From positions 472,501 through 536,500 of the forward strand of contig NC_010003.1 in the NCBI RefSeq assembly GCF_000018605.1: DNA of 64,000 nt, given 5' to 3'. Both the position numbers and the translations under genes were made by a program. The notes beneath the pieces are model-generated. The model did not search any database. It was given only the letters and a program-made list of their open reading frames with translations, and was not told the origin of the DNA. Positions 1 through 64,000 of this stretch are shown piece after piece (within the stretch, counting starts at the first letter, position 1; each line of letters opens with the position of its first letter). The stretch is from Petrotoga mobilis SJ95 (lineage in GTDB: Bacteria; Thermotogota; Thermotogae; Petrotogales; Petrotogaceae).

Positions 1-2
1 TA

Positions 3-965
3 AGCGTTGGAATGACTGCTGTAGCGTTGTTTGGTTTTTCTATATCAACTTCTTTTTGGCATTTGTGTTTGTGGGGGATACCTTACGGTTTAGGTGCAGG
101 AAGTGTTGATGCAGCACTTAACAATTTTGTCGCCCTGCATTACAAAGCTAGACATATGAACTGGTTACATTGCTTTTGGGGAGTTGGAGCCACAATTGGA
201 CCATATATTATGGGAATATTGTTGACTAAGGGTTTTAAATGGAATTCAGGATATTTTACTATTTCGTTAATTCAAATTGTTCTAACCTCAGTACTGTTTT
301 TTACTTTGCCGCTGTGGAAAGAGAAGAAAACAGGTAACAAAACCAAAGAAGAAAAATATAAAAATTATTCTTTAAAAGAGGTTATTACTTTACCCGGGAC
401 AATGTCTATTATGATCGCCTTTTTCTCTTATTGTGCTTTAGAGGCAACTACTGGTTTGTGGGCGGCAAGTTATTTAGTTCTAAATAGAGGTATAGCTGCT
501 GAAATAGCGGCCAAATGGGCTGCTTCATTTTATTTCGGAATTACAATAGGAAGGTTTATATCTGGATTTATCACATTCAAAATGAATAATAAAAATATGA
601 TACGTTTGGGGCAAGGAATCATAATTTTAGGATTGTTACTGTTGTTTCTTCCTTTTAGCAATTATACGGCGTTTATAGGCCTTATTCTCATAGGTTTAGG
701 CTGTGCACCGATTTATCCAAGTTTGATACATTCAACACCAACTAATTTTGGTAAGGATGTTTCACATTCCATTATAGGGGTACAGATGGCATCTGCATAT
801 CTTGGAACAACTCTTATGCCACCCTTGTTTGGATTTTTGCAAGAACATTTCGATATAAGGTTATATCCCATATATTTGATTATATTAGCCTTTCTTATGA
901 TACTCATGGTGGAAAAGGCAAACGGTTTAATTTTGAGAAAACCTGTGATCAATAGTAAACCCTGA
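3..965 (+). CDS. MFS transporter, 5' end outside the window
   Basis: This is the C-terminal part (about 320 residues) of a major facilitator superfamily permease. The reading frame is open to the first bases of the window, so the ATG at position 12 is an internal Met and not the start. The protein is almost entirely hydrophobic helices with a basic loop (KEKKTGNKTKEEKYKN) near the middle, as expected between the two six-helix halves. The substrate cannot be told; the pattern recalls FucP/YbjJ-like sugar or drug MFS carriers. It converges on the GNAT gene with one base between the stop codons. Confidence 0.85.
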   Translation, partial: SVGMTAVALFGFSISTSFWHLCLWGIPYGLGAGSVDAALNNFVALHYKARHMNWLHCFWGVGATIGPYIMGILLTKGFKWNSGYFTISLIQIVLTSVLFFTLPLWKEKKTGNKTKEEKYKNYSLKEVITLPGTMSIMIAFFSYCALEATTGLWAASYLVLNRGIAAEIAAKWAASFYFGITIGRFISGFITFKMNNKNMIRLGQGIIILGLLLLFLPFSNYTAFIGLILIGLGCAPIYPSLIHSTPTNFGKDVSHSIIGVQMASAYLGTTLMPPLFGFLQEHFDIRLYPIYLIILAFLMILMVEKANGLILRKPVINSKP

Positions 966-993
966 TTTATTTGATATCTTTGGAATAAATCAG
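962..993. terminator. Bidirectional hairpin between convergent genes
   Basis: A perfect 10-bp inverted repeat, CTGATTTATT at 962-971 and AATAAATCAG at 984-993, spans the stop codons of both the MFS gene and the convergent GNAT gene. The AT-rich arms would give T-rich tails in both directions, which fits a shared terminator. It overlaps the last codons of the GNAT gene. Confidence 0.5.
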
Positions 994-1389
994 CAATTCG
1001 TTACGTTTGTACCACCCTGTTTTTTCCCAAAATGTCTTAGCAATTTCATTCTCATAATAAACAAACAAATGGCATTTTATAATACTTTTTTCTTTTAAAC
1101 TGTTTAAAACCAAGTTTACCAATTCTTTCCCTATCCCATTTCTTCTATACTTTTTATCAACCGCAAGATGGTAGAGATATCCTCTTCTTCCATCTTCGCC
1201 ACATAGGATTGTACCAATAATTTTTCCATCATCTTCGCATACATAATTTAAACCTGGGTTTTTATTCAAAAATTTTTCAATATTTTCTTTTGTATCAGAT
1301 TCGCTTAAACCCATGCCTTCTGTTGTTTGCCATAATCTATACATCTGCTCATAATCTTCTATTTTTGCTTCTCTGAATTTTATTGCCAA
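967..1389 (-). CDS. GNAT family N-acetyltransferase
   Basis: A 140-residue single-domain GNAT acetyltransferase. The acetyl-CoA loop is visible as RRNGIGKEL (about residues 82-90), after the beta-strand segment GYLYHLAVDKKY. The C-terminal part (FWEKTGWYKRN) matches the usual GNAT ending. The substrate is unknown. The start is a TTG at 1389 preceded by GGGGGAG, and the gene overlaps the end of the FGGY kinase by 10 bp, so it is translationally coupled as the last gene of the gluconate-type operon. It may modify a metabolite or simply ride along. Confidence 0.85.
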   Translation of the reverse strand: MAIKFREAKIEDYEQMYRLWQTTEGMGLSESDTKENIEKFLNKNPGLNYVCEDDGKIIGTILCGEDGRRGYLYHLAVDKKYRRNGIGKELVNLVLNSLKEKSIIKCHLFVYYENEIAKTFWEKTGWYKRNELLIYSKDIK

Positions 1390-2897
1390 TTTTCTCCCCC
1401 ACCTAAAGAATTGATCAATTGGGTATGTAAATTATACATATCCCGATAGTTTTGAATCATTTGTACAAAAAAATTGTAATAAGCCTCATATGTTTTAACT
1501 GAAGAGGTTTGGGGTTCAAAACACTTTCCCAACTTTATCATAACTTCACCAGCTTGCTCAATATCGTTGTAAACTCCCAATTGTGAAAAAGCTACCATCG
1601 ATTCACCTATCAACGTTGCATTTTCGGTCTTTGATTTGGTTACAGGGATGTTGAATATATCAGCTAAAATTTGAACCCAGACATCGCTTTTGCTGCCTGA
1701 GCCTCCTACTGTCAATCTTCTTAAATTAACATCGTTTTCTTCTAAAGCTGTTTTTATCATGTTCAGCCCATAACCTACACCTTCATATATAGATCTTGCC
1801 ATGTGACTTAAGTTGTGATAAGTCTTCAATCCAAAAAAGCTACCGGTAGATAAGCTGCCTATTCTTGGGTCTCTTTCCCCTGTTAGAAACGGGAAACAAA
1901 TAAGACCTTCGGAACCGGCTTTAACTTTCGAAGCCTCTTCGTTTATTTGATCATAACTCATACCGTTAGCTATATTGTTTCTAAACCATTCCAATACTAC
2001 ACCTGCATTGTTCACCGCTCCTCCTATAGCCCACATACCAGGTAATAAAGCATAGGTTTGAAGCCTGTACTGCCCTATTTTATCAAGTAACGGCTCATTA
2101 TACGCGCTTCTAAACATTGCAGTGGTACCTAAATTACATACAGCGCTTTTTTTATAACCCCCCATTCCTAAAATCATCGCTCCACCGTCATATACTCCTA
2201 ACATAATAGGAACTTCTTTTTCGAGACCCATTTCTATTGCTATTTCTTTTTTTACGGTATCCACTATTACGTTGCCAGGTACAAGATCAGGCAACTGATC
2301 TTCTTCAATCCCTAACCTTTTTATTAGTTCTTCATCCCATTTTTGCGTTTTTATATTCAAAAGTTGTGTAACAGAAGCTAAACTTGGTTCCGTGTAACAT
2401 TTACCCGTTAATTTGAATGTGAAGAAACTTTTGATGTCCAAGAACTTATAGGTTTTGGCAAAAATTTCTGGTTTTTCTTTTTTCAACCACAAAATTCTCG
2501 CTATTGTATAATTAAAAGCAGGGGGGCAACCGGTCTTCTGGTATATTTCTTTAAAGGAAAATCTTTCTTCAACTTCGTTCATTATATTCTGTGACCTTGT
2601 GTCTAAGAGCGTTACCATGTTCATCAAAGGATTTCCTTTTTTATCTATCGGTAGAAAACCGAATTGGTACCCAGAAAAAATTAATAATGAAATATCACCT
2701 TCGAAGTTCGTGATTATCTTCTTCGAGATATCCAAAAAGTTTGCCCACAATTCTTGAGGATCGTGTTCTGCTACCCCTTCTGCAGACTGAATTAAATTTA
2801 TCTTTTTGACCTCTTGAGAGATGATGTCACCTATTTCGTTTACAATCGCTACTTTCATGTTTGTCGTTCCTACATCGAGGACTAAAACATATTTCAT
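1380..2897 (-). CDS. FGGY-family carbohydrate kinase, probable gluconokinase
   Basis: An FGGY kinase of about 505 residues that phosphorylates a sugar or sugar acid with ATP. The N-terminal phosphate loop LDVGTTNMK and the C-terminal ATP-site loop VGGSGSKSDVW are both present, and the length is typical of gluconokinase or xylulokinase. I infer gluconate as substrate because 6-phosphogluconate dehydrogenase and two sugar-acid-type dehydrogenases lie in the same operon. The ATG at 2897 is preferred over the TTG two codons upstream because AGGGG lies about 9 nt before it. A GC-rich repeat sits about 85 bp upstream, between this gene and the dehydrogenase. Xylulokinase remains possible. Confidence 0.85.
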   Translation of the reverse strand: MKYVLVLDVGTTNMKVAIVNEIGDIISQEVKKINLIQSAEGVAEHDPQELWANFLDISKKIITNFEGDISLLIFSGYQFGFLPIDKKGNPLMNMVTLLDTRSQNIMNEVEERFSFKEIYQKTGCPPAFNYTIARILWLKKEKPEIFAKTYKFLDIKSFFTFKLTGKCYTEPSLASVTQLLNIKTQKWDEELIKRLGIEEDQLPDLVPGNVIVDTVKKEIAIEMGLEKEVPIMLGVYDGGAMILGMGGYKKSAVCNLGTTAMFRSAYNEPLLDKIGQYRLQTYALLPGMWAIGGAVNNAGVVLEWFRNNIANGMSYDQINEEASKVKAGSEGLICFPFLTGERDPRIGSLSTGSFFGLKTYHNLSHMARSIYEGVGYGLNMIKTALEENDVNLRRLTVGGSGSKSDVWVQILADIFNIPVTKSKTENATLIGESMVAFSQLGVYNDIEQAGEVMIKLGKCFEPQTSSVKTYEAYYNFFVQMIQNYRDMYNLHTQLINSLGGGENWQ

Positions 2898-2981
2898 AAC
2901 CAAAAACCCCTTTTGTTGTTTTTCTTTTAATGTCCAAAAAATTTTGAAAGATTTCTATTGTTGTAAGTTGCATTTAATTTG

Positions 2982-3014
2982 TTTTAGCGCCCCTTCGCCC
3001 CGCTGCCCACCCAT
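2982..3014 (+). repeat. GC-rich dispersed repeat, copy A
   Basis: A 33-bp GC-rich block in an AT-rich intergenic gap. Its core, GCGCCCCTTCGCCCCGCT, is identical to the one at 38261-38290 and closely matches the reverse complement of 61862-61894. Read in the sense of the downstream FGGY kinase gene it lies about 85 bp before the start codon. The other two copies have the same relation to their downstream genes. Confidence 0.8.
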
Positions 3015-3062
3015 AAGGTTTAAGGAAGTATTTTTCGCTGCAGTTCACCTTAAATTAATAAC

Positions 3063-4091
3063 TTATTTTCGACCTTTGAATTGTGTTATTATTTTTTCTA
3101 CAACTTCTGGGTTAACTATTTGTTCGGGGATTTCACCTTTCATCAATTTTTCTATATCTTCAACCATTTTTTCATCCATTTTTCTCAATGAATATTTTCC
3201 ATATCCTCCTATATGAGGCAGTATGAACACATTAGGGTATTTCAATAATGGATTATTTGGGTTTATTGGTTCTTCTTCTAATACATCAAGCCCTGCGGCT
3301 GAAACTTTCTTTGATTCTAAAGCTTCTATAAAATCATTCTGGTTTATCAATTCTCCCCTTGCCGTATTAACTATTACAACCCCATTTTTCATTAAGTTGA
3401 AAGCACTTTTGTTTATAAAATGATAGTTCCCTTCATTTAAAGAAGCGTTCAGGCTTATTACATCGGATGTTTTTAAAAGTTCTTCAAAACTTACAGGTGT
3501 TACCCCAGTTTTTTCTATAACCTTGTCAGCTATATAAGGGTCATAAGCTATTACTTCTGAACCGAATCCCTCTTTTGCTATCTCAGCAACACGGCTTCCA
3601 ATGTTTCCATAACCAATTATTCCTACCGTCAATTTTGATAGTTCATCACCGACAAAATTTTTTCTATCTTGCCATTTATATTCTTCAACCGCTTTATTCG
3701 CAGGAATAATTTGTCTCAGGCATATGAGAATCAATGCAACAGCAAGTTCTGCAACGGAATCTCTTTCGTGAATACCAAGAACCCGTGTAACCATAACGCC
3801 ACTTTCAGTGGCTGCTTTTATATCCACATTGTTGTATCCAATACCGTGCCGTGCAATTAGTTTCACATCTTTGTTGTATTGAAAAAATTCTGAAGTAAAA
3901 TTTGGTGTAACGCTTGCTATAACAAATTTAAAATCTTTCAATTTGCTTGCTAACTCTCTTCCTGATATTTTAGGATCCACCGTTATTCTTTCAACGATAC
4001 CTATTTTCTTTAATCTTTGCATTAAATCGGGAAAATATATACCAAAAGTGCTGGAATTTACTATTGCGATGTTAGTAGTGTCTTCCTCCAC
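3063..4091 (-). CDS. D-isomer-specific 2-hydroxyacid dehydrogenase
   Basis: A 342-residue NAD(P)-dependent dehydrogenase of the phosphoglycerate/glyoxylate/2-ketogluconate reductase family. The Rossmann loop GIIGYGNIGS, the catalytic Arg in NTARGELI, the Glu in EEEPINPNNP and the catalytic His in LPHIGGYG are all visible. Because it sits between 6-phosphogluconate dehydrogenase and an FGGY kinase, reduction of 2-ketogluconate or a related keto-acid is the likely role. It has no ACT domain, so it is not a canonical SerA. The start is a GTG at 4091 placed 7 nt after a run of six Gs; no ATG is available nearby. Confidence 0.85.
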   Translation of the reverse strand: MEEDTTNIAIVNSSTFGIYFPDLMQRLKKIGIVERITVDPKISGRELASKLKDFKFVIASVTPNFTSEFFQYNKDVKLIARHGIGYNNVDIKAATESGVMVTRVLGIHERDSVAELAVALILICLRQIIPANKAVEEYKWQDRKNFVGDELSKLTVGIIGYGNIGSRVAEIAKEGFGSEVIAYDPYIADKVIEKTGVTPVSFEELLKTSDVISLNASLNEGNYHFINKSAFNLMKNGVVIVNTARGELINQNDFIEALESKKVSAAGLDVLEEEPINPNNPLLKYPNVFILPHIGGYGKYSLRKMDEKMVEDIEKLMKGEIPEQIVNPEVVEKIITQFKGRK

Positions 4092-4111
4092 CTCTTTGCC
4101 CCCCTTTTTTA

Positions 4112-5530
4112 TTATATATTATGTATATCTTGCCATTCTGTGTGGAATATTCCCTCTTTGTCTCTTCTTTCGTACGTATGAGCGCCAAAATAATCCCTCT
4201 GTGCCTGAATCAAATTCGCAGGCAGCTCTTTTGAACTTAATCCATCGAAATAATCTAGAGCAGAACTTAGAGAAGGAATAGGTATACCTGCTTTTTTGAT
4301 CTGGGAAACTACCTCTCTCAAATTTGGAATTTTTTTCTTAAAATCACTTTTGAATTCGTCGGAAATTATCAAATTTACTAAATTGGGGTCCTTTTTAAAT
4401 GCTCTTTGGATTGGTTTTAAAAATGTGGATCTTATTATACAGCCATCTTCCCAAATTCTTGCAACTTCTGACAAATCTAAATTATACCCGTATTCTTTGG
4501 ATGCTACTTGCAACAACTTCATACCTTCTGCGTAAGCAATTATCGTTGAAATATACAAGGCATCCCTTAGGGAATTTATGAAGCTTTCATCCAAATTCAT
4601 TTCAGTGGGTGTTTCATATATCTCCCCAATCCTTATCCTTTCGTCTTTTATTGAGGATAAAGTTCTTGCGTTGACGGCAGCGTTTATAGTGGGTATTGAT
4701 ATATTTAAGTCTAAAGCGTCTTGAACGCTCCACTTCCCTGTACCCTTCTGTTTTGCACTGTCTAAAATAACGTCAACAATTGGTTGACCCGTTTCTTCGT
4801 CTTTCCACTCTAAAATCTTATAAGTAATTTCCATCAAATAAGATTTGTGGTCTTCATTCCATTCTTTAAATACTTTACTCATGTCTTGAGGAGTCATTTT
4901 AAGCACTTTCCTCATAATATCGTAAGTTTCTGCTATCAACTCCATGATGGCGTACTCTATCCCGTTGTGAACCATTTTTACATAATGACCACTTGATTTT
5001 GGACCAAGGTAAGTAACACATGGACCATCTTCTGTTTGAGCAGCAGTCGCTTCGAGTATATTTTTTACCTCTTCATATGCGGATTCATCTCCCCCAGGCA
5101 TGATGGATGGACCGTGTAATGCGCCGTATTCCCCTCCACTTATACCGGTTCCTAAAAATCTTATTCCTTTTTTATGTAATTCTTCGTATCTCCTGTCTGT
5201 GTCTTTGTAATAAGAATTCCCTCCGTCTATGATTATATCTTCTTTATTCAAATAAGGCAAAAGTTCCTCGATTACATCATCAACTGGTTTACCAGCTTTA
5301 ACCATCAAAATAATCTTTCTTGGTGTTTTTAGTGAATTAACAAGTTCTTCAAGGGAATAAGTCCCTTGAATATTTTTGTTTTTTGCCCTTTCTTCAACAA
5401 ATCTTTTAGTTTTTTCACTTGTTCTATTGTAAACGGATACTTTTAAACCCTTTGATCCCATGTTTAAAGCAAGATTCTGCCCCATCACCGCCATCCCTAT
5501 AACCGCAATATCGTTCTTTTGTTGATCCAT
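4112..5530 (-). CDS. gnd: 6-phosphogluconate dehydrogenase, decarboxylating
   Basis: A 472-residue 6-phosphogluconate dehydrogenase that converts 6-phosphogluconate to ribulose 5-phosphate and CO2 with NAD(P). The N-terminal coenzyme site IAVIGMAVMGQNLALN has Ala in place of the usual second Gly of the GxGxxG loop. The substrate-site block ISGGEYGALHGPSIMPGG, KMVHNGIEYA with its catalytic Lys/Asn, and KQKGTGKWS are conserved. The ATG at 5530 is chosen over the upstream ATG at 5548 because GGAAGGAG lies 8 nt before it. It is the second gene of the operon and links gluconate phosphorylation to pentose phosphates. Confidence 0.95.
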   Translation of the reverse strand: MDQQKNDIAVIGMAVMGQNLALNMGSKGLKVSVYNRTSEKTKRFVEERAKNKNIQGTYSLEELVNSLKTPRKIILMVKAGKPVDDVIEELLPYLNKEDIIIDGGNSYYKDTDRRYEELHKKGIRFLGTGISGGEYGALHGPSIMPGGDESAYEEVKNILEATAAQTEDGPCVTYLGPKSSGHYVKMVHNGIEYAIMELIAETYDIMRKVLKMTPQDMSKVFKEWNEDHKSYLMEITYKILEWKDEETGQPIVDVILDSAKQKGTGKWSVQDALDLNISIPTINAAVNARTLSSIKDERIRIGEIYETPTEMNLDESFINSLRDALYISTIIAYAEGMKLLQVASKEYGYNLDLSEVARIWEDGCIIRSTFLKPIQRAFKKDPNLVNLIISDEFKSDFKKKIPNLREVVSQIKKAGIPIPSLSSALDYFDGLSSKELPANLIQAQRDYFGAHTYERRDKEGIFHTEWQDIHNI

Positions 5531-5589
5531 TATATCAACTCCTTCCATTTTTTATTAAATTGACTTTCAGGAATACGATTAGGACATAC

Positions 5590-6414
5590 TTATACACCAC
5601 TATAAGCAGCGAAACCACCATCTATTGGAACAACAACACCGTTAACAAACTCAGAACTATCACTTATCAACCACATTACTGTAGAAATTAGATCTTTAGG
5701 TTCTCCAAACCTTCCCATAGGTGTATGATCTAATATTTGATTTCCCCTTTGGGTTAAACTACCGTCTTCATTCGTCAACAAGAATCGATTCTGATTAGTT
5801 AAGAGAAATCCTGGAGCTATTGCATTGACCCTTATTTTTTTCGAATAGTTTTGGTTCATATGAACCGCTAACCATTGTGTAAAATTACTCACAGCAGCCT
5901 TGGCTGCAGAATATGCAGGAATGTTTGTCAAGGGCCTAAATGCGTTCATTGATGAGATATTTATTATCTCTCCATAACCTTTTTCTGCAAAATATTCTCC
6001 AAACACTTGACTTGCCAAAAATGTTCCCAAGAAGTTCAAGTTAAAAACCCACTGTACTGCGTCTTCTGGGAGTTCAAAAAAAGATTTATCTTTACTTGTT
6101 GTTGCTTCGGGTTTGTTTCCACCCGCTCCGTTTATCAGTATATCTATTTTACCAAATGTTTTAAGAATTTCATCTTTTGCTCTTATTAAATCATTTTTTT
6201 GTAAGACGTTGGTTTTAATCGTTATGTGTTCAACACCTTTTTCTGTTAATTCATTATTTAACATAGCCAGAGCTTTTTCTGATAGATCCAGTACAGCAAT
6301 CTTCCCACCAGCTTCTCCCAAAGACCTAGCCATTTCAGAGCATAGAACACCTGCTCCACCTGTTATCGCTATTACTTTGCCTTCCACGTTAAAATAATCT
6401 TCGACTTTACTCAC
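5590..6414 (-). CDS. SDR family oxidoreductase (sugar-acid dehydrogenase)
   Basis: A classical short-chain dehydrogenase/reductase of about 274 residues. It has the TGGAGVLC cofactor loop, INGAGGN, the catalytic Ser in NISSMN and the YSAAK active-site motif. The C-terminal DGGFAAYSGV recalls gluconate 5-dehydrogenase or fructuronate/mannonate-type SDR enzymes. It is the first gene of the operon and probably interconverts gluconate and a keto-gluconate or a hexuronate pair. An ATG at 6423 abuts the AAGGAG directly, leaving no spacing, so the GTG at 6414, 9 nt downstream of the ribosome site, is the more likely start. Confidence 0.85.
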   Translation of the reverse strand: MSKVEDYFNVEGKVIAITGGAGVLCSEMARSLGEAGGKIAVLDLSEKALAMLNNELTEKGVEHITIKTNVLQKNDLIRAKDEILKTFGKIDILINGAGGNKPEATTSKDKSFFELPEDAVQWVFNLNFLGTFLASQVFGEYFAEKGYGEIINISSMNAFRPLTNIPAYSAAKAAVSNFTQWLAVHMNQNYSKKIRVNAIAPGFLLTNQNRFLLTNEDGSLTQRGNQILDHTPMGRFGEPKDLISTVMWLISDSSEFVNGVVVPIDGGFAAYSGV

Positions 6415-6447
6415 TTTGATCATCTCCTTTTAAAAATTCTTAATTAT

Positions 6448-6476
6448 ATTATACAATTAATTCGTTCTAAAATGAA
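6448..6476 (-). promoter_or_regulatory. Predicted promoter of the gluconate-type operon
   Basis: On the minus strand TTCATT (6471-6476) and TATAAT (6448-6453) are separated by 17 bp and lie about 30 bp before the SDR gene. The -10 box is preceded by TTG. This is the only good sigma-70 promoter I see for the five-gene operon down to position 967. Confidence 0.5.
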
Positions 6477-6547
6477 ATTAATTATTTATACTATAACCGC
6501 TTCTAATTCTGCCTAATCGACTCAAATTACTTTTAATCGTGGATAAT

Positions 6548-8329
6548 TCAAAAAAATAATGTTGCAGCCATGGAAGACCATCCTTGGTTGAGTGATCCTC
6601 GAGCATAGATTGGACTATAGTATTCCACAGGGTTTATCCATCCTTTTTCCAAGGAGTATTCCCACCATCTAGTTAAAGGATATTTATAATCCATACCTTC
6701 TCTTTTCTTAACCAGAGCATATATAGAAGACAAATAAGGCCAATCACTTCCGTTGTGGTACCTGTACGGGAAAACACTTTTACTGAAAAGGTGCTTTTTT
6801 GATTTGAAAAAAGGCCAAACGGACATAACCCCCCAATCTTCAAACTTTTGCTCTTTGTTATTCTTTGTTTCAAGCATTCTCTCCATAGCGTTTAAAGTCT
6901 TTCTTTTTTTGTCTTCATCTGCTATATCAAAAAGCAAAGCCAATATCGTATCTATATTCAAGTGATCTTCTAAATAGTCACCAATAAAATCATTAAAATA
7001 TCCTTTTTTCTCGTTCCACATTTTTTTGTTGAAATTATGTTTCATTATTTGATATTTTTCTCTTGTATCTTCGGCAATCTTTTTATCACCGATTAAATCA
7101 TATATTAAAGAAGCTTCTTCAAAGGCTTTTATCTGAATCGCCAAATCGTAGGTAACAGCTCCATTTCTGTACACATTATCCGCCCAATCGTTTGAATCAT
7201 AAGGCTTTTCAAATAATAAATCATTATCAGTATCTAAACTAATATACCTTTTAAGAATATTACCAATCTTATCCAATACGGTGCCATCTTGAAATCGTTC
7301 TTTTAAAATACTCAAGTCTCCAGTATTATTAATGTAATCGGACAAAAGTATTATGTAGTACCCTCCAGAGTCATGATGGTTTGACCACCAATCTTTTTCG
7401 TATTTATAAAATTCTTTTGCCTTTTTGGGTAACATATCTTTTTTACTTCTAATAAAAGCCAATTCTTCTTCACCTAATTTCATTACACCACTGGGGCAGC
7501 TCCCATCTTCGTGAACACCTTCGGATAAAAATAAAATTTGGTTTTTGGCAAATTTCGGATCCACTTTCATTATTGGCTGGATAGTCCAAAAACTATCTCT
7601 GAAATATGTTCTATTGGGAAAAGAATAATTAACCCCTGCTGCTAAAGCTAGATTTCCATCATAATCTTTTATCGAGGAAAAAGCCGTGTGCATTGTAAAC
7701 AAAAACTCTGATTTTTCTAGCTCACTTAAGTCTTTGTTTTGTACTAAACTGTTTAGATAATGAAGGTATTCTGTATTCTTTTCTTCTAAATTTTTTTCAT
7801 CTTTCCCAATAATAATCTCTATTTCGTTGTTCTCGTCAGATCTTAACACAAAGGCTACTTTTTCACCTTTTATTAGATCTCTTATCTCACCCTTTTTAAT
7901 GATAATTTTAAAGTCATCAGCGAATTTCAAACCATTATTTTCTACTTCCTGTTGGTAACTTATAGGAATTTCTATCTTATCAAAAAAAGGCAGTTTGAAT
8001 TCTTTTTTAAAAACAGGGGTGAATGAGAACACTAAATTTTTTACATTTTTAAATTTAACAAGGAAAGAATAAGCAGATGGGTCGCTCATAACAGTCATTT
8101 TTGATAAGCCATTATTAGCTGACATACCATCAGGCCAAAATCTCACTCTTTGACCTGGGTAAAAGTTTAATCTTATTTTTGAGATTACCGTTCCATATTT
8201 ATTGGAAAAGATAGAAAAAGGCATGCAATTTTTCAACAACATCGTGGAAGATCTGTTACTTATTATGTATTCTTTCGGAAATGTTTGAAAATAAGTTAAG
8301 CTTCCATCTTCTTCAATCTTATAATACAT
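6548..8329 (-). CDS. Six-hairpin glycosidase-like protein
   Basis: A 593-residue protein with no signal peptide. The first 200 residues are beta-rich and unrecognised. Residues from about 230 resemble an (alpha/alpha)6-barrel of the glycogen-debranching/trehalase type: YFRDSFWTIQP, LSEGVHEDGSCPSG, WWSNHHDSGGYY, the acidic YDSNDWADNVYRNG block that could hold a catalytic residue, and WEYSLEKGWINP near the end. The substrate is unknown. It overlaps the PIG-L deacetylase gene by 11 bp and follows the remains of a sugar ABC permease, so it likely belonged to an uptake and breakdown locus for an amino-sugar glycoside. Confidence 0.65.
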   Translation of the reverse strand: MYYKIEEDGSLTYFQTFPKEYIISNRSSTMLLKNCMPFSIFSNKYGTVISKIRLNFYPGQRVRFWPDGMSANNGLSKMTVMSDPSAYSFLVKFKNVKNLVFSFTPVFKKEFKLPFFDKIEIPISYQQEVENNGLKFADDFKIIIKKGEIRDLIKGEKVAFVLRSDENNEIEIIIGKDEKNLEEKNTEYLHYLNSLVQNKDLSELEKSEFLFTMHTAFSSIKDYDGNLALAAGVNYSFPNRTYFRDSFWTIQPIMKVDPKFAKNQILFLSEGVHEDGSCPSGVMKLGEEELAFIRSKKDMLPKKAKEFYKYEKDWWSNHHDSGGYYIILLSDYINNTGDLSILKERFQDGTVLDKIGNILKRYISLDTDNDLLFEKPYDSNDWADNVYRNGAVTYDLAIQIKAFEEASLIYDLIGDKKIAEDTREKYQIMKHNFNKKMWNEKKGYFNDFIGDYLEDHLNIDTILALLFDIADEDKKRKTLNAMERMLETKNNKEQKFEDWGVMSVWPFFKSKKHLFSKSVFPYRYHNGSDWPYLSSIYALVKKREGMDYKYPLTRWWEYSLEKGWINPVEYYSPIYARGSLNQGWSSMAATLFF

Positions 8330-8984
8330 AATATCCTTCCCCTTTTACCAAAGTTAGAGGATAAAATACTTCTACTGCTTTGTTTCTTCCCTCTAAAACA
8401 TCGGCTGCTATGTATTTGTTCATCAAAGGTATGGGCTCTAAGACTTCCCTTTGAGATTCGTATAACCTTAAAACCTTGATTTTATCTTCCAAAAAATCAG
8501 TGATATCTACATGAAATTTAGATTGAGGAATCTTTGTGATGTCAGATATGAACATAAGAACGTTGGAACAATTGTAAGGTTCATTCTCTAAATCCTCTCT
8601 TTTCGTTCTGGCTAAAAATAAGGCATCTTTAGTACTTTCTCCCACTGCCTTGTGATCGGGGTGCTTGTCTTCAAAATAGTGTGTGAAAAGGATCTTGGGC
8701 CTATATTTTCGTATAAGATTTGCGATTAATGCTGCTAAATTATTAATTTCATTTAAATATCCGTCTTTCAGTCCTATCATTTCAAAATAATCAAGTTTCA
8801 AAGATTTTGCAGCATGTTCTGCCTCCATTTTTCTTACGTTGATATCGTTGTTTCTCCCTGCAGAGCCATCGGTTAAGATTATTCCACCACAACTCTTCCC
8901 TTCTTTTTTCAATCGAAGTATTGTTCCTCCTCCAAAAGCCTCATAATCATCAGGGTGGGCCCCTATGAAAAGTGCATCCACCAT
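8319..8984 (-). CDS. PIG-L/LmbE family deacetylase
   Basis: A 222-residue zinc-dependent N-deacetylase of the LmbE/PIG-L family, which acts on GlcNAc-containing or similar N-acetylated sugars. The first zinc motif is GAHPDDYEAF (residues 8-17) and the second is HPDHKAVG. The open frame extends to 9134, but that extension reads through the remains of a permease gene. The ATG at 8984 is the start because GGGAGGAG lies 6-8 nt upstream and the family motif begins there. It is coupled to the glycosidase-like gene downstream. Confidence 0.9.
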   Translation of the reverse strand: MVDALFIGAHPDDYEAFGGGTILRLKKEGKSCGGIILTDGSAGRNNDINVRKMEAEHAAKSLKLDYFEMIGLKDGYLNEINNLAALIANLIRKYRPKILFTHYFEDKHPDHKAVGESTKDALFLARTKREDLENEPYNCSNVLMFISDITKIPQSKFHVDITDFLEDKIKVLRLYESQREVLEPIPLMNKYIAADVLEGRNKAVEVFYPLTLVKGEGYYVL

Positions 8985-9004
8985 ATTTTCTCCTCCCTTT
9001 TTTC

Positions 9005-9115
9005 TTATTTTAGAGATCCCATTGTTATACCTTTTACAAAATACCTTTGAAAGGCTAAAAATACAATCATAACAGGAATCATAGAAATATTTGGTGCGGA
9101 TACCGCTGAATTCAT
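9005..9115 (-). pseudogene. 3' fragment of sugar ABC transporter permease (CUT1/MalG type)
   Basis: Read on the minus strand this encodes the C-terminal 36 residues of a MalG-like permease, including the typical ending AFQRYFVKGITMGSLK and a TAA stop at 9005-9007. The coding frame continues exactly into the segment at 10560 if the IS element between them is removed: GGCA from 10563-10560 joins ATGAATTC at 9115-9108, giving LLAMNSAVSAPN. It lies just upstream of the PIG-L gene. Confidence 0.85.
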
Positions 9116-9229
9116 CCATAGAAAACACCCCCAAAGGAGTTCAAGGAAGCACCATTCTCCTTTCTTTTTGCTTGATAGTTACATTCCTCCCACAAACATG
9201 TTATAATGCTATTGGAATGAGGTGATATT

Positions 9230-10516
9230 ACGTATCGTACCCAGAAGAATCAACTAAGAAATTTAAACAAACAAGAATATATTGCCCTTAAAGAATTATG
9301 TAAGCTGTCTAAAAACCTGTATAACTCAACTCTATATGCTATTCGCCAATATTACTTTACAGAGAAAAAGTATTTACGCTACGAATCAGCCTACCATATC
9401 TGTAAAGAAAACGAAAACTATCAACTTCTTAATACAGACATTGCGCAACAAACCATGAAAGTAGTCGACCGCAACTTTAAGTCTTTCTTTGCACTTATTT
9501 CTAAGGCTAAAGAGGGCAATTACAGGTTTTCAGACATTCGACTTCCGCATTATCTTCCAAAAGATGGATACTTTATGCTGATTATCCCGCGTTTCAAGGT
9601 TAAGGGCGGTTATTTTACCGTGCCTATGTCCAATGCCTTCAAGAAGGAATTTGGAGAAGTTAAACTTCCATTTCCTGAAAGGTTAAATAGAAAGCAAGTA
9701 AAAGAAATCCGTATCTTCCCTAAGTACAACTCTAAATTCTTTGATATTGAATTTGTATATGTTCAGGAAGAAGAAAACCTTAACCTTAACACAGGTAACG
9801 CTCTTGCTATAGACTTTGGGCTTGACAACCTCGCAACTTGTGTTACAAACACTGGGGCGTCCTTTATCGTGGACGGTAAAAGATTAAAATCAATTAACCA
9901 GTGGTATAACAAAGAAAACGCAAGGTTGCAGTCTATCAAGGACAAGCAAGGGATTAAGGGTATAACCAATCGTCAATATATCAATACCAAGAAACGTAAT
10001 AACCGTCTTAACTATTATATGAACAAAACTGCAAGAATTATCGTTAACTACTGTATCGAAAACGATATTGGCAATATTGTCTTAGGCTATAACCTTGACT
10101 GGAAACGTAGCATCAATCTTGGTAAGAGCAATAACCAAAAGTTTGTCCAAATATCACATGGTAATTTGCGTCTTAAAATCAAGTCCCTTTGTGAGCGTTA
10201 CGGAATTAACTACATTGAGCAGGAAGAAAGCTATACTTCAAAGGCTGACTTTTTCGCCAACGATGATATTCCTGTTTACAATGCCGATAATCCGCAGGCA
10301 TACAGCTTTAGCGGAAAACGCATATCCAGGGGGCAATATAAAACTTGTCAAGGCACGATTATTAATGCTGATTGCAATGGTGCATTAAACATACTTCGCA
10401 AAAGTAACCTGATGGACTTAACCGTCCTACAGGCTAGAGGCTGTTTAAACCAGCCCCAAAGAATAAGGGTAATAAGCCAAACTTCTTTGAAATCCCCTTG
10501 TCCTTATTTGCCGTGA
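9230..10516 (+). CDS. tnpB: TnpB-family RNA-guided nuclease homologue (no canonical start)
   Basis: An OrfB/TnpB protein of about 428 residues. The RuvC-I Asp is in [14 protein letters not shown] and RuvC-III is in [14 protein letters not shown]. The usual RuvC-II Glu position reads [10 protein letters not shown], and the CxxC zinc finger is absent (SYTSKADFF instead); both fit the GxNxxWK subfamily. The family-like frame ([13 protein letters not shown]...) opens after a TGA at 9221 and has no ATG, GTG or TTG before the Met at 9455. GAGGTG is followed after 5 nt by ACG at 9230 or after 2 nt by ATT at 9227. The start codon may therefore be mutated, leaving either a weak non-AUG start or an N-terminally truncated product. 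Confidence 0.85.
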
Positions 10517-10559
10517 GACTGCTTTCAGGAATGGGGAAGTTTAAAGAGAGTGTTGTCAT
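10440..10559 (+). ncRNA. Candidate omega RNA / right-end guide scaffold
   Basis: By analogy with characterised TnpB systems, the RNA scaffold covers the tnpB 3' end and the right end of the element, and the guide is read from the flanking DNA. Here the region holds a long imperfect stem (CTTTGAAATCCCC at 10485-10497 with GGGGAAGTTTAAAG at 10533-10546) overlapping the tnpB stop. The flank just after 10559 begins TGCCAAAAGAGATCCCC. The left flank TTCAT would be the target-adjacent motif. The ends are approximate and expression is inferred only. Confidence 0.4.
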
Positions 10560-10807
10560 TGCCAAAAGAGATCCCCATTGTACGGTATACTCACCTGAGA
10601 ATAATGCCAATCCAAGCTGCAGGGTCATATATTTTGGTGAGCTAACAACTAACAAAGGCCAAATATAATCGTTCCATCTCCAAGTAAATGATAACACAGC
10701 CAAAGCAGCTATTACGGGTTGAGATAAAGGTATTATGATCCTCCAAAATATTTTTAATTCACTTCTCCATCGATTTTGGCGCTTTCTATCACTTCTGTAG
10801 GAAATGA
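10560..10807 (-). pseudogene. Internal fragment of the same sugar ABC permease, frameshifted
   Basis: The minus strand encodes the EAA-loop region of a MalG-type permease: FPTEVIESAKIDG in one frame, then SELKIFWRIIIPLSQPV, WRWNDYIWPLLVVSSPKY and YTVQWGSLLAM in another. One missing base near 10764, where GATGGAGCAAGTG would be expected and GATGGAGAAGTG is seen, causes the shift. Everything upstream of about residue 170 of a normal permease is gone. The fragment continues at 9115 across the IS element. Confidence 0.85.
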
Positions 10808-10849
10808 TTACCTTATAATAACACAAAATTTCAACTTATCTCTATTTTT

Positions 10850-10858
10850 TGATAAAAT
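10850..10858 (+). promoter_or_regulatory. Extended -10 promoter element
   Basis: TGATAAAAT (TGn plus a -10 box) lies 36 bp before the phosphoesterase start codon. No convincing -35 box is visible, which is common for extended -10 promoters. Confidence 0.35.
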
Positions 10859-10893
10859 AATTTTATAGAGTCTTTTATTAAAAAGGAATTAAA

Positions 10894-11619
10894 ATGATGA
10901 TAGATATAATTGCCATTTCTGACGAGGAAATATATTTAACAAATAAAGACAAAAAAAAGTTTGACTTACTTATTTGCGCTGGAGATCTTTCTCCGCAATA
11001 CATTGATTACGTGATGAATGAATTCAAACCATCCTTAAGCTTGATGGTACATGGTAATCATGATAAAAAGTATTATAAATTATACGAAGAAGAAAATAAC
11101 TCTTTCTCAAAGGTATACAAAGGAGCTTATGTTTTAAATCATGGCATAGTTAACTTAAAAAAATTCATCGGCAAAGACATAATAGTAGCGGGATTTTCCG
11201 GTGCTTTAGCTCATGGATATAGACCTTTTTATTTCAAAGAAAAGGATATTAATAAATTTAATAGAGAGGTACGTTTCAGTACAATCTTTAAAGGTAATAA
11301 GTACAAGCAAATCGATATAATGGTTACACACAATCCTCCTTACATTAAAAATACTATAAAAAAATACGGGCAATCTCATACCCCTTCAAGAGCTTTGGGG
11401 GAGTTTTATCTTAAAGCATTTCCAAAAATTTGGATATACGGCCATATTCATCCACGATACGACTTTCAAGAACTTGATTTTGAAATTAAATTTTTAAATA
11501 ATGTATCTTATCTAATAAATGCGGTACCTTATAAATTAATAAAGTACGATGAAGAAAAGAAAGAAGTAATAGAAATTTATACTTATAAGATGATAAGTCC
11601 TAAGACCATTTTAATTTAG
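10894..11619 (+). CDS. Metallophosphoesterase-like protein
   Basis: A 241-residue calcineurin-like phosphoesterase. GDLS, VHGNHD, VTHNPP and YGHIHPR supply the second to fifth metal-binding motifs in order. The first motif, normally DxH, reads SDEE (residues 9-12), so the usual metal-binding His is replaced by Glu. The enzyme may bind its dinuclear metal site differently or have a changed activity. It is monocistronic, with its own extended -10 element. AAAGGAATTAAA precedes the first of two tandem ATGs. The substrate is unknown. Confidence 0.8.
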   Translation: MMIDIIAISDEEIYLTNKDKKKFDLLICAGDLSPQYIDYVMNEFKPSLSLMVHGNHDKKYYKLYEEENNSFSKVYKGAYVLNHGIVNLKKFIGKDIIVAGFSGALAHGYRPFYFKEKDINKFNREVRFSTIFKGNKYKQIDIMVTHNPPYIKNTIKKYGQSHTPSRALGEFYLKAFPKIWIYGHIHPRYDFQELDFEIKFLNNVSYLINAVPYKLIKYDEEKKEVIEIYTYKMISPKTILI

Positions 11620-11763
11620 AAAGTAATTAATTCTTTTAAATAAAATTTTAATTATTTTGCTGTATTATAGAATTATTAATATAAGAATATATCCCTAAAA
11701 GGTTTTACTGTTTCTTGCAAAAAATCTTTTTTATAATAAACTTTGATTTTGAACTTGGGGATC

Positions 11764-11783
11764 TTAAGGGGTTTACCCCTTAA
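11764..11783 (+). promoter_or_regulatory. Perfect 8-bp hairpin in the leader of the BMP gene
   Basis: TTAAGGGGTTTACCCCTTAA forms a perfect 8-bp stem with a TTTA loop, ending 27 bp before the ATG and just before the AGGAGG ribosome site. It lacks a T-tract, so it is more likely an mRNA 5' structure or an operator than a terminator. I could not match the leader to a known riboswitch. Confidence 0.45.
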
Positions 11784-11810
11784 CGTGCCCAAAAAAAGGA
11801 GGCTAACCTA

Positions 11811-13688
11811 ATGTATAGGACCTCAAGAAGTCTCAGCAGAAGCGAGTACGAAAAAGCTAATAGATTAGCAAAGAAAGACTTTTTGGCTAATATTTCAAAA
11901 GGGAAAGAAGGATATCTGCCGTGTTTAGAAGATATCATCCACAACGCTGAAATAATTAAGGAAGAAAAACTTGGTCTTATAGATATCCCTATAGAAAGGA
12001 TCAAAGGAACGTACTACCATTCTCGTTCACTATCTTTTTCTGCAAATTTTTATCCCTTAATGAAAATTGACTCAGAATTTGCAAGTAAATGGATCAATTT
12101 GTATGAAGCTCATATATCTGAAGGAATAAGGGATCCTGTAACAGCCTACGAATATTTAAACTGGTTTTATATTGTTGAAGGGAACAAAAGGGTAAGCGTT
12201 TTGAAATATTCAGACGCTTTTTCAGTCCGTGGGGAAGTTACTAGATTGATTCCAAAATGGGATGAAAACAATCCTGAAATAAGGATCTACTATGAATTTT
12301 TAGATTTTTATAAAAAGACAAAAATTAATATAATCTGGTTCAACAAAGAGGGCAAATTCAAAGAACTTTACGAGTTAATCAAAGATTATAAGAAAAAAAG
12401 TGATTTTGTTGAGAATGAATATGATGAATTAGTCCATTCAGTATATCTTCTATTTAGAAAGCTATATAGGGAAATTGCTAAGGACACGATTTCGCTTACT
12501 GAAGAAGAGGCTTTTTTAGAATACCTAAAAAAATTTGGTTTGGAAAATGTTCCCACTATCGAAAGAGAAATGAGCGAACAAGTCAACGAATTAATAGAAG
12601 AACTAGAAGAACGTCTAGGTAAACCATCAGAACCTTTATTCAAATTACCTCAGATCTTCGCAGGGAAAACATTAAAAGTAGCTTTTCTATATAACACCTC
12701 AATAGAAGAGTCTGCATGGACATATTCCCATGAATTGGGAAGAAGGTATGTTCAAAAACGTTTAGGAAATGAAATAATAACAAAGTATTTTGAAAATATT
12801 TCTGATTTAAAAACGTATGAAAAAATATTGGAACAACTCGAAGAAGAAAAATTCGACCTAATATTTTCTACCAGTTTTGACTTCTTACAAAATCAGAACA
12901 CAAAGGAACTTCAAAATGTTCGATTCATGTATTTTTCCGGATATCGTACTACAAAGAATATTAACACATATTTCGGTCGTATGTACGAACCAAGATTCCT
13001 CTCTGGAATGATAGCAGGTGCAATGACCACTAACAATAAAATAGGTTACGTTGCTTCCTACGGTATACCTGAAGTCATAATGGGAATAAATGCCTTTGCT
13101 TTAGGGGCAAAGGCTGTTAATCCAAAAGCAAAGATATTTGTTGGATGGACGAATACTTGGCGCAATATAGAATATGAAAGAGACACGTCAGAGTATTTGA
13201 TAAATGAAATTGGAGTGGATGTTTTAACCCATCATCAAGATTCTCCGGAAGTTTGCAAAGTTGGAGAAGAATACGGCGTCTACACTATTGGTTACCATAT
13301 TGACATGAAAGATTATGCTCCAACTACCCATTTAACCTCTGTTGTATGGAATTGGGGAGTTTACTACGAAAACATAATTAAAGATGTATTAAGAGGGTCA
13401 AATTTTTCTTTATTTAGATTGTTTTCTGGTTCAGAAAAGATTGAGAACTTTTGGGGTGGACTTAAGAGTGGAGTAGTTTGTTTGTCACCTATAAGCAAAA
13501 TTGTTCCTTCTACAACAAAAAACCTTGTTGACACTGTGAAAACGGATATTATGGAAAATAGGTTTCACCCTTTCAGGGGGGGTATTTTTGATAAAGAAGG
13601 TAATATGAAAGTCTCGGAAGGCAAAGATATCTCAGACGAAGAACTAATGAAAATGGATTGGTTTGTGGACAACGTTTATTATTCTTAA
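11811..13688 (+). CDS. Cytoplasmic BMP-domain protein with ParB-like N-terminal segment
   Basis: A 625-residue two-part protein. Residues 1-280 are unlike a transporter component and include FYIVEGNKRVSVLKY (about 120-134), which resembles the ParB/Srx-type box EGNKR. Residues 290-600 resemble the Bmp/PnrA family of nucleoside-binding periplasmic proteins (LKVAFLYNTSIEESAWTY, SGMIAGAMTTNNKIGYVASYG, VGWTNTW, HHQDSPEVCKVGEEYG). There is no signal peptide or lipobox, so the binding domain should face the cytoplasm and may act as a sensor. I recall homologues of this architecture in Clostridia, where they are annotated as BMP transporter subunits; the function is unknown. The start follows AAAGGAGG. 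Confidence 0.75.
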   Translation: MYRTSRSLSRSEYEKANRLAKKDFLANISKGKEGYLPCLEDIIHNAEIIKEEKLGLIDIPIERIKGTYYHSRSLSFSANFYPLMKIDSEFASKWINLYEAHISEGIRDPVTAYEYLNWFYIVEGNKRVSVLKYSDAFSVRGEVTRLIPKWDENNPEIRIYYEFLDFYKKTKINIIWFNKEGKFKELYELIKDYKKKSDFVENEYDELVHSVYLLFRKLYREIAKDTISLTEEEAFLEYLKKFGLENVPTIEREMSEQVNELIEELEERLGKPSEPLFKLPQIFAGKTLKVAFLYNTSIEESAWTYSHELGRRYVQKRLGNEIITKYFENISDLKTYEKILEQLEEEKFDLIFSTSFDFLQNQNTKELQNVRFMYFSGYRTTKNINTYFGRMYEPRFLSGMIAGAMTTNNKIGYVASYGIPEVIMGINAFALGAKAVNPKAKIFVGWTNTWRNIEYERDTSEYLINEIGVDVLTHHQDSPEVCKVGEEYGVYTIGYHIDMKDYAPTTHLTSVVWNWGVYYENIIKDVLRGSNFSLFRLFSGSEKIENFWGGLKSGVVCLSPISKIVPSTTKNLVDTVKTDIMENRFHPFRGGIFDKEGNMKVSEGKDISDEELMKMDWFVDNVYYS

Positions 13689-14345
13689 AAATGGGTACCA
13701 AATTTTGTTGATCTCAACCCTTTCTTAGTTTATCACAACATTTATGAGCCAAGTTCGAACGATGCCGGATATCTTTCATCAACGATAGATTTAAAAAATT
13801 ATACTCTGTATTCTGAATTTCTTTTAGATCAGTATCAATTACCAACCGAAAGCCAAAGTAGCCCTCCAAACGCTTATGGGTTCATGATGGGAGGCAGAAA
13901 GAAAGGACAAAAAATAGATTATGGGATGGAGTTTTATAAGACTTCCACATGGTTGTACAATAAAGGTGAAGGTAACGAAGATTTTACTTATCCCGTTTGG
14001 AAAAATCTTCTTCTTGCGGAGGATAAAACTATAAACTACTTTCTTGGTTTCCCATATGGACCTGATGTTGAATTGTTCAAAATTTTTTTAGAAGGTGAAC
14101 ATTTTGGAATAGATTATGAACATCTAGTTAAAGGTACGATCACAATAGACACACCTTACAATGAAGAAGAATGGCAAAAGTATTCCATTCATGGACCGGT
14201 TCCACCAACTACTGTTGAAAACATTTTACGACTGGATTTTAAAATTGGAAACAATCCAACTTTTTTTACACAATCAATTTTTCGAAACAAAGATTTATGG
14301 ATGTTAGTTGGATTAGAATACACTTTCTCATTGAAAATCCCTTAA
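13689..14345 (+). pseudogene. 5'-truncated outer-membrane beta-barrel protein (Wzi-like) remnant
   Basis: The frame stays open directly from the TAA of the BMP gene and encodes about 218 residues with no usable start before the tandem ATG at 13884. The translation has barrel-like alternating strands: YSEFLLDQYQLPTESQSSPP, then GFMMGGRKKG, and a C-terminus ending in LEYTFSLKIP. The pattern recalls capsule-assembly (Wzi-type) outer-membrane proteins. The N-terminal half and signal peptide are missing. It is in the same frame as the BMP gene with one stop between them, which suggests a deletion removed the intergenic region and the 5' half. A short product from 13884 is possible. Confidence 0.6.
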
Positions 14346-14347
14346 TT

Positions 14348-15013
14348 TTAAGCTTCCACTTTTTCTAACTTTTCTATCAATTCCAAAGTTATTTCTTTCA
14401 TATTTTCCACCACTAAATCTGCTTTCGATAGATCCTGGTTGAGTGAGTTTGGGTTTTTAAAACCTATGCACTTCATTCCAGCAGCTTTTGCCGCCTTAAC
14501 ACCATTCTTTGAGTCTTCTATAACTACACATTCTTCTGGTTTAACTTTTAACAAGCCAGCTGTATATATAAAAATATCAGGTTTAGGTTTACCACGAGCA
14601 ACGTATTCTGAACTCACCACCACTTCAAAATACTTCTCAATGTCAAGCATGCAAAGAACTTCTTTGATCAATCTCATCGGCGAGGAAGAGGCCAACGCTA
14701 TTTTATAATTGTTTTCTTTCAGTGTCTGTAATAGCTCTATTACACCTTCTATTGGCTCTTTAACCCCTTCTTTTAATAATTCCAAATTCTCTAAGTTTTG
14801 TTTTTCAAGCAATTCTTCAACACTTTGTTGTAGATTGTATTCATTTTTTAAGTCTTGCCACATCTCTTGGTTGCTTACACCGATATAATTACTATATGAA
14901 CTTCTATTAATTGGGATTCCTAGTTCTTCGAAAATTCTTTTATTTGCACTATAATGGATGGGTTCACTGTCAATAATGACCCCATCCATATCAAAAATAA
15001 TAGCTCTTAACAT
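14348..15013 (-). CDS. HAD-superfamily hydrolase, beta-phosphoglucomutase-like
   Basis: A 221-residue HAD phosphatase. It has the nucleophile motif FDMDGVIIDSEP (Asp8), the motif II SSS, the motif III Lys in RGKPKPDIF and the motif IV acidic pair VIEDSKNGV. A helical cap (residues 16-85) places it with beta-phosphoglucomutase and 2-deoxyglucose-6-phosphatase-like enzymes. The substrate is probably a sugar phosphate but cannot be fixed. GGAGG lies 5 nt before the ATG. It is the last gene of a minus-strand run beginning at ecfT. Confidence 0.9.
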   Translation of the reverse strand: MLRAIIFDMDGVIIDSEPIHYSANKRIFEELGIPINRSSYSNYIGVSNQEMWQDLKNEYNLQQSVEELLEKQNLENLELLKEGVKEPIEGVIELLQTLKENNYKIALASSSPMRLIKEVLCMLDIEKYFEVVVSSEYVARGKPKPDIFIYTAGLLKVKPEECVVIEDSKNGVKAAKAAGMKCIGFKNPNSLNQDLSKADLVVENMKEITLELIEKLEKVEA

Positions 15014-15029
15014 TATTACCTCCTAGCTT

Positions 15030-16991
15030 TTACACAGGTTGATAATTAACATGATTCACAACATCTATTTTAAGAAATTCATTTATTTCTTTTTCGCCCC
15101 CAATATATTCCTTTAACTCTTCAAGGTCTTTACTCATAAGCTTTTTGAATTCTTCCCCATAAATTGTTTCATTTTTAAAAATATAAGAAGCTAGAAGATC
15201 AAGCCTCTCTCTATTTTGCTTAAGAAGTTCGAGAGCTTTATCGTACATAGAATTAATTATTTTCTTGACTTCAACGTCAAGTTCTTTTGCGGTTTCTTCC
15301 GAATAATTTCTTTGTTTTGTCAACTCACTCCCCAAAAATATTTCTTCCTCTTCTCCTTCCCAATACACAGGGCCCATTCTTTTGGACATTCCTAACCTAT
15401 AAATCATGGATTTTGCATAATCTGTAGCTTTTCTCAGATCATCTTTAGCACCGGTAGTAGCAAAATTAAACACTAATTTCTCGCTAGCTCTCCCTCCAAG
15501 GGCTACAACGATCCTATCAAGTATTTCAGATTTTTTAATTAAATATTTGTCTTTTTCAGGAATTTGTAAAGTAGAACCTAACGAACCTGCACCCCTAGGA
15601 ATTATAGTAATCTTGTAAACAGGGTCGGTATTAGGCAATAAATATGCCAATACAGCATGTCCCAACTCATGATACGATAGAATCTTCTTTTCTTTATCGG
15701 ATATTATCCTGTACTTTTTTGATGGACCGGTTAGTACCCTATCAATAGCCTCTTCAAAATCACTCATTTCTACTTGGTTTTTTTTCTTTCTTGAGGCTAT
15801 TAAAGCAGCTTCATTAACTAGGTTTTCTAAATCAGCTCCAACGAAGCCCGGTGTCCTTTTGGCTAACAATTTTAAATCAACATCAGGGGCTATTTTCTTT
15901 TTACGTGTATGTATCTTTAAAATTTCTTCTCTTCCTTTTACATCTGGAGGACCTACCATTATTTTTTTATCAAACCTACCTGGTCTAAGCAATGCTTTAT
16001 CAAGAACATCAGGCCTATTGGTAGCAGCCATGACAACAACCCCTGTCGACGTGTCAAAACCATCGAGTTCTACTAACAAGGCATTGAGAGTTTGTTCTCT
16101 CTCATCGTTCCCTCCACCAAGGCCAGCTCCTCTTTGTCTACCTACTGCGTCTAATTCATCGATAAATATTATTGCAGGAGCATTTTCTTTAGCTGTTTTA
16201 AAAAGGTCTCTAACTCGCGATGCACCAACCCCTACAAAAAGTTCGACAAAATCAGATCCACTTGCATAATAAAAAGGTACATCTGCTTCTCCGGCTATAG
16301 CCCTTGCTGTCAAAGTTTTACCAGTTCCCGGAGGGCCTACCAACAAAGTTCCTTTAGGCATTCTTGCACCCAATTCTTGAAATTCTTGAGGGTTTTTCAA
16401 AAATTTTACAATATCCTCGATTTCGTCCAAAACTTCATCGATTCCTGCCACATCTTTAAAGGTAACTTTTTCCCCGATAGGTTCATACTTTTTTGCCCCA
16501 CTCTTTCCAAAGTTCATACTGCTTCTAGCTCCTGCGGAAGCCGAACGATACAACCAAAAAAAGAAAAGAACCATTACTACTATTGGAATTATGTTTATCA
16601 ATAAACCAAACCACCACTTTGTCCCAACACTTTCAACATACTCTACCTTTATACCTTTTTGAATTAAACTATTCACATACTGTTTATCGATTACTAAAGC
16701 TGGCGAAAAAGATTCATAAGTAGTACCGTCTTTGCTAAGTATTTCCACGTTTCCATTTTGGTTTATTTTCATGGATTCAACCTGGCCATCATTGATCAAA
16801 CTCAACATTTCTGAATAGGATATTATAGGATTATTTTCCCAATTCAAAGAAATGAGAGCCCCAATAAAAAAAACCGCAAATATAATATAAACCCAAATTA
16901 TGTTGGAAAACTTTACTTTCTTTTTTTCTTCTTTGGTGTTTTTATTTTCTTTATCGTTTTTATTTTCTTTATCGTTTTTATTTTCAGGCAT
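15030..16991 (-). CDS. ftsH: ATP-dependent zinc metalloprotease FtsH
   Basis: A 653-residue membrane AAA+ protease that degrades misfolded and regulatory proteins. It has two transmembrane helices (about 29-49 and 129-148) flanking an extracytoplasmic domain, Walker A GPPGTGKT (219-226), Walker [10 protein letters not shown], the second-region-of-homology arginines in RPGRFD, and the zinc site HELGH (441-445). The usual bacterial motif is HEAGH, so Ala is replaced by Leu. The hydrophilic N-terminal tail (ENKNDK repeats) is longer than usual and is encoded by an 18-bp tandem repeat. GGAGG precedes the ATG. Confidence 0.96.
16941..16985 (-). repeat. 18-bp tandem repeat in the ftsH 5' end
   Basis: The unit TTTATTTTCTTTATCGTT occurs twice in tandem (16941-16958 and 16959-16976) plus half a unit. 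It encodes ENKNDK repeats in the cytoplasmic tail before the first helix. Gain or loss of units by replication slippage would keep the reading frame. Confidence 0.85.
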
Positions 16992-16995
16992 TTAT

Positions 16996-17934
16996 TTACC
17001 TCCTCACAGATGTTAACCTATATACATTTAATCCAAAATACTGTACTTTTTCAACGTTTTCATCTTTCTCTAATTTTTCAAAAATTTCATTTTTATTTTC
17101 ACATTTTCTTTGATCCAAAAAACTTTCGATTTCATGCTGATTCATCGGATGTCTTTTTATTATACTTAAGATAGCTTCCAAATCGTCTTCTATAGAACTG
17201 TAAAAATCTTCTTCTTCTAAAAAATCAAGGGATATGCCTCCTAAGATATTTTGCGCTAGCTCAATTTTTTCTTTTTCTGGAACTGTTACCCAATCTTCCG
17301 CTGGGGGTCTCATTGGTAAATTTATATACAATCTATCATAACTTATTCTATTAAATATTTCTTTGATTTTCCTTAAAGATTCTTCATCATCATTTAGCCC
17401 TTTTATCATCATAAATTCCATCCAGATTTTACCTTTAAAGTTTTTAGAAAAACTTATCAACCCATCCACGTAAGAATCAAAAGATATACTTTTATGAGGT
17501 CTATTTATTTTTTTAAAGGTTATTTGATCATAAGCATCCAGTGTTGGCATTACAAGATCGCTCTCATTTAATTCTTCTCTTACTTTTTCTTCACAAAGTA
17601 GAGCTCCATTTGTAATTACAGCAACAGGCTTATCAACATAAGCTTTTATTGATTTTATTAGTTCACCAATTCTAGAGTATAATAATGGTTCACCTTCACC
17701 AACTATAGTTACAAAATCAAACTGGGATACACCGCTTTTAATATAAGCTTTAAACTCTTCCAAAATATCTTGCAAATTAAAAAATTCTTGTCTTTGGTTT
17801 GTCATGTTAGTTGTTCTTCCTAACTGACAGTATACACAAGAAAAATTACAAGTTTTTGGAGGTATTGGGCTTACTCCTAAGGATCTTCCCAATCTTCGAG
17901 AAGGTACAGGACCGTATAAATATCGAAAACTCAT
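16996..17934 (-). CDS. Radical SAM protein
   Basis: A 312-residue radical SAM enzyme of the COG0731 type. The cluster motif CNFSCVYC is at about residues 29-36, preceded by YGPVPSRRLGRSLGVSPIPPKTC, which is typical of this group. GEGEPLL and ITNGALL follow as the glycine-rich and beta-strand motifs. The C-terminal 90 residues form a helical, probably winged-helix-like tail. The reaction is unknown; relatives have been annotated as Fe-S oxidoreductases or tRNA-modification-like proteins. It ends 4 bp before the ftsH start codon, so the two are co-transcribed. Confidence 0.85.
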   Translation of the reverse strand: MSFRYLYGPVPSRRLGRSLGVSPIPPKTCNFSCVYCQLGRTTNMTNQRQEFFNLQDILEEFKAYIKSGVSQFDFVTIVGEGEPLLYSRIGELIKSIKAYVDKPVAVITNGALLCEEKVREELNESDLVMPTLDAYDQITFKKINRPHKSISFDSYVDGLISFSKNFKGKIWMEFMMIKGLNDDEESLRKIKEIFNRISYDRLYINLPMRPPAEDWVTVPEKEKIELAQNILGGISLDFLEEEDFYSSIEDDLEAILSIIKRHPMNQHEIESFLDQRKCENKNEIFEKLEKDENVEKVQYFGLNVYRLTSVRR

Positions 17935-17995
17935 CAGACACCTCCAATATATACTCGCTTTTTTTACTCATTTAAATTATATCAAATATCACCCT

Positions 17996-18787
17996 TTAAA
18001 TAAAAATAATAGTGAAACATACTAAACAAAAAGAAATGAGGAAAACAGTATCTTTTATTTTCCAATTAAACTGCTTAAACCTCGTCCTCCCTTCCCAACC
18101 ATTGTATCCTCTTGCTTCCATAGCAATACTCAAATCTTCAGCCCTTCTCAGAGCAGATACCAACAAGGGAATAATTATAGATATAGCCCCTCTAATCCTT
18201 CCAGAAAATTTTCTATCATCAAAATTTGCCCCCCTACTTAATTGTGCTTTCATTATACGATCTGCTTCATTTGCAATTACAGGGATGAACCTTATAGCAA
18301 TCGTCATTACCATCGATATTTCATGAGCAAATCTTTTAGGTACAAAAAACCATCTCAAGACATCTTCTAGAGCATGAGCTAAAGAGGTAGGAGAAGTAGT
18401 TAACGTGAGAACAGAAGATAATAAAACTGCAAATAATATTCTGAAGGTAATTATAGCGGCATTAAACAAACCGGTATCTGTTATTCTGATAAACCCGATT
18501 TTAAAAAGTGTGTTCCCTCCTATTGTGAATAACTGAATTACAAAAGCAAAGATGACTATGAACCATATTGATTTTAAGGATTTCATATAATACTTCAAGC
18601 TTAGTTTAGATAACAACATCAAAACCAAAGTATAAGAAGACATAATCAAAACATCATAAAAACTGTTTATAGAAAAAGCAAATCCTGCCAAAACAAACAA
18701 CCCTAAAAGTTTTCCCCTTGGATCCAGTGAATGCATCAATGAGTCTAATTCAACGTACCTTCCCAAGGCAACATTATCCAAAAGCAT
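17996..18787 (-). CDS. ecfT: ECF transporter transmembrane component EcfT
   Basis: A 263-residue membrane protein with five or six hydrophobic helices and the two diagnostic cytoplasmic motifs, SRGANFD and EARGYNG (ARG/ARS type), on coupling helices that contact the EcfA ATPases. EcfT couples ATP hydrolysis to several interchangeable vitamin-binding S components. No ecfA or S-component gene is visible here, so it must work with subunits encoded elsewhere. GGAG lies 6-7 nt before the ATG. Confidence 0.92.
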   Translation of the reverse strand: MLLDNVALGRYVELDSLMHSLDPRGKLLGLFVLAGFAFSINSFYDVLIMSSYTLVLMLLSKLSLKYYMKSLKSIWFIVIFAFVIQLFTIGGNTLFKIGFIRITDTGLFNAAIITFRILFAVLLSSVLTLTTSPTSLAHALEDVLRWFFVPKRFAHEISMVMTIAIRFIPVIANEADRIMKAQLSRGANFDDRKFSGRIRGAISIIIPLLVSALRRAEDLSIAMEARGYNGWEGRTRFKQFNWKIKDTVFLISFCLVCFTIIFI

Positions 18788-18958
18788 TTAAATACTCCTT
18801 TTATCAATCATTTTTTCTAATTCCCAGCATTGAATATTTTAACATAATTCAAGAATTATTATATTATTTGTGAGAAAAGATTTAGTAGTTTTTTAAAACA
18901 TTAATAAACAGAATGACTGATTTTTATTAAGTTTTGATTAAGTGTTTTTGTAAAAAGA

Positions 18959-18967
18959 TGATATAAT
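18959..18967 (+). promoter_or_regulatory. Extended -10 promoter element
   Basis: TGATATAAT lies about 40 bp before the transglycosylase-like gene. The same TGATATAAT sequence recurs before the genes at 20539 and 38448, which supports its use as a promoter core in this genome. I see no clear -35 box. Confidence 0.45.
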
Positions 18968-19005
18968 TATTTTAATGTCTACAAAAAATCAATTTGGAGA
19001 GACAC

Positions 19006-19605
19006 ATGGAAAAATCCTTATCAAATAGAAGTATGAAATACCTATTTATACTTTTGTTGATTTTAATAATATGTATAATAATTGTTTTTTTAGTTTCTAA
19101 ATCCTCAAACTATAAAAAGCAGATCATTTTTTTTGAAGAATATTTAAAAAACAACTATACTTTGGACGATGCAACGATAAAAGAATTCGTCAAAGTCTTT
19201 GAAATATTATATGACGAATTCCCCTATGTAACTGAATATGTTTATCCGATCGAATTGTTAGCTATTGGAATAGTAGAAACAAATTTTGAAAACGTAAAAG
19301 GAGATAGTGGTGAAAGTTTGGGATATTTTCAGATACAAGCCCCTACTTATTGGTATTTAAAACATAATTACCCTGAATTTTATCAAAGAATTAATTTCTT
19401 AGAACCTTGGTATTGGGATAACATAAAAGAAAGACCTGATGTGCAATTATTGACTTCTATCTTATACTTATACGATATCAAATTACGTTTTGGGGAAGAA
19501 GATGCGTATAGTATTTACAATGGTGGTTCAGAAACATATAAAGACAAAATATTATTAAGACTTAATATTTTAGAAAATGAATTCAAAACATTTAACAGGA
19601 GGTAA
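19006..19605 (+). CDS. Membrane-anchored lytic transglycosylase-like protein
   Basis: A 199-residue protein with one N-terminal membrane helix (about residues 10-31) and an SLT-like (GH23) domain. IELLAIGIVETNFENVKGDSGESLGYFQIQ matches the family pattern in which the Glu of ETNF is catalytic and GYFQI replaces GLMQ; a YNGG motif comes later. It would cut glycan strands of peptidoglycan at the outer face of the membrane. A TTG 12 nt upstream is in frame, but GGAG is correctly spaced only for the ATG at 19006. It is followed by manA after 2 bp. Confidence 0.75.
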   Translation: MEKSLSNRSMKYLFILLLILIICIIIVFLVSKSSNYKKQIIFFEEYLKNNYTLDDATIKEFVKVFEILYDEFPYVTEYVYPIELLAIGIVETNFENVKGDSGESLGYFQIQAPTYWYLKHNYPEFYQRINFLEPWYWDNIKERPDVQLLTSILYLYDIKLRFGEEDAYSIYNGGSETYKDKILLRLNILENEFKTFNRR

Positions 19606-19607
19606 AC

Positions 19608-20423
19608 ATGCAGATATCGGAGCCGCTTATTTCAAAACCTATTTTTAGTGAAAAAATTTGGGGAAATAATGAATTGAACAGAATTTTCAACTGTGAAAAA
19701 ACCCAACCAATAGGGGAAGCCTGGCTTTATTCTCCTCTAACTGGATTTGAAACCGTCTTGTATGGAAAAAATAGCCAAAAAGAATATGGCAATGCAAGTG
19801 AACTTTTCCCAAATTTTCCTTTGTTGCTAAAATTAATCGCAACCTCATCCTGGCTTTCCATACAATTACACCCGGATGATACAATGGCTAAACAATTAGA
19901 AAACGAACCATGGGGAAAATCAGAAGCATGGTATTTCCTAAAAGATAATGGCCAAATTAAAGTTTCAAATAATAACAAACATATTTTGCAAGCTTTTGAT
20001 GATAATCGATGGGATGAAGTACTAGAAAATTACGAAATGAACAAATTCGATTCCATCTTTATACCTGCAGGAACTGTTCACACCTTAGGTCCTAACAGCC
20101 TTTTACTGGAAATACAGCAAAGCTCAGATTTAACTTATAGATTATACGACTGGGGAAGACCTCGAGAAATCCATATTGATAAATCTAAAAAAGTTCTTAA
20201 CAACATTCACACCAGTTACTCTATTTCAAGGAAGACCGAAGGTTTATGTACTAAATACTTTAGCTTTTCCAGATTTGCCAACCAAAATAAAAAAGGGTTT
20301 GGCGTATATGTTAACTTAAAAAGCTATGAAACAATAGTACTTCCAGAAGAATTAAATTATAATTTTAAAGGTGAATTTGTGGAATTTAAATTAAACGAAA
20401 ATGGCTGGAAATCACTTTTATAA
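19608..20423 (+). CDS. manA: Mannose-6-phosphate isomerase, type I
   Basis: A 271-residue class I phosphomannose isomerase that interconverts mannose 6-phosphate and fructose 6-phosphate. Zinc ligands are visible in SIQLHPDD, in the Glu-rich EAWYFL segment and in FIPAGTVHTLG. YDWGRPREIHID is also typical. It is shorter than the enterobacterial enzyme (about 390 residues) and resembles the compact Firmicutes form. GGAGGT precedes the ATG. It is probably co-transcribed with the upstream transglycosylase gene. Confidence 0.92.
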   Translation: MQISEPLISKPIFSEKIWGNNELNRIFNCEKTQPIGEAWLYSPLTGFETVLYGKNSQKEYGNASELFPNFPLLLKLIATSSWLSIQLHPDDTMAKQLENEPWGKSEAWYFLKDNGQIKVSNNNKHILQAFDDNRWDEVLENYEMNKFDSIFIPAGTVHTLGPNSLLLEIQQSSDLTYRLYDWGRPREIHIDKSKKVLNNIHTSYSISRKTEGLCTKYFSFSRFANQNKKGFGVYVNLKSYETIVLPEELNYNFKGEFVEFKLNENGWKSLL

Positions 20424-20492
20424 TTTCATAATCAAAAATTATAAAATAATTTAAAATTTTTACATTCCATTTCTTTTTCGACTTATTTTGTC

Positions 20493-20501
20493 TGATATAA
20501 T
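20493..20501 (+). promoter_or_regulatory. Extended -10 promoter of the oxoacid oxidoreductase operon
   Basis: TGATATAAT ends 37 bp before the ATG of the alpha-subunit gene, in a short AT-rich gap after manA. The -35 region is only T-rich. Confidence 0.45.
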
Positions 20502-20538
20502 TGAATAAACATAAAATAAAATCTTAGGAGGTATCCTG

Positions 20539-22251
20539 ATGAATAAAACTATCAATGAAGATGTGTCAATCGTCTTATCCGGTGAAGCGGGTCAAGGGAT
20601 TCAAACGATAGAAGGATTGTTAACATTTATTCTCAAAAGGGAAGGTTATTACGTATTTGCCACAAAAGAGTACATGTCTAGGATTAGAGGTGGAAGTAAT
20701 TCAACTGAAATAAGGGTAAGCTCTAAACCTGTAAAAAGTTACGTCGACAAAATAGATATACTCATACCTCTTACAAAAAGTTCTGTTGAACATCTTGGAG
20801 ACAGAGTGACTGAAGATACCCTTATCATAGCTGACAACGATTCTTTGAATTTAAAAAACAAAAATCTTTTCAACGTCCCCATCCTCTCTATCGCAAAAGA
20901 AATAGGTAATGAAATATATGCAAATATAGTTGCCGTTGGTGTAATTTTGGGTCTTTTCAAAATAAACAAACAAACTATAGAAGAGTATCTAAAAGAAAGA
21001 TTTGGAGATAAGGGAGAAAAAATTGTTTCAGATAACATAAAAGCAGCTTCAGAAGGTTACAAATTAGGAAAAGACTTTTCTGAAAGTGGAGAGATAAAAA
21101 TAAAAATCTCTGCAAATGAAAATCTAAAAGACGATCTATTAATTAGCGGAACCGATGCGGTATCTCTAGGAGCGTTAGCTGGCAATTGTGATTCGATTTT
21201 TTCATATCCAATGACACCTGGATCGGGAGTTCTAGTTGATTTAGCCAATTTTTCAGAAAATTTCGATATTTTAGTCGAACAAGCTGAGGATGAAATTGCT
21301 GCAATCAATATGGCAATAGGTGGATGGTACGCAGGAGCAAGATCAATGGTGACTACTTCTGACGGAGGATTTGCTTTAATGGAAGAAGGACTTTCTCTAG
21401 CTGGAATGATCGAATCACCGTTAGTAATTCACTTAGCCCAAAGGCCTGCCCCTGCAACAGGTTTACCAACGAGAACCGCTCAAGAAGGTTTAAATCTTGT
21501 TATACACGCTGGACATGGGGAATTTCCAAGGTTGGTCTTAGCTCCTGGCAGCCTTGAACAAGCCTTCTATTTAACTCAAAAGGCTTTTAATATTGCAGAT
21601 AAATATCAAATCCCCGTATTCATTTTGACAGATCAATTTTTTGTTGATTCGTATTATAACGTTAAAAAGTTGGACCTTTCCAAAATTGAAAATAAAAAAT
21701 ATTTTGTAGAAACTACTGAAGATTATAAAAGATATGATCTTTCGAAAGCAAAAAACGGAGTTCCACCAAGAGGTATACCTAACTATGGTAATGGATTAGT
21801 TGTTGTAGATAGTGATGAACATGACGAGGAAGGTCATATAACGGAAGAGTTGGATATCCGAATTAAAATGGTGGAAAAAAGACTCAAAAAATTTGAGGCT
21901 TTAAAGGAAGATTTTATTTCTCCCGAATTCTATGGAAATGATAACTACAAATATCTCGTCGTATGTTGGGGTTCAAATTATAATGTCGTCAAAGAAGCTC
22001 TAGAAAATATAGATAACAAGGATCTTGCTATGCTTCATTTTAGCCAAGTTTATCCCATCCCGGAAAATGCGGTTGAATTTTTAGAGAAGGCAGAAAAAAT
22101 AATTGATGTTGAAAATAATGCCACAGGGCAATTTGCAAAGTTAATAAGAGCAGAAACTGGCATAAAAATAGATAGTAAAATATTAAAATTCAATGGAATG
22201 CCATTTTCAGTTGAAGAGTTAACCGCTAAGATAAGGGAGGAGTTGCAATGA
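20539..22251 (+). CDS. 2-oxoacid:ferredoxin oxidoreductase, alpha subunit (fused gamma-alpha)
   Basis: A 570-residue fused subunit. Residues 1-190 are the gamma domain (SGEAGQGIQTIEG, YMSRIRGGSN). Residues 200-570 are the alpha domain with YPMTPGSGVLVDL, QAEDEIAAINMAIG and GLPTRTAQEGLN. Together with the next gene it forms the two-subunit KorAB/VorAB-type enzyme, which decarboxylates a 2-oxoacid to the acyl-CoA and reduces ferredoxin. The oxoacid cannot be fixed; 2-oxoglutarate is typical of this layout. The stop overlaps the beta-subunit ATG by 4 bp. Confidence 0.9.
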   Translation: MNKTINEDVSIVLSGEAGQGIQTIEGLLTFILKREGYYVFATKEYMSRIRGGSNSTEIRVSSKPVKSYVDKIDILIPLTKSSVEHLGDRVTEDTLIIADNDSLNLKNKNLFNVPILSIAKEIGNEIYANIVAVGVILGLFKINKQTIEEYLKERFGDKGEKIVSDNIKAASEGYKLGKDFSESGEIKIKISANENLKDDLLISGTDAVSLGALAGNCDSIFSYPMTPGSGVLVDLANFSENFDILVEQAEDEIAAINMAIGGWYAGARSMVTTSDGGFALMEEGLSLAGMIESPLVIHLAQRPAPATGLPTRTAQEGLNLVIHAGHGEFPRLVLAPGSLEQAFYLTQKAFNIADKYQIPVFILTDQFFVDSYYNVKKLDLSKIENKKYFVETTEDYKRYDLSKAKNGVPPRGIPNYGNGLVVVDSDEHDEEGHITEELDIRIKMVEKRLKKFEALKEDFISPEFYGNDNYKYLVVCWGSNYNVVKEALENIDNKDLAMLHFSQVYPIPENAVEFLEKAEKIIDVENNATGQFAKLIRAETGIKIDSKILKFNGMPFSVEELTAKIREELQ

Positions 22252-23126
22252 GCGAAAGAAAAAATATGTTTACTCTAGAAAATGAAAAAGAATTAGACAT
22301 AGCTTGGTGTCCAGGCTGTGGAAATTTTGGAATACTGAATATATTAAAAAAAGCCTTGGAAGAAATGGAGGAAATAACTCCCAACAATTTTGTACTCGTT
22401 TCAGGAATAGGACAGGCAGCAAAAATACCCCATTACTTTAAAAACAATGCTTTTAATGGCCTTCATGGTAGAACCTTACCCGTGGCCTTTGCCATAAAAG
22501 CGACTAATCCAGATTTATACGTAGTAGCTGAAAGTGGAGATGGAGATATGTACGGTGAAGGTGGCAACCATTTTATCCACAATATGAGAAGGAACATTAA
22601 CATCACAAACATAGTTCACGATAATAGAGTCTATGGACTAACGAAAGGCCAGGCTTCTCCTACTTCACAGCATGGAATGGTCACCCCTGTTCAAGTAAAT
22701 GGAGTAATACTGAACCCCTTCAATCCTATTGCTGTTGCTATAGCTAACGGAGCCACATTTGTGGCACGAGCTTTTGTGGGTGATATGCAAAACACGAAAG
22801 AAGTCATTAAAAAGGCTATTAGGCATAATGGCTATGCGCTAATTGATTTGTTTCAACCATGTGTGACATTCAATAAAATAAATACTTACGCTTGGTTTAA
22901 TGAACATACTTACAAATTAGGGGAAGATTATGATCCATCAGATAAAATACAAGCTCTACAAATAGCTTTTCAAGAGGACAAAATCCCTCTAGGTATAATA
23001 TATGAAGAAAAGAGTAAGCCAACTTTTGAAGAACAATTGACTATTTATAAGCAAAACAAAGATCCGCTTTTTAAAAGAAGCATAGATTTAAACAAATTAG
23101 AAGATTTCATAAACTCAATGAGATGA
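22248..23126 (+). CDS. 2-oxoacid:ferredoxin oxidoreductase, beta subunit
   Basis: A 292-residue thiamine-diphosphate-binding subunit. It has WCPGCGNFG near the N-terminus and the GDGDMYGEGGNHFIHNMRRN magnesium and cofactor block. VHDNRVYGLTKGQASPTS is diagnostic of KorB/PorB-type proteins. No ferredoxin-like 4Fe-4S cluster domain is present, so an external ferredoxin is the likely acceptor. GGGAGG precedes the ATG. It is coupled to the alpha subunit and followed by a peroxiredoxin in the same operon, which fits protection of an oxygen-sensitive enzyme. Confidence 0.92.
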   Translation: MSERKNMFTLENEKELDIAWCPGCGNFGILNILKKALEEMEEITPNNFVLVSGIGQAAKIPHYFKNNAFNGLHGRTLPVAFAIKATNPDLYVVAESGDGDMYGEGGNHFIHNMRRNINITNIVHDNRVYGLTKGQASPTSQHGMVTPVQVNGVILNPFNPIAVAIANGATFVARAFVGDMQNTKEVIKKAIRHNGYALIDLFQPCVTFNKINTYAWFNEHTYKLGEDYDPSDKIQALQIAFQEDKIPLGIIYEEKSKPTFEEQLTIYKQNKDPLFKRSIDLNKLEDFINSMR

Positions 23127-23137
23127 GAGGTGATATG

Positions 23138-23593
23138 ATGGCATTGAAAGTTGGAGATTTGGCTCCAGATTTTAAATTGAAAGATCAAAACGGTGATGAT
23201 AATTCTTTATCTGGTTTTAAAGGAAAAAAGGTTTTGCTTTCCTTTCATCCTTTAGCATGGACAGGGGTTTGCGAAACCCAGATGAAAAACTTGGATTTAA
23301 AGTATGACGAATTGGGAAAACTCAACGTTGTACCTTTGGGAATTAGCGTTGATGCATCACCTTCAAAAAAAGCATGGGCTCAAAATATGAAAATCAACAA
23401 ACTTAAACTTTTGTCAGATTTTTGGCCTCATGGAGAAGTTGCTAGAAAATATGGTATATTCGATGAAGAAAACGGTTTTTCCAAAAGAGCGAATTTTTTA
23501 ATCGACGAAGAAGGAAAAATTGAATTTGTAAAAGTTTACGAATTAAGAGATCAACCAGATTTAAATGAAATTATGAATTATATCAAAAGATGA
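23138..23593 (+). CDS. Peroxiredoxin (AhpC/TSA family)
   Basis: A thiol peroxidase of about 152 residues that reduces peroxides. The peroxidatic Cys is in LAWTGVCETQM (about residue 45). No second conserved Cys is evident, so it may be a 1-Cys type or use an external partner. An earlier in-frame ATG at 23123 overlaps the korB stop, but GAGAGGTG is spaced correctly only for the ATG at 23138, which also gives the family-typical MALKVGDLAPDF beginning. It is the last gene of the oxidoreductase operon and is followed by a strong terminator. Confidence 0.92.
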   Translation: MALKVGDLAPDFKLKDQNGDDNSLSGFKGKKVLLSFHPLAWTGVCETQMKNLDLKYDELGKLNVVPLGISVDASPSKKAWAQNMKINKLKLLSDFWPHGEVARKYGIFDEENGFSKRANFLIDEEGKIEFVKVYELRDQPDLNEIMNYIKR

Positions 23594-23606
23594 AAGAAAC
23601 TTAAAT

Positions 23607-23632
23607 AGGCTTCGACAAAAAGTTCGAAGCCT
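23607..23632 (+). terminator. Intrinsic terminator after the peroxiredoxin gene
   Basis: AGGCTTCGA (23607-23615) and TCGAAGCCT (23624-23632) form a perfect 9-bp stem with an 8-nt loop, followed by an AT-rich stretch (AATTTATTA). Confidence 0.75.
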
Positions 23633-23658
23633 AATTTATTATAATGGAGTTAAAAATT

Positions 23659-24123
23659 ATGAAGAAAATTTCTTTCACCCTTTTAATTTTGATGATTATT
23701 TCAACCAATTTATTTAGTCAAACGATTAATATACCAGAATTTCCAAAAGGGACTCTAACCATTTCACAAGAGGGAAGTAGTGTAACAATCCCTATTGAAA
23801 TTGCTAATACGAACGAATTAAGAGAATTCGGTCTGATGTACAGGGAAGATATTCCTGAAGATTATGGAATGCTTTTTGTTTTCCCAAGTCCTGGAATAAG
23901 AAGCTTTTGGATGAAAAATACCTTTGTTGAACTCGACATTGCTTTTATAGATGCCAATGGAACAATATTGGATATACAAAACATGAAACCTTGTGAAGAA
24001 TCACCCTGCCCTATTTACATAATTTACACACCTTTCAAATTTGCTTTAGAAGTAAAAGCAGGTTTCTTTGATCGATACGGATTCACCGAAGGGGCAAAAA
24101 TTGAGTGGTCACTAAAGGAATGA
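23659..24123 (+). CDS. DUF192 family exported protein
   Basis: A protein of about 154 residues with a hydrophobic signal sequence (residues 3-20, ending near LFSQT) and a DUF192 domain. That domain has the block REFGLMYREDIPEDYGMLFVF, then FWMKNTFVELDIAF. The domain is usually extracytoplasmic and its function is not established. An upstream ATG at 23644 is in frame, but GGAG lies 9 nt before the ATG at 23659, which starts the signal sequence. It has no obvious operon partner. Confidence 0.85.
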   Translation: MKKISFTLLILMIISTNLFSQTINIPEFPKGTLTISQEGSSVTIPIEIANTNELREFGLMYREDIPEDYGMLFVFPSPGIRSFWMKNTFVELDIAFIDANGTILDIQNMKPCEESPCPIYIIYTPFKFALEVKAGFFDRYGFTEGAKIEWSLKE

Positions 24124-24142
24124 GAAACAGGTTTTACTGTTT
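24123..24142 (+). terminator. Weak hairpin after the DUF192 gene
   Basis: GAAACAG and CTGTTTC form a 7-bp stem around GTTTTA immediately after the stop codon. There is no T-tract, so terminator function is uncertain. Confidence 0.35.
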
Positions 24143-24180
24143 CAAAGCCCATAAAAAACACAAAAGGAGGAATAATAAAA

Positions 24181-25074
24181 ATGAAAAAAATACTTATTTC
24201 GGTACTTATTATTTTGTTTGGTATGAACTATATCTATGCAGCTGAAAAGGTAGTTGTAGGAGCAAAAGCTTTTACAGAAGGTTATATATTGTCAAGCATG
24301 GTTTCTTTACTTCTTCAAGGGAATGGGATTGATGTAGAAGAAAAATTTGGACTATCCTCTTTTCCGCTACGCAAGGCCATGGAAACCGGTCAAGTTGACG
24401 CTTATGTAGATTACACAGGAACTGCTTGGGCAGCATATTTTAGACATACAGAAAACATATATGATCCCGAGGAACTGTTTGATTTAGTAGCAAAAGAAGA
24501 CTTAGAGAAACACAACATCGTGTGGTTAGATATGATCAATTTTAATAATACTTATGGTTTGGCGGTACGAAGCTCTTTTGCTAGAGAAAACGGAATACAA
24601 AGTTTAAGTGACTTGGCTGATTATATTAATTCGGGAAAAGGAAAGGATTTAATTTTTGGAGTTAATCCAGAATATTATGAAAGAAGCGATGGAATCTTTG
24701 CGGTTATGGATACATACAATATGAATCTGCCAAAAAATAATGTGAGAACTATGGAAGCAGGGTTAACATATGAGGCCTTAGCACGTAAAAATATTGATGT
24801 GGCTATGATATATTCTACCGATGCGCAAATCTTACGTTTTGATTTAGTGATTTTAGAAGATGATAAATCTTTCTTTCCACACTACAATCCTTCCGTTTTG
24901 GTTAGAAAGGAAACAATAGATGAATACCCTGAAATAAGAGAAATTTTAAAACCATTGACATTGTATTTAAATGAGGATATAATTATAAGGCTGAACTACT
25001 TGGTTGATTTTGAAGGTTTAGAACCAGAAATTGTTGCCAGAAAATATCTACAAGGTTTAGGCCTTATTAAATAG
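24181..25074 (+). CDS. Glycine-betaine/choline-type ABC substrate-binding protein
   Basis: A 297-residue periplasmic binding protein of the OpuAC/ProX/OsmF group for quaternary amines. It has a signal peptide (residues 1-20, cut near YAA), the typical GAKAFTEGYILSSMVS opening and VDAYVDYTGTAW. ATG follows AAAGGAGG. No ATPase or permease gene lies beside it, and tRNA-Ser follows directly, so the rest of the transporter must be elsewhere or the protein may serve another system. Confidence 0.85.
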   Translation: MKKILISVLIILFGMNYIYAAEKVVVGAKAFTEGYILSSMVSLLLQGNGIDVEEKFGLSSFPLRKAMETGQVDAYVDYTGTAWAAYFRHTENIYDPEELFDLVAKEDLEKHNIVWLDMINFNNTYGLAVRSSFARENGIQSLSDLADYINSGKGKDLIFGVNPEYYERSDGIFAVMDTYNMNLPKNNVRTMEAGLTYEALARKNIDVAMIYSTDAQILRFDLVILEDDKSFFPHYNPSVLVRKETIDEYPEIREILKPLTLYLNEDIIIRLNYLVDFEGLEPEIVARKYLQGLGLIK

Positions 25075-25089
25075 TTTACAATAATTTGT

Positions 25090-25178
25090 GGAGGCGTGCA
25101 CCGAATTGGCTAAGGGGCCGGTCTCGAAAACCGGTGGGGTTTATCCCCTTGTGGGTTCGAGTCCCACCGCCTCCGCCA
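25090..25178 (+). tRNA. tRNA-Ser (anticodon CGA)
   Basis: The acceptor arms GGAGGCG and CGCCTCC pair fully. The anticodon arm is CCGGT-CTCGAAA-ACCGG with anticodon CGA. There is a long class II variable arm (GGGG...CCCC), the T arm GTGGG TTCGAGT CCCAC, discriminator G and an encoded CCA. The 89-nt length is typical of tRNA-Ser. Confidence 0.95.
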
Positions 25179-25205
25179 ATTTTTATATGAGGAGGGAAGT
25201 AAAAG

Positions 25206-27236
25206 ATGCCTATTCTATCTGAACTTAATAAATACTTACAAAGTAAAATCTCACAGGGTAAAGACGATTATGCAATACCGAAAAGATGGATGCCACCTAA
25301 TTATACCGGTAAAGTTAAACTAGCTGGGAGGAAATTTTTTGTTAATCCCTATGAGTTTATATCCAACATAATCGATAATCTATTAAAAAATGCTGGAAAA
25401 GATGTGGATTACAGCAAACCCCTTTCTTTCATTAAAAATGTTAAAGAACCTGATTGGATAAGAACGAGCATACTTTATTCTGCTCACGTACGAGCTACAG
25501 CTGCATATGTTCATGATCAAACTACTTTATTCGTTCCAATAGATGAAAAAGGTTATACTGAATCGGGTACATTCCTAAAAATGTTGATGTTAATCCCTTA
25601 TTTTTCTACGTACAAAGTCGATAGTATATACTTACTTCCAATAACTCAAGCCAGCAGTAAATTTAAAAAAGGTGAAGTTGGTTCGCCTTATGCAGTTAAA
25701 AATTTCTTCTCTGTAGAAAAAGATTATCACGACACACTTTTGGAAAATGAATTCACCCCTAATGAAGAATTTGGAGCTTTTGTCGAAGCCGCTCATATGG
25801 CTGGAATGAGAGTCTTGTTGGATTTTGTACCAAGAACAGGATCAAGGGACAATGACCTTATTTTAGAACATCCCGAATGGTTCTATTGGATAGATATAGA
25901 CGAAATGAACGGTTTTGCACCTCCTAAAGTTGAAGGTCTGGGATTTGTTCAACCGAGCAAAGAAAATTTAAAAATTGTGTACAATGACGAACAAGTCAAA
26001 AATCATCTTAAAAAATTTAGATGGGATCCAAGAACTCAGAACCCACAAAAATGGGAAAATTTTATAAAACTAAATAAAGACAACCCAGATTTTTTGGATG
26101 AAATAGCAAGAGAGTTTAAAGTAATAACCGTTCCAGGATTTTCAGATTGGATAAATGATCCCCAACCAGCATGGGAAGATGTCACTTTCTTAAGACTCTA
26201 TCTTTCTCATCCAGAAGAAGCTCTAAAATATATAGACGAGACAAATCAACCTCCTTATGTGCTCTTCGACGTAGTTAAATCAAGTTTGTTCCCAGGGAAA
26301 GAAAAGAATGCCGAACTTTGGAACCTAATAGCAAATATTATTCCATTCTATCAAAAAAATTTCGGTATAGATGGTGCTAGGTTGGACATGGGTCACGCTC
26401 TACCTGATGAACTTGAAGCTGAAATTATAAAAAGGGCAAAAGAATACGACCCTGCCTTTGTAATCATAGCTGAAGAATTGAACATGGACAATCATTTAAA
26501 AGCTAAAAAAAGTGGTTACGATGGAATTTTGGGAAATTCATGGTGGGCTGAGCCAAGAATAAAAGAAGGCTGGTTCAAAAAATTCATCTCAGAAGTAGCA
26601 CCAAAATTATCTTTACCTACATTTGCAACGGCAGAGACACCAGATACCCCAAGAGCGGTTACAAGAGAAGGTGAAGAAACTTTCTCAAAATTGACAGCGG
26701 TGGTAAATACTTTCATGCCAAACGGAATAACATTTATAAACTCCGGATATGAGCTTTTTGAACCTCAACCTATGAACACAGGCTTAGATGTAGAAGATCC
26801 TGTGGAAGAAAGATTTAAAAATTTACCTTCAACAGATCAATTTTATGGCAAACTCGCATTCTTTGATTGGTATGTCCTACACTGGGATACAGACCATCAT
26901 ATGGTGAAATTACTTTCCTTATTAGGCACACTAAAAGAGGAAGTCAAAGATCTTTTGAAAAATTCTAACAATTACCATTTTATTGATTTTTCTGATGACG
27001 CAAGTGCGATGTTTTGGTGGAACGGAGAAAAAGGAGTTGTAATAGCTATCAATACTAACTTTAAAAATCCTTATTTCTTCGATATAGACCTTGGATATTA
27101 TACCTGGAAAAGTGAGCATAACATACAAACAAAATTGGAAAATTACAGAAGAGGCGAAAGCTCTTGGAACGTTCAGGATGCACATTTAAGAGTAACAATC
27201 AATCCAGGGGAAGCCAGAGTTTTTTTTGTATATTAA
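25206..27236 (+). CDS. Maltosyltransferase (GH13 family)
   Basis: A 676-residue alpha-amylase-family enzyme closely resembling the Thermotoga maritima maltosyltransferase, which moves maltosyl units between malto-oligosaccharides and to phosphate. The GH13 motifs are VLLDFVPRTGSRD, DGARLDMGHALP with the catalytic Asp, and IIAEELNMD with the acid/base Glu. FATAETPDTPRAVTREGEE matches the T. maritima enzyme as I recall it. There is no signal peptide, so it acts in the cytoplasm on maltodextrins. GAGGAGGG precedes the ATG. It is transcribed alone, between the tRNA and a bidirectional terminator. Confidence 0.88.
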   Translation: MPILSELNKYLQSKISQGKDDYAIPKRWMPPNYTGKVKLAGRKFFVNPYEFISNIIDNLLKNAGKDVDYSKPLSFIKNVKEPDWIRTSILYSAHVRATAAYVHDQTTLFVPIDEKGYTESGTFLKMLMLIPYFSTYKVDSIYLLPITQASSKFKKGEVGSPYAVKNFFSVEKDYHDTLLENEFTPNEEFGAFVEAAHMAGMRVLLDFVPRTGSRDNDLILEHPEWFYWIDIDEMNGFAPPKVEGLGFVQPSKENLKIVYNDEQVKNHLKKFRWDPRTQNPQKWENFIKLNKDNPDFLDEIAREFKVITVPGFSDWINDPQPAWEDVTFLRLYLSHPEEALKYIDETNQPPYVLFDVVKSSLFPGKEKNAELWNLIANIIPFYQKNFGIDGARLDMGHALPDELEAEIIKRAKEYDPAFVIIAEELNMDNHLKAKKSGYDGILGNSWWAEPRIKEGWFKKFISEVAPKLSLPTFATAETPDTPRAVTREGEETFSKLTAVVNTFMPNGITFINSGYELFEPQPMNTGLDVEDPVEERFKNLPSTDQFYGKLAFFDWYVLHWDTDHHMVKLLSLLGTLKEEVKDLLKNSNNYHFIDFSDDASAMFWWNGEKGVVIAINTNFKNPYFFDIDLGYYTWKSEHNIQTKLENYRRGESSWNVQDAHLRVTINPGEARVFFVY

Positions 27237-27258
27237 AAAGGGCTTTTAGCCCTTTTTT
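27235..27258. terminator. Bidirectional terminator between maltosyltransferase and ppk
   Basis: AAAAAGGGC, a TTTTA loop and GCCCTTTTTT form a hairpin with U-tracts in both directions, between convergent genes. It overlaps the last bases of both coding regions by only a few positions. Confidence 0.85.
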
Positions 27259-29395
27259 ACTTTAATTTTGGAAAGTTAAACTTGTCAACTTCTTGCTTTT
27301 TTATAAATTTTCTAAACTTTTTCTTTGCTTCCTTCATAAGCTCCTCTTGAACTATAAACAAGCTTGACTTTTTACTGGTAGGCTTTCTATATTCTCCATT
27401 CGGTTGTAACTCTCTTGCTTTGAAATTATCCTTTAAATAAAGGTTCAATACATCTATCAATCGTTGCTTCAAATCTTCCTGCTCTATTGGTATCAAGGTC
27501 TCAACCCTTCTATCCAGATTTCGAGGCATTAAATCGGCACTTGATATAAATAATTTAGGTAATCCGTTATTTTCAAAATAATATATTCTACTATGTTCTA
27601 AATACCTTCCCACTATACTTCTAACCGTTATACCTTCACTGACACCTTTTATTCCAACTTTTAGAGCACATATCCCTCTAACGATCAAGTCAACCTTCAC
27701 ACCAGCCATGGAAGCCTTATATAAAGCTTTTATTATAGATACATCTAGTAAGGAATTAACTTTTATTATTATTTTCCCTTTCCCACCTTTTTTAACTACC
27801 TCTATTTCATTATCAATCCATCGTAAAAAAGTTTCCCTTAAACTTGTAGGAGCAACTCCCAACTTTTTCCATGTTGGAGGTTTTGAATACCCCGTTAAGA
27901 TATTGAACAGAGCCGATACATCTTGAGCATAGCTTTCCTTACAAGTAAAAAAATCTATGTCTTCATATAATTTTGCGGTTATGTAATTGTAATTCCCTGT
28001 ACTCATATGAACGTATCTTCTGATACCGCTTTCTTCTCTTCTAACAATCAACAAAAGTTTTGCATGTACTTTTAATCCAACAAGTCCATAAACCACGTGG
28101 CAACCTGCTTTTTCCAACTCTTTCGCCCATTGGATATTATTTTCTTCATCAAATCTGGCTTTGACTTCTACCACAACGGTTACTTGCTTGCCGTTCTGGG
28201 CTGCTCTAATAAGATAATCTATGATTGGGGATCTTTTTCCGACTCTATATAAAGTTTGTTTGATTGCCAACACTTGAGGATCCTCTGCCGCCTGTCTTAA
28301 AAAATCTATCACATGCTCAAAAGATTCATAAGGGCGGTGTAAAAGAACATCCTTTTCCCTAATTACCTTAAAGATATCCTCCTTACCATAAAAGCTTGGG
28401 GAAGGTTGAGGAGAATAATACTCAAATTTTAAATGCTCATACCCTTCTAAATTAGCTATTTCCATGAGAGAACTTAAATCTAAAAGATTGGAAATCTCAT
28501 AAATATTATCACTTCTTAAAATTAGCGAATTTACAAGGAAATTCCTCAGGTTCTGCCCCATGTTTTTGGATATTTCTAACTTTACAGGAAAACCTGTTTT
28601 TCTTTCTTTAAGTGAACTTTCAATCTCAATTAACAAATCTCTGGCATCATCCTCGTCAATAGAAAGGTCTCCATCGCGTGTGATTCTGAACTCAGAAATC
28701 TCAATTACTTTGTATCCACTAAAAAATAAATCAGAATGCATTTTTAAAAGATCTTCAGTTAAAAATAAACACGTACCATCTTTGCAGGGGATTTTTATAA
28801 ACCTTGGAAAAATCGTCGGTAGTGGTATAAAAGCAAATAACCTTTCCCCTTTATCATCTTCTAACTCAACACCTAGATTTATGCCACTACCCGGTAATAT
28901 CGGAAATGGCCTACTTTGATCGACTGCCATGGGGGTAACTACGGGAAAAACCGTTGTTTGAAAATAATTATCTAAAAACTCCTTTTTTTCTTCATCAACT
29001 TCATTAACTTTGAGAACTTTGATATTCTCCTTTTCTAAAGAAGGTAGTAACTCATTTTCTAAACAATTATATTGCTTTTCCACCATTTCATGGGTTTTTT
29101 GAGAAATCTTCGTTAATTGATCTCTAGGAGTTAAGCCTGAAAAATCCGTTCCACTGAAACCAGCTTGAAGTTGTTCCTCCAAGCCAGCCACCCTTATCAT
29201 GAAAAACTCTTCAAGATTGGATGAGGTTATGGAAAGAAATTTAACTCTTTCTAAAAGAGGATTTGTTGTATCATAAGCTTCCTCTAACACTCTAAAATTG
29301 AAATCTAACCAACTCAGCTCTCTATTGTTATAATGTTTGTAATCGTTCAAATCAATCTTCTTTTCTTTAGTTTTGTTGCTGCTAGTTTTTGCCAT
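27257..29395 (-). CDS. ppk1: Polyphosphate kinase 1
   Basis: A 712-residue PPK1 that reversibly builds polyphosphate from ATP. The N-terminal domain (NNRELSWLDFNFRVLEEA) and the two phospholipase D-like catalytic domains are complete. The phospho-accepting His is in GLKVHAKLLLIVRR, and HMSTGNYNYITAKLYEDIDFFT follows. It is the last gene of a polyphosphate cluster (SixA, CHAD, ROK kinase, PPX, PPK) transcribed on the minus strand with gaps of 2-30 bp. The ATG is preceded by AAAGGA. Confidence 0.96.
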   Translation of the reverse strand: MAKTSSNKTKEKKIDLNDYKHYNNRELSWLDFNFRVLEEAYDTTNPLLERVKFLSITSSNLEEFFMIRVAGLEEQLQAGFSGTDFSGLTPRDQLTKISQKTHEMVEKQYNCLENELLPSLEKENIKVLKVNEVDEEKKEFLDNYFQTTVFPVVTPMAVDQSRPFPILPGSGINLGVELEDDKGERLFAFIPLPTIFPRFIKIPCKDGTCLFLTEDLLKMHSDLFFSGYKVIEISEFRITRDGDLSIDEDDARDLLIEIESSLKERKTGFPVKLEISKNMGQNLRNFLVNSLILRSDNIYEISNLLDLSSLMEIANLEGYEHLKFEYYSPQPSPSFYGKEDIFKVIREKDVLLHRPYESFEHVIDFLRQAAEDPQVLAIKQTLYRVGKRSPIIDYLIRAAQNGKQVTVVVEVKARFDEENNIQWAKELEKAGCHVVYGLVGLKVHAKLLLIVRREESGIRRYVHMSTGNYNYITAKLYEDIDFFTCKESYAQDVSALFNILTGYSKPPTWKKLGVAPTSLRETFLRWIDNEIEVVKKGGKGKIIIKVNSLLDVSIIKALYKASMAGVKVDLIVRGICALKVGIKGVSEGITVRSIVGRYLEHSRIYYFENNGLPKLFISSADLMPRNLDRRVETLIPIEQEDLKQRLIDVLNLYLKDNFKARELQPNGEYRKPTSKKSSLFIVQEELMKEAKKKFRKFIKKQEVDKFNFPKLK

Positions 29396-29409
29396 AAAAT
29401 TTCATTCCT

Positions 29410-30933
29410 TTATACTTTTTTTAATAACTCTGGAAGTATTCCAAACACTTCCAAAAAGAAGTTGTCCTTTCTTTTCAATGCCCACTCTTCCAACAAAGTT
29501 TCTTTTGGTGAATGAGTAGTTATACTCAGACGATTACCCTTCAAATTGATTTCAATATCTCCCAATTTATTTTCATGAGCGACATCTAAGGCGTCAGCAA
29601 GCCTCAATATGGCAAGCATCTTTGTTATCAAAATCTTATCAGGTATGTTTTCCAGCTGTGATGAATAATCATCAATCTCCAAATCTTGGGCACTGTGGAA
29701 GTAAGCGATCCTTGATACAATGTCCAATTCTCTTGAAGTTAAACCTATAATCTCTGAACCTTTTATTATGTTATACGAATGCAAATAATGTCTCTTAATA
29801 TTTACATATTTTCCAATATCGTGTAAGATAGCAGCCACTTGCAAAAGGAGTCTATGTCTTTTGCCTAACTGATGAACTGGTTCTAAAGCATCAAATAATT
29901 TCATCGCATATTTTTCTACTGTTTGGCTGTGAGTCTCCTCATAGAAATATCTTTTACCAATATTTCTAGAAGAAATGATCGTACTCTTTTCCAGTAAATT
30001 AAAAAATCTTCTATATTTTCTGCTCAACAACCGTTGAAATAACAAGCTCCTACTTAAATTAACCTTCGGAAAAACCAATATATTTTCAGCTCCAGATACT
30101 TCTAAAAGCAATCGATAAAAAGCTAAAGCTGATAACAACGAATTCGCTTTACTTTCAGAAATATCGTATTCTCTTGATAATTCGGTGGCATTCTTTGATT
30201 TCAAATTCTGGAAAAGTTCATTCAACTCCTCTTGGGGAATGTTTAATACTTCTTCCTCATTTTTCCCTAAAAGTCCAGCTAAAAACTCGATTTCATTGCC
30301 ACAAGTTACAAAGGTTTTGATCTTTTTATTACTAAGCCAAACCTTGATAGGCTGATAAAATGTGTTTAAATACTCTCTGATTAAATTACTATAGTGCAAG
30401 GTGTTTTCTTCCAACTCCCTAAGCATCTCAGAGACTTTAACAGAACCTATTTTTATATTTTGAGAGCTGTCTATTAAACCCTTAGAATACGTTGCTAATC
30501 CCATACTTCCAGTCCCTATGTAAACGAATAAAATATCATCCCTTTTGTACTTTTTATATTTTTCAAAGTTTCTTATCAATTCCATGTAGATATGTGATTT
30601 TTCTTCGTAGTCATCTAAAACATCGATAGTAAAACCTGTTCTTGTTTCGATCTGATCCAAAATAAAATCTAAATTTTCTGCTTCTCTCAAAGCGGTGGTG
30701 CCTACTACCTTCAATTTACTTGCTCCATATTCCTCCGCTACCCTTTTGAATCCTAAAAGTTTTTTACTTAGGATCTCCACTTTTTCAAAAGATATCCTTC
30801 CTGTTGTGAAGGTATCTCTTCCCAAGAATAAGGGGTAATCCAAACTTTCTATTATATCGATATCATCTTGATCGTTCTGAGCAATATCAAAAGATATATT
30901 TTCTGTTCCTATGTTTATAACACCTGCTACCAT
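29410..30933 (-). CDS. ppx: Exopolyphosphatase / GppA-type phosphatase with HD domain
   Basis: A 507-residue Ppx/GppA protein. The N-terminal ASKHA fold includes VGTTALREAEN and FVYIGTGSMGLATY; the second of these replaces the usual phosphate loop GGGSTE with GTGSMG. The C-terminal HD-type helical domain has LHDIGKYV and an HS motif. It should remove terminal phosphates from polyphosphate, or hydrolyse pppGpp. Its position directly upstream of ppk1 supports a polyphosphate role. The catalytic Glu region should be aligned, because the phosphate loop is unusual. Confidence 0.88.
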   Translation of the reverse strand: MVAGVINIGTENISFDIAQNDQDDIDIIESLDYPLFLGRDTFTTGRISFEKVEILSKKLLGFKRVAEEYGASKLKVVGTTALREAENLDFILDQIETRTGFTIDVLDDYEEKSHIYMELIRNFEKYKKYKRDDILFVYIGTGSMGLATYSKGLIDSSQNIKIGSVKVSEMLRELEENTLHYSNLIREYLNTFYQPIKVWLSNKKIKTFVTCGNEIEFLAGLLGKNEEEVLNIPQEELNELFQNLKSKNATELSREYDISESKANSLLSALAFYRLLLEVSGAENILVFPKVNLSRSLLFQRLLSRKYRRFFNLLEKSTIISSRNIGKRYFYEETHSQTVEKYAMKLFDALEPVHQLGKRHRLLLQVAAILHDIGKYVNIKRHYLHSYNIIKGSEIIGLTSRELDIVSRIAYFHSAQDLEIDDYSSQLENIPDKILITKMLAILRLADALDVAHENKLGDIEINLKGNRLSITTHSPKETLLEEWALKRKDNFFLEVFGILPELLKKV

Positions 30934-30935
30934 TG

Positions 30936-31877
30936 TTATACACCTACTTTTTCTTTAACAAGCGAAAAAGCCCCATACAAGCATGCATCATCTAGCAATT
31001 GTGATAGTTTAAACTCACAACACTCGAAGATATGAGGTATAGAGTACTGCTTGGCTGTTTCAACTACTATAGGCATCAATTGTTCTCCTAAAGCCTCCAT
31101 TACTCCCCCTCCTAAAACGATAACTTCAGGATTTAATAAATTAATGATGGAACCAGCATTTATTCCTATATACCTTGCGGCGTCGTTTAAGATATTTCTT
31201 ATTAGATCGTCCCTTTGATCATAAGCAGCTTTTAAAGTAGAACTTTTCACTATGCCTTTCAAATCACTATTTTTTATTAAGGTCTTTTCGCCTCTCTCTT
31301 TTTTTCTAACTATTTCTCTTTGGATAGCTACTTTAGAAGACAAACTTTCCAAACAGCCACGAAGATTACAACCGCAAAGAGGTCCTTCAGGGTACACATT
31401 CATGTGTCCAATCTCAGCAGCAAAATTGAATGAACCTTTATATAATGATTCATTCAATATTAAACCGCCTCCAATTCCAGTTCCTACAAAATAACCTACG
31501 GCATTTTTTGCTCCTTTAGCGGCACCAAACTTCCATTCCCCATACATACTCGCATTGGCATCATTTTCTATAATAGTTTTGATGTTGTACTCTTGCTCAA
31601 CAAAATCGACTACATTAAATTCATTCAAAGGCATGTTAGGAGTAAAGGTAATTTTTCCATCTTTTATAACCCCCGGTACCCCTATCCCTATCCCTTTTAC
31701 ATCTTTATTTTCTGTCAGCAGGGAATCTAAAACTTTCTTCAATTGTTCGACAACTTTTTCTTTGCCTTTTGAACTTTTGGAACTCTTTTTTTCCGTCTTC
31801 AATTTGTTACCTTTCTCATCGAATAAAGTCCCGAGTATTTTAGTTCCCCCTATGTCTATCCCAATCCAATTGCTCAT
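30936..31877 (-). CDS. ROK family sugar kinase (glucokinase-like)
   Basis: A 313-residue ROK kinase with the phosphate loop IGIDIGGTKILG, catalytic Asp in IENDANAS, the GTGIGGG loop and the zinc site CGCNLRGCLE, as in bacterial glucokinases and N-acetylhexosamine kinases. It lies inside the polyphosphate cluster, 2 bp upstream of ppx. This raises the idea of a polyphosphate-linked kinase, but the sequence has the zinc-site form usual for ATP-dependent enzymes. It could equally phosphorylate an amino sugar from the nearby salvage island. AGGGGTG precedes the ATG. Confidence 0.88.
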   Translation of the reverse strand: MSNWIGIDIGGTKILGTLFDEKGNKLKTEKKSSKSSKGKEKVVEQLKKVLDSLLTENKDVKGIGIGVPGVIKDGKITFTPNMPLNEFNVVDFVEQEYNIKTIIENDANASMYGEWKFGAAKGAKNAVGYFVGTGIGGGLILNESLYKGSFNFAAEIGHMNVYPEGPLCGCNLRGCLESLSSKVAIQREIVRKKERGEKTLIKNSDLKGIVKSSTLKAAYDQRDDLIRNILNDAARYIGINAGSIINLLNPEVIVLGGGVMEALGEQLMPIVVETAKQYSIPHIFECCEFKLSQLLDDACLYGAFSLVKEKVGV

Positions 31878-31907
31878 TTTTTACACCCCTTTTTATAAGA
31901 TTCAAAT

Positions 31908-32786
31908 TTAAGCCTCTTGACTAGAAATATTGTTGCATAACTTTTCAAAAATCTCGTTCACATCAACGTTAATCTTTCCTTGTATTTGGGTTAGTTCCTT
32001 ATCCATTTCTTTTAATAACGCAATGACATTATCTCCTTGAATTTTTTTTACCAACTTTTTCTTTAAAACAATCAAATCATGATGAGTCCCCAAAATATCT
32101 TGAATCTGCTTAAACATGTCTTCTTCAGGTAAAGTTTTACCTTTCAACTCCCCTAATATCTCTATTTTATAACGCAGATCTTTAACCTTTATCCTTATTT
32201 TATGCAGTTTTTTATCGTCACTTTTATCGGTATTTTTAAACTCTTCATAAACTTCCTCAAATTCTTTTGTGTAAAGATTGGCAAAATAAGGCTTATTTAT
32301 CTGAAAATTTTGTATAAAATCAAACACCAAGAAGCTTAAACAACTTTCTAGTAGATGATCTAACTTTGAGATTTTTAAAGATTTTAAATAACTTTTAACC
32401 TTCTCCTTCTCTTTACTGTATTTTTTCTCGAAATAATCGATTATTTCATTATTTTGCCCTTCAATTTTTAAAAGAAAGTCTATGTGAACTTGATAATCTC
32501 TTGATTTATTGCTTTTTTTTAATATCTTATTTACTTTTTTCTTAGCTTTCTTAGAGCTTTCGCGTTTTGAAAATCCTTCCAAAAAATCTATACTTGCTTC
32601 TATCCTTCTACACGATGTTCTCATGTCGTGAACAGTATCGACACCCTCTTCATCTAAAACATTAGAGATGTTTTTTAGAAGACGGTTTTTCATCTTTTCA
32701 AAATATTCGATGTACTCTTTCAAAAACATCCATGGATTTACTAAAATATCGTTTAAGAGCTTAGTGACTTCGGATCCACCATCCAT
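31908..32786 (-). CDS. CHAD domain protein
   Basis: A 292-residue helical, lysine-rich protein with the CHAD pattern of conserved His/Arg residues: VHDMRTSCRRIEASIDF near the N-terminus and LHKIRIKVKDLRYKIE near residue 195. CHAD domains bind polyphosphate, and this one sits between SixA and the ROK-PPX-PPK genes. It probably localises to or organises polyphosphate granules. The start overlaps the 3' end of sixA by 34 bp, so translation is coupled. Confidence 0.9.
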   Translation of the reverse strand: MDGGSEVTKLLNDILVNPWMFLKEYIEYFEKMKNRLLKNISNVLDEEGVDTVHDMRTSCRRIEASIDFLEGFSKRESSKKAKKKVNKILKKSNKSRDYQVHIDFLLKIEGQNNEIIDYFEKKYSKEKEKVKSYLKSLKISKLDHLLESCLSFLVFDFIQNFQINKPYFANLYTKEFEEVYEEFKNTDKSDDKKLHKIRIKVKDLRYKIEILGELKGKTLPEEDMFKQIQDILGTHHDLIVLKKKLVKKIQGDNVIALLKEMDKELTQIQGKINVDVNEIFEKLCNNISSQEA

Positions 32787-33238
32787 TTTAATTTTCCTTT
32801 CCCAGATAAAATATCATCGAATGATTCTCCTTCAATACAAATTACTCCGGCCTTTCTCAAATGCAAATCATCACCTGTTAATTTTTTTGCAAGTTCGTCA
32901 AAAGTTGGATTGTGTCCAAACATGATCACATTGTTATATCCCTTTGTAATATTTGAGATTTTTTCAATTATCTCTTCTACTTCTCCTTCATACAATAATT
33001 CTTCTTCTACTATCTTTGGCTTAGATTCAAAAGACTTTGCAAAGATTTCTGCTGTTTCTTTTGCCCTTAAAGCAGGAGAGGTAATCAAAAGATCAACCTT
33101 ATTTGCGGCTTTAGTAACATATTCAGCAACTTCTTTAGCATCGCTCTTACCGACTTTTGTCAACTTCCTTTCAATATCATCAATTTCCACGGATCTTTTT
33201 TCTGCTTTAGCGTGCCTAACTATTATTAGGTTTTTCAT
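32753..33238 (-). CDS. sixA: SixA-like phosphohistidine phosphatase
   Basis: A 161-residue histidine phosphatase superfamily protein: IIVRHAKAEKRS at the N-terminus holds the catalytic His, LLITSPALRAKETAEIF follows, and VIMFGHNPTFDELA carries the second His. The family removes phosphate from phosphohistidine proteins. Its genomic link with CHAD and PPK suggests a role in polyphosphate signalling. The ATG at 33238 is chosen over the TTG two codons upstream because GAGGAGGA lies about 10 nt before it. Confidence 0.92.
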   Translation of the reverse strand: MKNLIIVRHAKAEKRSVEIDDIERKLTKVGKSDAKEVAEYVTKAANKVDLLITSPALRAKETAEIFAKSFESKPKIVEEELLYEGEVEEIIEKISNITKGYNNVIMFGHNPTFDELAKKLTGDDLHLRKAGVICIEGESFDDILSGKGKLKWMVDPKSLSS

Positions 33239-33269
33239 ATGCAAACATTCCTCCTCGTATAAACGGTTT

Positions 33270-34052
33270 TTAAAAAGAATTCACATAATCTCTTAAAGTT
33301 GATCCGATTCTTTCTAATAAGGAATCCATATCACGAGTTTTGTTCAATCTTTTGAGAGTATTCCAAAAAATATATATTCCAGTAAGACTACCTATAAAAT
33401 TCCCAATAAAATCCGTCATTGTATCGAAAAGGCTGTCCTCTTGAGCTATTCTGTATCCAGGATAATCTCTAAAGATTAAATCCGAAATAAACTCTCCTAT
33501 TTCCCAAAACACTCCTAGTGTCATAACAATAGAAAGAGTAATAACAAATACTTTTAGAAAGAAAAAAGACATTTTCATCCTAGTCCAGATTAGTTCAGAG
33601 CCCATTACTAAGGGATATATAAGAAATGAAAGCCAAATACCTCCTGTAAAATGAAGAATAAAATCGTAAATTTCAAAGCGATCATAAAATTGATACCACA
33701 TACCAAATACACTATGTAAAGAAATTTGTATTATTGTTACTGTACGTATTTCTTCAAGAATCGTAGATTTTGTTACCCATTCAAAAACCCAAGTTAAATA
33801 AACTCCAAAAGCACTTAAAAGGTATCCTAAAAAATGTGGTAAGTTAAAATCCCAAATGCTTCCTATAATAGGGATAAATACAACAAAAGAAAAAAACAAG
33901 TTAATAGTTCTTAAAACAGAATAAACCGTTGAACTTGAAGTAAACAAGGTTTCTTTCACCACAGGATCTCTTACCAAAAAGTGATGAATTTTGTCAAATT
34001 CTATTTTTGCTTTTTTCAATGTTTTCGAAAATCTTGGTGTAATTGATATCAC
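33270..34052 (-). CDS. Integral membrane protein (DUF2238/YjdF-like)
   Basis: A protein of about 260 residues with six or seven hydrophobic helices. The block IYDFILHFTGGIWLSFLIYPL, then FWEIGEFISDLIFRDYPGYR and DTMTDFIGNFIGSLTG resembles the DUF2238/VanZ-like family of unknown function. The start is unclear. The first in-frame GTG (34052) is itself inside the GAGGTG ribosome-site sequence; the correctly spaced in-frame codon is an ATT at 34043. It precedes sixA by 31 bp and may be the first gene of the polyphosphate operon. Confidence 0.75.
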   Translation of the reverse strand: MISITPRFSKTLKKAKIEFDKIHHFLVRDPVVKETLFTSSSTVYSVLRTINLFFSFVVFIPIIGSIWDFNLPHFLGYLLSAFGVYLTWVFEWVTKSTILEEIRTVTIIQISLHSVFGMWYQFYDRFEIYDFILHFTGGIWLSFLIYPLVMGSELIWTRMKMSFFFLKVFVITLSIVMTLGVFWEIGEFISDLIFRDYPGYRIAQEDSLFDTMTDFIGNFIGSLTGIYIFWNTLKRLNKTRDMDSLLERIGSTLRDYVNSF

Positions 34053-34165
34053 CTCATTTTAAGTTTTTGCATATTCTATAATTTATTTCAATTATACCAT
34101 TTAGATACAAAAACAAAAAAAGCAGCGAAATAATTCGCTGCTATGAGGGGATGATACGACTATGG

Positions 34166-34240
34166 TGGCTCCGGGTGAGGGATTCGAACCCCCAACCTAG
34201 TGGTTAACAGCCACCCGCTCTACCGTTGAGCTAACCCGGA
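34166..34240 (-). tRNA. tRNA-Asn (anticodon GTT)
   Basis: Read on the minus strand the acceptor arms TCCGGGT and ACCCGGA pair fully. The anticodon loop is CTGTTAA with anticodon GTT, the T arm is GGGGGTTCGAATCCCTC, the discriminator base is G and CCA is encoded. The length is 75 nt. Confidence 0.95.
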
Positions 34241-34280
34241 AAAAATAAAATACTTTCAAAATCCAAAAATGATTATATCA

Positions 34281-35465
34281 TCAAAATGGTGTTTTGTCAA
34301 TATTTTTATTTTTATCTACGGGGGCTACTTCACCAAGGGTAACAAACCTTTTGGCTCCAGTTATTTGAGGTACATTATTTTTTCTTTCTTTGTAAGTTTG
34401 ATAAGCTATCACTGCAAACGCTACCGCTTCTTTAGCGTCACTTGAAAAACCTAATTCTTCGAGCACCATCACGGAAGCTTTTTTGCTTATCATCTTTTTT
34501 GCATAATCTTCTATCATCGATACCAAAGTAGGATTATAACTTCCTCCACCAGAGATTATAACTTGGTCTATGTTAGTACCTATAAATCTTAAGTAAGCAT
34601 CGACAATCGATTTAGCTGTAAAAGCTGTTACGGTTGCAACAATATCTTCGTCGTTTAATTTCATACTTTTTCCTTTGTTTATCACCTCTTTAGCATAATT
34701 TAACCCAAAAACTTCTCTTCCTGTTGTTTTGGGAGGTTCTTTTTTTATAAAAGGATGAGCCATTAGATCAGCTAAAAGAGCCTCAGAAATCTCACCTCTT
34801 TCACTAATCCTTCCATCTTTGTCATAACTTTGTTCTCCATTGGTTAGAATTTGAACTACGCCGTCTATAAGCATATTTCCTGGGCCTGTGTCAGTACCTT
34901 TTATATCTTCTAACTTGGATTTTTTTGGTATATAGGTGAAGTTTCCTATTCCTCCAATATTTTGCATAACCCTGTTGTAATAATTACTTTTGAACAAAAT
35001 ATAATCAACATATGGTACAAGTGGTGCACCTTGCCCTCCCGCTGCGATATCTCTCGCCCTAAAATTGCTAACGGTGGTAACTTGAGTTCTTTCTGCTATT
35101 ACACTAGCTTCACCTATTTGAAGCGTGGAAATAAAATCATCACTCACATAATGGTAGATAGTTTGACCATGGGAACCTATTAAACTAACATCTTGCATAT
35201 TCAAACCTTTTGATTCAACAACCTCTTTGGCGGCTTGAGCAAACAATTCTCCAAGCTCGAAATTCAATCTGCAGATTTTATCTACGCTACCAGTTGCAGG
35301 GTCGGAACATTCTAAAATTTTCCCTCTCATTTTTTTACTATAAGGTGTATTTATAAAATTAACAACCTTTACATTTAACTTTTGCTCACCCTGTTCTGTT
35401 ATTTCAACTAGTGCAGCATCTATTCCATCCACTGACGTCCCTGACATTAAACCTATAACCAACAT
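34281..35465 (-). CDS. anmK: Anhydro-N-acetylmuramic acid kinase
   Basis: A 394-residue AnmK that opens and phosphorylates 1,6-anhydroMurNAc to MurNAc 6-phosphate, the substrate of MurQ. The diagnostic LMSGTSVDGIDAALVEI opens the protein, and SHGQTIYHY, KGTDTGPGNMLID and ISGGGSYNPTLV follow. The open frame extends 11 codons upstream, but AAAGGAG is spaced for the ATG at 35465. It is the last gene of an operon with a serine hydrolase and a GH84 hexosaminidase; murQ lies 17 kb away in the same salvage region. Confidence 0.95.
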   Translation of the reverse strand: MLVIGLMSGTSVDGIDAALVEITEQGEQKLNVKVVNFINTPYSKKMRGKILECSDPATGSVDKICRLNFELGELFAQAAKEVVESKGLNMQDVSLIGSHGQTIYHYVSDDFISTLQIGEASVIAERTQVTTVSNFRARDIAAGGQGAPLVPYVDYILFKSNYYNRVMQNIGGIGNFTYIPKKSKLEDIKGTDTGPGNMLIDGVVQILTNGEQSYDKDGRISERGEISEALLADLMAHPFIKKEPPKTTGREVFGLNYAKEVINKGKSMKLNDEDIVATVTAFTAKSIVDAYLRFIGTNIDQVIISGGGSYNPTLVSMIEDYAKKMISKKASVMVLEELGFSSDAKEAVAFAVIAYQTYKERKNNVPQITGAKRFVTLGEVAPVDKNKNIDKTPF

Positions 35466-35501
35466 AATATCTTCTCCTTTTACTTCTAAAGTGTTCATTT
35501 A

Positions 35502-36512
35502 TTAATGATCTTTTCGAAAAATTATATTATTTATCTTATTTCTTATCACATTCAATTCAGGTTTTTTTAAGAATCTATCGTAATAAACAGAATTTGTCAA
35601 AAATATTGAAAATAACCCGTCTTTTCTAATCCAAATGGATGTACCTGTAAAACCATTGTGGCCGAATCCTGTACTATCAAGTGAGTATTGGCATCCTGCA
35701 ACAGGTGGAGCCATCCAGGCTATATGAGTAGCATTTTCCCCTCTTTTTACCACAGTAGTGGTAAAAAGATCTAAAGTGTCTTTTGAAACTATTTCCCCAT
35801 TTAACAAACTGATTATGAAAATCCTTAAATCACTTGCATTAGAAAACAAACCTGCGTTACCACTCACTCCACCTAAATAGTAGGCGAGTTCATCCTCGAC
35901 CACACCTTTTAACCTTTTACCTTCTCGGATAGATGTGGATACGGCTTTATCTTGATTCTTTGGGTTGAAACAAGTATTTTCCATCCCTATTTTTTTAAAA
36001 ATACCTTCAACATACTCTTGGTAATTCTTTTGAGTAACTTCTTCAACAATTTTCATCAGTGTTATGAAATTCAAACAAGAATATTCGTAACACTTGTAAG
36101 GGTTTTCTTGGGGCTGAATATTGATTATGTGCTTAAGCAACTCTTCTCCTCGATACTCTTCCCATAGATTTGAATAAGCTTGCATTCCAGAAGTATGAGT
36201 TAATAATTCAAAGATAGTAATTTCGCTTTTTGGACTACTTACCTCTATGAATTTGCCTATTTTATCTTCCAATTTTATTTGATTTTCATCTATTAGTCTC
36301 ATAACTGCGGTTGCAGTTCCAACCACTTTGGTAACACTTGCTAAATCAAAGATATCCTCTTCAGTAAGTCTTTCTTTTTCATCTTTTGTTCCGAAAGTAT
36401 TTTTATACAATATTTTTTCTTTTTTACCTATTAAAATGGATGCCCCTGTATACACATTATTTACTCCCGATGAAACAATTTCGTTTAAAGATTCGATATC
36501 TTTGTCTTTCAA
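35502..36512 (-). CDS. Serine hydrolase, class C beta-lactamase/PBP4-like
   Basis: A 336-residue serine hydrolase with the SxxK motif in ASVTKVVG and the third motif as GHNGFTGTS. The second motif, usually YxN or YSD, reads YSCLN. There is no signal peptide, so it is likely cytoplasmic. Relatives act as D-amino-acid peptidases, esterases or amidases. Placed between anmK and the GH84 gene, it may trim the peptide or lactyl part of imported muropeptides; this is inferred from context only. The start is a TTG at 36512 after GGGAAGTGATGA, and the stop of the upstream GH84 gene lies 4 bp before it. Confidence 0.8.
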   Translation of the reverse strand: MKDKDIESLNEIVSSGVNNVYTGASILIGKKEKILYKNTFGTKDEKERLTEEDIFDLASVTKVVGTATAVMRLIDENQIKLEDKIGKFIEVSSPKSEITIFELLTHTSGMQAYSNLWEEYRGEELLKHIINIQPQENPYKCYEYSCLNFITLMKIVEEVTQKNYQEYVEGIFKKIGMENTCFNPKNQDKAVSTSIREGKRLKGVVEDELAYYLGGVSGNAGLFSNASDLRIFIISLLNGEIVSKDTLDLFTTTVVKRGENATHIAWMAPPVAGCQYSLDSTGFGHNGFTGTSIWIRKDGLFSIFLTNSVYYDRFLKKPELNVIRNKINNIIFRKDH

Positions 36513-36516
36513 ATCA

Positions 36517-38202
36517 TCACTTCCCTTCGAAATCTTCTATAAATCTTTCTAAAATACCATCACAAACAACATAAGAACCTAATCTATCTACTTCAATTTT
36601 TATCTCAACTTTTTCATTAGAACTAAGCAGTTTACTAGCGATTTCTGCAAGCTGGGAAAGCTTTTTTAACCACGGTTGTATATCTTCATATAATTTTTTA
36701 TCTTTCATATATTTCAATTTTCTATCAAGATTGCCCAACCTCTCCAAGTATTCTTTTAGCTCTTTTCCCTTATTCAAAGGATCTTTTCTGAATTCTTTTA
36801 TTAGACTTTTCAACTTAAAGGATGTCTCCTCAAAAATTCTCGATTTTAGAAAATTTTCACTGAATAATTTCATATCTTCAAAAAAGTCTGACCCTACCAA
36901 ATTAAAAATAGATTTGTTCCAAGACCGCCAAGGATCGTAACCTTGTGAATTCCAAAGATAATCAGCTATTGTTTGTTCTGCAAGCATCGATGCATATGGC
37001 TGATTCATCGGATTTGAGATAACCCCTTTTACTCTTGAAATGCATAAGTCGTTTTCTCTGTTCATTAACGGGGCTAAGAAAAGTTCGCCTTGATCTGCAT
37101 CGTTTACCGGATAATTATCCCATAAGATCAAATCATGACCGAACTGGTTTGAAATCTTATCTGCGTTTTTTCTACTTACTCTTTTTGACCATACACCATT
37201 CCCTGTCCATATTACAGGAATTTCAGGATTTAAGTGTTCTTTCATCGTCCTTCTGTACATCGAATCCTCTTCCTGCCAATATTCCGTTGGACAGAAGTAC
37301 AGGTTAACCTCTGAATCTTTCCCCTTTAAAAACTCGAATAACTTGTTTGCTATATATGTCTGAGCCAAACCGTAATTCCCTTCAAACTTTTTTTCATCCT
37401 CTTCGTAATTCAATTTTTCAGGGATATCATCGAAAAGAATAGCAAATTTTTTTACACCTTTACTTAAAATTTCATAGTATTTTTTGCACAATAAATCAAA
37501 CTCTTTTTGATCGCTAAATTTCATGCTAAGTCCTGGGCTTACACAAAACACAAAATCGACAAAATTGTCTTTTGAGACTTTTATTAACTCATCTATTTTT
37601 TCCATTTCTTCCTCTGGATAATCCTCTCGCCATTTTTCCCTGTGATATGGATCGTCTTTTGGAGCGTACCAATAGGTATTCATTTTATTTCTTCCACAAA
37701 AATTTATCATATCCAATCTGTTTTCATGGCTCCATGGTTCCCCATAAAAACCTTCAATTACTCCTCTCATTTTAAAAGAAGGAGAATCGAATATCTCTAC
37801 TACTGGTAGAATTTTGTTTTCTAAGTCAATAAGTTGTTTTAGAGTTTGTAATCCATAAAAAATACCTTTCTTTGATTTTGAAAAGATTTTAACCGTCCTA
37901 TTTTCTTTTTCGACTTTAATCAAATAGCTTTCTAAATCCATAATATCGATACTTAACTCTATATCATTGCTTTTGATAAATTCATTTAAGTCCTTTTCAG
38001 AAGGAGAAATAAAAGATTCTATTTTTAAGTCGGAATAAACTGGGTCTATTACAAAGACAAAATCTTCACTCGGAAAAATCTTAATAAAGCTTTCTTCTTC
38101 GAAATTTTTCAAAATAGAAAGCTTCGAACTTTCAAAGTGAATATTTGCACCTTCATAGAATAATTTTTTTGGTTTTGGATTTAATCTGAGAAACAAATCC
38201 AT
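36517..38202 (-). CDS. GH84 beta-N-acetylglucosaminidase
   Basis: A 561-residue hexosaminidase of family GH84 (NagJ/O-GlcNAcase type). Residues 1-150 form the N-terminal alpha/beta domain. The barrel follows with RGVIEGFYGEPWSHENRLDMI and NTYWYAPKDDPYHREKWR. The catalytic Asp pair is in FAILFDDIPEKL. A helical C-terminal domain ends the protein. Secreted homologues are common, but this one has no signal peptide, so it would act on imported GlcNAc-containing sugars. GGAGGAG is placed for the ATG at 38202, not the ATG at 38220. A GC-rich repeat lies about 60 bp upstream. Confidence 0.92.
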   Translation of the reverse strand: MDLFLRLNPKPKKLFYEGANIHFESSKLSILKNFEEESFIKIFPSEDFVFVIDPVYSDLKIESFISPSEKDLNEFIKSNDIELSIDIMDLESYLIKVEKENRTVKIFSKSKKGIFYGLQTLKQLIDLENKILPVVEIFDSPSFKMRGVIEGFYGEPWSHENRLDMINFCGRNKMNTYWYAPKDDPYHREKWREDYPEEEMEKIDELIKVSKDNFVDFVFCVSPGLSMKFSDQKEFDLLCKKYYEILSKGVKKFAILFDDIPEKLNYEEDEKKFEGNYGLAQTYIANKLFEFLKGKDSEVNLYFCPTEYWQEEDSMYRRTMKEHLNPEIPVIWTGNGVWSKRVSRKNADKISNQFGHDLILWDNYPVNDADQGELFLAPLMNRENDLCISRVKGVISNPMNQPYASMLAEQTIADYLWNSQGYDPWRSWNKSIFNLVGSDFFEDMKLFSENFLKSRIFEETSFKLKSLIKEFRKDPLNKGKELKEYLERLGNLDRKLKYMKDKKLYEDIQPWLKKLSQLAEIASKLLSSNEKVEIKIEVDRLGSYVVCDGILERFIEDFEGK

Positions 38203-38260
38203 TAAAACTCCTCCATTCAAATATGAAATAAATACTGTTTTTAAAAATTCTATAACTTGA

Positions 38261-38290
38261 TTTAGCGCCCCTTCGCCCCGCTCCCCACCC
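38261..38290 (+). repeat. GC-rich dispersed repeat, copy B
   Basis: This shares TTTAGCGCCCCTTCGCCCC and the following GCT and CCCACCC blocks with copy A (2982-3014), with one base changed in the middle. It lies between the divergent GH84 and sugar-binding-protein genes. Relative to GH84 it has the same orientation and distance (about 58 bp before the start codon) as the other copies have to their downstream genes. Confidence 0.8.
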
Positions 38291-38385
38291 TTTTTTTATT
38301 TCTAAAATATTTTAATATGGAATAAAGTAATTACTTTATTATCAATAATTGTTTTTTGTATTATATCATGTTTATTTTTAAAATG

Positions 38386-38413
38386 TTCATCTTTTTCGCA
38401 GATATGATATAAT
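38386..38413 (+). promoter_or_regulatory. Predicted promoter of the sugar ABC operon
   Basis: TTCATC (38386-38391) and TATAAT (38408-38413) are 16 bp apart, with the extended element TGA just before the -10 box. The promoter ends 34 bp before the ATG of the binding-protein gene. Confidence 0.5.
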
Positions 38414-38447
38414 TATACAAAACTTATTAAACTAGGGGGTGTGTTTT

Positions 38448-39710
38448 ATGAAAAAATTACTTGTTTTAATGTGTGTTTTGATTGTTAGTTTGTTCGTTTT
38501 TTCTGAAGAAGTTATAACTTTGAATTTAATTGAAGCCTTTTCAAGCCCCTACAGAACACCTACCTTAAACAACATAATACAAATGTTCGAGACTTTGAAT
38601 CCTGGAGTAAAAATTAATGTTATCTCTCCACCATACGAAACAGCCTATCAAAAGATCAATTTAATGGTAAGTACAGAACAACCACTTGATATTGTAGAGA
38701 TAGGCGACTGGGATTTAAGTGCATTAGCTGCTATGGGGAAATTAGAAGATTTGACTCCCTATATCGAGTCCTGGCCTGAAAAAGATGACATGGTCGAAGG
38801 AGTTTTAGAAGCCGCCAGCATTTACCAAGGTATCCCTTATTTGTTACCTCACGGCATTTTTGTAAAAGCACTCTTTTACAGACCAGATATTTTAGCAAAA
38901 TACGGGATTGAAAACTATCCAAAAACAATGCCTGAATTGTACGAAATATCAAAGACATTAACAGAATCCGGCAAAAATCAGTATGGTTTCGCATTTAGAG
39001 GTAAGGGTTATCCAACCGCGTTTATTGATATTGTTATCACTTCATTCTTTGATGATATAGATCCAAACAATATGTATTTAACTAAATCTGGTGAAATTAT
39101 TTTTGAAGATCCAAGGGCTGTAGAAGCGTTAAATTTCTATGTTAGTTTGTATAAAGACACATCTCCAAAAGATTCAATTAACTGGGGATGGGATGAACAA
39201 GTTAATTCGTTTGTTTCTGGCATAACACCTCTATTATTTCAAGATCCTGACACCACTGGCATGCTAAACGAAATGCTTCAACCAGGCCAATATAAAACTG
39301 CCCCACTTCCCCTAGGAACAAGTGGAAAAGCTTACCCTTCCTTTGGATTCGTTGGCTGGGGAATTCCTACATATTCAGAACATAAGGATTTGGCTTGGAA
39401 ATTCATTAAATTCGTTGCTTCAGCTGAAATAAACGGATATTGGAGCAAGAGTTATGGTGCTTTACCAGTATTAGAATCAGTTTATACGTACGATTCATAT
39501 TTCAGCTCAGAAATTTTCGAAGGTTGGACCAGGATGTTTGACGATCCCGAACATTATCAATTTACTCAGTACCCCTTAGATAATGAAAACTGGGGAAAGT
39601 GGAATGAATTCCAGGAAAAAACAATGCAGCAGGTGTTGCTCGGGCAACTTTCTGTGGAAAGTTGCTTAAAACAATGGACTGACTTTTGGAAAGATGCAGG
39701 CATTAAATAG
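38448..39710 (+). CDS. Sugar ABC transporter substrate-binding protein (CUT1)
   Basis: A periplasmic sugar-binding protein of about 420 residues (family 1, MalE/UgpB-like). It has a signal peptide (residues 1-20, VLIVSLFVFSEE) and the pattern NNIIQMFETLNPGVKINVI, then GWGIPTYSEHKDLAWKFIKF. The ligand is unknown. Because it is divergent from GH84/anmK and next to the muropeptide genes, an amino sugar or a MurNAc-GlcNAc disaccharide is the leading guess. The ATG at 38448 is preferred over an upstream GTG because AGGGGGT lies 7 nt before it. Confidence 0.9.
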   Translation: MKKLLVLMCVLIVSLFVFSEEVITLNLIEAFSSPYRTPTLNNIIQMFETLNPGVKINVISPPYETAYQKINLMVSTEQPLDIVEIGDWDLSALAAMGKLEDLTPYIESWPEKDDMVEGVLEAASIYQGIPYLLPHGIFVKALFYRPDILAKYGIENYPKTMPELYEISKTLTESGKNQYGFAFRGKGYPTAFIDIVITSFFDDIDPNNMYLTKSGEIIFEDPRAVEALNFYVSLYKDTSPKDSINWGWDEQVNSFVSGITPLLFQDPDTTGMLNEMLQPGQYKTAPLPLGTSGKAYPSFGFVGWGIPTYSEHKDLAWKFIKFVASAEINGYWSKSYGALPVLESVYTYDSYFSSEIFEGWTRMFDDPEHYQFTQYPLDNENWGKWNEFQEKTMQQVLLGQLSVESCLKQWTDFWKDAGIK

Positions 39711-39719
39711 GTGGTTTAA

Positions 39720-40595
39720 TTGAAACGAAGAAAATTCATTTTTTTCTTGTTATTACCCACTTTGTTATTAATATCTTTTATCATTTTATACCCCACTATC
39801 AGTGGGGTAATGTTGTCTTTTAAAAATTACTCCCTTTATAACTTCCAAAACATTGAATGGATAGGCTTTGAAAATTTTAAAGCCATTTTTTCCGACCCTT
39901 TTTATATAGATACTATTTGGAACACTTTGGAATGGGTTTTATTCTCTGTGCTTTTCCAGCTAATCTTAGGTTTTATTTTAGCTCTTTTAATGAAAGAGCC
40001 TTTTAAAGGTAGAGGCATATATGCAGGATTAGTCTTTTATCCATGGGCAATCTCTGGATTTGCCATAGGCTTAATATGGTCATGGTTGTTAAATGGTCAA
40101 TTTGGGGTGATCAATGATATATTAATAAAAATTGGAATTATTGAAGAAAACATTAGTTTCCTTTCGGATCCTTCGTTAGCAATGTTTTCTGTTATTTTAG
40201 TGAATGTTTGGTATGGAATACCTTTTTTTGCCATTATGATTTTAGCAGCCTTACAGTCTGTCCCTGATTCTCTTTACGACGCTGCGGAAATCGACGGCGC
40301 AGGTTACTTCACAAAGCTTTTTAATATCACTATACCTTATATAAAACCTACTCTGATAAATACCATTTTATTGAGAACTATATGGGTTATGAATTTCCCT
40401 GATATCATTTACGGCATGACACGTGGTGGACCTGGTGGAAGTACTGAGATTTTAGCTGTAAAGATGATAAATACCGTTTTTTATGAATCAGACTATAGTA
40501 AAGCCGCAGCACATGGTGTAGTTATCATTTTAATTCTTTTCATTTATACTATGATGTACTTAAAATTAACTTCTAAACGGGAGTTTAGCCTATGA
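39720..40595 (+). CDS. Sugar ABC transporter permease 1 (MalF-like)
   Basis: A 291-residue inner-membrane permease with six predicted helices and the EAA-type loop DAAEIDGAGYFTKLFNITIPYIKP that docks the ATPase. A TTG start at 39720 follows AGGTGG with 6-nt spacing; no ATG is suitably placed. It overlaps the second permease by 4 bp. No ATPase gene is present in this operon, so a shared MsmK/UgpC-type ATPase elsewhere probably energises it. Confidence 0.9.
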   Translation: MKRRKFIFFLLLPTLLLISFIILYPTISGVMLSFKNYSLYNFQNIEWIGFENFKAIFSDPFYIDTIWNTLEWVLFSVLFQLILGFILALLMKEPFKGRGIYAGLVFYPWAISGFAIGLIWSWLLNGQFGVINDILIKIGIIEENISFLSDPSLAMFSVILVNVWYGIPFFAIMILAALQSVPDSLYDAAEIDGAGYFTKLFNITIPYIKPTLINTILLRTIWVMNFPDIIYGMTRGGPGGSTEILAVKMINTVFYESDYSKAAAHGVVIILILFIYTMMYLKLTSKREFSL

Positions 40596-41422
40596 AGAAA
40601 AAAATTTTGCCTAAATTTATACGTATAATTTTACTATCTATGTTTTTTATTTTTGCAAGTTTCCCGTTATATTGGATTATACTAACTTCGTTAAAACCAC
40701 CCCAAGAAATATACTCCTTTCCAATTAGGTATTGGACAAATAATCCTACTCTATTAGGGTACAAGAGATTATTTGAATTCGTCAATTTTAAAAGGTATTT
40801 TGTAAACAGTATTTTCGTATCTTTAGGCGCTTCCTTTGTTTCAACAATATTTGCCATGCTAAGTGGGTATATACTTTCAAGAAAAGAATTCAAATGGAAA
40901 TATCCTATTATATTATTTTTATTTTTTTCTCAGATGATCCCAACTTATTTAATCATGGTTCCACAATATACAATGTTTTCAAATTTAAATTTAATCAACA
41001 AACTAATCAGCTTAGTAATAATTTATAGTGGTTTTGGAGCTGCTTTTAGTACAATAATGGCTAAGGGTTTTTTTGATAGAATTCCAAAAAGTATCGAAGA
41101 AGCTGCTTTAATTGACGGATGTAATGAAATCCAATCTCTATTTAAAATCACTATTCCCTTAATGTTACCTGGTTTATCGGCTATTCTTAGTTTTTCTTTT
41201 GTAAATAACTGGAATGAGCTGTTTACTGCTGTGATGTTTTTAAACACCTCCGACAAATATACCGTACCTGTTGGGCTATATTCTATTGTATCAAAGGCAG
41301 GTGTTCAGTGGAATGTGCTGGCTGCTGGAATTGTGATCGCTCTTTTACCAACAATTATAGTATTTTCGATCTCTCAAAAGTATATTATTGCAGGCCTTAC
41401 ACAGGGAAGTTTAAAAGACTGA
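40592..41422 (+). CDS. Sugar ABC transporter permease 2 (MalG-like)
   Basis: A 276-residue permease with an EAA loop (EEAALIDGCNEIQSLFKITIPLMLPG) and the family-typical C-terminus SQKYIIAGLTQGSLKD. It is an intact counterpart of the broken permease found at 9005-10807, though the two are clearly different genes. It is translationally coupled to permease 1 through an ATGA overlap. It is the last gene of the three-gene operon. Confidence 0.9.
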   Translation: MKKKILPKFIRIILLSMFFIFASFPLYWIILTSLKPPQEIYSFPIRYWTNNPTLLGYKRLFEFVNFKRYFVNSIFVSLGASFVSTIFAMLSGYILSRKEFKWKYPIILFLFFSQMIPTYLIMVPQYTMFSNLNLINKLISLVIIYSGFGAAFSTIMAKGFFDRIPKSIEEAALIDGCNEIQSLFKITIPLMLPGLSAILSFSFVNNWNELFTAVMFLNTSDKYTVPVGLYSIVSKAGVQWNVLAAGIVIALLPTIIVFSISQKYIIAGLTQGSLKD

Positions 41423-41540
41423 TAAGGATTTTAAAACAATCATTTCTTCTTTCACCAAAAAAGCTTTAGGAAAAAACTAAAAAAATTTCAAAAAATATGC
41501 TTCACCCAAAAAGATAGAAAAATATAAGCTCTGATAATTT

Positions 41541-42920
41541 TTATATTTTATTAAGGCCTTGTGTGATTTTTACAGCCGATGAAAGAGAGTCCAAATAAGT
41601 AGTTCTCGTACCTAAAGTATAAGCAGAAAGAGGCATAATAAATGTACCATGAATATCGAAACTCTCAAAATCTCCATTAGTTTTTTTCTCTTTAAAGCCC
41701 GCCCCTTGATGTATTACATAGTATTCATTTCCAAATTTACCTAAATACATCATCACGTGACCTTTCATAAAAAGAATATCCCCGGTTTTTAAACCATCTA
41801 AAATTATTTTCCTTTCCTCTGTTTGCTGAGGAAAAGAAGTTCTTTCAGCAGGAGTCATGATTTCTTGATACTTAGTATCTCTTGGCAAATATATTCCAAA
41901 ACACTTAAATATATCCATTATGAAACGTGAACAATCTCTATTGTAATCGCTCCCTCCCCAGCCATATCTTTCACCAACCATTTTAAACGCTTGTTTAATT
42001 AAATTTCTCTGGTTGAAATCAAGGAAAGAAGTTTTTACTTCTTTTGCCGAAGAAACTGGAAAAATCCCATATGTTTCATTGTCCAATCTATTTTTAAGAG
42101 GGATTTTTATCGGATAACACCCTTCAGGAAATAGGGTGTTCATTTCAAAATAAAATTTTTTTGTTTCATTTTCATCTGCTAGAACTAACTTATCTCCCAT
42201 CTGAAAACGAAATTTACCAATGGTAGGCAACTCTTCGGTGCAAACTTTACTTTCCATCAATATTAGAGTTCTTGTTGATTTATTGTAATCAAAAAATTCT
42301 TTTTTAGAAACTTCAATTAAACTTTTTCTGTTTATCCATCCTGAATAAAAAGAGCTCTGAACAAAATACCAATTCAGTTTAAAACTTCTTCTGTATATTA
42401 AAATCGGTTCTCCTGGTGAAAGAGTAGTGAGCCTGGTAATATCATGAAAAGGATAATTTGGTGTTATTCCCAATGGATATTTAAAAGGGATCGATTTTAG
42501 GCCACTTCTATTGGTTATTAAGCCAAAAGATATCGGAATATCCGCAGAAATCCCCTTTTTGAAATCTCGAAAGTTTGAAAGGAACTCTTTTAATTGATAT
42601 TTATTCAATGGTTTTATTTTTTCACTATCTTTGAAAAATAAATTTTCTTGCATTAATTTTTCTAAATCTTCCATCGACATTATCTTTTCAATTTCGTTTA
42701 TAAAATCATCTGATGTTACTTCTTTTTTAGAATCAGAGAAAACATAATAATAGTTTTCTAAATGAGATTCAACCATCTTCTTATATAGAAGATGGTTGAA
42801 TGATTTTATTTCATATTCATCCACCAAAATTTCATCGGGGTTATGCAACCTATCAATCCAAAAATCTGGATCATATAACCTTTTATCTTTTAAATGAGTA
42901 CATATAAATTCACTTACCAT
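41541..42920 (-). CDS. Cytoplasmic NlpC/P60 endopeptidase with SH3 domains
   Basis: A 459-residue protein with a helical N-terminal domain (residues 1-130), SH3-like domains (about 150-290) and a C-terminal NlpC/P60 cysteine peptidase domain. The catalytic Cys is in YNRDCSRFIMD (about 329), and the His residues are in MKGHVMMYLG and VIHQGAG. This N_NLPC-SH3-SH3-NLPC layout is that of murein-peptide-recycling gamma-D-Glu-diamino-acid endopeptidases. There is no signal peptide, so it should act on imported peptides. It is the last gene of the Dpp-LysA operon. GGAG precedes the ATG. Confidence 0.9.
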   Translation of the reverse strand: MVSEFICTHLKDKRLYDPDFWIDRLHNPDEILVDEYEIKSFNHLLYKKMVESHLENYYYVFSDSKKEVTSDDFINEIEKIMSMEDLEKLMQENLFFKDSEKIKPLNKYQLKEFLSNFRDFKKGISADIPISFGLITNRSGLKSIPFKYPLGITPNYPFHDITRLTTLSPGEPILIYRRSFKLNWYFVQSSFYSGWINRKSLIEVSKKEFFDYNKSTRTLILMESKVCTEELPTIGKFRFQMGDKLVLADENETKKFYFEMNTLFPEGCYPIKIPLKNRLDNETYGIFPVSSAKEVKTSFLDFNQRNLIKQAFKMVGERYGWGGSDYNRDCSRFIMDIFKCFGIYLPRDTKYQEIMTPAERTSFPQQTEERKIILDGLKTGDILFMKGHVMMYLGKFGNEYYVIHQGAGFKEKKTNGDFESFDIHGTFIMPLSAYTLGTRTTYLDSLSSAVKITQGLNKI

Positions 42921-42923
42921 TCT

Positions 42924-44216
42924 TTATCTCCATTCGCTATTTTCGATATCCCTTTTTATCAAATCATCGTAAACTTCTCTTCTTGTTATCAGCTTATGTT
43001 TCCCATTCTTGACTAAAACAATGGCGGGTTTTAGAAAACCATTATAATTATTTGACATCGAATTGGTATAATCTCCAGTAGATGGGATCGCTAACAAATC
43101 TCCAGGTTTTATTTCTGGAAGACAAGTCTCTTCAATCAAAATATCTCCTGATTCACAGGCCCTACCAGCTATTGTAACCTTTTCTAAGTTGATTGTATCT
43201 TTTGGCCGATTCGCAATAAACACCTCATATTTTGCACCATATAATGCAGGCCGAATATTATCAGCCATGCCTCCATCAACAACCACATATTTTTTATTTT
43301 CTGTTCTCTTGATTGTGCCAACAGTGTACAGTGTGGTTCCAGCGCTAGAAATAATATATCTACCTGGTTCTACTATTATTTTTGGAGAAGGATAATGAAA
43401 TTTACTTGATAAAAATCTAACTTCTTGAATGACTCCTTTTATAGCCTCCTGAATATCTATAGCTTTTTCAAAAGTCGAGTGCGCTACACCGAATCCTCCA
43501 CCAATATCAATTTCTGGTAAAACAGCCCCTGTTTCTTCTCTTATTTTGTTCAAAAGATCAAAAAAAGTCTTTACTAACTCCACATAAGGTTCTGCCTCGT
43601 TTATTTGAGAACCTATATGTGCATGAATACCTTTTATCTCCAAATTTTCAGAATTTTTGATGGATTTAATAAGTTTCAACATGTCATCAAAAGACATCCC
43701 AAATTTGGAATCTTTTTGACCGGTTGAAATATACTTATGAGTGTCTGGAGTAATGTTGGGGATAACCCTAAAATAAATTTTTGCCTTTTTTCTTAATCTT
43801 TTACTGATCCTTTCAATGTTTCTAAATTCATCTTCATTATCAACTATAATGTGACCTACATCATTCTCTAGAGCCATAACTAATTCTTCGTTAGTCTTAC
43901 TGTTTCCGTTAAAAAAAATTTTGTTTGCAGGAAAAGAACTATGAAAGGCTATATACAGTTCTCCACCCGAAACCACATCTAAAGACACATTTTCACTTTG
44001 TAAAATTCTACAAAGCTCTGTATTCAAAAATGCCTTCGAAGCATAAGCGATTTCATAATTAGTATAATCAGCACTCTCGAAGGCACTTTTTAACCTTTTG
44101 ATATTCTCCCTAATTTGAGCTTCATCCAATACTAATAATGGAGTACCATACTCGTTAGCTAAGTGAGTACTTTTTACCCCAGAAATTTCCAATACACCAT
44201 CTTTATCTATTTTCAT
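42924..44216 (-). CDS. lysA: Diaminopimelate decarboxylase
   Basis: A 430-residue PLP enzyme of fold type III that converts meso-diaminopimelate to lysine and CO2. The PLP lysine is in YASKAF (Lys61). HAHIGSQ, DIGGGFG, VEPGRYI and the active-site CESGD are all conserved. Finding it in a peptide-transporter operon next to an NlpC/P60 peptidase, rather than with lysine biosynthesis genes, suggests it uses diaminopimelate freed from imported muropeptides. The ATG overlaps the dppF-like gene by 14 bp. Confidence 0.95.
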   Translation of the reverse strand: MKIDKDGVLEISGVKSTHLANEYGTPLLVLDEAQIRENIKRLKSAFESADYTNYEIAYASKAFLNTELCRILQSENVSLDVVSGGELYIAFHSSFPANKIFFNGNSKTNEELVMALENDVGHIIVDNEDEFRNIERISKRLRKKAKIYFRVIPNITPDTHKYISTGQKDSKFGMSFDDMLKLIKSIKNSENLEIKGIHAHIGSQINEAEPYVELVKTFFDLLNKIREETGAVLPEIDIGGGFGVAHSTFEKAIDIQEAIKGVIQEVRFLSSKFHYPSPKIIVEPGRYIISSAGTTLYTVGTIKRTENKKYVVVDGGMADNIRPALYGAKYEVFIANRPKDTINLEKVTIAGRACESGDILIEETCLPEIKPGDLLAIPSTGDYTNSMSNNYNGFLKPAIVLVKNGKHKLITRREVYDDLIKRDIENSEWR

Positions 44217-45165
44217 ACAAAAAACATCTCACTTTTCTGTTATCTACCTGAAAGTATTGGGGTAGATAATTTTTACATTTTTCCATAGCAAAGGGACAAC
44301 GAGGTTCAAAAGGGCAACCCTTGGGAAGATTAATTAAATCTGGTACTTCTCCAGTATTTCCTAACTTTTCTGAAGTTATTTTGTCTGGATCGGGTGCGGC
44401 TTTCCTTAGTAATTTTGTGTAAGGATGTAATGGGTCTAATACTACTTCATCCGCTGTTCCTTCTTCCATTATCATACCTGCATACATCACGGCTATTCTA
44501 TCTGAAATGTATCTAGCAGCTGCTAAATCATGAGTTACGTGAATATATGTTGTATCTAAATCATCTCTAATTTTCAACATTAATTTCATTATACCCGCTC
44601 TAATGGAAACATCTAACATAGAAGTAGGTTCATCCGCCAATATTACAGAAGGCTTTGTAACTATGGCCCTTGCAATAACTACTCTCTGCCTTTGACCTCC
44701 AGATAGTTCGTGAGGATATTTATTGATAAAGTTTTCTACTGGCGTAAGTTCAACCTCTTCAAGAACTTCTTTTATCCTTTGGTTTACTTGTTCAAATTTA
44801 TGAAGTTCAAGAGGTCTTTTTAATATTTGATACACTCTTTTTACTGGATTGAGGGAAGAGAAAGGGTCTTGAAAGATCATCTGAATCTGTTCTCGGAATT
44901 TTAATTCTTCATTCCTCTTAAATTTTTTAGGAATTATTTCACCTTTGAATTTTATACTTCCGTTGTTTTCCAAGTAAACACGAGATAATACCCTTAACAA
45001 AGTAGTCTTACCTGACCCACTTTCTCCAACTATTGAGATGATTTCTTTTGGAAAAACATCCAAATAAATATTTCTCAGAGCATGGACATATTGAGTTTTA
45101 AATCCTTTTCTAACAGGAAACTTCTTTGTTACATTATCAAAAGATATTACCGGGGAAAATGACAT
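44203..45165 (-). CDS. dppF: Peptide ABC transporter ATPase (DppF-like)
   Basis: A 320-residue ATPase: Walker A GESGSGKTT, signature LSGGQRQRV, Walker B VILADEP, and the OppF/DppF-type C-terminal cysteines in GCPFEPRCPFAMEKC, which may hold a 4Fe-4S cluster in this family. The ATG at 45165 is chosen over the GTG at 45174, because GGGGAGG lies 8 nt upstream of the ATG and abuts the GTG. It partners with the dppD-like gene to drive the same transporter. Confidence 0.92.
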   Translation of the reverse strand: MSFSPVISFDNVTKKFPVRKGFKTQYVHALRNIYLDVFPKEIISIVGESGSGKTTLLRVLSRVYLENNGSIKFKGEIIPKKFKRNEELKFREQIQMIFQDPFSSLNPVKRVYQILKRPLELHKFEQVNQRIKEVLEEVELTPVENFINKYPHELSGGQRQRVVIARAIVTKPSVILADEPTSMLDVSIRAGIMKLMLKIRDDLDTTYIHVTHDLAAARYISDRIAVMYAGMIMEEGTADEVVLDPLHPYTKLLRKAAPDPDKITSEKLGNTGEVPDLINLPKGCPFEPRCPFAMEKCKNYLPQYFQVDNRKVRCFLYENR

Positions 45166-46094
45166 GCAACCCACCTCCCCGGAGTAACCTCTTTAAATTC
45201 TGGTTTTTTATCACATAAATCTTTTCTGTATTTGCACCTTTCTTTAAATGGACATCCTTTTATTTCTTTTGAGAGATCTGGTATTCTACCAGGTATTCCT
45301 TTATATTCTTTTGATACATCCGTTAACTTTGGAAAAGAATTTATTAATCCTTCAGTATATGGATGCAATGGGTTTGAATATACAGCTTTAGTAGGGCCTA
45401 TTTCAACCATTTCTCCTGCATACATGATTGAAATCCTTTTTGATAGCTCAAATAACAAAGATATGTCGTGGGTTACAAAAATAATTGAAAATTTATTTTT
45501 GCTCCTTATCTCATCTATTTGTTCCATAATAGACCTTTGAACGACAACATCTAGCGATGTAGTTGGTTCATCCATTACCACTAATGAAGGAGAAAAAACT
45601 AAAGCCATTGCTATAGCCACTCGTTGTTTCATTCCTCCAGATAATTGATGGGGATAACTTTCCATTCTTTCTTTTTGAATTCCAACCATGTGTAAAACTT
45701 TTTCAACCATACCTATCGCTTCACTTTTTGAGTAGTTACTATGTTCGAATATTACATCCATAATCTGATCTTTTATCTTATAAACAGGGTTTAAAGCATT
45801 CATTGCGCTTTGGGTGACTAACGAAAATTCTACCCATCTTTTCTTTCTGAGCTTTTCTTTATCCATTTTTAGAATATTTTCACCCTTATATATAATTTCT
45901 CCTCCAAAAATTTCACCTGGTTTTTTTAAAAGTTTGAGCATAGAAAAAAGTAAAGTAGATTTACCACATCCTGATTCACCGGCTATTCCTAAGAAGTCAT
46001 CCTCTTCCACGTTGAAACTTACGTTTTTAACTGCCCTCACTATTTTATTGTTGCTTCTATATCCAGCATTTAAATTTTTGACTTCTAAAAGCAC
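45147..46094 (-). CDS. dppD: Peptide ABC transporter ATPase (DppD-like)
   Basis: A 315-residue ATPase: Walker A GESGCGKST, signature LSGGMKQRV, Walker B LVVMDEP, and the C-terminal cysteine-rich motif GCPFKERCKYRKDLC of Opp/Dpp ATPases. The QSAMNALNPVYKI segment is typical of DppD. The start is a GTG at 46094 following GAGGGGTG. It overlaps the next ATPase gene by 19 bp. Confidence 0.92.
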   Translation of the reverse strand: MLLEVKNLNAGYRSNNKIVRAVKNVSFNVEEDDFLGIAGESGCGKSTLLFSMLKLLKKPGEIFGGEIIYKGENILKMDKEKLRKKRWVEFSLVTQSAMNALNPVYKIKDQIMDVIFEHSNYSKSEAIGMVEKVLHMVGIQKERMESYPHQLSGGMKQRVAIAMALVFSPSLVVMDEPTTSLDVVVQRSIMEQIDEIRSKNKFSIIFVTHDISLLFELSKRISIMYAGEMVEIGPTKAVYSNPLHPYTEGLINSFPKLTDVSKEYKGIPGRIPDLSKEIKGCPFKERCKYRKDLCDKKPEFKEVTPGRWVACHFPR

Positions 46095-46097
46095 TAC

Positions 46098-46922
46098 TCA
46101 CACCCCTCTTAGTCTTGGATTTGTAATCTCATCAATAGAGAAATTAAGCAAAGCAAAACTGGCACCTAATGTTGCTATAGCTGCTCCAGGAGCCAAAACC
46201 CAGCCCCATGAATTATTTAATAGGGCACTGCTGTTTTGGGCCCAATACAACATTGTTCCCCAGGTTATAGAACTAACATCTCCAAATCCAAGAAATTCTA
46301 ATGAAGCTTCACCAACAATCGCTGTTAAACAAGCCATAAAAAAGTTAGAAGAAAGCAAAGAAAACATGTTTGGCATGATCTCAGAAAAGATTATTCTTCC
46401 ACTTTTTTCACCTGTTATTTTTGAAGCAAGGATGAACTCGCGACCCCTCATTGTCAGCGTTTGTGATCTTATAACCCTTGCTCCAGGAGCCCAACTTGTG
46501 AATGCTATTACTAAAATAATAGGTACAACTCCCCTAATTCTTATGTAAGAAGCTATAACTATCATTAAAGGCAAACCCGGAATTACCATAAAAACGTCTA
46601 TTATTGTGGAAAGTATCCTATCAACTAATCCTCCAAAATATCCAGCTGTCATCCCTATTAATATCGAAATACTCGTCATCAAAGCCCCTGTTGAAAGCCC
46701 AACTATTAAAGAAAGCCTCGTTCCATAAATCAATTGAGATAATATGTCCCTTCCCATCCTATCAAGCCCTAACGGATGATTAAAGGTAGGCTGACTATAT
46801 GGGGGTCCTACAAAATCGTTGGGATTGTAAGGTGCAAAAAAAGGAGCAAATACAGCTACTATAACAAAAAATAATATTATTGATAACCCCACAATGGCTT
46901 TTTTGTTTAGCTTTTTTATCAT
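46098..46922 (-). CDS. dppC: Peptide ABC transporter permease (DppC-like)
   Basis: A 274-residue permease with about six helices. HPLGLDRMGRDILSQLIYGTRLSLIVGL is the standard DppC opening and ASKITGEKSGRIIFSEIMPN is the ATPase-contact loop. AGGGG precedes the ATG at 46922. It sits 6 bp after dppB and 3 bp before dppD. Confidence 0.92.
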   Translation of the reverse strand: MIKKLNKKAIVGLSIILFFVIVAVFAPFFAPYNPNDFVGPPYSQPTFNHPLGLDRMGRDILSQLIYGTRLSLIVGLSTGALMTSISILIGMTAGYFGGLVDRILSTIIDVFMVIPGLPLMIVIASYIRIRGVVPIILVIAFTSWAPGARVIRSQTLTMRGREFILASKITGEKSGRIIFSEIMPNMFSLLSSNFFMACLTAIVGEASLEFLGFGDVSSITWGTMLYWAQNSSALLNNSWGWVLAPGAAIATLGASFALLNFSIDEITNPRLRGV

Positions 46923-46928
46923 ATACTA

Positions 46929-47903
46929 TCAACCCCTTGTCCTTGGATCTAGGAAAATGTAAATAAAATCAAGCAAAAAGTTAGCTAACAAAACGGATAA
47001 AGATATAATGAAGAAAATGGCTTGCATTAGCGGGTAATCCTGGCTAGTAACACCCTTATACATTAAATATCCTATTCCAGGATATGAAAAAACAATTTCT
47101 GTCAATAATGCTCCGCCTACTATATAACCTAAAGAAAGACCAAAAGAAGTTACGCTGGGAAGAAGCGCGTTTCTTGCTGCATACCTATTCATAATCTCTT
47201 TATCTTTCAGACCCTTAGCTTCGGCAACCACTATAAAATCTTCTGAAAGTGTTGATATCATATTATTTCTCATGGTTAAGATCCAGGTACCTAAGGAAGC
47301 TAAGACTAATGTAAGAGCAGGAAGAAATCCGTGATATAACACACTTCCTACAAATCGCCATCCAGTTAAAAATTCTTGTGTTGAATAAGCATTTGAAAGT
47401 GGAAATGCTCCTAACATAAATCCAAAAACATAAAGCAAAATCAAGGCTAACCAAAAATATGGAAAACCTCTAATTATTAGGCCAATGATTGTTACAAAAG
47501 AATCAAATGGTGTATTTCTTTTCCACCCCGCTCTTATTCCCAAAGAAGTTCCTAAAATAAAGCTGATTACCGTTGAAATTCCCACAAGCCCAATAGTCCA
47601 TGGTAAAGATGAAAAAATTAAATCCTTTACCTCAACAGGGTAATATGAATACGACACACCAAAATTAAAAGTTAAAGTATTTTTTAAATAAGAGAAGTAT
47701 TGTTTGAGTATAGGTGTTTCTTTATCGACGCCCAACGCTATTCTCATTGCGTCAACTGCTTCAGGCTGCACCTCTCCACCCATTCTTAAAAGTATTCTTT
47801 CTGCAGGATCGCCAGGCATCAACCGCGGCAATATAAAGTTGATTGTAAGTGCAGCAATTAAAGCTATTACAAAAAAGAAAATCTTTTCTCTCAAATATTT
47901 CAT
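46929..47903 (-). CDS. dppB: Peptide ABC transporter permease (DppB-like)
   Basis: A 324-residue permease. The N-terminal LPRLMPGDPAERIL is the standard DppB signature. The EAA-type loop is VVAEAKGLKDKEIMNRYAARNALLPS. TGGAGGT precedes the ATG. A strong hairpin lies between this gene and the upstream binding-protein gene and probably lowers its expression relative to the binding protein. Confidence 0.92.
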   Translation of the reverse strand: MKYLREKIFFFVIALIAALTINFILPRLMPGDPAERILLRMGGEVQPEAVDAMRIALGVDKETPILKQYFSYLKNTLTFNFGVSYSYYPVEVKDLIFSSLPWTIGLVGISTVISFILGTSLGIRAGWKRNTPFDSFVTIIGLIIRGFPYFWLALILLYVFGFMLGAFPLSNAYSTQEFLTGWRFVGSVLYHGFLPALTLVLASLGTWILTMRNNMISTLSEDFIVVAEAKGLKDKEIMNRYAARNALLPSVTSFGLSLGYIVGGALLTEIVFSYPGIGYLMYKGVTSQDYPLMQAIFFIISLSVLLANFLLDFIYIFLDPRTRG

Positions 47904-47921
47904 ACGTTATACCTCCAAAAA

Positions 47922-47939
47922 CCGCCCCAAAAGGGGCGG
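47922..47939 (-). terminator. Attenuating hairpin between binding protein and permease genes
   Basis: On the minus strand CCGCCCC, a TTTT loop and GGGGCGG form a perfect 7-bp GC stem followed by TTTTT. It lies after the binding-protein stop and before the dppB ribosome site, so it likely acts as a partial terminator or as a 3' mRNA stabiliser. Confidence 0.75.
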
Positions 47940-47963
47940 GTCGTTATTATTCCCTGAATTCAC

Positions 47964-49559
47964 TTACTTAACAGGTTCCAAGTTCATCATTATGTATGCT
48001 TTATCCATTCCGGTTATAGTTGGTAAAGCATATGGATTCTCCTTATTAGGCCATCCTTCAAAATTATATGTAGTATATTCAAACCATGTTGGATTGTAAA
48101 ATAAAGGAATAGCAGGAATTTCTTGCAAAACAATGAGTTGGAGTGAGGAAATAGCAAGTTGTCTCTCTTTTTCATCTGAAGTCTTTCTGAAAATTTCCAA
48201 CAAAGAGTCTGTGGTTAAGCTAATCCAACCACCTCTGTTGTCACCACTATAAGCATTCCTAGAGTGCAACCACCTTTCATAGAAAAAGTAAGGATTTATA
48301 CCGTAATTCACCCAACTCAACGCCAATTCAAAATCTTTATTTCTAATTCTCTCTAAATACAATCCAAAATCGACTTGTGATACAACTACATCTATCCCTA
48401 TTTGTTTTAATTGGGAGGAAAGTACTTGTGACACTGCTATCCAGTCTGTCCATCCAGCAGGAACTATCAGTTCAAAACTTAATTTGTTTCCATTACTATC
48501 AGTGAATATGCCATCTCTACCGATACTATACCCCAAATCATTCAACATCTCTTTTGCTTGTTCGGCATCTTTGTCATACCACATATGTTTTAAATTATCA
48601 TTGATTAATTCTGAGAAACCACCTTTTATCAATACCGGATTAGAAACAGTGGCTAAATTCGACATTCCTATCTGTACCAGCTGTTCATTATCTATACCCA
48701 AAGCAATAGCTTTTCGGAAATTCTCATCTTTAAACCTTTCATCATCAAGGTTAAAGAAGAGTAGGACTGGGTTCCCTTCCGGGAGCCAATAACCTCTGTT
48801 CTCTGGATCGGCTTTAATAAATATATTCTCAATATTTGGAAAGAACAAAGTCCCCCAATCAATTTCTTTATTCATTAAAGCCAGTTGAGCAGCGTCGTTT
48901 CCAGTAAAGGCAGGAATTCTAATAGTATCGACTTTCACCTTTTCTTTCTGCCAATAATTTGGATTTTTCTCCAATGTATAAACTTGGCTAGTAAATTGTC
49001 CTAACAAGTAAGCACCTGTTCCAATAGGGTTTTCAGCAGTGTAAGTGGTTGGATCACTTAGATTTAACCAGATATGTTCGGGGACAATGTATACGCTAAA
49101 AATATCTGTATATATGAGTGTATCAACTTGAGATAAAACAAACTTAACATGTTGATTATCCACTTTGGTTACCTCTTTCAAGCCTTTTTTCCACATACCT
49201 CCAGTATCCAGAGCGGGATAACTTTTAATCATGTTAAAAGTAAATACCACATCATCTGCGTTAAAATTCTCTCCATCAGACCATTTAACATTTTCCCTTA
49301 ATGTAACTTCAAGTTCCAAATAATCATCAGACCATTCGTAATCTGTGGCTAACCATGGGACAACCTCGCCAGTATATCCGTTAATGTAAAACAAAGTTTC
49401 GTAAATGAAACCTCTAGCCGAGAAGTTACTACCACCTGAAAAATAAGGGTTGAAATTTCTTGAAAACGGCCCTGTCACATCCATGATCATAGAAAGAGTA
49501 CTTGCAAACGAAAACACACTTAAAACAGAAATCACTACAAACAAAAGTATCTTTTTCAT
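47964..49559 (-). CDS. Peptide ABC transporter substrate-binding protein (family 5)
   Basis: A 531-residue periplasmic binding protein (SBP_bac_5, DppA/MppA/CbpA-like) with a signal peptide (residues 1-18, VISVLSVFSFAS). LEVTLRENVKWSDGENFNADDVVFTFNMI is the family signature. The ligand may be a murein peptide given the LysA and NlpC/P60 genes downstream. In Thermotogota this family also includes oligosaccharide binders, so a muro-oligosaccharide is an alternative. It is the first gene of the seven-gene operon. GGAGGG precedes the ATG. Confidence 0.9.
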   Translation of the reverse strand: MKKILLFVVISVLSVFSFASTLSMIMDVTGPFSRNFNPYFSGGSNFSARGFIYETLFYINGYTGEVVPWLATDYEWSDDYLELEVTLRENVKWSDGENFNADDVVFTFNMIKSYPALDTGGMWKKGLKEVTKVDNQHVKFVLSQVDTLIYTDIFSVYIVPEHIWLNLSDPTTYTAENPIGTGAYLLGQFTSQVYTLEKNPNYWQKEKVKVDTIRIPAFTGNDAAQLALMNKEIDWGTLFFPNIENIFIKADPENRGYWLPEGNPVLLFFNLDDERFKDENFRKAIALGIDNEQLVQIGMSNLATVSNPVLIKGGFSELINDNLKHMWYDKDAEQAKEMLNDLGYSIGRDGIFTDSNGNKLSFELIVPAGWTDWIAVSQVLSSQLKQIGIDVVVSQVDFGLYLERIRNKDFELALSWVNYGINPYFFYERWLHSRNAYSGDNRGGWISLTTDSLLEIFRKTSDEKERQLAISSLQLIVLQEIPAIPLFYNPTWFEYTTYNFEGWPNKENPYALPTITGMDKAYIMMNLEPVK

Positions 49560-49893
49560 CTTTGTTCCCTCCTTAAAATTTTTTGAAAATACTATATTCA
49601 GAAAAACTAAAACCTATTTTATACTCCTTCTCTTCTATACTCCCTAATTCATTCAAGCATAATCAAAGTAAATTTGGTTTCAAATTTCAAACTCTTTCTC
49701 TTTCGTATTAACTTTATTGCATAGATGTGGTACTAGGGTTAACCGTATACACAGATTTTATACATTTGCCCTCTTCGTATAGTTAGTATAATACCAAAAT
49801 TTTGTGAAGATTTAGAAAGTATCAAACTGTAAAAAAAAGAAATTTAATTTGTATTTAAGTAATGACTTTTATTTGAAACATTTATACTTTTTT

Positions 49894-49923
49894 ATTATAC
49901 TACTATAATTTTTCTTTTGCAAA
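49894..49923 (-). promoter_or_regulatory. Candidate promoter for the dpp-lysA operon
   Basis: On the minus strand TTTGCA (49918-49923) and TATAAT (49894-49899) are 18 bp apart. This would leave a leader of about 330 nt before the binding-protein ATG, so a nearer promoter is also possible. Confidence 0.3.
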
Positions 49924-50006
49924 TTAGAGATAACGAGATATAATCTTCTAATCCAAAATAATTGCCTATAATTCCAAATAATCGCTCTTAATTAAAAAAA
50001 ATAGAA

Positions 50007-50036
50007 TTGACATATTGTTATAACTTAAGATACAAT
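50007..50036 (+). promoter_or_regulatory. Promoter of the namZ-nagZ-murQ operon
   Basis: A consensus -35 TTGACA (50007-50012) and a -10 TACAAT (50031-50036) with 18-bp spacing, 34 bp before the ATG. GTGGGGGAG follows as the ribosome site. Confidence 0.65.
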
Positions 50037-50070
50037 ATGTATAATAAAAAAAAGTGGGGGAGAATATTAA

Positions 50071-51225
50071 ATGATTCTTCAAGGTTTGGATTTAATGGAA
50101 AAAGATGGGTTCACAAAATTAAAAAACAAAAAAGTTGGTTTGGTAATAAATTATTCCTTAGTTAACAAAAATATGGAAGATGGCATAGAAATAATGTTGA
50201 AAAATGGAGTAGATATAAGAAAAATATTTACACCCGAACATGGATTATATGGTCTTGCTGATGGAGTTGAATACTCAGATCAGATTCATCCTTTATATAA
50301 TATACCAATTATTAGCTTATATGGAAAGCACAAAAAGCCTACACAAGAAATGTTAGAAGATATCGACATACTAGTATACGATATTCAAGATGTTGGCTTA
50401 CGATTTTATACTTTTATATACACTCTAGCTAATACAATAATTTCCGCCCAAGAAAATAGTAAAAAAATAATCATATTAGACAGAATAAATCCTTTAGGAA
50501 GGATTGTTTTTGGTTCACGAATAAAAAAAGAATATTCAACTTTTGTTGGTGGATATGAACTTCCTTTAAGATATGGTTTGACACCAGGTGAATTAGCAAA
50601 GTACTACAAAAAATATCTTGACCTTGATTTAGATCTTGAAATCATTCCTATTGAAGGATGGAAAGGAGAATCATTTGAAAACACTAAATTGAAGTGGAAT
50701 ATTCCCTCACCCTCTCTTCCAACATTTGATTGTACCTTGGCTTACAGTGGAACTTGTCTCATAGAGGGGACTAATGTAAGTGAAGGAAGGGGAACTCCTA
50801 AACCTTTCTGTTTCGTGGGAGCTCCTTGGATAGATGAAAACATTCTATACAAATTCATAAAAGAAAAATTTCCCTATTTAATTTTAAGAAAAAGGTATTT
50901 TATACCAAATTCTTCTAAATACCAAGGTGAATTGTGCAAGGGCATAGAATTTTTCCCTGAAATTAAAGATAATTTTACCATTGTTGCCATAGAGATTATA
51001 CGCCACTTAATTCAACAAAAAGAAGAATTTGAGTTTAGAAAATACATAGATAAAGGAAGTCAAACACAAAGAGATCATATAGAAAATTTATTGGGGGAGG
51101 ATAAAAAAATTTTCTTTGAGAATAATGACACTTATTTAAATGAATTGTACAAGAGCTCCCAAGATTTCATTGATTTTTGTGAAGATATACTATTATATGG
51201 AGGATTAAAACTATGGAAAGTTTAG
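50071..51225 (+). CDS. namZ: Exo-beta-N-acetylmuramidase NamZ (DUF1343)
   Basis: A 384-residue DUF1343 protein (GH171). The family was shown in Bacillus subtilis to remove terminal MurNAc from peptidoglycan chains. Conserved blocks include TPEHGLYGLADG, IISLYGKHKKPT, LVYDIQDVGLRFYTFIYTL, a mid-protein LAYSGTCLIEGTNVSEGRGT and PFCFVGAPWID. Unlike the secreted Bacillus enzyme, no signal peptide is visible, so it would work inside the cell. It is the first gene of the operon with nagZ and murQ, and it overlaps nagZ by 13 bp. Confidence 0.92.
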   Translation: MILQGLDLMEKDGFTKLKNKKVGLVINYSLVNKNMEDGIEIMLKNGVDIRKIFTPEHGLYGLADGVEYSDQIHPLYNIPIISLYGKHKKPTQEMLEDIDILVYDIQDVGLRFYTFIYTLANTIISAQENSKKIIILDRINPLGRIVFGSRIKKEYSTFVGGYELPLRYGLTPGELAKYYKKYLDLDLDLEIIPIEGWKGESFENTKLKWNIPSPSLPTFDCTLAYSGTCLIEGTNVSEGRGTPKPFCFVGAPWIDENILYKFIKEKFPYLILRKRYFIPNSSKYQGELCKGIEFFPEIKDNFTIVAIEIIRHLIQQKEEFEFRKYIDKGSQTQRDHIENLLGEDKKIFFENNDTYLNELYKSSQDFIDFCEDILLYGGLKLWKV

Positions 51226-52799
51226 AGAAGGCTTTGGGGAAACTATTCTTAATAGGGATTCAAGGAACCTCTTTAAACAACGAAAATATGAAGGTTTTAA
51301 AATCAACTTTGCCTGGGGTTATCATTTTCTTTTCACGAAACATAGAAAACAAATATCAACTTAGCAAGTTTATCGAAGATATTAAAAATTTTTTAGATTA
51401 CGAACCCTTATTTTGTATCGATCAAGAAGGTGGAACGGTAGCAAGATTAAAAAAAGGATTTACTGTTGTACCCAGCGCTATGGGTATAACTGCGACTAAC
51501 GAAGCAGAGAATGCATATCTTTCTGCAAATTTACTTGCAAAAGAAATGTTAGCAGTTGGAATCGATTGGAATCTTGCTCCAGTTGTTGATATCAACAACA
51601 ACCCAAAGAATTCTGTAATTGGAATTAGAAGTTTTTCCGATGATAAAAATGTGGTACTAAAGTTTGCCCGTGAATATGTGAAGGGATTGCATGACGGGGG
51701 AGTACTTTCTTGTCTAAAACATTTCCCTGGTATTGGGAACGTCAACACCGATCCTCATTTAGACCTTCCCCAAGGCGAATTAAGCAAAGATGATCTTCTT
51801 TCAACAGAGTTATTCCCGTTTCTAAATATTGATTCTCCTTCATGGATGCCGACTCATGTGTACCTTTCCAAGATACAAAATAAAAAAGAACCAGCATCTT
51901 TATCAGAAGAGATTTTAACAGGATTGGCAAGGGAAGAACTAAAATATAAAGGAGTTTTGGTTGCGGATGATTTTGAGATGGGGGGAGTAGCAAACTTTTA
52001 TTCAGCCCAAGAGGCAGTAATAAAATCACTGAATGCCGGAATGGACATAGTTAGTATCTGCCATTCTTTTGAAAAACAATCAGCAGCCAAAAACGCTGTA
52101 TTGAGAGAGTATAAAAATAACGAAAATTTTAAAAAGAAGATAAATTCATCACTAGAGAGAATCCAATCGTTAATGAAAATTTCAGCAGATTTGAGGGAGA
52201 AAAACAATAATAAAATATCACTAGAAGAAATTGGCAAAAAAGAATATATAAACTTAGCTAAAAATATTTTTGATAAATCTATCACTGTTCTTAATATGTC
52301 TCATGACAAAAGCTTTTTGCCTTTAAAAAACGTTGATGAAATTTATTACTTTGCTAAAGAGTCATTATCTTACGGAATCGAAGACAAAAGAACACAAATT
52401 TCTTATATTATTGAGCCAATATCAAAAGAACTCAAAGCAAAAGTAAACATTTTAGAAACGAGTAAAATAATTGACCCTCTGGTAAGGGAAGAAATAATTC
52501 AAAACTCTAAAAACAAAACTATCTTGGTTCTAGCTGAAAATGCATATTTGCATTCAGAATTGGTTGATTTGATAAGTAACATGTCCCAAAAATCAAAAAA
52601 ACTAATTTTAGTTGCTTTAAGAAACCCATATGACGTATTTATTCCTAAAGTAAAGTACGGAATTTGCACATACGGTTTTAATGAAAATATTCAAACTTCT
52701 TTGCTTAAAATTCTCAAAGGAGAAATAAAACCAACTGGGAATTTACCAATTAAACGGAGGCTAGAAAATGCTAGAGAATCTGGAAACCGAAAAAAGTAA
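51213..52799 (+). CDS. nagZ: Beta-N-acetylglucosaminidase NagZ-like (GH3)
   Basis: A 528-residue GH3 enzyme. The N-terminal barrel has CIDQEGGTVARL, LAPVVDINNNPKNSVIGIRSF, LKHFPGIGNVNTDPHLDLP and the nucleophile Asp in VADDFEMGG. The usual KHFPGHG box reads KHFPGIG, so its His is replaced by Ile; the Asp-x-His dyad is kept as DPH. It has an extra C-terminal domain of about 190 residues, like Bacillus-type NagZ. It has no signal peptide. It should release GlcNAc from GlcNAc-MurNAc. It overlaps murQ by 32 bp, so translation is coupled. Confidence 0.9.
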   Translation: MESLEKALGKLFLIGIQGTSLNNENMKVLKSTLPGVIIFFSRNIENKYQLSKFIEDIKNFLDYEPLFCIDQEGGTVARLKKGFTVVPSAMGITATNEAENAYLSANLLAKEMLAVGIDWNLAPVVDINNNPKNSVIGIRSFSDDKNVVLKFAREYVKGLHDGGVLSCLKHFPGIGNVNTDPHLDLPQGELSKDDLLSTELFPFLNIDSPSWMPTHVYLSKIQNKKEPASLSEEILTGLAREELKYKGVLVADDFEMGGVANFYSAQEAVIKSLNAGMDIVSICHSFEKQSAAKNAVLREYKNNENFKKKINSSLERIQSLMKISADLREKNNNKISLEEIGKKEYINLAKNIFDKSITVLNMSHDKSFLPLKNVDEIYYFAKESLSYGIEDKRTQISYIIEPISKELKAKVNILETSKIIDPLVREEIIQNSKNKTILVLAENAYLHSELVDLISNMSQKSKKLILVALRNPYDVFIPKVKYGICTYGFNENIQTSLLKILKGEIKPTGNLPIKRRLENARESGNRKK

Positions 52800-53664
52800 C
52801 CCTAAGACTCAGAATTTGGACGAGATGGACATACATGAAATACTAAGAATAATTAATCAAGAGGATGCAACAATAGCGTTATCCATCGCCGAAAATTTAG
52901 AGAATATAGAAAATGTGGTTGCCAACTGTATTTCAGCTATTAAGAATCACGGAAGGATCATATATGTTGGGGCAGGGACGAGTGGTAGAGTGGCCGTTGT
53001 AGATGCGGTAGAAACAGTTCCAACTTTTGGTATAGATTCCGGGATTTTTCTCCCCTTAATCGCGGGAGGAGAAAAAGCCTTCTTTCAAGCTACAGAACAT
53101 GTTGAAGATTACGAAGAAAGCGGGAAAAAAGACTTAGAAAAAAATAACGTCCGTTCTGAAGATTACGTAATAGGGATAACTGCTAGCGGGCGAACCCCTT
53201 ATGTAAAAGGTGCTTTATCTCTGGCAAAAGAAATAGGATGTAAAACTGCTTTAATATGCAACGTAAAAAACCCTGAATTGATGGAATTTTCGGATATTGT
53301 AGTTTCTTTGAGAACGGGCCCAGAAGTCATTGCAGGAAGTACAAGAATGAAAGCGGGCACAGCCCAAAAAATGGTTTTAAATATGATAAGCACTGTCACC
53401 ATGATAAAACTTGGAAAGACTTTTAAAAACTACATGGTGGACGTAAAAATCATGAATCAAAAATTAGAAGAAAGAGCAGTAAGAATAATTTCTGAGGTAA
53501 CCGGATTAGATAAAAAAACCTGCAAAGAGTACTTAATCAAGGCTGATATGAAACCCAAATTGGCAATACTGATGATTCTATCTGGAAAAGACAAAGAATT
53601 TTGTATCGAAGCTCTAAAGAAAAACGAAGTATTGCATGAAGCATTGAAAACATTAAAGAATTAA
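52768..53664 (+). CDS. murQ: N-acetylmuramic acid 6-phosphate etherase
   Basis: A 298-residue MurQ that cleaves the lactyl ether of MurNAc 6-phosphate to give GlcNAc 6-phosphate and D-lactate. The SIS domain shows IYVGAGTSGRVAVVDAVETVPTFG with the catalytic Glu, GITASGRTPYVKGAL and GPEVIAGSTRMKAGTAQKM. The C-terminal helical UBA-like segment is present. It completes the pathway fed by NamZ/NagZ and AnmK. GGAGG lies 7 nt before the ATG. A strong terminator follows. Confidence 0.96.
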   Translation: MLENLETEKSNPKTQNLDEMDIHEILRIINQEDATIALSIAENLENIENVVANCISAIKNHGRIIYVGAGTSGRVAVVDAVETVPTFGIDSGIFLPLIAGGEKAFFQATEHVEDYEESGKKDLEKNNVRSEDYVIGITASGRTPYVKGALSLAKEIGCKTALICNVKNPELMEFSDIVVSLRTGPEVIAGSTRMKAGTAQKMVLNMISTVTMIKLGKTFKNYMVDVKIMNQKLEERAVRIISEVTGLDKKTCKEYLIKADMKPKLAILMILSGKDKEFCIEALKKNEVLHEALKTLKN

Positions 53665-53673
53665 ACTCATAGG

Positions 53674-53699
53674 AAAATCCCCATATTTGGGGATTTTTT
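53674..53699. terminator. Terminator after murQ (bidirectional with polX)
   Basis: AAAATCCCC (53674-53682) and GGGGATTTT (53689-53697) pair around ATATTT and are followed by further Ts. The A-run on the other side gives a U-tract for the convergent polX transcript. Confidence 0.85.
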
Positions 53700-53712
53700 A
53701 TCAAATTATATT

Positions 53713-55425
53713 TCATTTTCGTTTGAAAATTTCATACACTTGATCGATATTATAGGTATTTATCACGTCTTTCGCTTTAAGCCAACCTTTACGTGCAATA
53801 CCTACTCCATATTTTACGTCTAGTAGCCCTTCCACTCTATGAGCGTCTGGACAGATGGCAAGTTTAACTCCTTTTTCTTTTGCATATTTAATGTATCGCC
53901 AATCAATATCTAACCTATGAGGGTTTGAGTTTATTTCAATTATTTTATTGTATTCAGCACAAGCATCGATAACTTTATAAACGTCAAGATCATATCCATC
54001 TCTTGAAAGTAATAACCTACCCGTTAAGTGTCCTAAAATCGTTGTGTATTTGTTCTTTACAGCTTTTATAATCCTTTCAGTCATCTCTTCTTTGCTCATC
54101 TTAAAATTAGAATGTACCGAAGCAATTACAAAATCAAACTGTTTTAATAAATCTTCTTCATAGTCCAGTGAACCATCTTTCAAGATATCTGATTCTATGC
54201 CTTTTAGTATCTTTATATCCGTATATTTTTCATTCAATCTATCAATTTCATCGAACTGTCTTAATATATCTTCCTCTTTTAAACCATTTGCATATCGGGC
54301 AGATTTACTGTGATCTGTAATACCGATATACTTGTAACCTAGTTCTCTTGCACCATTTACCATCTCGGTAAGAGTATTCGCCCCATCGCTGTAATTAGTA
54401 TGTACGTGAAAAACACCTTTGATATCTTTTTCTTCAATCAATACTGGTATCTCACCTTTCTCGGCTGCTTCAATTTCACCCATATTTTCTCGAATTTCAG
54501 GTGGGATATAAGACAAATTTAATTTTCTGAATATCTCTTCCTCATCTTGGCATTTGATGAGAGTATCCCCTTTAAACAAACCATATTCGTTCATCTTTAT
54601 ACCCATTCGTTTTGCCCTATGCCTCATGGCGGTGTTATGCTCTTTACTACCGGTGAAGTGGTGCAAGGCGTACGGGTACTCTTCATCCTTTACTACCCTT
54701 AAATCAGTGTTAATCCCTGATTCTAAAGTTATACTTGTCTTCGTATCTCCTTTAGCAATCACATCTCTTGTTTTGTCATATTCTACAAATATTTCCATTA
54801 ATTTTTGAGGATCGTTAGTAGTTGCCAATATATCTATATCTTTTACTATCTCCTTTTTTCTTCTGATACTTCCAGCTATCTCACATCTTATAACGAGCCC
54901 TGTTTTAAGTAAATATTGTTTGAGTGAATCAGCTTCGGAATATGCTTCTGAAAATAGATGCTGGTTGCTAAACCTTTTTACAAATTTAATACCTTCTAAG
55001 ATTTTCTTTTGAGTCTTTTCTCCAAATCCGGGGAGCTCAACCAGCCTATTTTCAAGGCAAGCATACTCCAGTTCTCCAACGGTTTTTATATCCAATTTAT
55101 CGTACAAAGTTTTTATCTTCTTAGGTCCCAGACCTGGTATTTTTAACATCTCAACCAGACCTCCGGGAATCGATGCCTTTAAATTTTCGTAGTATTCGAG
55201 TCTTCCTGTGGTGATAAGTTCGGTTATCTTTTTATTGATGGCTTCGCCTATTCCTTTGACCTCTTTTAGTTTGTTATTCTTGACTAATACTTCTATATCT
55301 TCATCAAGAGTTTCTAGAGCACGTGCAGCATTATAATACGCCCTGATTTTAAAAGGGTTTTCTCCTTTTAATTCCAGTAAAAGACTTATCTCGTCGAGAA
55401 TATCTATAACAGTTTTTTTATCCAT
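53713..55425 (-). CDS. polX: Family X DNA polymerase with PHP exonuclease domain
   Basis: A 570-residue bacterial PolX used in base-excision gap filling. Helix-hairpin-helix segments are at residues 45-65 and 90-140. The nucleotidyltransferase motif GSIRRKKEIVKDIDIL carries two catalytic Asp residues, and a third lies in NTDLRVV. The C-terminal PHP domain starts at GVFHVHTNYSDG (about 338) and gives 3'-5' exonuclease activity. GGAGA precedes the ATG. It is monocistronic. Confidence 0.95.
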   Translation of the reverse strand: MDKKTVIDILDEISLLLELKGENPFKIRAYYNAARALETLDEDIEVLVKNNKLKEVKGIGEAINKKITELITTGRLEYYENLKASIPGGLVEMLKIPGLGPKKIKTLYDKLDIKTVGELEYACLENRLVELPGFGEKTQKKILEGIKFVKRFSNQHLFSEAYSEADSLKQYLLKTGLVIRCEIAGSIRRKKEIVKDIDILATTNDPQKLMEIFVEYDKTRDVIAKGDTKTSITLESGINTDLRVVKDEEYPYALHHFTGSKEHNTAMRHRAKRMGIKMNEYGLFKGDTLIKCQDEEEIFRKLNLSYIPPEIRENMGEIEAAEKGEIPVLIEEKDIKGVFHVHTNYSDGANTLTEMVNGARELGYKYIGITDHSKSARYANGLKEEDILRQFDEIDRLNEKYTDIKILKGIESDILKDGSLDYEEDLLKQFDFVIASVHSNFKMSKEEMTERIIKAVKNKYTTILGHLTGRLLLSRDGYDLDVYKVIDACAEYNKIIEINSNPHRLDIDWRYIKYAKEKGVKLAICPDAHRVEGLLDVKYGVGIARKGWLKAKDVINTYNIDQVYEIFKRK

Positions 55426-55547
55426 TTTACTTCAGCTCTCCTTCGTTCAGCAACTCTCCCAGATAGGATTGGGTAGGGCTGGAAAAGCAGTTGACCTCGG
55501 TTGATATTATATCATTCTTAACGTCCATTTTAAAACGATTAATCTGA

Positions 55548-55556
55548 TGGTATAAT
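55548..55556 (+). promoter_or_regulatory. Extended -10 promoter element
   Basis: TGGTATAAT lies 44 bp before the GNAT gene at 55601. No convincing -35 box is visible. Confidence 0.35.
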
Positions 55557-55600
55557 CGTTTAAACTTTAGTAACTCAAATAAATTAAGAGGAGTGAAAAA

Positions 55601-56080
55601 ATGGCAGATATGCTTGTGAAACTTTACGATTTGAATTACGATGAGAAGGTATTTACTGAATTAAAAGATTCAAAAATAACAGTACGGAGAGCAAAGGCAC
55701 CTGAAAAATTTATCGTTTTGAATTGGATCAAAAAAGAATTTGGTGATCACTGGGCAAGCGAATGCGATGTATCTTTTTCTAACAAACCTATCAGTTGTTT
55801 CATAGCTGTAGACGAAGATAAGAACAAAATTATTGGTTTTTCTTGTTTTGATGCTACAAGCAAAAATTTCTTTGGTCCAATGGGTGTAGACAAAAATTAC
55901 CGAGGAAAAGATATTGGTAAAGCGTTACTTTTAATAGCGCTAAAGAGCATGGAAGAAAGTGGTTATGCATATGCCATAATCGGAGGAGTTGGTCCTGCTA
56001 AATTTTACGAAAAAGTGGCAAACGCTACATTGATAGAAAATTCTGAACCAGGATTCTATAAAGGGATTTTGAAAAATTAA
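55601..56080 (+). CDS. GNAT family N-acetyltransferase
   Basis: A 159-residue GNAT protein. The acetyl-CoA loop is MGVDKNYRGKDIGKALLLIALKSM (about residues 103-126), and GGVGPAKFYEKV follows near the end. The substrate is unknown. GAGGAG precedes the ATG. It is transcribed alone; the 274-bp gap after it separates it from the beta-glucoside operon. Confidence 0.85.
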   Translation: MADMLVKLYDLNYDEKVFTELKDSKITVRRAKAPEKFIVLNWIKKEFGDHWASECDVSFSNKPISCFIAVDEDKNKIIGFSCFDATSKNFFGPMGVDKNYRGKDIGKALLLIALKSMEESGYAYAIIGGVGPAKFYEKVANATLIENSEPGFYKGILKN

Positions 56081-56175
56081 GAAAAACTACAAAAAACAGA
56101 GTTTTTATTAAATAAATTAAAATAATTACTCCTAATTGCTTCTCATCACCCATAATCAGATTTGCGATGTAACAT

Positions 56176-56229
56176 GTTTCAGGGTAGTATTGTGTTGAGT
56201 CTCAATGAAACTTGTATTTTCGATACTAC
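56176..56229 (+). promoter_or_regulatory. Structured intergenic segment with interleaved stems
   Basis: Several complementary pairs lie close together: GTTTCA (56176-56181) with TGAAAC (56206-56211), TTGAG (56195-56199) with CTCAA (56201-56205), and GTAGTAT (56184-56190) with ATACTAC (56223-56229). The last pair would form a pseudoknot with, or an alternative to, the first. This may be the 3' end of the GNAT mRNA or an RNA switch upstream of the binding-protein gene. I do not recognise a known class. Confidence 0.35.
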
Positions 56230-56303
56230 GAGCACCTTCCACCTTTTTGAAATTAAGCTGGGATGTTAAAGGGAGATAGGGGAATTTAATATAATTTTTT
56301 CAT

Positions 56304-56317
56304 GGAAAGGCCTTTCC
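56304..56317. promoter_or_regulatory. 14-bp perfect palindrome, probable operator
   Basis: GGAAAGGCCTTTCC is a perfect palindrome lying just upstream of a -10-like GATAAT (56320-56325) and 38 bp before the ATG of the binding-protein gene. The place and symmetry fit a repressor operator for the beta-glucoside operon. Confidence 0.5.
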
Positions 56318-56354
56318 TTGATAATGTAACAAAAATATTGGAGCTGAAAAGAGT

Positions 56355-58085
56355 ATGAAAAAAGCGTTTGTTGTGTTTCTTTTATTGGCAAGTTTGGTTA
56401 TGGGAAGCGCGTTATTCGCTCAAGTAACCCAAATCCCCAGAGAAGAAGCAGTGTATGTCGCAGGTTTTCAGTGGGGACCACCAACAACGGATAATCCGCT
56501 TGCAGGTGGGCCAATGACGTTCGTTTCTGATCCTAGACAACATATTTGGATATATGAAACATTATTCACATGGGATGCCCTCAATGGAAAGTATGTTCCT
56601 ATTTTGGGAGAATCCTATAAGTGGGTTGATGAACTAAGATTAGAGGTAAAAGTAAATCCAAAAGCGTATTTCCACGATGGAGAACCCGTTACTGCAGATG
56701 ATGTTGTATATTCCTACAAATTAGGGCAAAAATATCCACTAGGTCTTCAGATTTGGGAATGGTTGAAAGATGTTTACAAGGTAGATAACCACACTGTAAT
56801 CTTCGAGATGAAACCAGATAATCCAAACAGATTGATGGTAGAAGACGCACTTGGAGCTACCTTCATTCTTCCAGAACATATTTGGTCTAAGGTTGAAGCA
56901 GAAAATAATTATGATTTGACCAAAATCAGACAGTTTAGAAATGAAAATCCTGTAGGCTCTGGTCCATACAAAGTTTTTTATGAAAGTCCAGAAACTATTA
57001 TTTTAGTAAGAGTAGATAATTATTGGGGAAACGAAGCTTTACACGGTGGGAAAAAACCCGCAGCTAAATACATAGTGCATCCTATTTTCAAAAGTAATGA
57101 CGAAGGTAGTTTGGCCTTTGAAAATGGTGAAGTAGACGTTTCTCAGCAATTCACTCCAAGAATATGGGAAATGTGGGAAAAGAAAGGGCTTCCTGTTGGT
57201 ACATGGTACGACGAGATCCCTTATCATATGCCTGCAACAATGCCTTCGTTGTGGTTTAACGTGAACAAATATCCTCTCAGTTTGCCTGAAGTTAGAAAAG
57301 CTATTGCATATTCGGTAAATTACGCAAGAATTTCCGAACTTGCCATGTCTAATTATTCTCCTAAGGTTCAAGCCAGTCTTATAATGCCCTACGGTGGTGA
57401 AGCAAAATACTTCGATGAAAACTTGGTAAAACAATACGGTTGGGAATACAATCCGAAAGAAGCTATAAGGATATTAGAAGAAGATTTGGGAGCAACAAAA
57501 GGTAAAGATGGAATATATGTTCTTCCTGATGGAACAAGACTTGGCCCATTTACCGTAGAATGCCCATACGGTTGGACAGACTGGAATGCTTCTTTACAAA
57601 TCGTGGCACAAGGAGCAAGAGCAGTAGGTATAGACATCCAAACATCTTTCCCTGATGCACCTATAGCTTATGATAACAGACAAACAGGTAACTTCGATAT
57701 GACGATGTGGGCACCTTCACAACCTGGACCTGCTCAACCCTGGTTGAGATTCCAAATAGCTCTTTATTCAAAAGGTGTTCCCCCAGTTGGACAAATCGCA
57801 TACAGTAACTTCGGAAGATATAAAAATGAATGGGCTGACCAACTCATCGATATGATTCCAAAAGTTACCGACGAAAAAGAATTAAAGAATCTCTATACAG
57901 AGTTAGATCAACTATACAGAGAAGATATACCGATGTTCCCGTTAATGTATAGACCTCAAACATTTTACGAATACAATGAAACTTACTGGACAGGTTGGGC
58001 AAACGCAAAAAATCCTTATGCACCACCGATGCCTTTGGTAGGTGCAGGGATGGAAATGTTGTGGCATTTAGAACCTGCTAAATAA
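56355..58085 (+). CDS. Oligosaccharide-binding protein of family 5 (beta-glucoside type)
   Basis: A 576-residue periplasmic binding protein with a signal peptide (residues 1-22, ending ALFAQ). LEVKVNPKAYFHDGEPVTADDVVYSYKLG is the SBP_bac_5 signature. Although this family is named for peptides, homologues in Thermotoga bind cellobiose, laminaribiose or mannan oligosaccharides. The GH1 and GH3 beta-glucosidase genes at the end of this operon point to beta-linked glucose oligosaccharides. A ribosome site (TTGGAG) lies 11 nt before the ATG, a rather long spacing. Confidence 0.88.
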   Translation: MKKAFVVFLLLASLVMGSALFAQVTQIPREEAVYVAGFQWGPPTTDNPLAGGPMTFVSDPRQHIWIYETLFTWDALNGKYVPILGESYKWVDELRLEVKVNPKAYFHDGEPVTADDVVYSYKLGQKYPLGLQIWEWLKDVYKVDNHTVIFEMKPDNPNRLMVEDALGATFILPEHIWSKVEAENNYDLTKIRQFRNENPVGSGPYKVFYESPETIILVRVDNYWGNEALHGGKKPAAKYIVHPIFKSNDEGSLAFENGEVDVSQQFTPRIWEMWEKKGLPVGTWYDEIPYHMPATMPSLWFNVNKYPLSLPEVRKAIAYSVNYARISELAMSNYSPKVQASLIMPYGGEAKYFDENLVKQYGWEYNPKEAIRILEEDLGATKGKDGIYVLPDGTRLGPFTVECPYGWTDWNASLQIVAQGARAVGIDIQTSFPDAPIAYDNRQTGNFDMTMWAPSQPGPAQPWLRFQIALYSKGVPPVGQIAYSNFGRYKNEWADQLIDMIPKVTDEKELKNLYTELDQLYREDIPMFPLMYRPQTFYEYNETYWTGWANAKNPYAPPMPLVGAGMEMLWHLEPAK

Positions 58086-58112
58086 AGTAATTTATTATCC
58101 GTCGATTAAGCC

Positions 58113-58151
58113 AAGAGTTCGTGGAGGAAGTTTCAGCCTCCATGAACTCTT
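58113..58151 (+). terminator. Attenuating hairpin between binding protein and permease genes
   Basis: AAGAGTTCGTGGAGG (58113-58127) pairs with CCTCCATGAACTCTT (58137-58151) over 15 positions, with one G-U pair, and is followed by a short T-run. It mirrors the hairpin at the same position of the dpp-type operon (47922-47939). Confidence 0.75.
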
Positions 58152-58179
58152 TTAAATATACCTTCGAGAGGTGAAATAT

Positions 58180-59190
58180 GTGAAAGGATTTACGAGGTAT
58201 TTTTTTCAAAAGCTTTTTTGGTATCTAATAGCTTTTTTCTTGGCTTTATTTTTGAATTTTTTCTTACCAAGACTCATTCCAGGAGATCCTATTTCAGTTA
58301 TAGTAAGTAAAATGATGTCTGGAACCGTAGCAAGTGAGACGCAGGAAAGGGTTTATCAATCTTTTGTCGAAGAGTTTGGATTGGATAAACCTTTACCTAT
58401 CCAGTTTTTCAACTACATAGGAAATGTTTTTAGAGGTGATTTAGGAACGTCGTTCAGTTTGTACCCCCTTTCTGTTAATGAAGTTTTGGGAAACGCTATT
58501 GTATGGACTATTTCTTTACAATTTCCGGCAATAATTGTAGGTTGGATATTAGGAAACTTACTGGGAGCCGCTGCTGCTTACAGAAAAGGGGTTTTCGACA
58601 AAACTATTTTTCCAGTGGCACTATTCGTTAATTCTATCCCTTATTATGCTTTGGCAATCATATTACTATACTTTTTTGGAGTTTACCTGGGATGGTTCCC
58701 AATTGGCGGTGGTTACAGCAGAACATTGCTCCCTTCTTGGAGTTGGGCTTTTGTAATTGATGTCTTACACCATTACTTTTTACCCTTTATTTCGATTGTT
58801 TTAGTAACAATAGGGGGACAAGCCATAGGTATGAGAGAGATGTCAATATATGAATTAAATACAGATTATGTTACCTACAGTAAGATGTTAGGTATCAAAG
58901 ATAAGAAGATTCAAAGCTATGTCTTCAAAAATGCAGTTCTTCCTCAAATAACAGGACTTGCAATAAGTTTAGGTACAATGGTAGGGGGAGCTCTGATCAC
59001 TGAGATAGTCTTTGGATACCCCGGAGTGGGAACGTGGCTATTCAACGGAATAAGACAGCTAGATTATCCGATGATCCAAGGTTCAACCCTTATAATAGCG
59101 ATGATGGTTTTAATTGCTAATTTTATTTTGGATATGGTCTATGGACTAATAGATCCTAGAATTAAAGCTGCGCAAACGGAGGAGGGTTAA
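58180..59190 (+). CDS. ABC transporter permease (DppB-like, oligosaccharide)
   Basis: A permease of about 336 residues with the DppB opening LPRLIPGDPISVIV and the contact loop SKMLGIKDKKIQSYVFKNAVLPQ. The GTG at 58180 is preferred over the GTG at 58171, since GAGAGGTG overlaps the latter and is spaced 6 nt from the former. It partners with the next permease in the beta-glucoside transporter. Confidence 0.9.
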   Translation: MKGFTRYFFQKLFWYLIAFFLALFLNFFLPRLIPGDPISVIVSKMMSGTVASETQERVYQSFVEEFGLDKPLPIQFFNYIGNVFRGDLGTSFSLYPLSVNEVLGNAIVWTISLQFPAIIVGWILGNLLGAAAAYRKGVFDKTIFPVALFVNSIPYYALAIILLYFFGVYLGWFPIGGGYSRTLLPSWSWAFVIDVLHHYFLPFISIVLVTIGGQAIGMREMSIYELNTDYVTYSKMLGIKDKKIQSYVFKNAVLPQITGLAISLGTMVGGALITEIVFGYPGVGTWLFNGIRQLDYPMIQGSTLIIAMMVLIANFILDMVYGLIDPRIKAAQTEEG

Positions 59191-59191
59191 T

Positions 59192-60025
59192 ATGAATACA
59201 ATAAAATTACTTTTGAAATCTCCAAAATTTTTAATAGGATTTGGCCTATTTATGTTTTTATTCTTAACTGCCTTCATATACCCTGCTGTTTCACCAAAAG
59301 ATCCATTGGAGATGGTTGGATTTATGTACGAGCCCCCTTCCTCAACTTACTTGTTGGGAACAGATAACTTTGGAAGAGATGTATTTGTAGAGCTTATTCA
59401 CGGAATGAAATCCTCGTTGATTATAGGATTAATTTCAGGTGTTATTGCAACAACAATAGGTATAACTATAGGCCTTTTTGCTGGCTACAAAGGAGGAACC
59501 ACTGATAACATATTAAATTCAATAACTAATATATTTTTAGTTATACCTCCATTCATAATACTGATATTGATTACGGTTAGTTTAAAAAGTAGGTCCTTGT
59601 TTGTTATGGGATTAGTATTAGGAGTAACCTCTTGGCCATGGACTGCTCGTGCGGTCAGGGCGCAATCACTCAGTTTAAGAAATAGGGAACATGTTGATAT
59701 AGCCAGGTTAAACGGTGCCAGTACTGTAGAAATTATAATACGCGAAATAATGCCTTATATCTTATCTTATATATTCATGGCATTTATACTCCAAGTTGCC
59801 ACTGGTATTTTAAACGAAGCAGGAATAAGTATGTTAGGACTGGGTCCAAGTAATATAGTTTCACTCGGTACAATGCTTTCATGGGCACTATTATTTGAGT
59901 CTGTTAGATCAGGTGCCTGGTGGGCTTTTATACCTCCAGCTATAACCATAGCTTTAATCACTTTTTCGCTATATTTTATGAATTCGGGGATGGATGAATT
60001 ATTCAATCCCAAACTTAGGAGTTGA
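59192..60025 (+). CDS. ABC transporter permease (DppC-like, oligosaccharide)
   Basis: A 277-residue permease with STYLLGTDNFGRDVFVELIHG and the contact loop ARLNGASTVEIIIREIMPY. GGAGGAGGG precedes the ATG, which follows the previous stop by one base. Its own stop overlaps the start of the first ATPase. Confidence 0.9.
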   Translation: MNTIKLLLKSPKFLIGFGLFMFLFLTAFIYPAVSPKDPLEMVGFMYEPPSSTYLLGTDNFGRDVFVELIHGMKSSLIIGLISGVIATTIGITIGLFAGYKGGTTDNILNSITNIFLVIPPFIILILITVSLKSRSLFVMGLVLGVTSWPWTARAVRAQSLSLRNREHVDIARLNGASTVEIIIREIMPYILSYIFMAFILQVATGILNEAGISMLGLGPSNIVSLGTMLSWALLFESVRSGAWWAFIPPAITIALITFSLYFMNSGMDELFNPKLRS

Positions 60026-61050
60026 TGAGATTGGAATCTAAAAAGGTTATTTTAGAAGTTAACAATCTTAAAACCTACTATCAAACAAGGTTAGGAGAAA
60101 AAATAAAGGCGGTTAACAGCGTTTCGTTTAACCTATATGAAGGAGAAATCTTGGGAATAGCAGGTGAATCAGGTTGTGGTAAATCTACTTTAGCAATGAG
60201 TTTGTCAGGCTTATTTTTATCCCCTTTGAAATACGAAAGTGGATCAGTGTTTTTAAACAACGAAAATATCATGCAAAAAAAAGAAAATGAGTTGAGAAGT
60301 AATATACTGGGGAAAAAATATTCGTATATCCCTCAAAGTGCTATGAACGCCTTGAATCCAACACTAAAAATCAAAAATTTTGTTATAGATCTACTGAAAG
60401 AACACAATCCTAATATGACAGAAAAAGAGATTTTAAATTTGGCAAAAGAACGTTTTGAATCTCTTTCTTTGCCCCCAAGAGTTTTAAACCTCTACCCTTT
60501 AGAACTTAGCGGTGGTATGAAACAAAGGGTAGTTGTCGCAATCTCTACAATCATGAACCCAGAAGTTGTAGTAGCAGATGAACCAACTTCTGCATTGGAC
60601 GTAACCTCACAAAAAATAGTAATAAAATTAATTAAAGAACTTTTTGATAAAAAAATAGTAAAAAGTATAATTTTTATAACTCACGAATTACCCATATTAA
60701 GACATATATGTGACCGTATCGCTGTAATGTACGCCGGAGAATTTGTAGAGATAGGAAACATGAAAGATGTAATCTTCGATCCTATTCATCCTTACTCACA
60801 AGCATTAATGCAGTCTATTTTAGTCCCTGAAAAAGGTATAAAAGGTAAAAAACTACCAAGTCTTCCTGGGTCACCACCTGATTTAAGGAAAATTCCAAAA
60901 GGATGTAGGTTCGCTGATAGATGCCCCTTGGCAATTGAAGATTGTAAAAAAGAAAATGTCACTTTAACTAAAGTAGGAGAAAGATCTGTTAGATGCATCA
61001 GAATAAACCATATCTTAACACAAGGGAAGAGGGTGACACCGTATGTCTAA
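60025..61050 (+). CDS. ABC transporter ATPase (DppD-like, oligosaccharide)
   Basis: A 341-residue ATPase: Walker A GESGCGKST, QSAMNALNP, signature LSGGMKQRV, Walker B VVVADEP and the C-terminal cysteine motif GCRFADRCPLAIEDC. The ATG at 60025 shares a base with the stop of the permease (TGATG). GGAG is only 3 nt away, so a TTG at 60031 is a possible alternative start. Confidence 0.9.
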   Translation: MRLESKKVILEVNNLKTYYQTRLGEKIKAVNSVSFNLYEGEILGIAGESGCGKSTLAMSLSGLFLSPLKYESGSVFLNNENIMQKKENELRSNILGKKYSYIPQSAMNALNPTLKIKNFVIDLLKEHNPNMTEKEILNLAKERFESLSLPPRVLNLYPLELSGGMKQRVVVAISTIMNPEVVVADEPTSALDVTSQKIVIKLIKELFDKKIVKSIIFITHELPILRHICDRIAVMYAGEFVEIGNMKDVIFDPIHPYSQALMQSILVPEKGIKGKKLPSLPGSPPDLRKIPKGCRFADRCPLAIEDCKKENVTLTKVGERSVRCIRINHILTQGKRVTPYV

Positions 61051-61849
61051 TCTCTCAAATGAAGATATAGTAAAAGTAGAAAATTTGACCAAAATATTTG
61101 GAAGTGGGAAAAAAGCTGTTAAAGCTGTAGATAACGTTACTTTTTCTATAAAAAAAGGGGAAATCGTCTCTCTTGTTGGACAAAGTGGAAGCGGAAAAAC
61201 AACGGTAACTAGACTATTACTCAGGTTGTTAAAAGAAACAGAAGGCAAAATTATTTTTGAAGGTCAGGATATAACAGGTTTAACAGGGAAAGAAAAAAAG
61301 CTTTACTGGAAAAAAGTTCAAGCAATATTTCAAGATCCATACGCCTCGTTTAATATATTTGCCCCGGTAAAAAAAGTTTTAATTGATGCTTTCAAGTTAT
61401 TTGACAACAGCTTTACCAAACAAGAAAAAATGGCAAAGGTTTACGAAGCTTTGGAATCAGTTAATCTAAGACCTGAAGAAGTAGCAGATAAATATCCTTT
61501 TGAATTAAGTGGTGGTCAAAGGCAAAGGATAATGATAGCAAGGGCTCATTTGATAAAACCAAAATTACTCTTAGCTGACGAACCAACTTCTATGATCGAT
61601 GCAAACTTAAGATCGGGAATTTTGGAGTTATTGTTAGGTTTAAGGGATACGGAAGGTACAACTATCATGTTCGTAACTCACGACCTTGGTTTGGCTTACT
61701 ACGTCAGTGATAGACTTTTCATCATGCATGAAGGGAAAATAGTAGAAAGCGGAGATGCTGATAAAGTAATAACACACCCTGAGCACCCATATACAAAACA
61801 ACTAATGATGGATGTACCAAAACTATCTGAAGAATGGGTTTTAAAATAA
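61043..61849 (+). CDS. ABC transporter ATPase (DppF-like, oligosaccharide)
   Basis: A 268-residue ATPase: Walker A GQSGSGKTT, signature LSGGQRQRI, Walker B LLLADEP. It is shorter than the dppF-like protein at 44203 and lacks the C-terminal cysteine-rich oligopeptide domain. GGGTG lies 7 nt before the ATG, and the gene overlaps the preceding ATPase by 8 bp. Confidence 0.92.
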   Translation: MSNLSNEDIVKVENLTKIFGSGKKAVKAVDNVTFSIKKGEIVSLVGQSGSGKTTVTRLLLRLLKETEGKIIFEGQDITGLTGKEKKLYWKKVQAIFQDPYASFNIFAPVKKVLIDAFKLFDNSFTKQEKMAKVYEALESVNLRPEEVADKYPFELSGGQRQRIMIARAHLIKPKLLLADEPTSMIDANLRSGILELLLGLRDTEGTTIMFVTHDLGLAYYVSDRLFIMHEGKIVESGDADKVITHPEHPYTKQLMMDVPKLSEEWVLK

Positions 61850-61861
61850 CTTAGAATGAAA

Positions 61862-61894
61862 TATGGGTGGGCTGCGGTGCGAAGGGGAGCTAAA
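61862..61894 (-). repeat. GC-rich dispersed repeat, copy C
   Basis: Its reverse complement, beginning TTTAGCTCCCCTTCGC and ending GCCCACCCATA, matches copy A (2982-3014) at 29 of 33 positions. It lies between the last transporter gene and the GH1 gene, 56 bp before the GH1 start, in the same sense relative to the downstream gene as copies A and B. Confidence 0.75.
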
Positions 61895-61950
61895 GTAAGT
61901 TTTTGAGTTTGTATAGACAATAAAAACAACAACATAGGAGGAATAAAAAC

Positions 61951-63291
61951 ATGTCTGAAAAAGTTTTTCCAAAGGATTTCATGTGGGGAGCAGCTACTGC
62001 ATCTTACCAAATAGAAGGTTCTCCTTTAGCAGATGGAGCTGGTCCTTCGATTTGGCATAGGTTTTCTCATACACCTGGAAACACATATAATGGAGATACT
62101 GGAGATCTGGCAGACGATCATTATAACAGGTACAAAGAAGATATTGCTTTGATGAAAGAGTTAGGATTAAAAGCGTACAGGTTTTCTATATCTTGGTCAA
62201 GAATTTTCCCAAATGGTAAAGGTAAAATCAACGAAAAAGGTGTTGATTTTTACAATAGATTGGTTGATGAATTACTCAAGGCAAATATAACCCCTTTTGT
62301 TACGTTGTATCATTGGGATTTACCTGCAGCTTTACAAGATCTGGGGGGTTGGACAAACAGAGACATCGCTTATTGGTATACCGATTACGCTGACTACATG
62401 TTTCAAAGATTGGGGGACAGAGTAAAAAATTGGATTACTTTAAACGAACCCTGGGTAATGGCTTTTGTTGGACATTTTATGGGTGAACATGCACCTGGAA
62501 TGAAAGATCTTTATGCCGCTTTCTCAGTTGTTAACAACCAGTTGCGAGCTCATTCAAAAACGGTTAAAGCGTTCAGAGAAGAAAACGTAAAAGAAGGGAA
62601 AATCGGAATTACTTTATCAAATACTTCTCACGATCCAGCTACGGATTCACAAGAAGATATAGATGCTGCACGGTTGGCACACGAATGGACAAATTATCCA
62701 TTGTTTTTGAATCCAATATACAATGGTGAATATCCAAGCGGGATAAAAGAACATGCTTCTGTGTTTTTACCCCATAATTACGAAAATGATTTGGAAGAAA
62801 TAAAAGAAAAAATCGATTTTGTAGGCATTAATTATTACTCTGGAGATCTTGTCAAGCTCGATACAAAATCATTCTTAGGTGGAAAAACCGTTGAAAGAGG
62901 TCTTCCAAAAACTGAAATGGGATGGGAGATCTACCCTGAAGGTTTCTACAAAATACTAAAAGGGGTTCAAGAAGAGTACAATCCAAAAGAAGTGTATGTC
63001 ACTGAAAATGGGGCTGCTTTTGACGACAGCGTAGTAAACCAAGAGGTACACGATGAAAATAGAATAGATTACTTAAAGCAGCATCTTGAACAAGCGTTAA
63101 GAGCTATTCAAAATGGAGTTACGCTCAAAGGATACTTCGTTTGGTCTTTATTAGACAATTTTGAATGGGCATTGGGCTATTCAAAGAGGTTTGGAATAGT
63201 GTACGTTGATTACAAAACTCAAAAAAGGATCATAAAAGACAGCGGTAAATGGTATTCACAGGTTATTAAGAATAATTCTTTTAATTTCTAA
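61951..63291 (+). CDS. bglA: Beta-glucosidase (GH1)
   Basis: A 446-residue family 1 glycoside hydrolase. The family signature FMWGAATASYQIEGS opens the protein. The acid/base Glu is in TLNEPW (Glu166) and the nucleophile in VTENGAAF (Glu352). LLDNFEWALGYSKRFG is also diagnostic. It has no signal peptide and should hydrolyse imported cellobiose or related beta-glucosides. AGGAGGA precedes the ATG. Confidence 0.95.
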   Translation: MSEKVFPKDFMWGAATASYQIEGSPLADGAGPSIWHRFSHTPGNTYNGDTGDLADDHYNRYKEDIALMKELGLKAYRFSISWSRIFPNGKGKINEKGVDFYNRLVDELLKANITPFVTLYHWDLPAALQDLGGWTNRDIAYWYTDYADYMFQRLGDRVKNWITLNEPWVMAFVGHFMGEHAPGMKDLYAAFSVVNNQLRAHSKTVKAFREENVKEGKIGITLSNTSHDPATDSQEDIDAARLAHEWTNYPLFLNPIYNGEYPSGIKEHASVFLPHNYENDLEEIKEKIDFVGINYYSGDLVKLDTKSFLGGKTVERGLPKTEMGWEIYPEGFYKILKGVQEEYNPKEVYVTENGAAFDDSVVNQEVHDENRIDYLKQHLEQALRAIQNGVTLKGYFVWSLLDNFEWALGYSKRFGIVYVDYKTQKRIIKDSGKWYSQVIKNNSFNF

Positions 63292-63342
63292 TCTACATTT
63301 AAAAAAAGTTTTTTAATAACAAATAAAAGGATGTGAAAAAAT

Positions 63343-64000
63343 ATGGAGAAGGACATAAAAAAGTTGATCTCTCAGATGACACTCGAAGAAAAGGCAAGTT
63401 TATGTTCAGGCTTAGACAATTGGCACACCAAACCTATTGAAAGGTTAGGGATACCTTCAATTATGATGAGTGATGGGCCTCACGGCTTGAGAAAAGAAAT
63501 CACAAATCCTGAAGAAAGCTTGTTGGCAAACAGCGCCCCCGCTACGTGTTTCCCAACAGCCGCTACAACAGCTTGTTCATGGGATAGAAAATTAATTGAA
63601 GAAGAAGGAAAAGCCTTAGCCGAAGAATGTCAAGCTGAAGAAGTTGATATCATATTGGGCCCCGCTATTAACATTAAAAGGTCTCCATTGTGTGGAAGAA
63701 ATTTCGAATACTTCTCTGAAGACCCCTACTTATCAACAGAACTGGCTACAGCGTATATAAACGCTGTACAAAGTTATGGAGTAGGAACCTCTTTGAAACA
63801 TTACCTTGCAAACAATCAAGAACACAGAAGAATGAGTGTAGATGAAATAATAGACGAAAGAACTCTAAGAGAGATTTACTTAGCGAACTTTGAAGGAGCG
63901 GTGAAAAACGGCAAGCCCTGGACGGTAATGTGTTCTTACAACAAAGTGAACGGCACGCATGCATCTGAAAATAAATACTTATTGACAGATATCTTAAAGA
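63343..64000 (+). CDS. bglB: Beta-glucosidase (GH3), 3' end outside the window
   Basis: The first 219 codons of a GH3 enzyme; the frame is open to the end of the window. [15 protein letters not shown] opens the protein. [11 protein letters not shown] is the standard N-terminal box, [19 protein letters not shown] follows, and [11 protein letters not shown] contains the KH-box Lys and His. The nucleophile Asp lies beyond the window edge. It follows the GH1 gene by 51 bp and is probably in the same operon. Confidence 0.93.

Follow-up and report, generated by a model that had tools for sequence, protein, structure and literature searches.

A ParB-like protein with an exchangeable C-terminal domain and its partner metallophosphoesterase suggest a two-gene sensing module

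Our findings suggest that a fusion gene of Petrotoga mobilis SJ95 belongs to a sensing module of two genes, so far undescribed and common among gut bacteria. The core of the fusion protein, a ParB-like domain, is closely paired with one subfamily of metallophosphoesterases (MPEs) in several phyla, and its C-terminal domain, here a BMP-type binding domain, is exchanged among relatives. The gene lies in a window of 64,000 nucleotides (NC_010003.1, positions 472,501 to 536,500), in which the following features were recognized:

10894..11619, + strand: calcineurin-like MPE, the partner gene, 241 aa
11764..11783, no strand: perfect palindrome TTAAGGGG-TTTA-CCCCTTAA in the leader, a dispersed repeat judged to lie outside the module
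11797..11802, + strand: Shine-Dalgarno-like AGGAGG, read from the sequence
11811..13688, + strand: fusion gene (ParB-like domain, helical region, BMP domain), 625 aa, ATG start
11946..12260, + strand: ParB/Srx-type domain, residues about 46-150, with a profile-profile match to relatives and a block pLDDT of 91-97
12177..12191, + strand: EGNKR, the GxxR (P-motif-like) signature, residues 123-127
12273..12620, + strand: helical region, residues about 155-270, whose counterpart in distant relatives matches DUF4032 (PF13224)
12666..13676, + strand: BMP/PnrA periplasmic-binding-protein-like domain, residues 286-622

A fusion protein without an export signal

The first-pass annotation had described a BMP domain without signal peptide, fused to about 280 residues containing VEGNKRVSVLKY, and had argued that the protein is not a transporter subunit. 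Both claims were borne out by sequence. The open reading frame spans exactly 11811-13688, VEGNKRVSVLKY is found in its product, and the “N-terminal 280 residues” consist of the ParB-like domain (about 46-150) and the helical region (about 155-270). Residues 1-280 on their own gave Pfam matches at chance level alone (E 0.22). The maximal mean hydropathy, calculated in 15-residue windows over the first 60 residues, was 0.65 for the 625-aa protein and at most 1.67 for 60 aligned fusion proteins, versus 2.46-3.25 for ordinary BMP proteins (10 of them, from the top-scoring loci of a search in the window’s phylum). This lack of a signal-like N-terminus, together with the lack of recurrent transporter genes (every transporter family was confined to 9 or fewer of the 80 loci clustered), leads us to reject an ordinary transporter subunit and supports a probable cytoplasmic location.

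The perfect palindrome in the leader, also pointed out in the first-pass annotation, is real, and the 91-base stretch that contains it has a folding z of -2.8. It is, however, one of 12 dispersed genome sites (with up to 2 mismatches) and is kept at the locus in only 2 of the 6 relatives aligned, and we therefore reject a regulatory hairpin specific to this gene.

The scanned neighbours of the fusion gene in the window belong to phosphoesterase, TnpB-like, permease fragment, PIG-L-like, HAD and glycosidase-like families. In two relatives another gene follows the fusion gene; the first about 150 residues of its product had no match downstream of the window’s fusion gene.

The ParB-like core and its invariant motif

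As shown by profile comparisons that run through intermediate families, the core belongs by sequence to the ParB/Srx superfamily, in agreement with the ParB-like segment reported earlier. None of the five fusion proteins scanned matched any ParB family directly, PF02195 included, and relatives from Tsukamurella, Cetobacterium and Rubrobacter, as well as relative L160, had no ParB match in Pfam. The connection was recovered through other relatives: profile A1, of the fusion-protein core, and profile A5, of relatives, matched with a probability of 98% (E 2.9e-13, calculated for a single comparison), and the best matches of the relatives, all below cut-offs, were to SerK models (1.4e-4 for L156 and 1.7e-4 for L120), ParB (5e-4), PF08857 (7.6e-4), Noc (1.8e-3) and, where it was matched at all, PF02195 (0.0061-0.078). 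The fusion profile in turn matched a Tsukamurella member whose record name is ParB (26.5 bits, 9.7e-7 per 4000 sequences; E-values from tiny sets of 136 and 13 sequences were rescaled to 4000 sequences). Against three ParB_N-methylase-like proteins GxxR was aligned with GxxR, but weakly (23% probability). Among the fusion proteins, EGNKR is invariant in 60/60 aligned members, the rows being 58 of 94 candidates (80% identity cut), the window protein and relative L119.

The structure model of the fusion protein, built with 60 sequences, reached a mean pLDDT of 86.7 and replaced an earlier model with 69.3; its pTM is 0.55 and the domain arrangement is therefore loosely defined. The ParB-like region, modelled with high confidence (block means given above), comprises elements E48-60, H89-103, E110-115, E118-123, H125-133 and E138-148. 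Since fold searches with the whole model returned BMP and related binding proteins only among the matches listed, all of them to the BMP half, the N-terminal fold is without a structural match of its own.

The SerK matches raise the possibility that the core is a SerK-type small-molecule kinase and the MPE its opposing phosphatase, with the BMP domain binding a substrate or allosteric effector, so that the pair would set the level of a phosphorylated metabolite. SerK provided the best ParB-type matches of two relatives (L120 and L156), the core motif D/E-G-[NH]-[HK]-R is one that we take to resemble that of SerK, and placing a kinase gene beside one for a phosphatase is a familiar arrangement. 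Yet these matches score only about 21 bits, where the curated cut-off is 380, and are centred on the stretch around the motif that the whole superfamily shares, and the exchange of C-terminal parts (BMP, Fe-S or other) is easier to understand as an exchange of sensors. We thus consider a kinase unlikely.

The N-terminal half is of the ParB/Srx kind with an invariant GxxR, and a nucleotide-acting domain is therefore plausible. By analogy with other ParB-fold proteins, we infer that the core may bind NTP through this motif. In a recent survey (PMC12704722), changing the GxxR arginine to alanine abolished NTP binding. The same survey also counts against the inference: of the 28 ParB-fold proteins purified there, 17 failed to bind any NTP.

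A BMP domain closest to a purine-binding protein

The C-terminal domain is closest to the purine-binding protein AtzT. PF02608 was matched at residues 289-559 (E 1.2e-49, 169.3 bits versus a curated cut-off of 24.1), the best solved relatives were AtzT 6pi5 (1e-63, over 286-622) and 3s99 (5.5e-59, over 280-621), and superposition of the BMP half of the model on AtzT 6pii_A gave a VIA Z of 39.9 with an rmsd of 2.8 over 330 residues. We compared nine residues of the AtzT pocket region, taken from PMC6834077, all of which could be placed in the window protein by one numbering offset. Four of the nine are identical (S355, F356, E421 and W450) and W303 stands where AtzT has the stacking Tyr45, whereas R395, G425, H475 and D477 differ clearly from T139, N169, N218 and N220 of AtzT. 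For the window’s genus, a purine base or a nucleoside may be the ligand. In the 47 clostridial rows, position 421 is G in all 47 and position 450 is K in 42, with the core motif unchanged, a pattern that fits a constant output with a variable input; the altered pocket may also point to a different ligand in these proteins, or to the lack of one.

Pairing with a metallophosphoesterase

The first-pass annotation had recommended an analysis of gene neighbourhoods and made no mention of an MPE, which proved to be the constant neighbour. The N-terminal domain was found in 21 of the 103 genomes of the window’s phylum, namely in all 21 of the window’s family and in 0/82 others, with a single copy of the fusion gene per family genome. 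MPE matches strong enough to reach E 4.2e-63 were restricted to those same 21 of 103 genomes, and the MPE lies directly upstream of the fusion gene in 21/21. The gene order is reversed outside this family: in 78 of a further 80 loci, almost all of them from clostridia, the MPE is located directly downstream on the same strand, and the remaining two run into a contig end. The median gap between the genes at these loci is 25.5 bases as measured by longest open reading frames. Clustering of the neighbours at the 80 loci found no further neighbour, and no transporter family, in more than 9; this clustering undercounts, as even the fusion was picked up in 71 loci only and the MPE in 63, and a number of the clusters consist of long antisense reading frames in G+C-rich loci.

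The pair extends to other phyla. BMP-type pairs with an adjacent MPE were found in Collinsella and Subdoligranulum, and pairs are also present in Tsukamurella and Cetobacterium. In the Acetatifactor muris family, 113 of 299 sampled genomes carry the N-terminal domain. In the phylum of A. muris, 17/299 genomes had a ParB-like match of 1.2e-10 or better, plain ferredoxins being left out, and an MPE adjoins the ParB-like gene in 15 of those 17, namely in every one whose product exceeds 200 aa: 2 of the BMP type, 12 matching through a cysteine-rich tail and 1 of 208 aa. Minimal relatives without an adjacent MPE are two of 125 aa (G123 and G395), one of 234 aa (G134, 2.6e-9) and one of 159 aa in Rubrobacter; conversely, 2/17 strong MPE matches (G108 and G123) have no adjacent ParB-like gene. 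Such pairing does not imply physical contact between the two products, and on gene order it suggests a probable two-gene module.

A leftover or moonlighting transport protein, in which a signal-less BMP domain was appended to an unrelated N-terminal domain and merely buffers cytoplasmic nucleosides, is disfavoured and, in our estimate, very improbable. The BMP half does resemble transport proteins that bind purines, as well as L024 and L029, two ordinary BMP proteins of the same phylum. Against this, conservation is stricter in the N-terminal motif than in the ligand pocket, the architecture and the MPE pairing are kept across phyla, and the neighbour clustering described above uncovered no recurrent transporter family.

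Exchange of the C-terminal part

Distant relatives keep the core and the MPE and have the BMP domain replaced. A cysteine-rich, partly 4Fe-4S tail takes its place in 12/299 genomes of one phylum, another region does so in the Cetobacterium relative, and almost nothing in the Tsukamurella relative. Only rows that cover the ParB-like part were counted, as the A5 profile matched 286/299 genomes because its ferredoxin tail matches many ferredoxins. The BMP domain is one of several C-terminal modules, and the conserved unit is therefore the ParB-like core plus the MPE.

Some of the cysteine-rich-type pairs adjoin genes that read like endonuclease III or Sir2 (named by eye).

A predicted metal site altered in motif I

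The window MPE matches PF00149 (E 1.7e-12, 48.6 bits versus a cut-off of 21.5). Its motif I reads SDEE, with D-x-E in place of D-x-H, and GDL, GNHD, TH and GHIH are kept. Across the alignment the motif-I aspartate is present in 99/99 MPEs and the motif-I histidine is missing in 99/99, the third position being E in 89, A in 9 and P in 1; GD, GNHD and H146 are found in 99/99 and GHxH in 97/99. The MPE of Cetobacterium deviates from GNHD. The metal site of these MPEs is thus predicted to be altered in motif I. The nearest solved relatives by profile are MPPED2 and the RNA lariat debranching enzyme.

These relatives are compatible with a nucleic-acid system for repair, RNA processing or defence, in which core and MPE act together on DNA or RNA and the BMP or Fe-S part serves as a nucleotide or redox gate. 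The PF08857 match of relative L156 (ParBc_2, “ParB-like nuclease”, 7.6e-4) points the same way, as do the PADLOC candidate model PDC-S10, which matches both MPEs scanned (1.6e-12 and 2.8e-14), and the endonuclease III-like or Sir2-like neighbours. However, the window protein matches no HTH or other DNA-binding family, none of the 3 ParB-like proteins scanned has a PADLOC match, and the single copy in each of 21 family genomes is unlike a defence-island gene. We regard a nucleic-acid system as quite unlikely.

Proposed mechanism

The reading we favour, with somewhat better than even confidence, is a two-gene cytoplasmic module in which a protein of the ParB/Srx superfamily, its C-terminal domain being exchangeable, acts with its dedicated MPE as an NTP-dependent switch. 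The core would bind NTP through GxxR. The BMP domain would close on a small ligand in the cytoplasm (for the window’s genus, perhaps a purine base or a nucleoside) and in closing would shift the NTP state of the core; this state would control, or be coupled to, the MPE, which would hydrolyse a phosphoester. In relatives, a cysteine-rich/4Fe-4S tail or another region would be the sensor, and since the sensing part varies among relatives, we propose that the output is constant and the input variable.

More tentatively, and with less than even confidence, this may be a widespread, undescribed signalling module: a ParB-fold NTP switch permanently paired with an MPE of altered metal site and equipped with an exchangeable sensor (purine-type BMP, Fe-S/redox or other), whose MPE output could be, for example, the breakdown of a nucleotide signal or phosphorylated metabolite. 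If so, periplasmic-binding-protein sensing and NTP switching would be united in the cytoplasm of many gut Clostridia.

In four annotated records that carry the pair, the protein goes by the name of “BMP family ABC transporter substrate-binding protein” in one, “chromosome partitioning protein ParB” in another and “hypothetical protein” in the other two, and these names hide a probably cytoplasmic system. If the switch reading is true, the family would be a new branch of the ParB fold, beyond the reach of a PF02195 search and linked to a defined enzyme partner, and could readily be used to test whether NTP switching is gated by ligands in settings other than chromosome segregation.

Comparison with known systems

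Targeted full-text literature searches, in which larger result sets were covered in part, returned no description of the module. Among the closest parallels are the ParB-CTPase-fold fusion proteins (PMC12704722, PNAS 2025), which likewise join a ParB/Srx core with a GxxR P-motif to another domain and for which an NTP switch has been proposed. That survey used a domain search by PF02195, a model that none of our five scanned fusion proteins matched, and its main text contains no mention of BMP, PnrA, phosphoesterase, DUF4032 or ferredoxin.

ParB/Noc partition and occlusion proteins share the core relation and GxxR, and one relative is annotated as ParB. In contrast to them, the window protein has no HTH match in family scans, no ParA family was present among the window neighbours scanned, and the window’s genome has no PF02195 match at all; on these grounds we reject a chromosome partitioning ParB. 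SerK, an ADP-dependent L-serine kinase (NF053625), also belongs to the ParB/Srx superfamily and was the best weak ParB-type match of two relatives. The window protein itself gave no match to NF053625 up to E 1 (equivalog cut-off 380 bits), and the best relatives fall far below the family cut-off; the C-terminal architecture differs from that of SerK, and an MPE is adjacent.

YfcE-type and MPPED2-type metallophosphoesterases share the calcineurin-like motifs GDx, GNHD and GHxH with the partner enzyme which, unlike them, lacks the motif-I histidine (99/99) and matches the YfcE model below cut-off. AtzT/BMP/PnrA substrate-binding proteins have the same BMP domain and are exported and transport-linked, whereas the window protein has no signal, carries its BMP domain C-terminal to a ParB-like core and is paired with an MPE. 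Finally, LacI/PurR-type repressors also place a cytoplasmic periplasmic-binding-protein-like sensor beside an effector domain, and PurR was among the structural matches. The effector of LacI/PurR is an HTH, whereas the window protein pairs its sensor with a ParB-like core and a separate MPE.

A fusion protein paired with a metallophosphoesterase

The open reading frame at 11811-13688 begins with ATG and encodes 625 residues, exactly as placed in the first-pass annotation. Its BMP domain, also proposed there, was recognized as PF02608 at residues 289-559 (E 1.2e-49), and phmmer aligned residues 286-622 with the purine-binding BMP protein AtzT (6pi5, 1e-63) and residues 280-621 with a Brucella protein (3s99, 5.5e-59). 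The suggested absence of a signal peptide also held: the top 15-residue mean hydropathy within the first 60 residues is 0.65 for the window protein and does not exceed 1.67 in any of 60 aligned fusion proteins, compared with 2.46-3.25 by the same measure in 10 ordinary BMP proteins from this phylum.

Features around the fusion gene (window coordinates)
9455-10516: TnpB/IS605 OrfB-like gene (PF01385, PF07282)
10434-10826, strand opposite to the adjoining TnpB-like gene: short ABC-permease fragment
10894-11619, + strand: calcineurin-like metallophosphoesterase (MPE; PF00149, 1.7e-12), directly upstream of the fusion gene
11764-11783: perfect hairpin stem
11797-11802: AGGAGG before the fusion ORF, read from the sequence
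within 13690-14345: 153-aa ORF with no family match, downstream of the fusion gene

Gene-neighbourhood analysis of homologues, which the first-pass annotation had proposed, revealed the MPE as a constant partner. The N-terminal domain of the fusion protein was found in 21 of 103 genomes of the phylum Thermotogota, comprising all 21 members of the Petrotogaceae and none of the 82 others. A separate search for the MPE subfamily gave strong matches (4.2e-63 or better) in the same 21 genomes; its other matches, all partial and weak (1.5e-7 or worse), lay in 10 additional genomes or were secondary hits within two of the 21. The two genes are adjacent on one strand in 21/21 Petrotogaceae genomes by their ORF tables, with the fusion gene split over two ORFs in one of them (L019). 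Beyond this family, a contig scan confirmed at least 553 relatives, the best 80 of which were kept; by their record titles these are clostridial, apart from two titled only 'bacterium'. Among these best 80, the MPE lies 3' of the fusion gene on the same strand in 78, with a median gap of 25.5 bases by longest ORFs (100 bases or less in 72/78), and in the remaining two (L068, L084) the contig stops at the fusion gene. Gene order is MPE-fusion in the Petrotogaceae and fusion-MPE in the other loci, and the link has therefore outlasted a rearrangement. Neighbour clustering of the same 80 loci found no further neighbour in more than nine, by a procedure that undercounts (fusion recovered in 71/80, MPE in 63/80).

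The N-terminal domain was present in 113/299 genomes of the family to which Acetatifactor muris belongs. A search of plasmid records with the window protein returned 455; among the 10 listed, eight cover the BMP half only and two, from Collinsella and Subdoligranulum, cover at least 80% of the protein and carry a BMP-type protein and an MPE (the latter by profile in Subdoligranulum). The fusion gene is also carried by GenBank MT836456.1, 'Bacteriophage sp.', where its product matches Faecalibacterium prausnitzii DNA with full identity across 287 residues; this record may be bacterial DNA.

The hairpin and the downstream ORF

The first-pass annotation had placed a perfect hairpin in the fusion-gene leader. 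The stem is indeed perfect (folding z -2.8 for a 91-base stretch) but is not specific to this leader. Allowing up to two mismatches, a whole-genome search gave 17 matches at 12 distinct places, palindromic matches being counted on both strands, and zero matches for the reversed control. At the fusion-gene locus it is kept in 2/6 aligned relatives. The hairpin is a dispersed repeat rather than a leader element of the fusion gene, with the form AAGGGG-NNNN-CCCCTT and conserved flanks at its 12 sites; it may be a REP-like element, a mobile element or a terminator. At the site of the 153-aa ORF, two related loci (L003, L007) have a longer gene whose N-terminus is signal-like, and the ORF is possibly a 3' remnant of that gene.

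The ParB-like core occurs without the BMP domain

Across 299 genomes of the A. muris phylum, the N-terminal profile picked up two genes of BMP type and gave weak matches to 12 more, and a profile of this weaker group found further relatives in the same genomes. Matches over the ParB-like part at 1.2e-10 or better occurred in 17/299: 12 through the profile's cysteine-rich tail, the two proteins of BMP type, a single 208-aa protein and two 125-aa proteins. Four cysteines are invariant in 9/9 aligned cysteine-rich-type proteins, and 4Fe-4S Pfam models were matched by four of seven scanned (L121, L127, L128, L150) and not by the other three (L120, L122, L149). Profile-profile comparison aligned the BMP and cysteine-rich types over 200 columns (2.9e-13 for one comparison).

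An MPE adjoins the ParB-like gene in 15 of the 17 genomes, that is, for all proteins longer than 200 aa. It does not adjoin the two 125-aa relatives (genomes G123, G395) or a weaker 234-aa one (G134, 2.6e-9), and two of 17 strong MPE matches (G108, G123) have no adjoining ParB-like gene; these cases count against strict pairing. By eye, the 125-aa genes (L154, L155) lie between a helicase-like and a glycerol kinase-like gene. Neighbours of the cysteine-rich pairs L120-L129, also by eye, are endonuclease III-like in some and Sir2-like deacetylases in others, a possible DNA-repair or NAD link.

A cysteine-rich-type protein retrieved four plasmid records. Both Cetobacterium records carry an MPE and a 562-aa ParB-like protein whose C-terminal part had no family match, and the Tsukamurella record an MPE and a 288-aa protein. 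The Cetobacterium MPE deviates from GNHD. A Rubrobacter plasmid (L217:2363-2842) encodes a 159-aa ParB-like protein without MPE among arsenic genes (ArsR-type regulators, a permease and arsM). The Tsukamurella pair (L216:486-4918) lies between ugpC, a carbohydrate ABC transporter ATPase gene, and an alpha-amylase family gene, and the Cetobacterium pair follows glycogen phosphorylase, a possible sugar link.

Relation to ParB

Residues 1-280 of the fusion protein gave nothing above chance in a Pfam scan (best 0.22). ParB families were matched by none of five scanned fusion proteins (window, L119, L045, L076, Collinsella), and Pfam ParB families by none of the Tsukamurella, Cetobacterium, Rubrobacter and L160 relatives. 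The fusion profile itself scored 49.8 bits with the Cetobacterium protein, 36.4 with Rubrobacter and 26.5 (9.7e-7 for 4000 sequences) with Tsukamurella, whose record names it 'chromosome partitioning protein ParB'. Against the PDB, the cysteine-rich-type profile ranked Spo0J (6sdk, 0.0065) and 1vk1 (0.01) under many ferredoxin matches. The best values of other relatives, all below curated cut-offs, were to SerK (1.4e-4 and 1.7e-4), ParB partition (5e-4), PF08857 ParB-like nuclease (7.6e-4), Noc (1.8e-3) and PF02195 (0.006). A SerK-like kinase coupled to a phosphatase, towards which the first of these points, is a live alternative to the switch proposed below.

The ParB/Srx core has an expected order of strands and helices. 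In our reading of the structure model (mean pLDDT 86.7, pTM 0.55), the elements around E123-R127 appear to follow it. The matches listed by structure searches with the model were all of the BMP half, with no independent one for the N-terminal fold. The helical region after the core corresponds to DUF4032 in relatives; a full-text search of open-licence literature found no mention of DUF4032.

A candidate switch and its putative ligand

The GxxR signature, EGNKR at residues 123-127, is invariant in 60/60 aligned fusion proteins. According to PMC12704722, changing the GxxR arginine to alanine abolished NTP binding; of the 28 ParB-fold proteins purified there, 11 bound CTP, ATP or GTP and 17 none, and a section heading calls specificity not reliably predictable. 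In the MPE, D10, GD, GNHD and H146 are present in 99/99 proteins and GHxH in 97/99, with E (89), A (9) or P (1) in place of the motif-I histidine. Among solved structures the MPE comes closest by profile to MPPED2 (1.5e-7) and the RNA lariat debranching enzyme (4.7e-6), and the PADLOC candidate model PDC-S10 matches it as well. A nucleic-acid system is likewise a live alternative.

The most economical reading of the pair is a switch. The ParB-like core would bind an NTP, the C-terminal domain would be the input, exchanged between lineages, and the MPE the constant enzymatic output, presumably controlled by the fusion protein. In the window's genus the input may be a purine base or nucleoside. 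The analysis establishes the architecture, the missing signal, the conservation and the pairing, while NTP binding, the ligand and control of the MPE belong to the proposal. Among the matches listed, targeted full-text searches of open-licence literature gave no description of this BMP/PnrA-ParB-like-metallophosphoesterase module, the parts of which are known folds.

The guanine-pocket residues of AtzT are named in PMC6834077, and all nine looked up locate under one numbering offset. Compared with that pocket, the window protein has identical S355, F356, E421 and W450 and has W303 for Tyr45, whereas T139, N169, N218 and N220 of AtzT correspond to R395, G425, H475 and D477. W303 and D477 are unchanged in 60/60 fusion proteins. 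Position 421 is E in 7/13 Petrotogaceae rows and G in 47/47 clostridial rows, 42/47 of which have K at position 450. Since these two positions vary between the groups while the core is constant, the ligand probably differs between lineages.

Follow-up and report, generated by a model that had tools for sequence, protein, structure and literature searches.

Does the 19-kb gene island at positions 34281-53664 of the Petrotoga mobilis SJ95 window (the whole analysed stretch of NC_010003.1, 64,000 nucleotides) serve to salvage peptidoglycan and, if so, from which cells? Literature searches did not turn up any description of peptidoglycan salvage for the Thermotogota. Our answer, to which we assign a probability of about 0.8, is a PTS-free peptidoglycan-salvage island with ABC import, cytoplasmic sugar and peptide branches, and a lost murK. 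The genes for AnmK, an S12 serine hydrolase (SerHyd), GH84, CUT1, NlpC/P60, LysA, Dpp, NamZ, NagZ and MurQ are all intact, with strong family matches. They form four operons on alternating strands: GH84-SerHyd-AnmK (minus), the CUT1 solute-binding protein with two permeases but no ATPase gene (plus), DppA-B-C-D-F-LysA-NlpC (minus) and NamZ-NagZ-MurQ (plus). A preliminary description had listed the same genes in four adjacent operons, and every member was found in place:

34281-35498, minus: AnmK, 1,6-anhydro-N-acetylmuramic acid kinase (667 bits against a cut-off of 599 for the equivalog NF007151/PRK09585; PF03702)
35502-36512, minus: SerHyd, cytosolic S12/beta-lactamase-family serine hydrolase (PF00144; alignments; AlphaFold model)
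36517-38220, minus: GH84 beta-N-acetylglucosaminidase, leaderless (NAGidase domain PF07555, 358 bits; nearest PDB entry NagJ 6pv5)
38439-39710, plus: CUT1 solute-binding protein with signal peptide (PF01547; hydropathy)
39720-40595 and 40592-41422, plus: two CUT1 permeases (PF00528)
41424-41473, plus: scar of deleted murK, 50 nt (blastn, tblastn)
41541-42920, minus: YkfC-like NlpC/P60 protein, probable gamma-D-Glu-diamino acid endopeptidase with SH3b domain (NLPC_P60 and SH3_6 domains, PF00877 and PF12913; PDB 3m1u)
42924-44216, minus: second LysA, diaminopimelate (DAP) decarboxylase (TIGR01048, 468 bits against a cut-off of 298)
44203-49559, minus: Dpp-type ABC importer (Pfam), with DppF 44203-45174, DppD 45147-46094, DppC 46098-46922, DppB 46929-47903 and DppA 47964-49559
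50007-50036, plus: promoter with putative GntR operator TTGACATATTGTTATAACTTAAGATACAAT, conserved 5' of namZ among relatives
50071-51225, plus: NamZ exo-beta-N-acetylmuramidase, leaderless (both domains present, NamZ_N 227 bits and NamZ_C 95 bits; PF07075 and PF20732)
51213-52799, plus: NagZ-type GH3 beta-N-acetylglucosaminidase, leaderless (PF00933; 235.5 bits against a cut-off of 207 for the equivalog NF003740/PRK05337; PDB 3bmx YbbD/NagZ)
52768-53664, plus: MurQ, MurNAc-6-phosphate etherase (323.3 bits against a cut-off of 302 for the equivalog TIGR00274)

By a hydropathy heuristic (not SignalP), none of the hydrolases has a hydrophobic N-terminus, here or in relatives; the solute-binding proteins have clear leader signals. 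A family search of the genome of this heat-loving Petrotoga turned up no PTS EIIC (all absences quoted for this genome are the outcome of family or protein searches). The ABC importers would take up murein sugars and peptides, which the cytoplasmic enzymes would then cut.

NamZ occurs in 52 of 103 Thermotogota genomes. Among the 48 NamZ neighbourhoods inspected, MurQ is present in 27 (24 of these with MurK), SerHyd in 24 and AnmK in 21; their retention across the phylum argues that the clustering is not due to chance. The relatives' module consists of NamZ-NagZ-MurQ-GntR-MurK, SerHyd-AnmK and an ABC importer, a gene set common to Thermotogota in varying order, and the SerHyd-AnmK pair recurs in several families of relatives. 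The same module is found also in Clostridia, and Paenibacillus, Ruminiclostridium, Halanaerobium and others have equivalent sets in which an ABC importer goes with a leaderless NamZ. As the module recurs outside the phylum, the island is not unique to Thermotogota, and we regard it as a PTS-free variant of the known MurNAc/muropeptide rescue. The preliminary description stands in part. Murein salvage (on which family matches and conserved neighbourhoods agree), cytoplasmic hydrolases and the lack of a PTS are retained; linkage proved to be conserved in relatives, and the signal peptides named beforehand as telling against the assignment did not turn up. Its linear series of sugar steps, complete digestion, uniqueness and membership of GH84 are not.

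In known chemistry the sugar enzymes make up two branches, not successive steps. NamZ, of family GH171, frees MurNAc, which requires MurK for phosphorylation, and AnmK phosphorylates 1,6-anhydroMurNAc only; the branches converge on MurNAc-6-P. Lytic transglycosylases are a source of anhydroMurNAc, and two SLT-type genes of this kind are present in the genome. Acting on disaccharides, NamZ would cleave off MurNAc and NagZ would cleave off GlcNAc; AnmK would convert anhydroMurNAc to MurNAc-6-P and MurQ would convert this to GlcNAc-6-P. NagA and a SIS-type GlcN-6-P deaminase, both encoded elsewhere under a GntR regulator, would complete the route. This NagA, NagB-II and GntR locus and the dipeptide epimerase gene lie outside the island in the same genome, so complete digestion by the island itself is not supported. 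No muramoyl-L-Ala amidase was recognised among the island genes.

The core of the putative operator 5' of namZ is also found at the gntR-nagB-nagA promoter of P. mobilis. A long palindrome 5' of namZ (ACATATTGT...ACAATATGT) was dropped as the operator; the shorter conserved TATTGTYATNACT site is preferred because relatives retain the palindrome only in part. None of the GH84, CUT1 and Dpp promoters carries the operator-like motif, and the island is therefore not one regulon. An Rfam scan of the island (lysine riboswitch or other RNA) returned nothing except a neighbouring tRNA.

GH84 has the DD catalytic pair in AILFDDI, and together with CUT1 it is the part less securely linked to the salvage island. 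The chances are about even that GH84 and CUT1 are accidental neighbours, belonging to a separate route for GlcNAc-oligosaccharides derived from chitin or glycans. In other genera GH84 mostly lies at a locus of its own beside a CUT1 importer, often with a ROK gene; in four relatives GH84 and CUT1, mostly with ROK, lie apart from NamZ, and the missing operator-like site points the same way. Set against this, two genera hold GH84, SerHyd and AnmK in one operon, and CUT1 genes about 60% identical to those of the island adjoin NamZ at two loci of one family.

SerHyd shows the motifs SxxK (S59, K62), YSC and HxG in alignments. Its AlphaFold model (pLDDT 87.6) is nearest in fold to the D-stereospecific hydrolase 9s7k, the R61 DD-peptidase and alkaline D-peptidase; a fold search against viral structures gave no useful match. 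We propose that SerHyd is a D-Ala-releasing muropeptidase. A role as a 6-O-acetylesterase is disfavoured because 1,6-anhydro sugars, the substrate of AnmK, cannot bear a 6-O-acetyl group.

Judged from sequence, the second LysA, the YkfC-like NlpC/P60 protein and Dpp would form a murein-peptide branch. In the NlpC/P60 protein the catalytic Cys-His-His is present (C330, H388, H404), and Tyr319, Trp321, Asp329-Cys330-Ser331 and Asp348 (18 residues after the Cys) align with the specificity residues of YkfC, in keeping with the roles of Cys-His-His and Tyr/Trp/Asp-Cys-Ser in YkfC-type endopeptidases; Tyr118 of BcYkfC SH3b1 contacts free L-Ala (PMC2954226). Dpp would bring in peptides and SerHyd would then remove D-Ala; the NlpC/P60 enzyme would separate L-Ala-D-Glu from the diamino acid, the epimerase encoded elsewhere would convert D-Glu, and the dedicated LysA would turn DAP into lysine. 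In one relative (G046) a single operon encodes DppABCDF, epimerase, SerHyd, LysA, M19 dipeptidase and NlpC. A 51-64% identical counterpart of the Dpp operon flanks the NamZ cluster at three loci of one family, and in two further relatives the epimerase gene adjoins GH84.

Foreign murein is a plausible source, since Thermotogales murein is reported to be without DAP, with lysine in its place (PMC5487896). That the island instead chiefly recycles the cell's own wall turnover seems the less probable course, though one to be taken seriously. AnmK would suit what the cell's own lytic transglycosylases release, and YkfC-type enzymes cut Lys-type peptides too (PMC2954226). Yet a second DAP decarboxylase set aside for this task is hard to explain if the cell's own murein is without DAP (PMC5487896), MurE of P. 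mobilis has DDPK and not DNPR, and the island genes are dispensable in the genus.

The murK scar is 96% identical to sister-species murK (blastn E 7e-20), and its syntenic, intact flanks are about 89-90% identical to the sister species (blastn E 2e-45 and 4e-55). As this remnant sits between intact flanks, murK has been deleted, and AnmK-MurQ is therefore the only complete recognised MurNAc route in this lineage. A MurK hidden within the window was ruled out, the scar alone being found. Relatives have the BadF-type kinase MurK; none was found in the P. mobilis genome, which has no recognised kinase for the MurNAc released by NamZ. The ROK gene at 30936 was not taken as a MurNAc kinase because its neighbours are Ppx/GppA, CHAD and SixA genes. 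MurK has also been deleted in relative G047, where the sugar genes, NamZ included, are lost too, and most of the island is gone in G048. These losses could suggest a decaying sugar module, non-functional since murK was lost; we consider this improbable. NamZ, NagZ, MurQ and AnmK are intact, and purifying selection still acts on the first three: their dN/dS values (0.15-0.18, 0.12-0.15 and 0.07, respectively) are no higher than those between MurK-bearing species, with AnmK similar.

Ordinary peptide uptake with lysine biosynthesis is a very improbable account of Dpp-LysA-NlpC, for although Dpp importers are widespread and LysA is a biosynthetic enzyme, the biosynthetic LysA sits elsewhere in the genome in a complete LysC-DapD-DapB-DapA-LysA-Asd operon, and the relatives' operon also holds NlpC, epimerase and dipeptidase.

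The salvage island shares parts with several known systems. Recycling in E. coli employs AmpG, NagZ, AmpD, AnmK and MurQ; P. mobilis likewise has AnmK, MurQ and a cytoplasmic NagZ, but its cluster has ABC importers in place of AmpG and adds NamZ and the YkfC type. MurQ, NagZ and NamZ are likewise grouped with an S12-family hydrolase in the Bacillus subtilis rescue cluster (murQ-murR-murP-amlB-nagZ-amiE-namZ), whose NagZ/AmiE step was described by Litzinger in 2010. That organism secretes its NagZ and NamZ and imports through the PTS protein MurP, whereas the Petrotoga enzymes are leaderless, import is of the ABC type and AnmK is added. B. subtilis dpp belongs with the ykfABCD murein-peptide pathway. 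The likeness lies in a Dpp-type importer, a YkfC-type endopeptidase, an L-Ala-D/L-Glu epimerase and a cytoplasmic location; in contrast to the YkfABC pathway (PMC2954226), the Petrotoga island adds a second LysA, has its epimerase encoded outside and is without an LdcA-type YkfA gene, in whose stead the S12 hydrolase is proposed. As in the MurK-MurQ route of Clostridium acetobutylicum (its MurK is cited in PMC10465942), relatives have a BadF-type kinase for free MurNAc followed by MurQ; P. mobilis has lost MurK. AnmK is shared with the Pseudomonas route of AnmK, MupP, AmgK and MurU (PMC5371407), but P. mobilis has MurQ, and AmgK was not adopted as a stand-in for MurK, the genome search having yielded a single APH match, weak and partial.

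In its most far-reaching form, which we think unlikely as a whole, the island would be a PTS-free, wholly cytoplasmic module for feeding on peptidoglycan, common to Thermotogota, Firmicutes and haloarchaea, with the conserved S12 hydrolase a new muropeptide enzyme, the dedicated DAP decarboxylase a sign that Petrotoga eats foreign DAP-type murein, and an unrecognised kinase taking MurNAc after the loss of murK. The island offers the phylum a testable PTS-free salvage route, in which self-recycling may be told from feeding on other bacteria because Thermotogales murein is reported to contain lysine and not DAP. The S12 hydrolase, which recurs among relatives, may prove to be a new muropeptide enzyme, and the graded loss inside one genus (here, in G047 and in G048) provides a natural series for the dispensability of the steps.

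The island (window 34281-53664) lies in a genome of 2,169,548 bp on a single contig (window G000:C1:472501-536500). All the genes that the preliminary description had named there are intact and where it had placed them, each with a clear family match. The four adjacent operons are seen as four, with the strand alternating between neighbours; a fifth operon, elsewhere in the genome, holds downstream steps.

strand -, GH84, serine hydrolase (35502-36512) and AnmK (1,6-anhydroMurNAc kinase)
strand +, CUT1 solute-binding protein and two permeases
strand -, DppA, DppB, DppC, DppD, DppF, LysA and NlpC/P60
strand +, NamZ, NagZ and MurQ
G000:1686891-1689671, NagA, SIS-type glucosamine-6-P deaminase (score below the curated cut-off) and GntR

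The island represents known MurNAc and murein-peptide salvage in a new form, in which this lineage has clearly, and unusually, lost the MurNAc kinase. NamZ, NagZ, AnmK and MurQ had been taken as successive steps. NamZ releases MurNAc, AnmK acts only on 1,6-anhydroMurNAc and MurQ acts on MurNAc-6-P; the linear order is therefore wrong, and two branches converge at MurNAc-6-P, with the NamZ branch requiring a MurNAc kinase (MurK). The MurK homologue (profile match to the solved MurNAc/GlcNAc kinase 8zo3, E 3e-46) is absent from the whole P. mobilis genome. In the sister genomes G049, G050 and G051, murK lies between the CUT1 operon (GH84 in G051) and NlpC. Window 41424-41473 retains 50 nt that are 96% identical to G049 murK (E 7e-20), with flanks about 89-90% identical. 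The sister G047 has this scar in common with the window and has no NamZ anywhere, and G048 retains little beyond GH84 and part of the serine hydrolase. The dN/dS values in P. mobilis (NamZ 0.15-0.18, NagZ 0.12-0.15, MurQ 0.07) are like those between the MurK-bearing G049 and G050 (0.19, 0.16 and 0.10), and selection is therefore not visibly relaxed.

NamZ is present in 52 of 103 Thermotogota genomes and a GH84 match in 31 of 103. The module recurs in the neighbourhoods fetched, with varying order; usually NamZ-NagZ-MurQ-GntR-MurK, with serine hydrolase-AnmK and an ABC importer (Dpp or CUT1) nearby. Among 48 NamZ genomes, MurQ is near NamZ in at least 27 (MurK in 24 of those), the serine hydrolase in at least 24 and AnmK in at least 21, all lower bounds because some contigs stop early. 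Family f9 (L096, L097, L099) flanks the NamZ cluster with a Dpp operon 51-64% identical to the window's; family f8 has NamZ with CUT1, without the remaining sugar genes. In two f8 loci (L092, L229), a CUT1 operon like the window's adjoins an isoaspartyl-dipeptidase gene (TIGR01975) and the NamZ-CUT1 operon. Between MurQ and GNAT, G049 carries an additional ROK repressor, a second GH3 and a second CUT1 importer (L063 9857-10963 onward); the window lacks this insert, and PolX occupies its place.

The preliminary description knew of no described pathway with the exact set in Thermotogota. Our literature search, in open-access texts, yielded no paper describing how the phylum recycles peptidoglycan. 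An equivalent set also occurs outside it: in a scan of named genomes, many Paenibacillus carry the same genes together with ABC importers, as do Ruminiclostridium (L292), Halanaerobium (L255), Vagococcus (L304) and others. At NamZ loci outside the phylum, a MurK homologue occurs in 30 of 73 and AnmK in 26 of 73. Most of these NamZ proteins have no leader, and the combination with ABC importers is therefore widespread, not peculiar to Thermotogota. At L260, L291 and L311, the NamZ domain is part of a far longer open frame of about 780-840 aa, which may join it to another hydrolase domain. Haloarchaea make no murein; in Haladaptatus litoreus (L262 4843-12764) and Halocatena marina (L293 5082-12818), AnmK, serine hydrolase, NamZ and NagZ are grouped with Dpp-type genes, a HAD phosphatase and an uncharacterised protein of ~400 aa, and these archaea may scavenge bacterial cell wall.

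The S12/beta-lactamase-family serine hydrolase (PF00144) recurs with AnmK or NamZ in Thermotogota, Firmicutes, Poribacteria and haloarchaea. In its model, predicted with confidence (pLDDT 87.6), the fold resembles D-stereospecific hydrolases, the R61 DD-peptidase, class C beta-lactamases and esterases to a similar degree and therefore does not by itself reveal the substrate; the proposed release of D-Ala is tentative.

Digestion had been placed in the cytoplasm. By hydropathy of the first 45 residues, a heuristic rather than SignalP, scores exceed 2.7 for the solute-binding proteins and permeases and are 0.7-2.0 for the island hydrolases; neither the latter nor in-frame upstream extensions of their genes have a leader-like stretch. 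Homologues in relatives are likewise leaderless, the few that exceed 2.2 doing so through a start-codon artefact or a weak stretch. This supports a cytoplasmic location of the hydrolases. As had been claimed for PTS, PTS_EIIC has no match in P. mobilis; it is present in just 8 of 103 Thermotogota genomes.

The motif TTGAC(A/T)TATTGTTATAACT is common to the promoters of namZ and the NagA-deaminase-GntR operon, and is conserved 5' of namZ in Petrotogaceae relatives and 5' of murK in G051; we infer that GntR binds it. It was not found at the window's GH84, CUT1 or Dpp promoters, and the four operons are therefore probably not one regulon. GH84 and CUT1 often form a separate locus in other genera, which makes their part in murein salvage uncertain. 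The operon at window 29410-34052 (Ppx/GppA, ROK sugar kinase, CHAD-domain protein, SixA-like phosphatase, membrane protein) is a polyphosphate-linked cluster, and its ROK gene could encode a polyphosphate-dependent glucokinase.

Besides its SH3b domain, the window NlpC/P60 has the residues by which YkfC recognises gamma-D-Glu and a free L-Ala N-terminus; YkfC-type enzymes leave UDP-MurNAc-pentapeptide uncut and are therefore harmless in the cytoplasm (PMC2954226). One operon of the relative G046 (L233) combines DppABCDF, an L-Ala-D/L-Glu epimerase-like enzyme, the serine hydrolase, LysA, an M19 dipeptidase and NlpC, and GH84 has the epimerase gene as a neighbour in G036 and G037. The P. mobilis epimerase (nearest PDB 3jva and B. 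subtilis 1jpm) lies outside the island (L200), beside an isoaspartyl dipeptidase of the type seen in f8. In the sister G050 the peptide branch is decaying: near the right end of L064, the gene for NlpC/P60 is broken up and that for LysA is shortened, and the window's type of Dpp operon has given way to another (24-39% identical). The genome encodes LysA (DAP decarboxylase) twice: besides the window copy, the biosynthetic one is confirmed within a LysC-DapD-DapB-DapA-LysA-Asd operon elsewhere, its neighbours assigned by eye from sequence. The P. mobilis MurE has the motif DDPK, the counterpart being DDPR in Thermotoga and DNPR in E. coli (PMC3829189). meso-DAP is reported missing from Thermotogales peptidoglycan (PMC5487896); if Petrotoga murein also lacks DAP, the extra LysA of the window suggests that the cell feeds on foreign murein.
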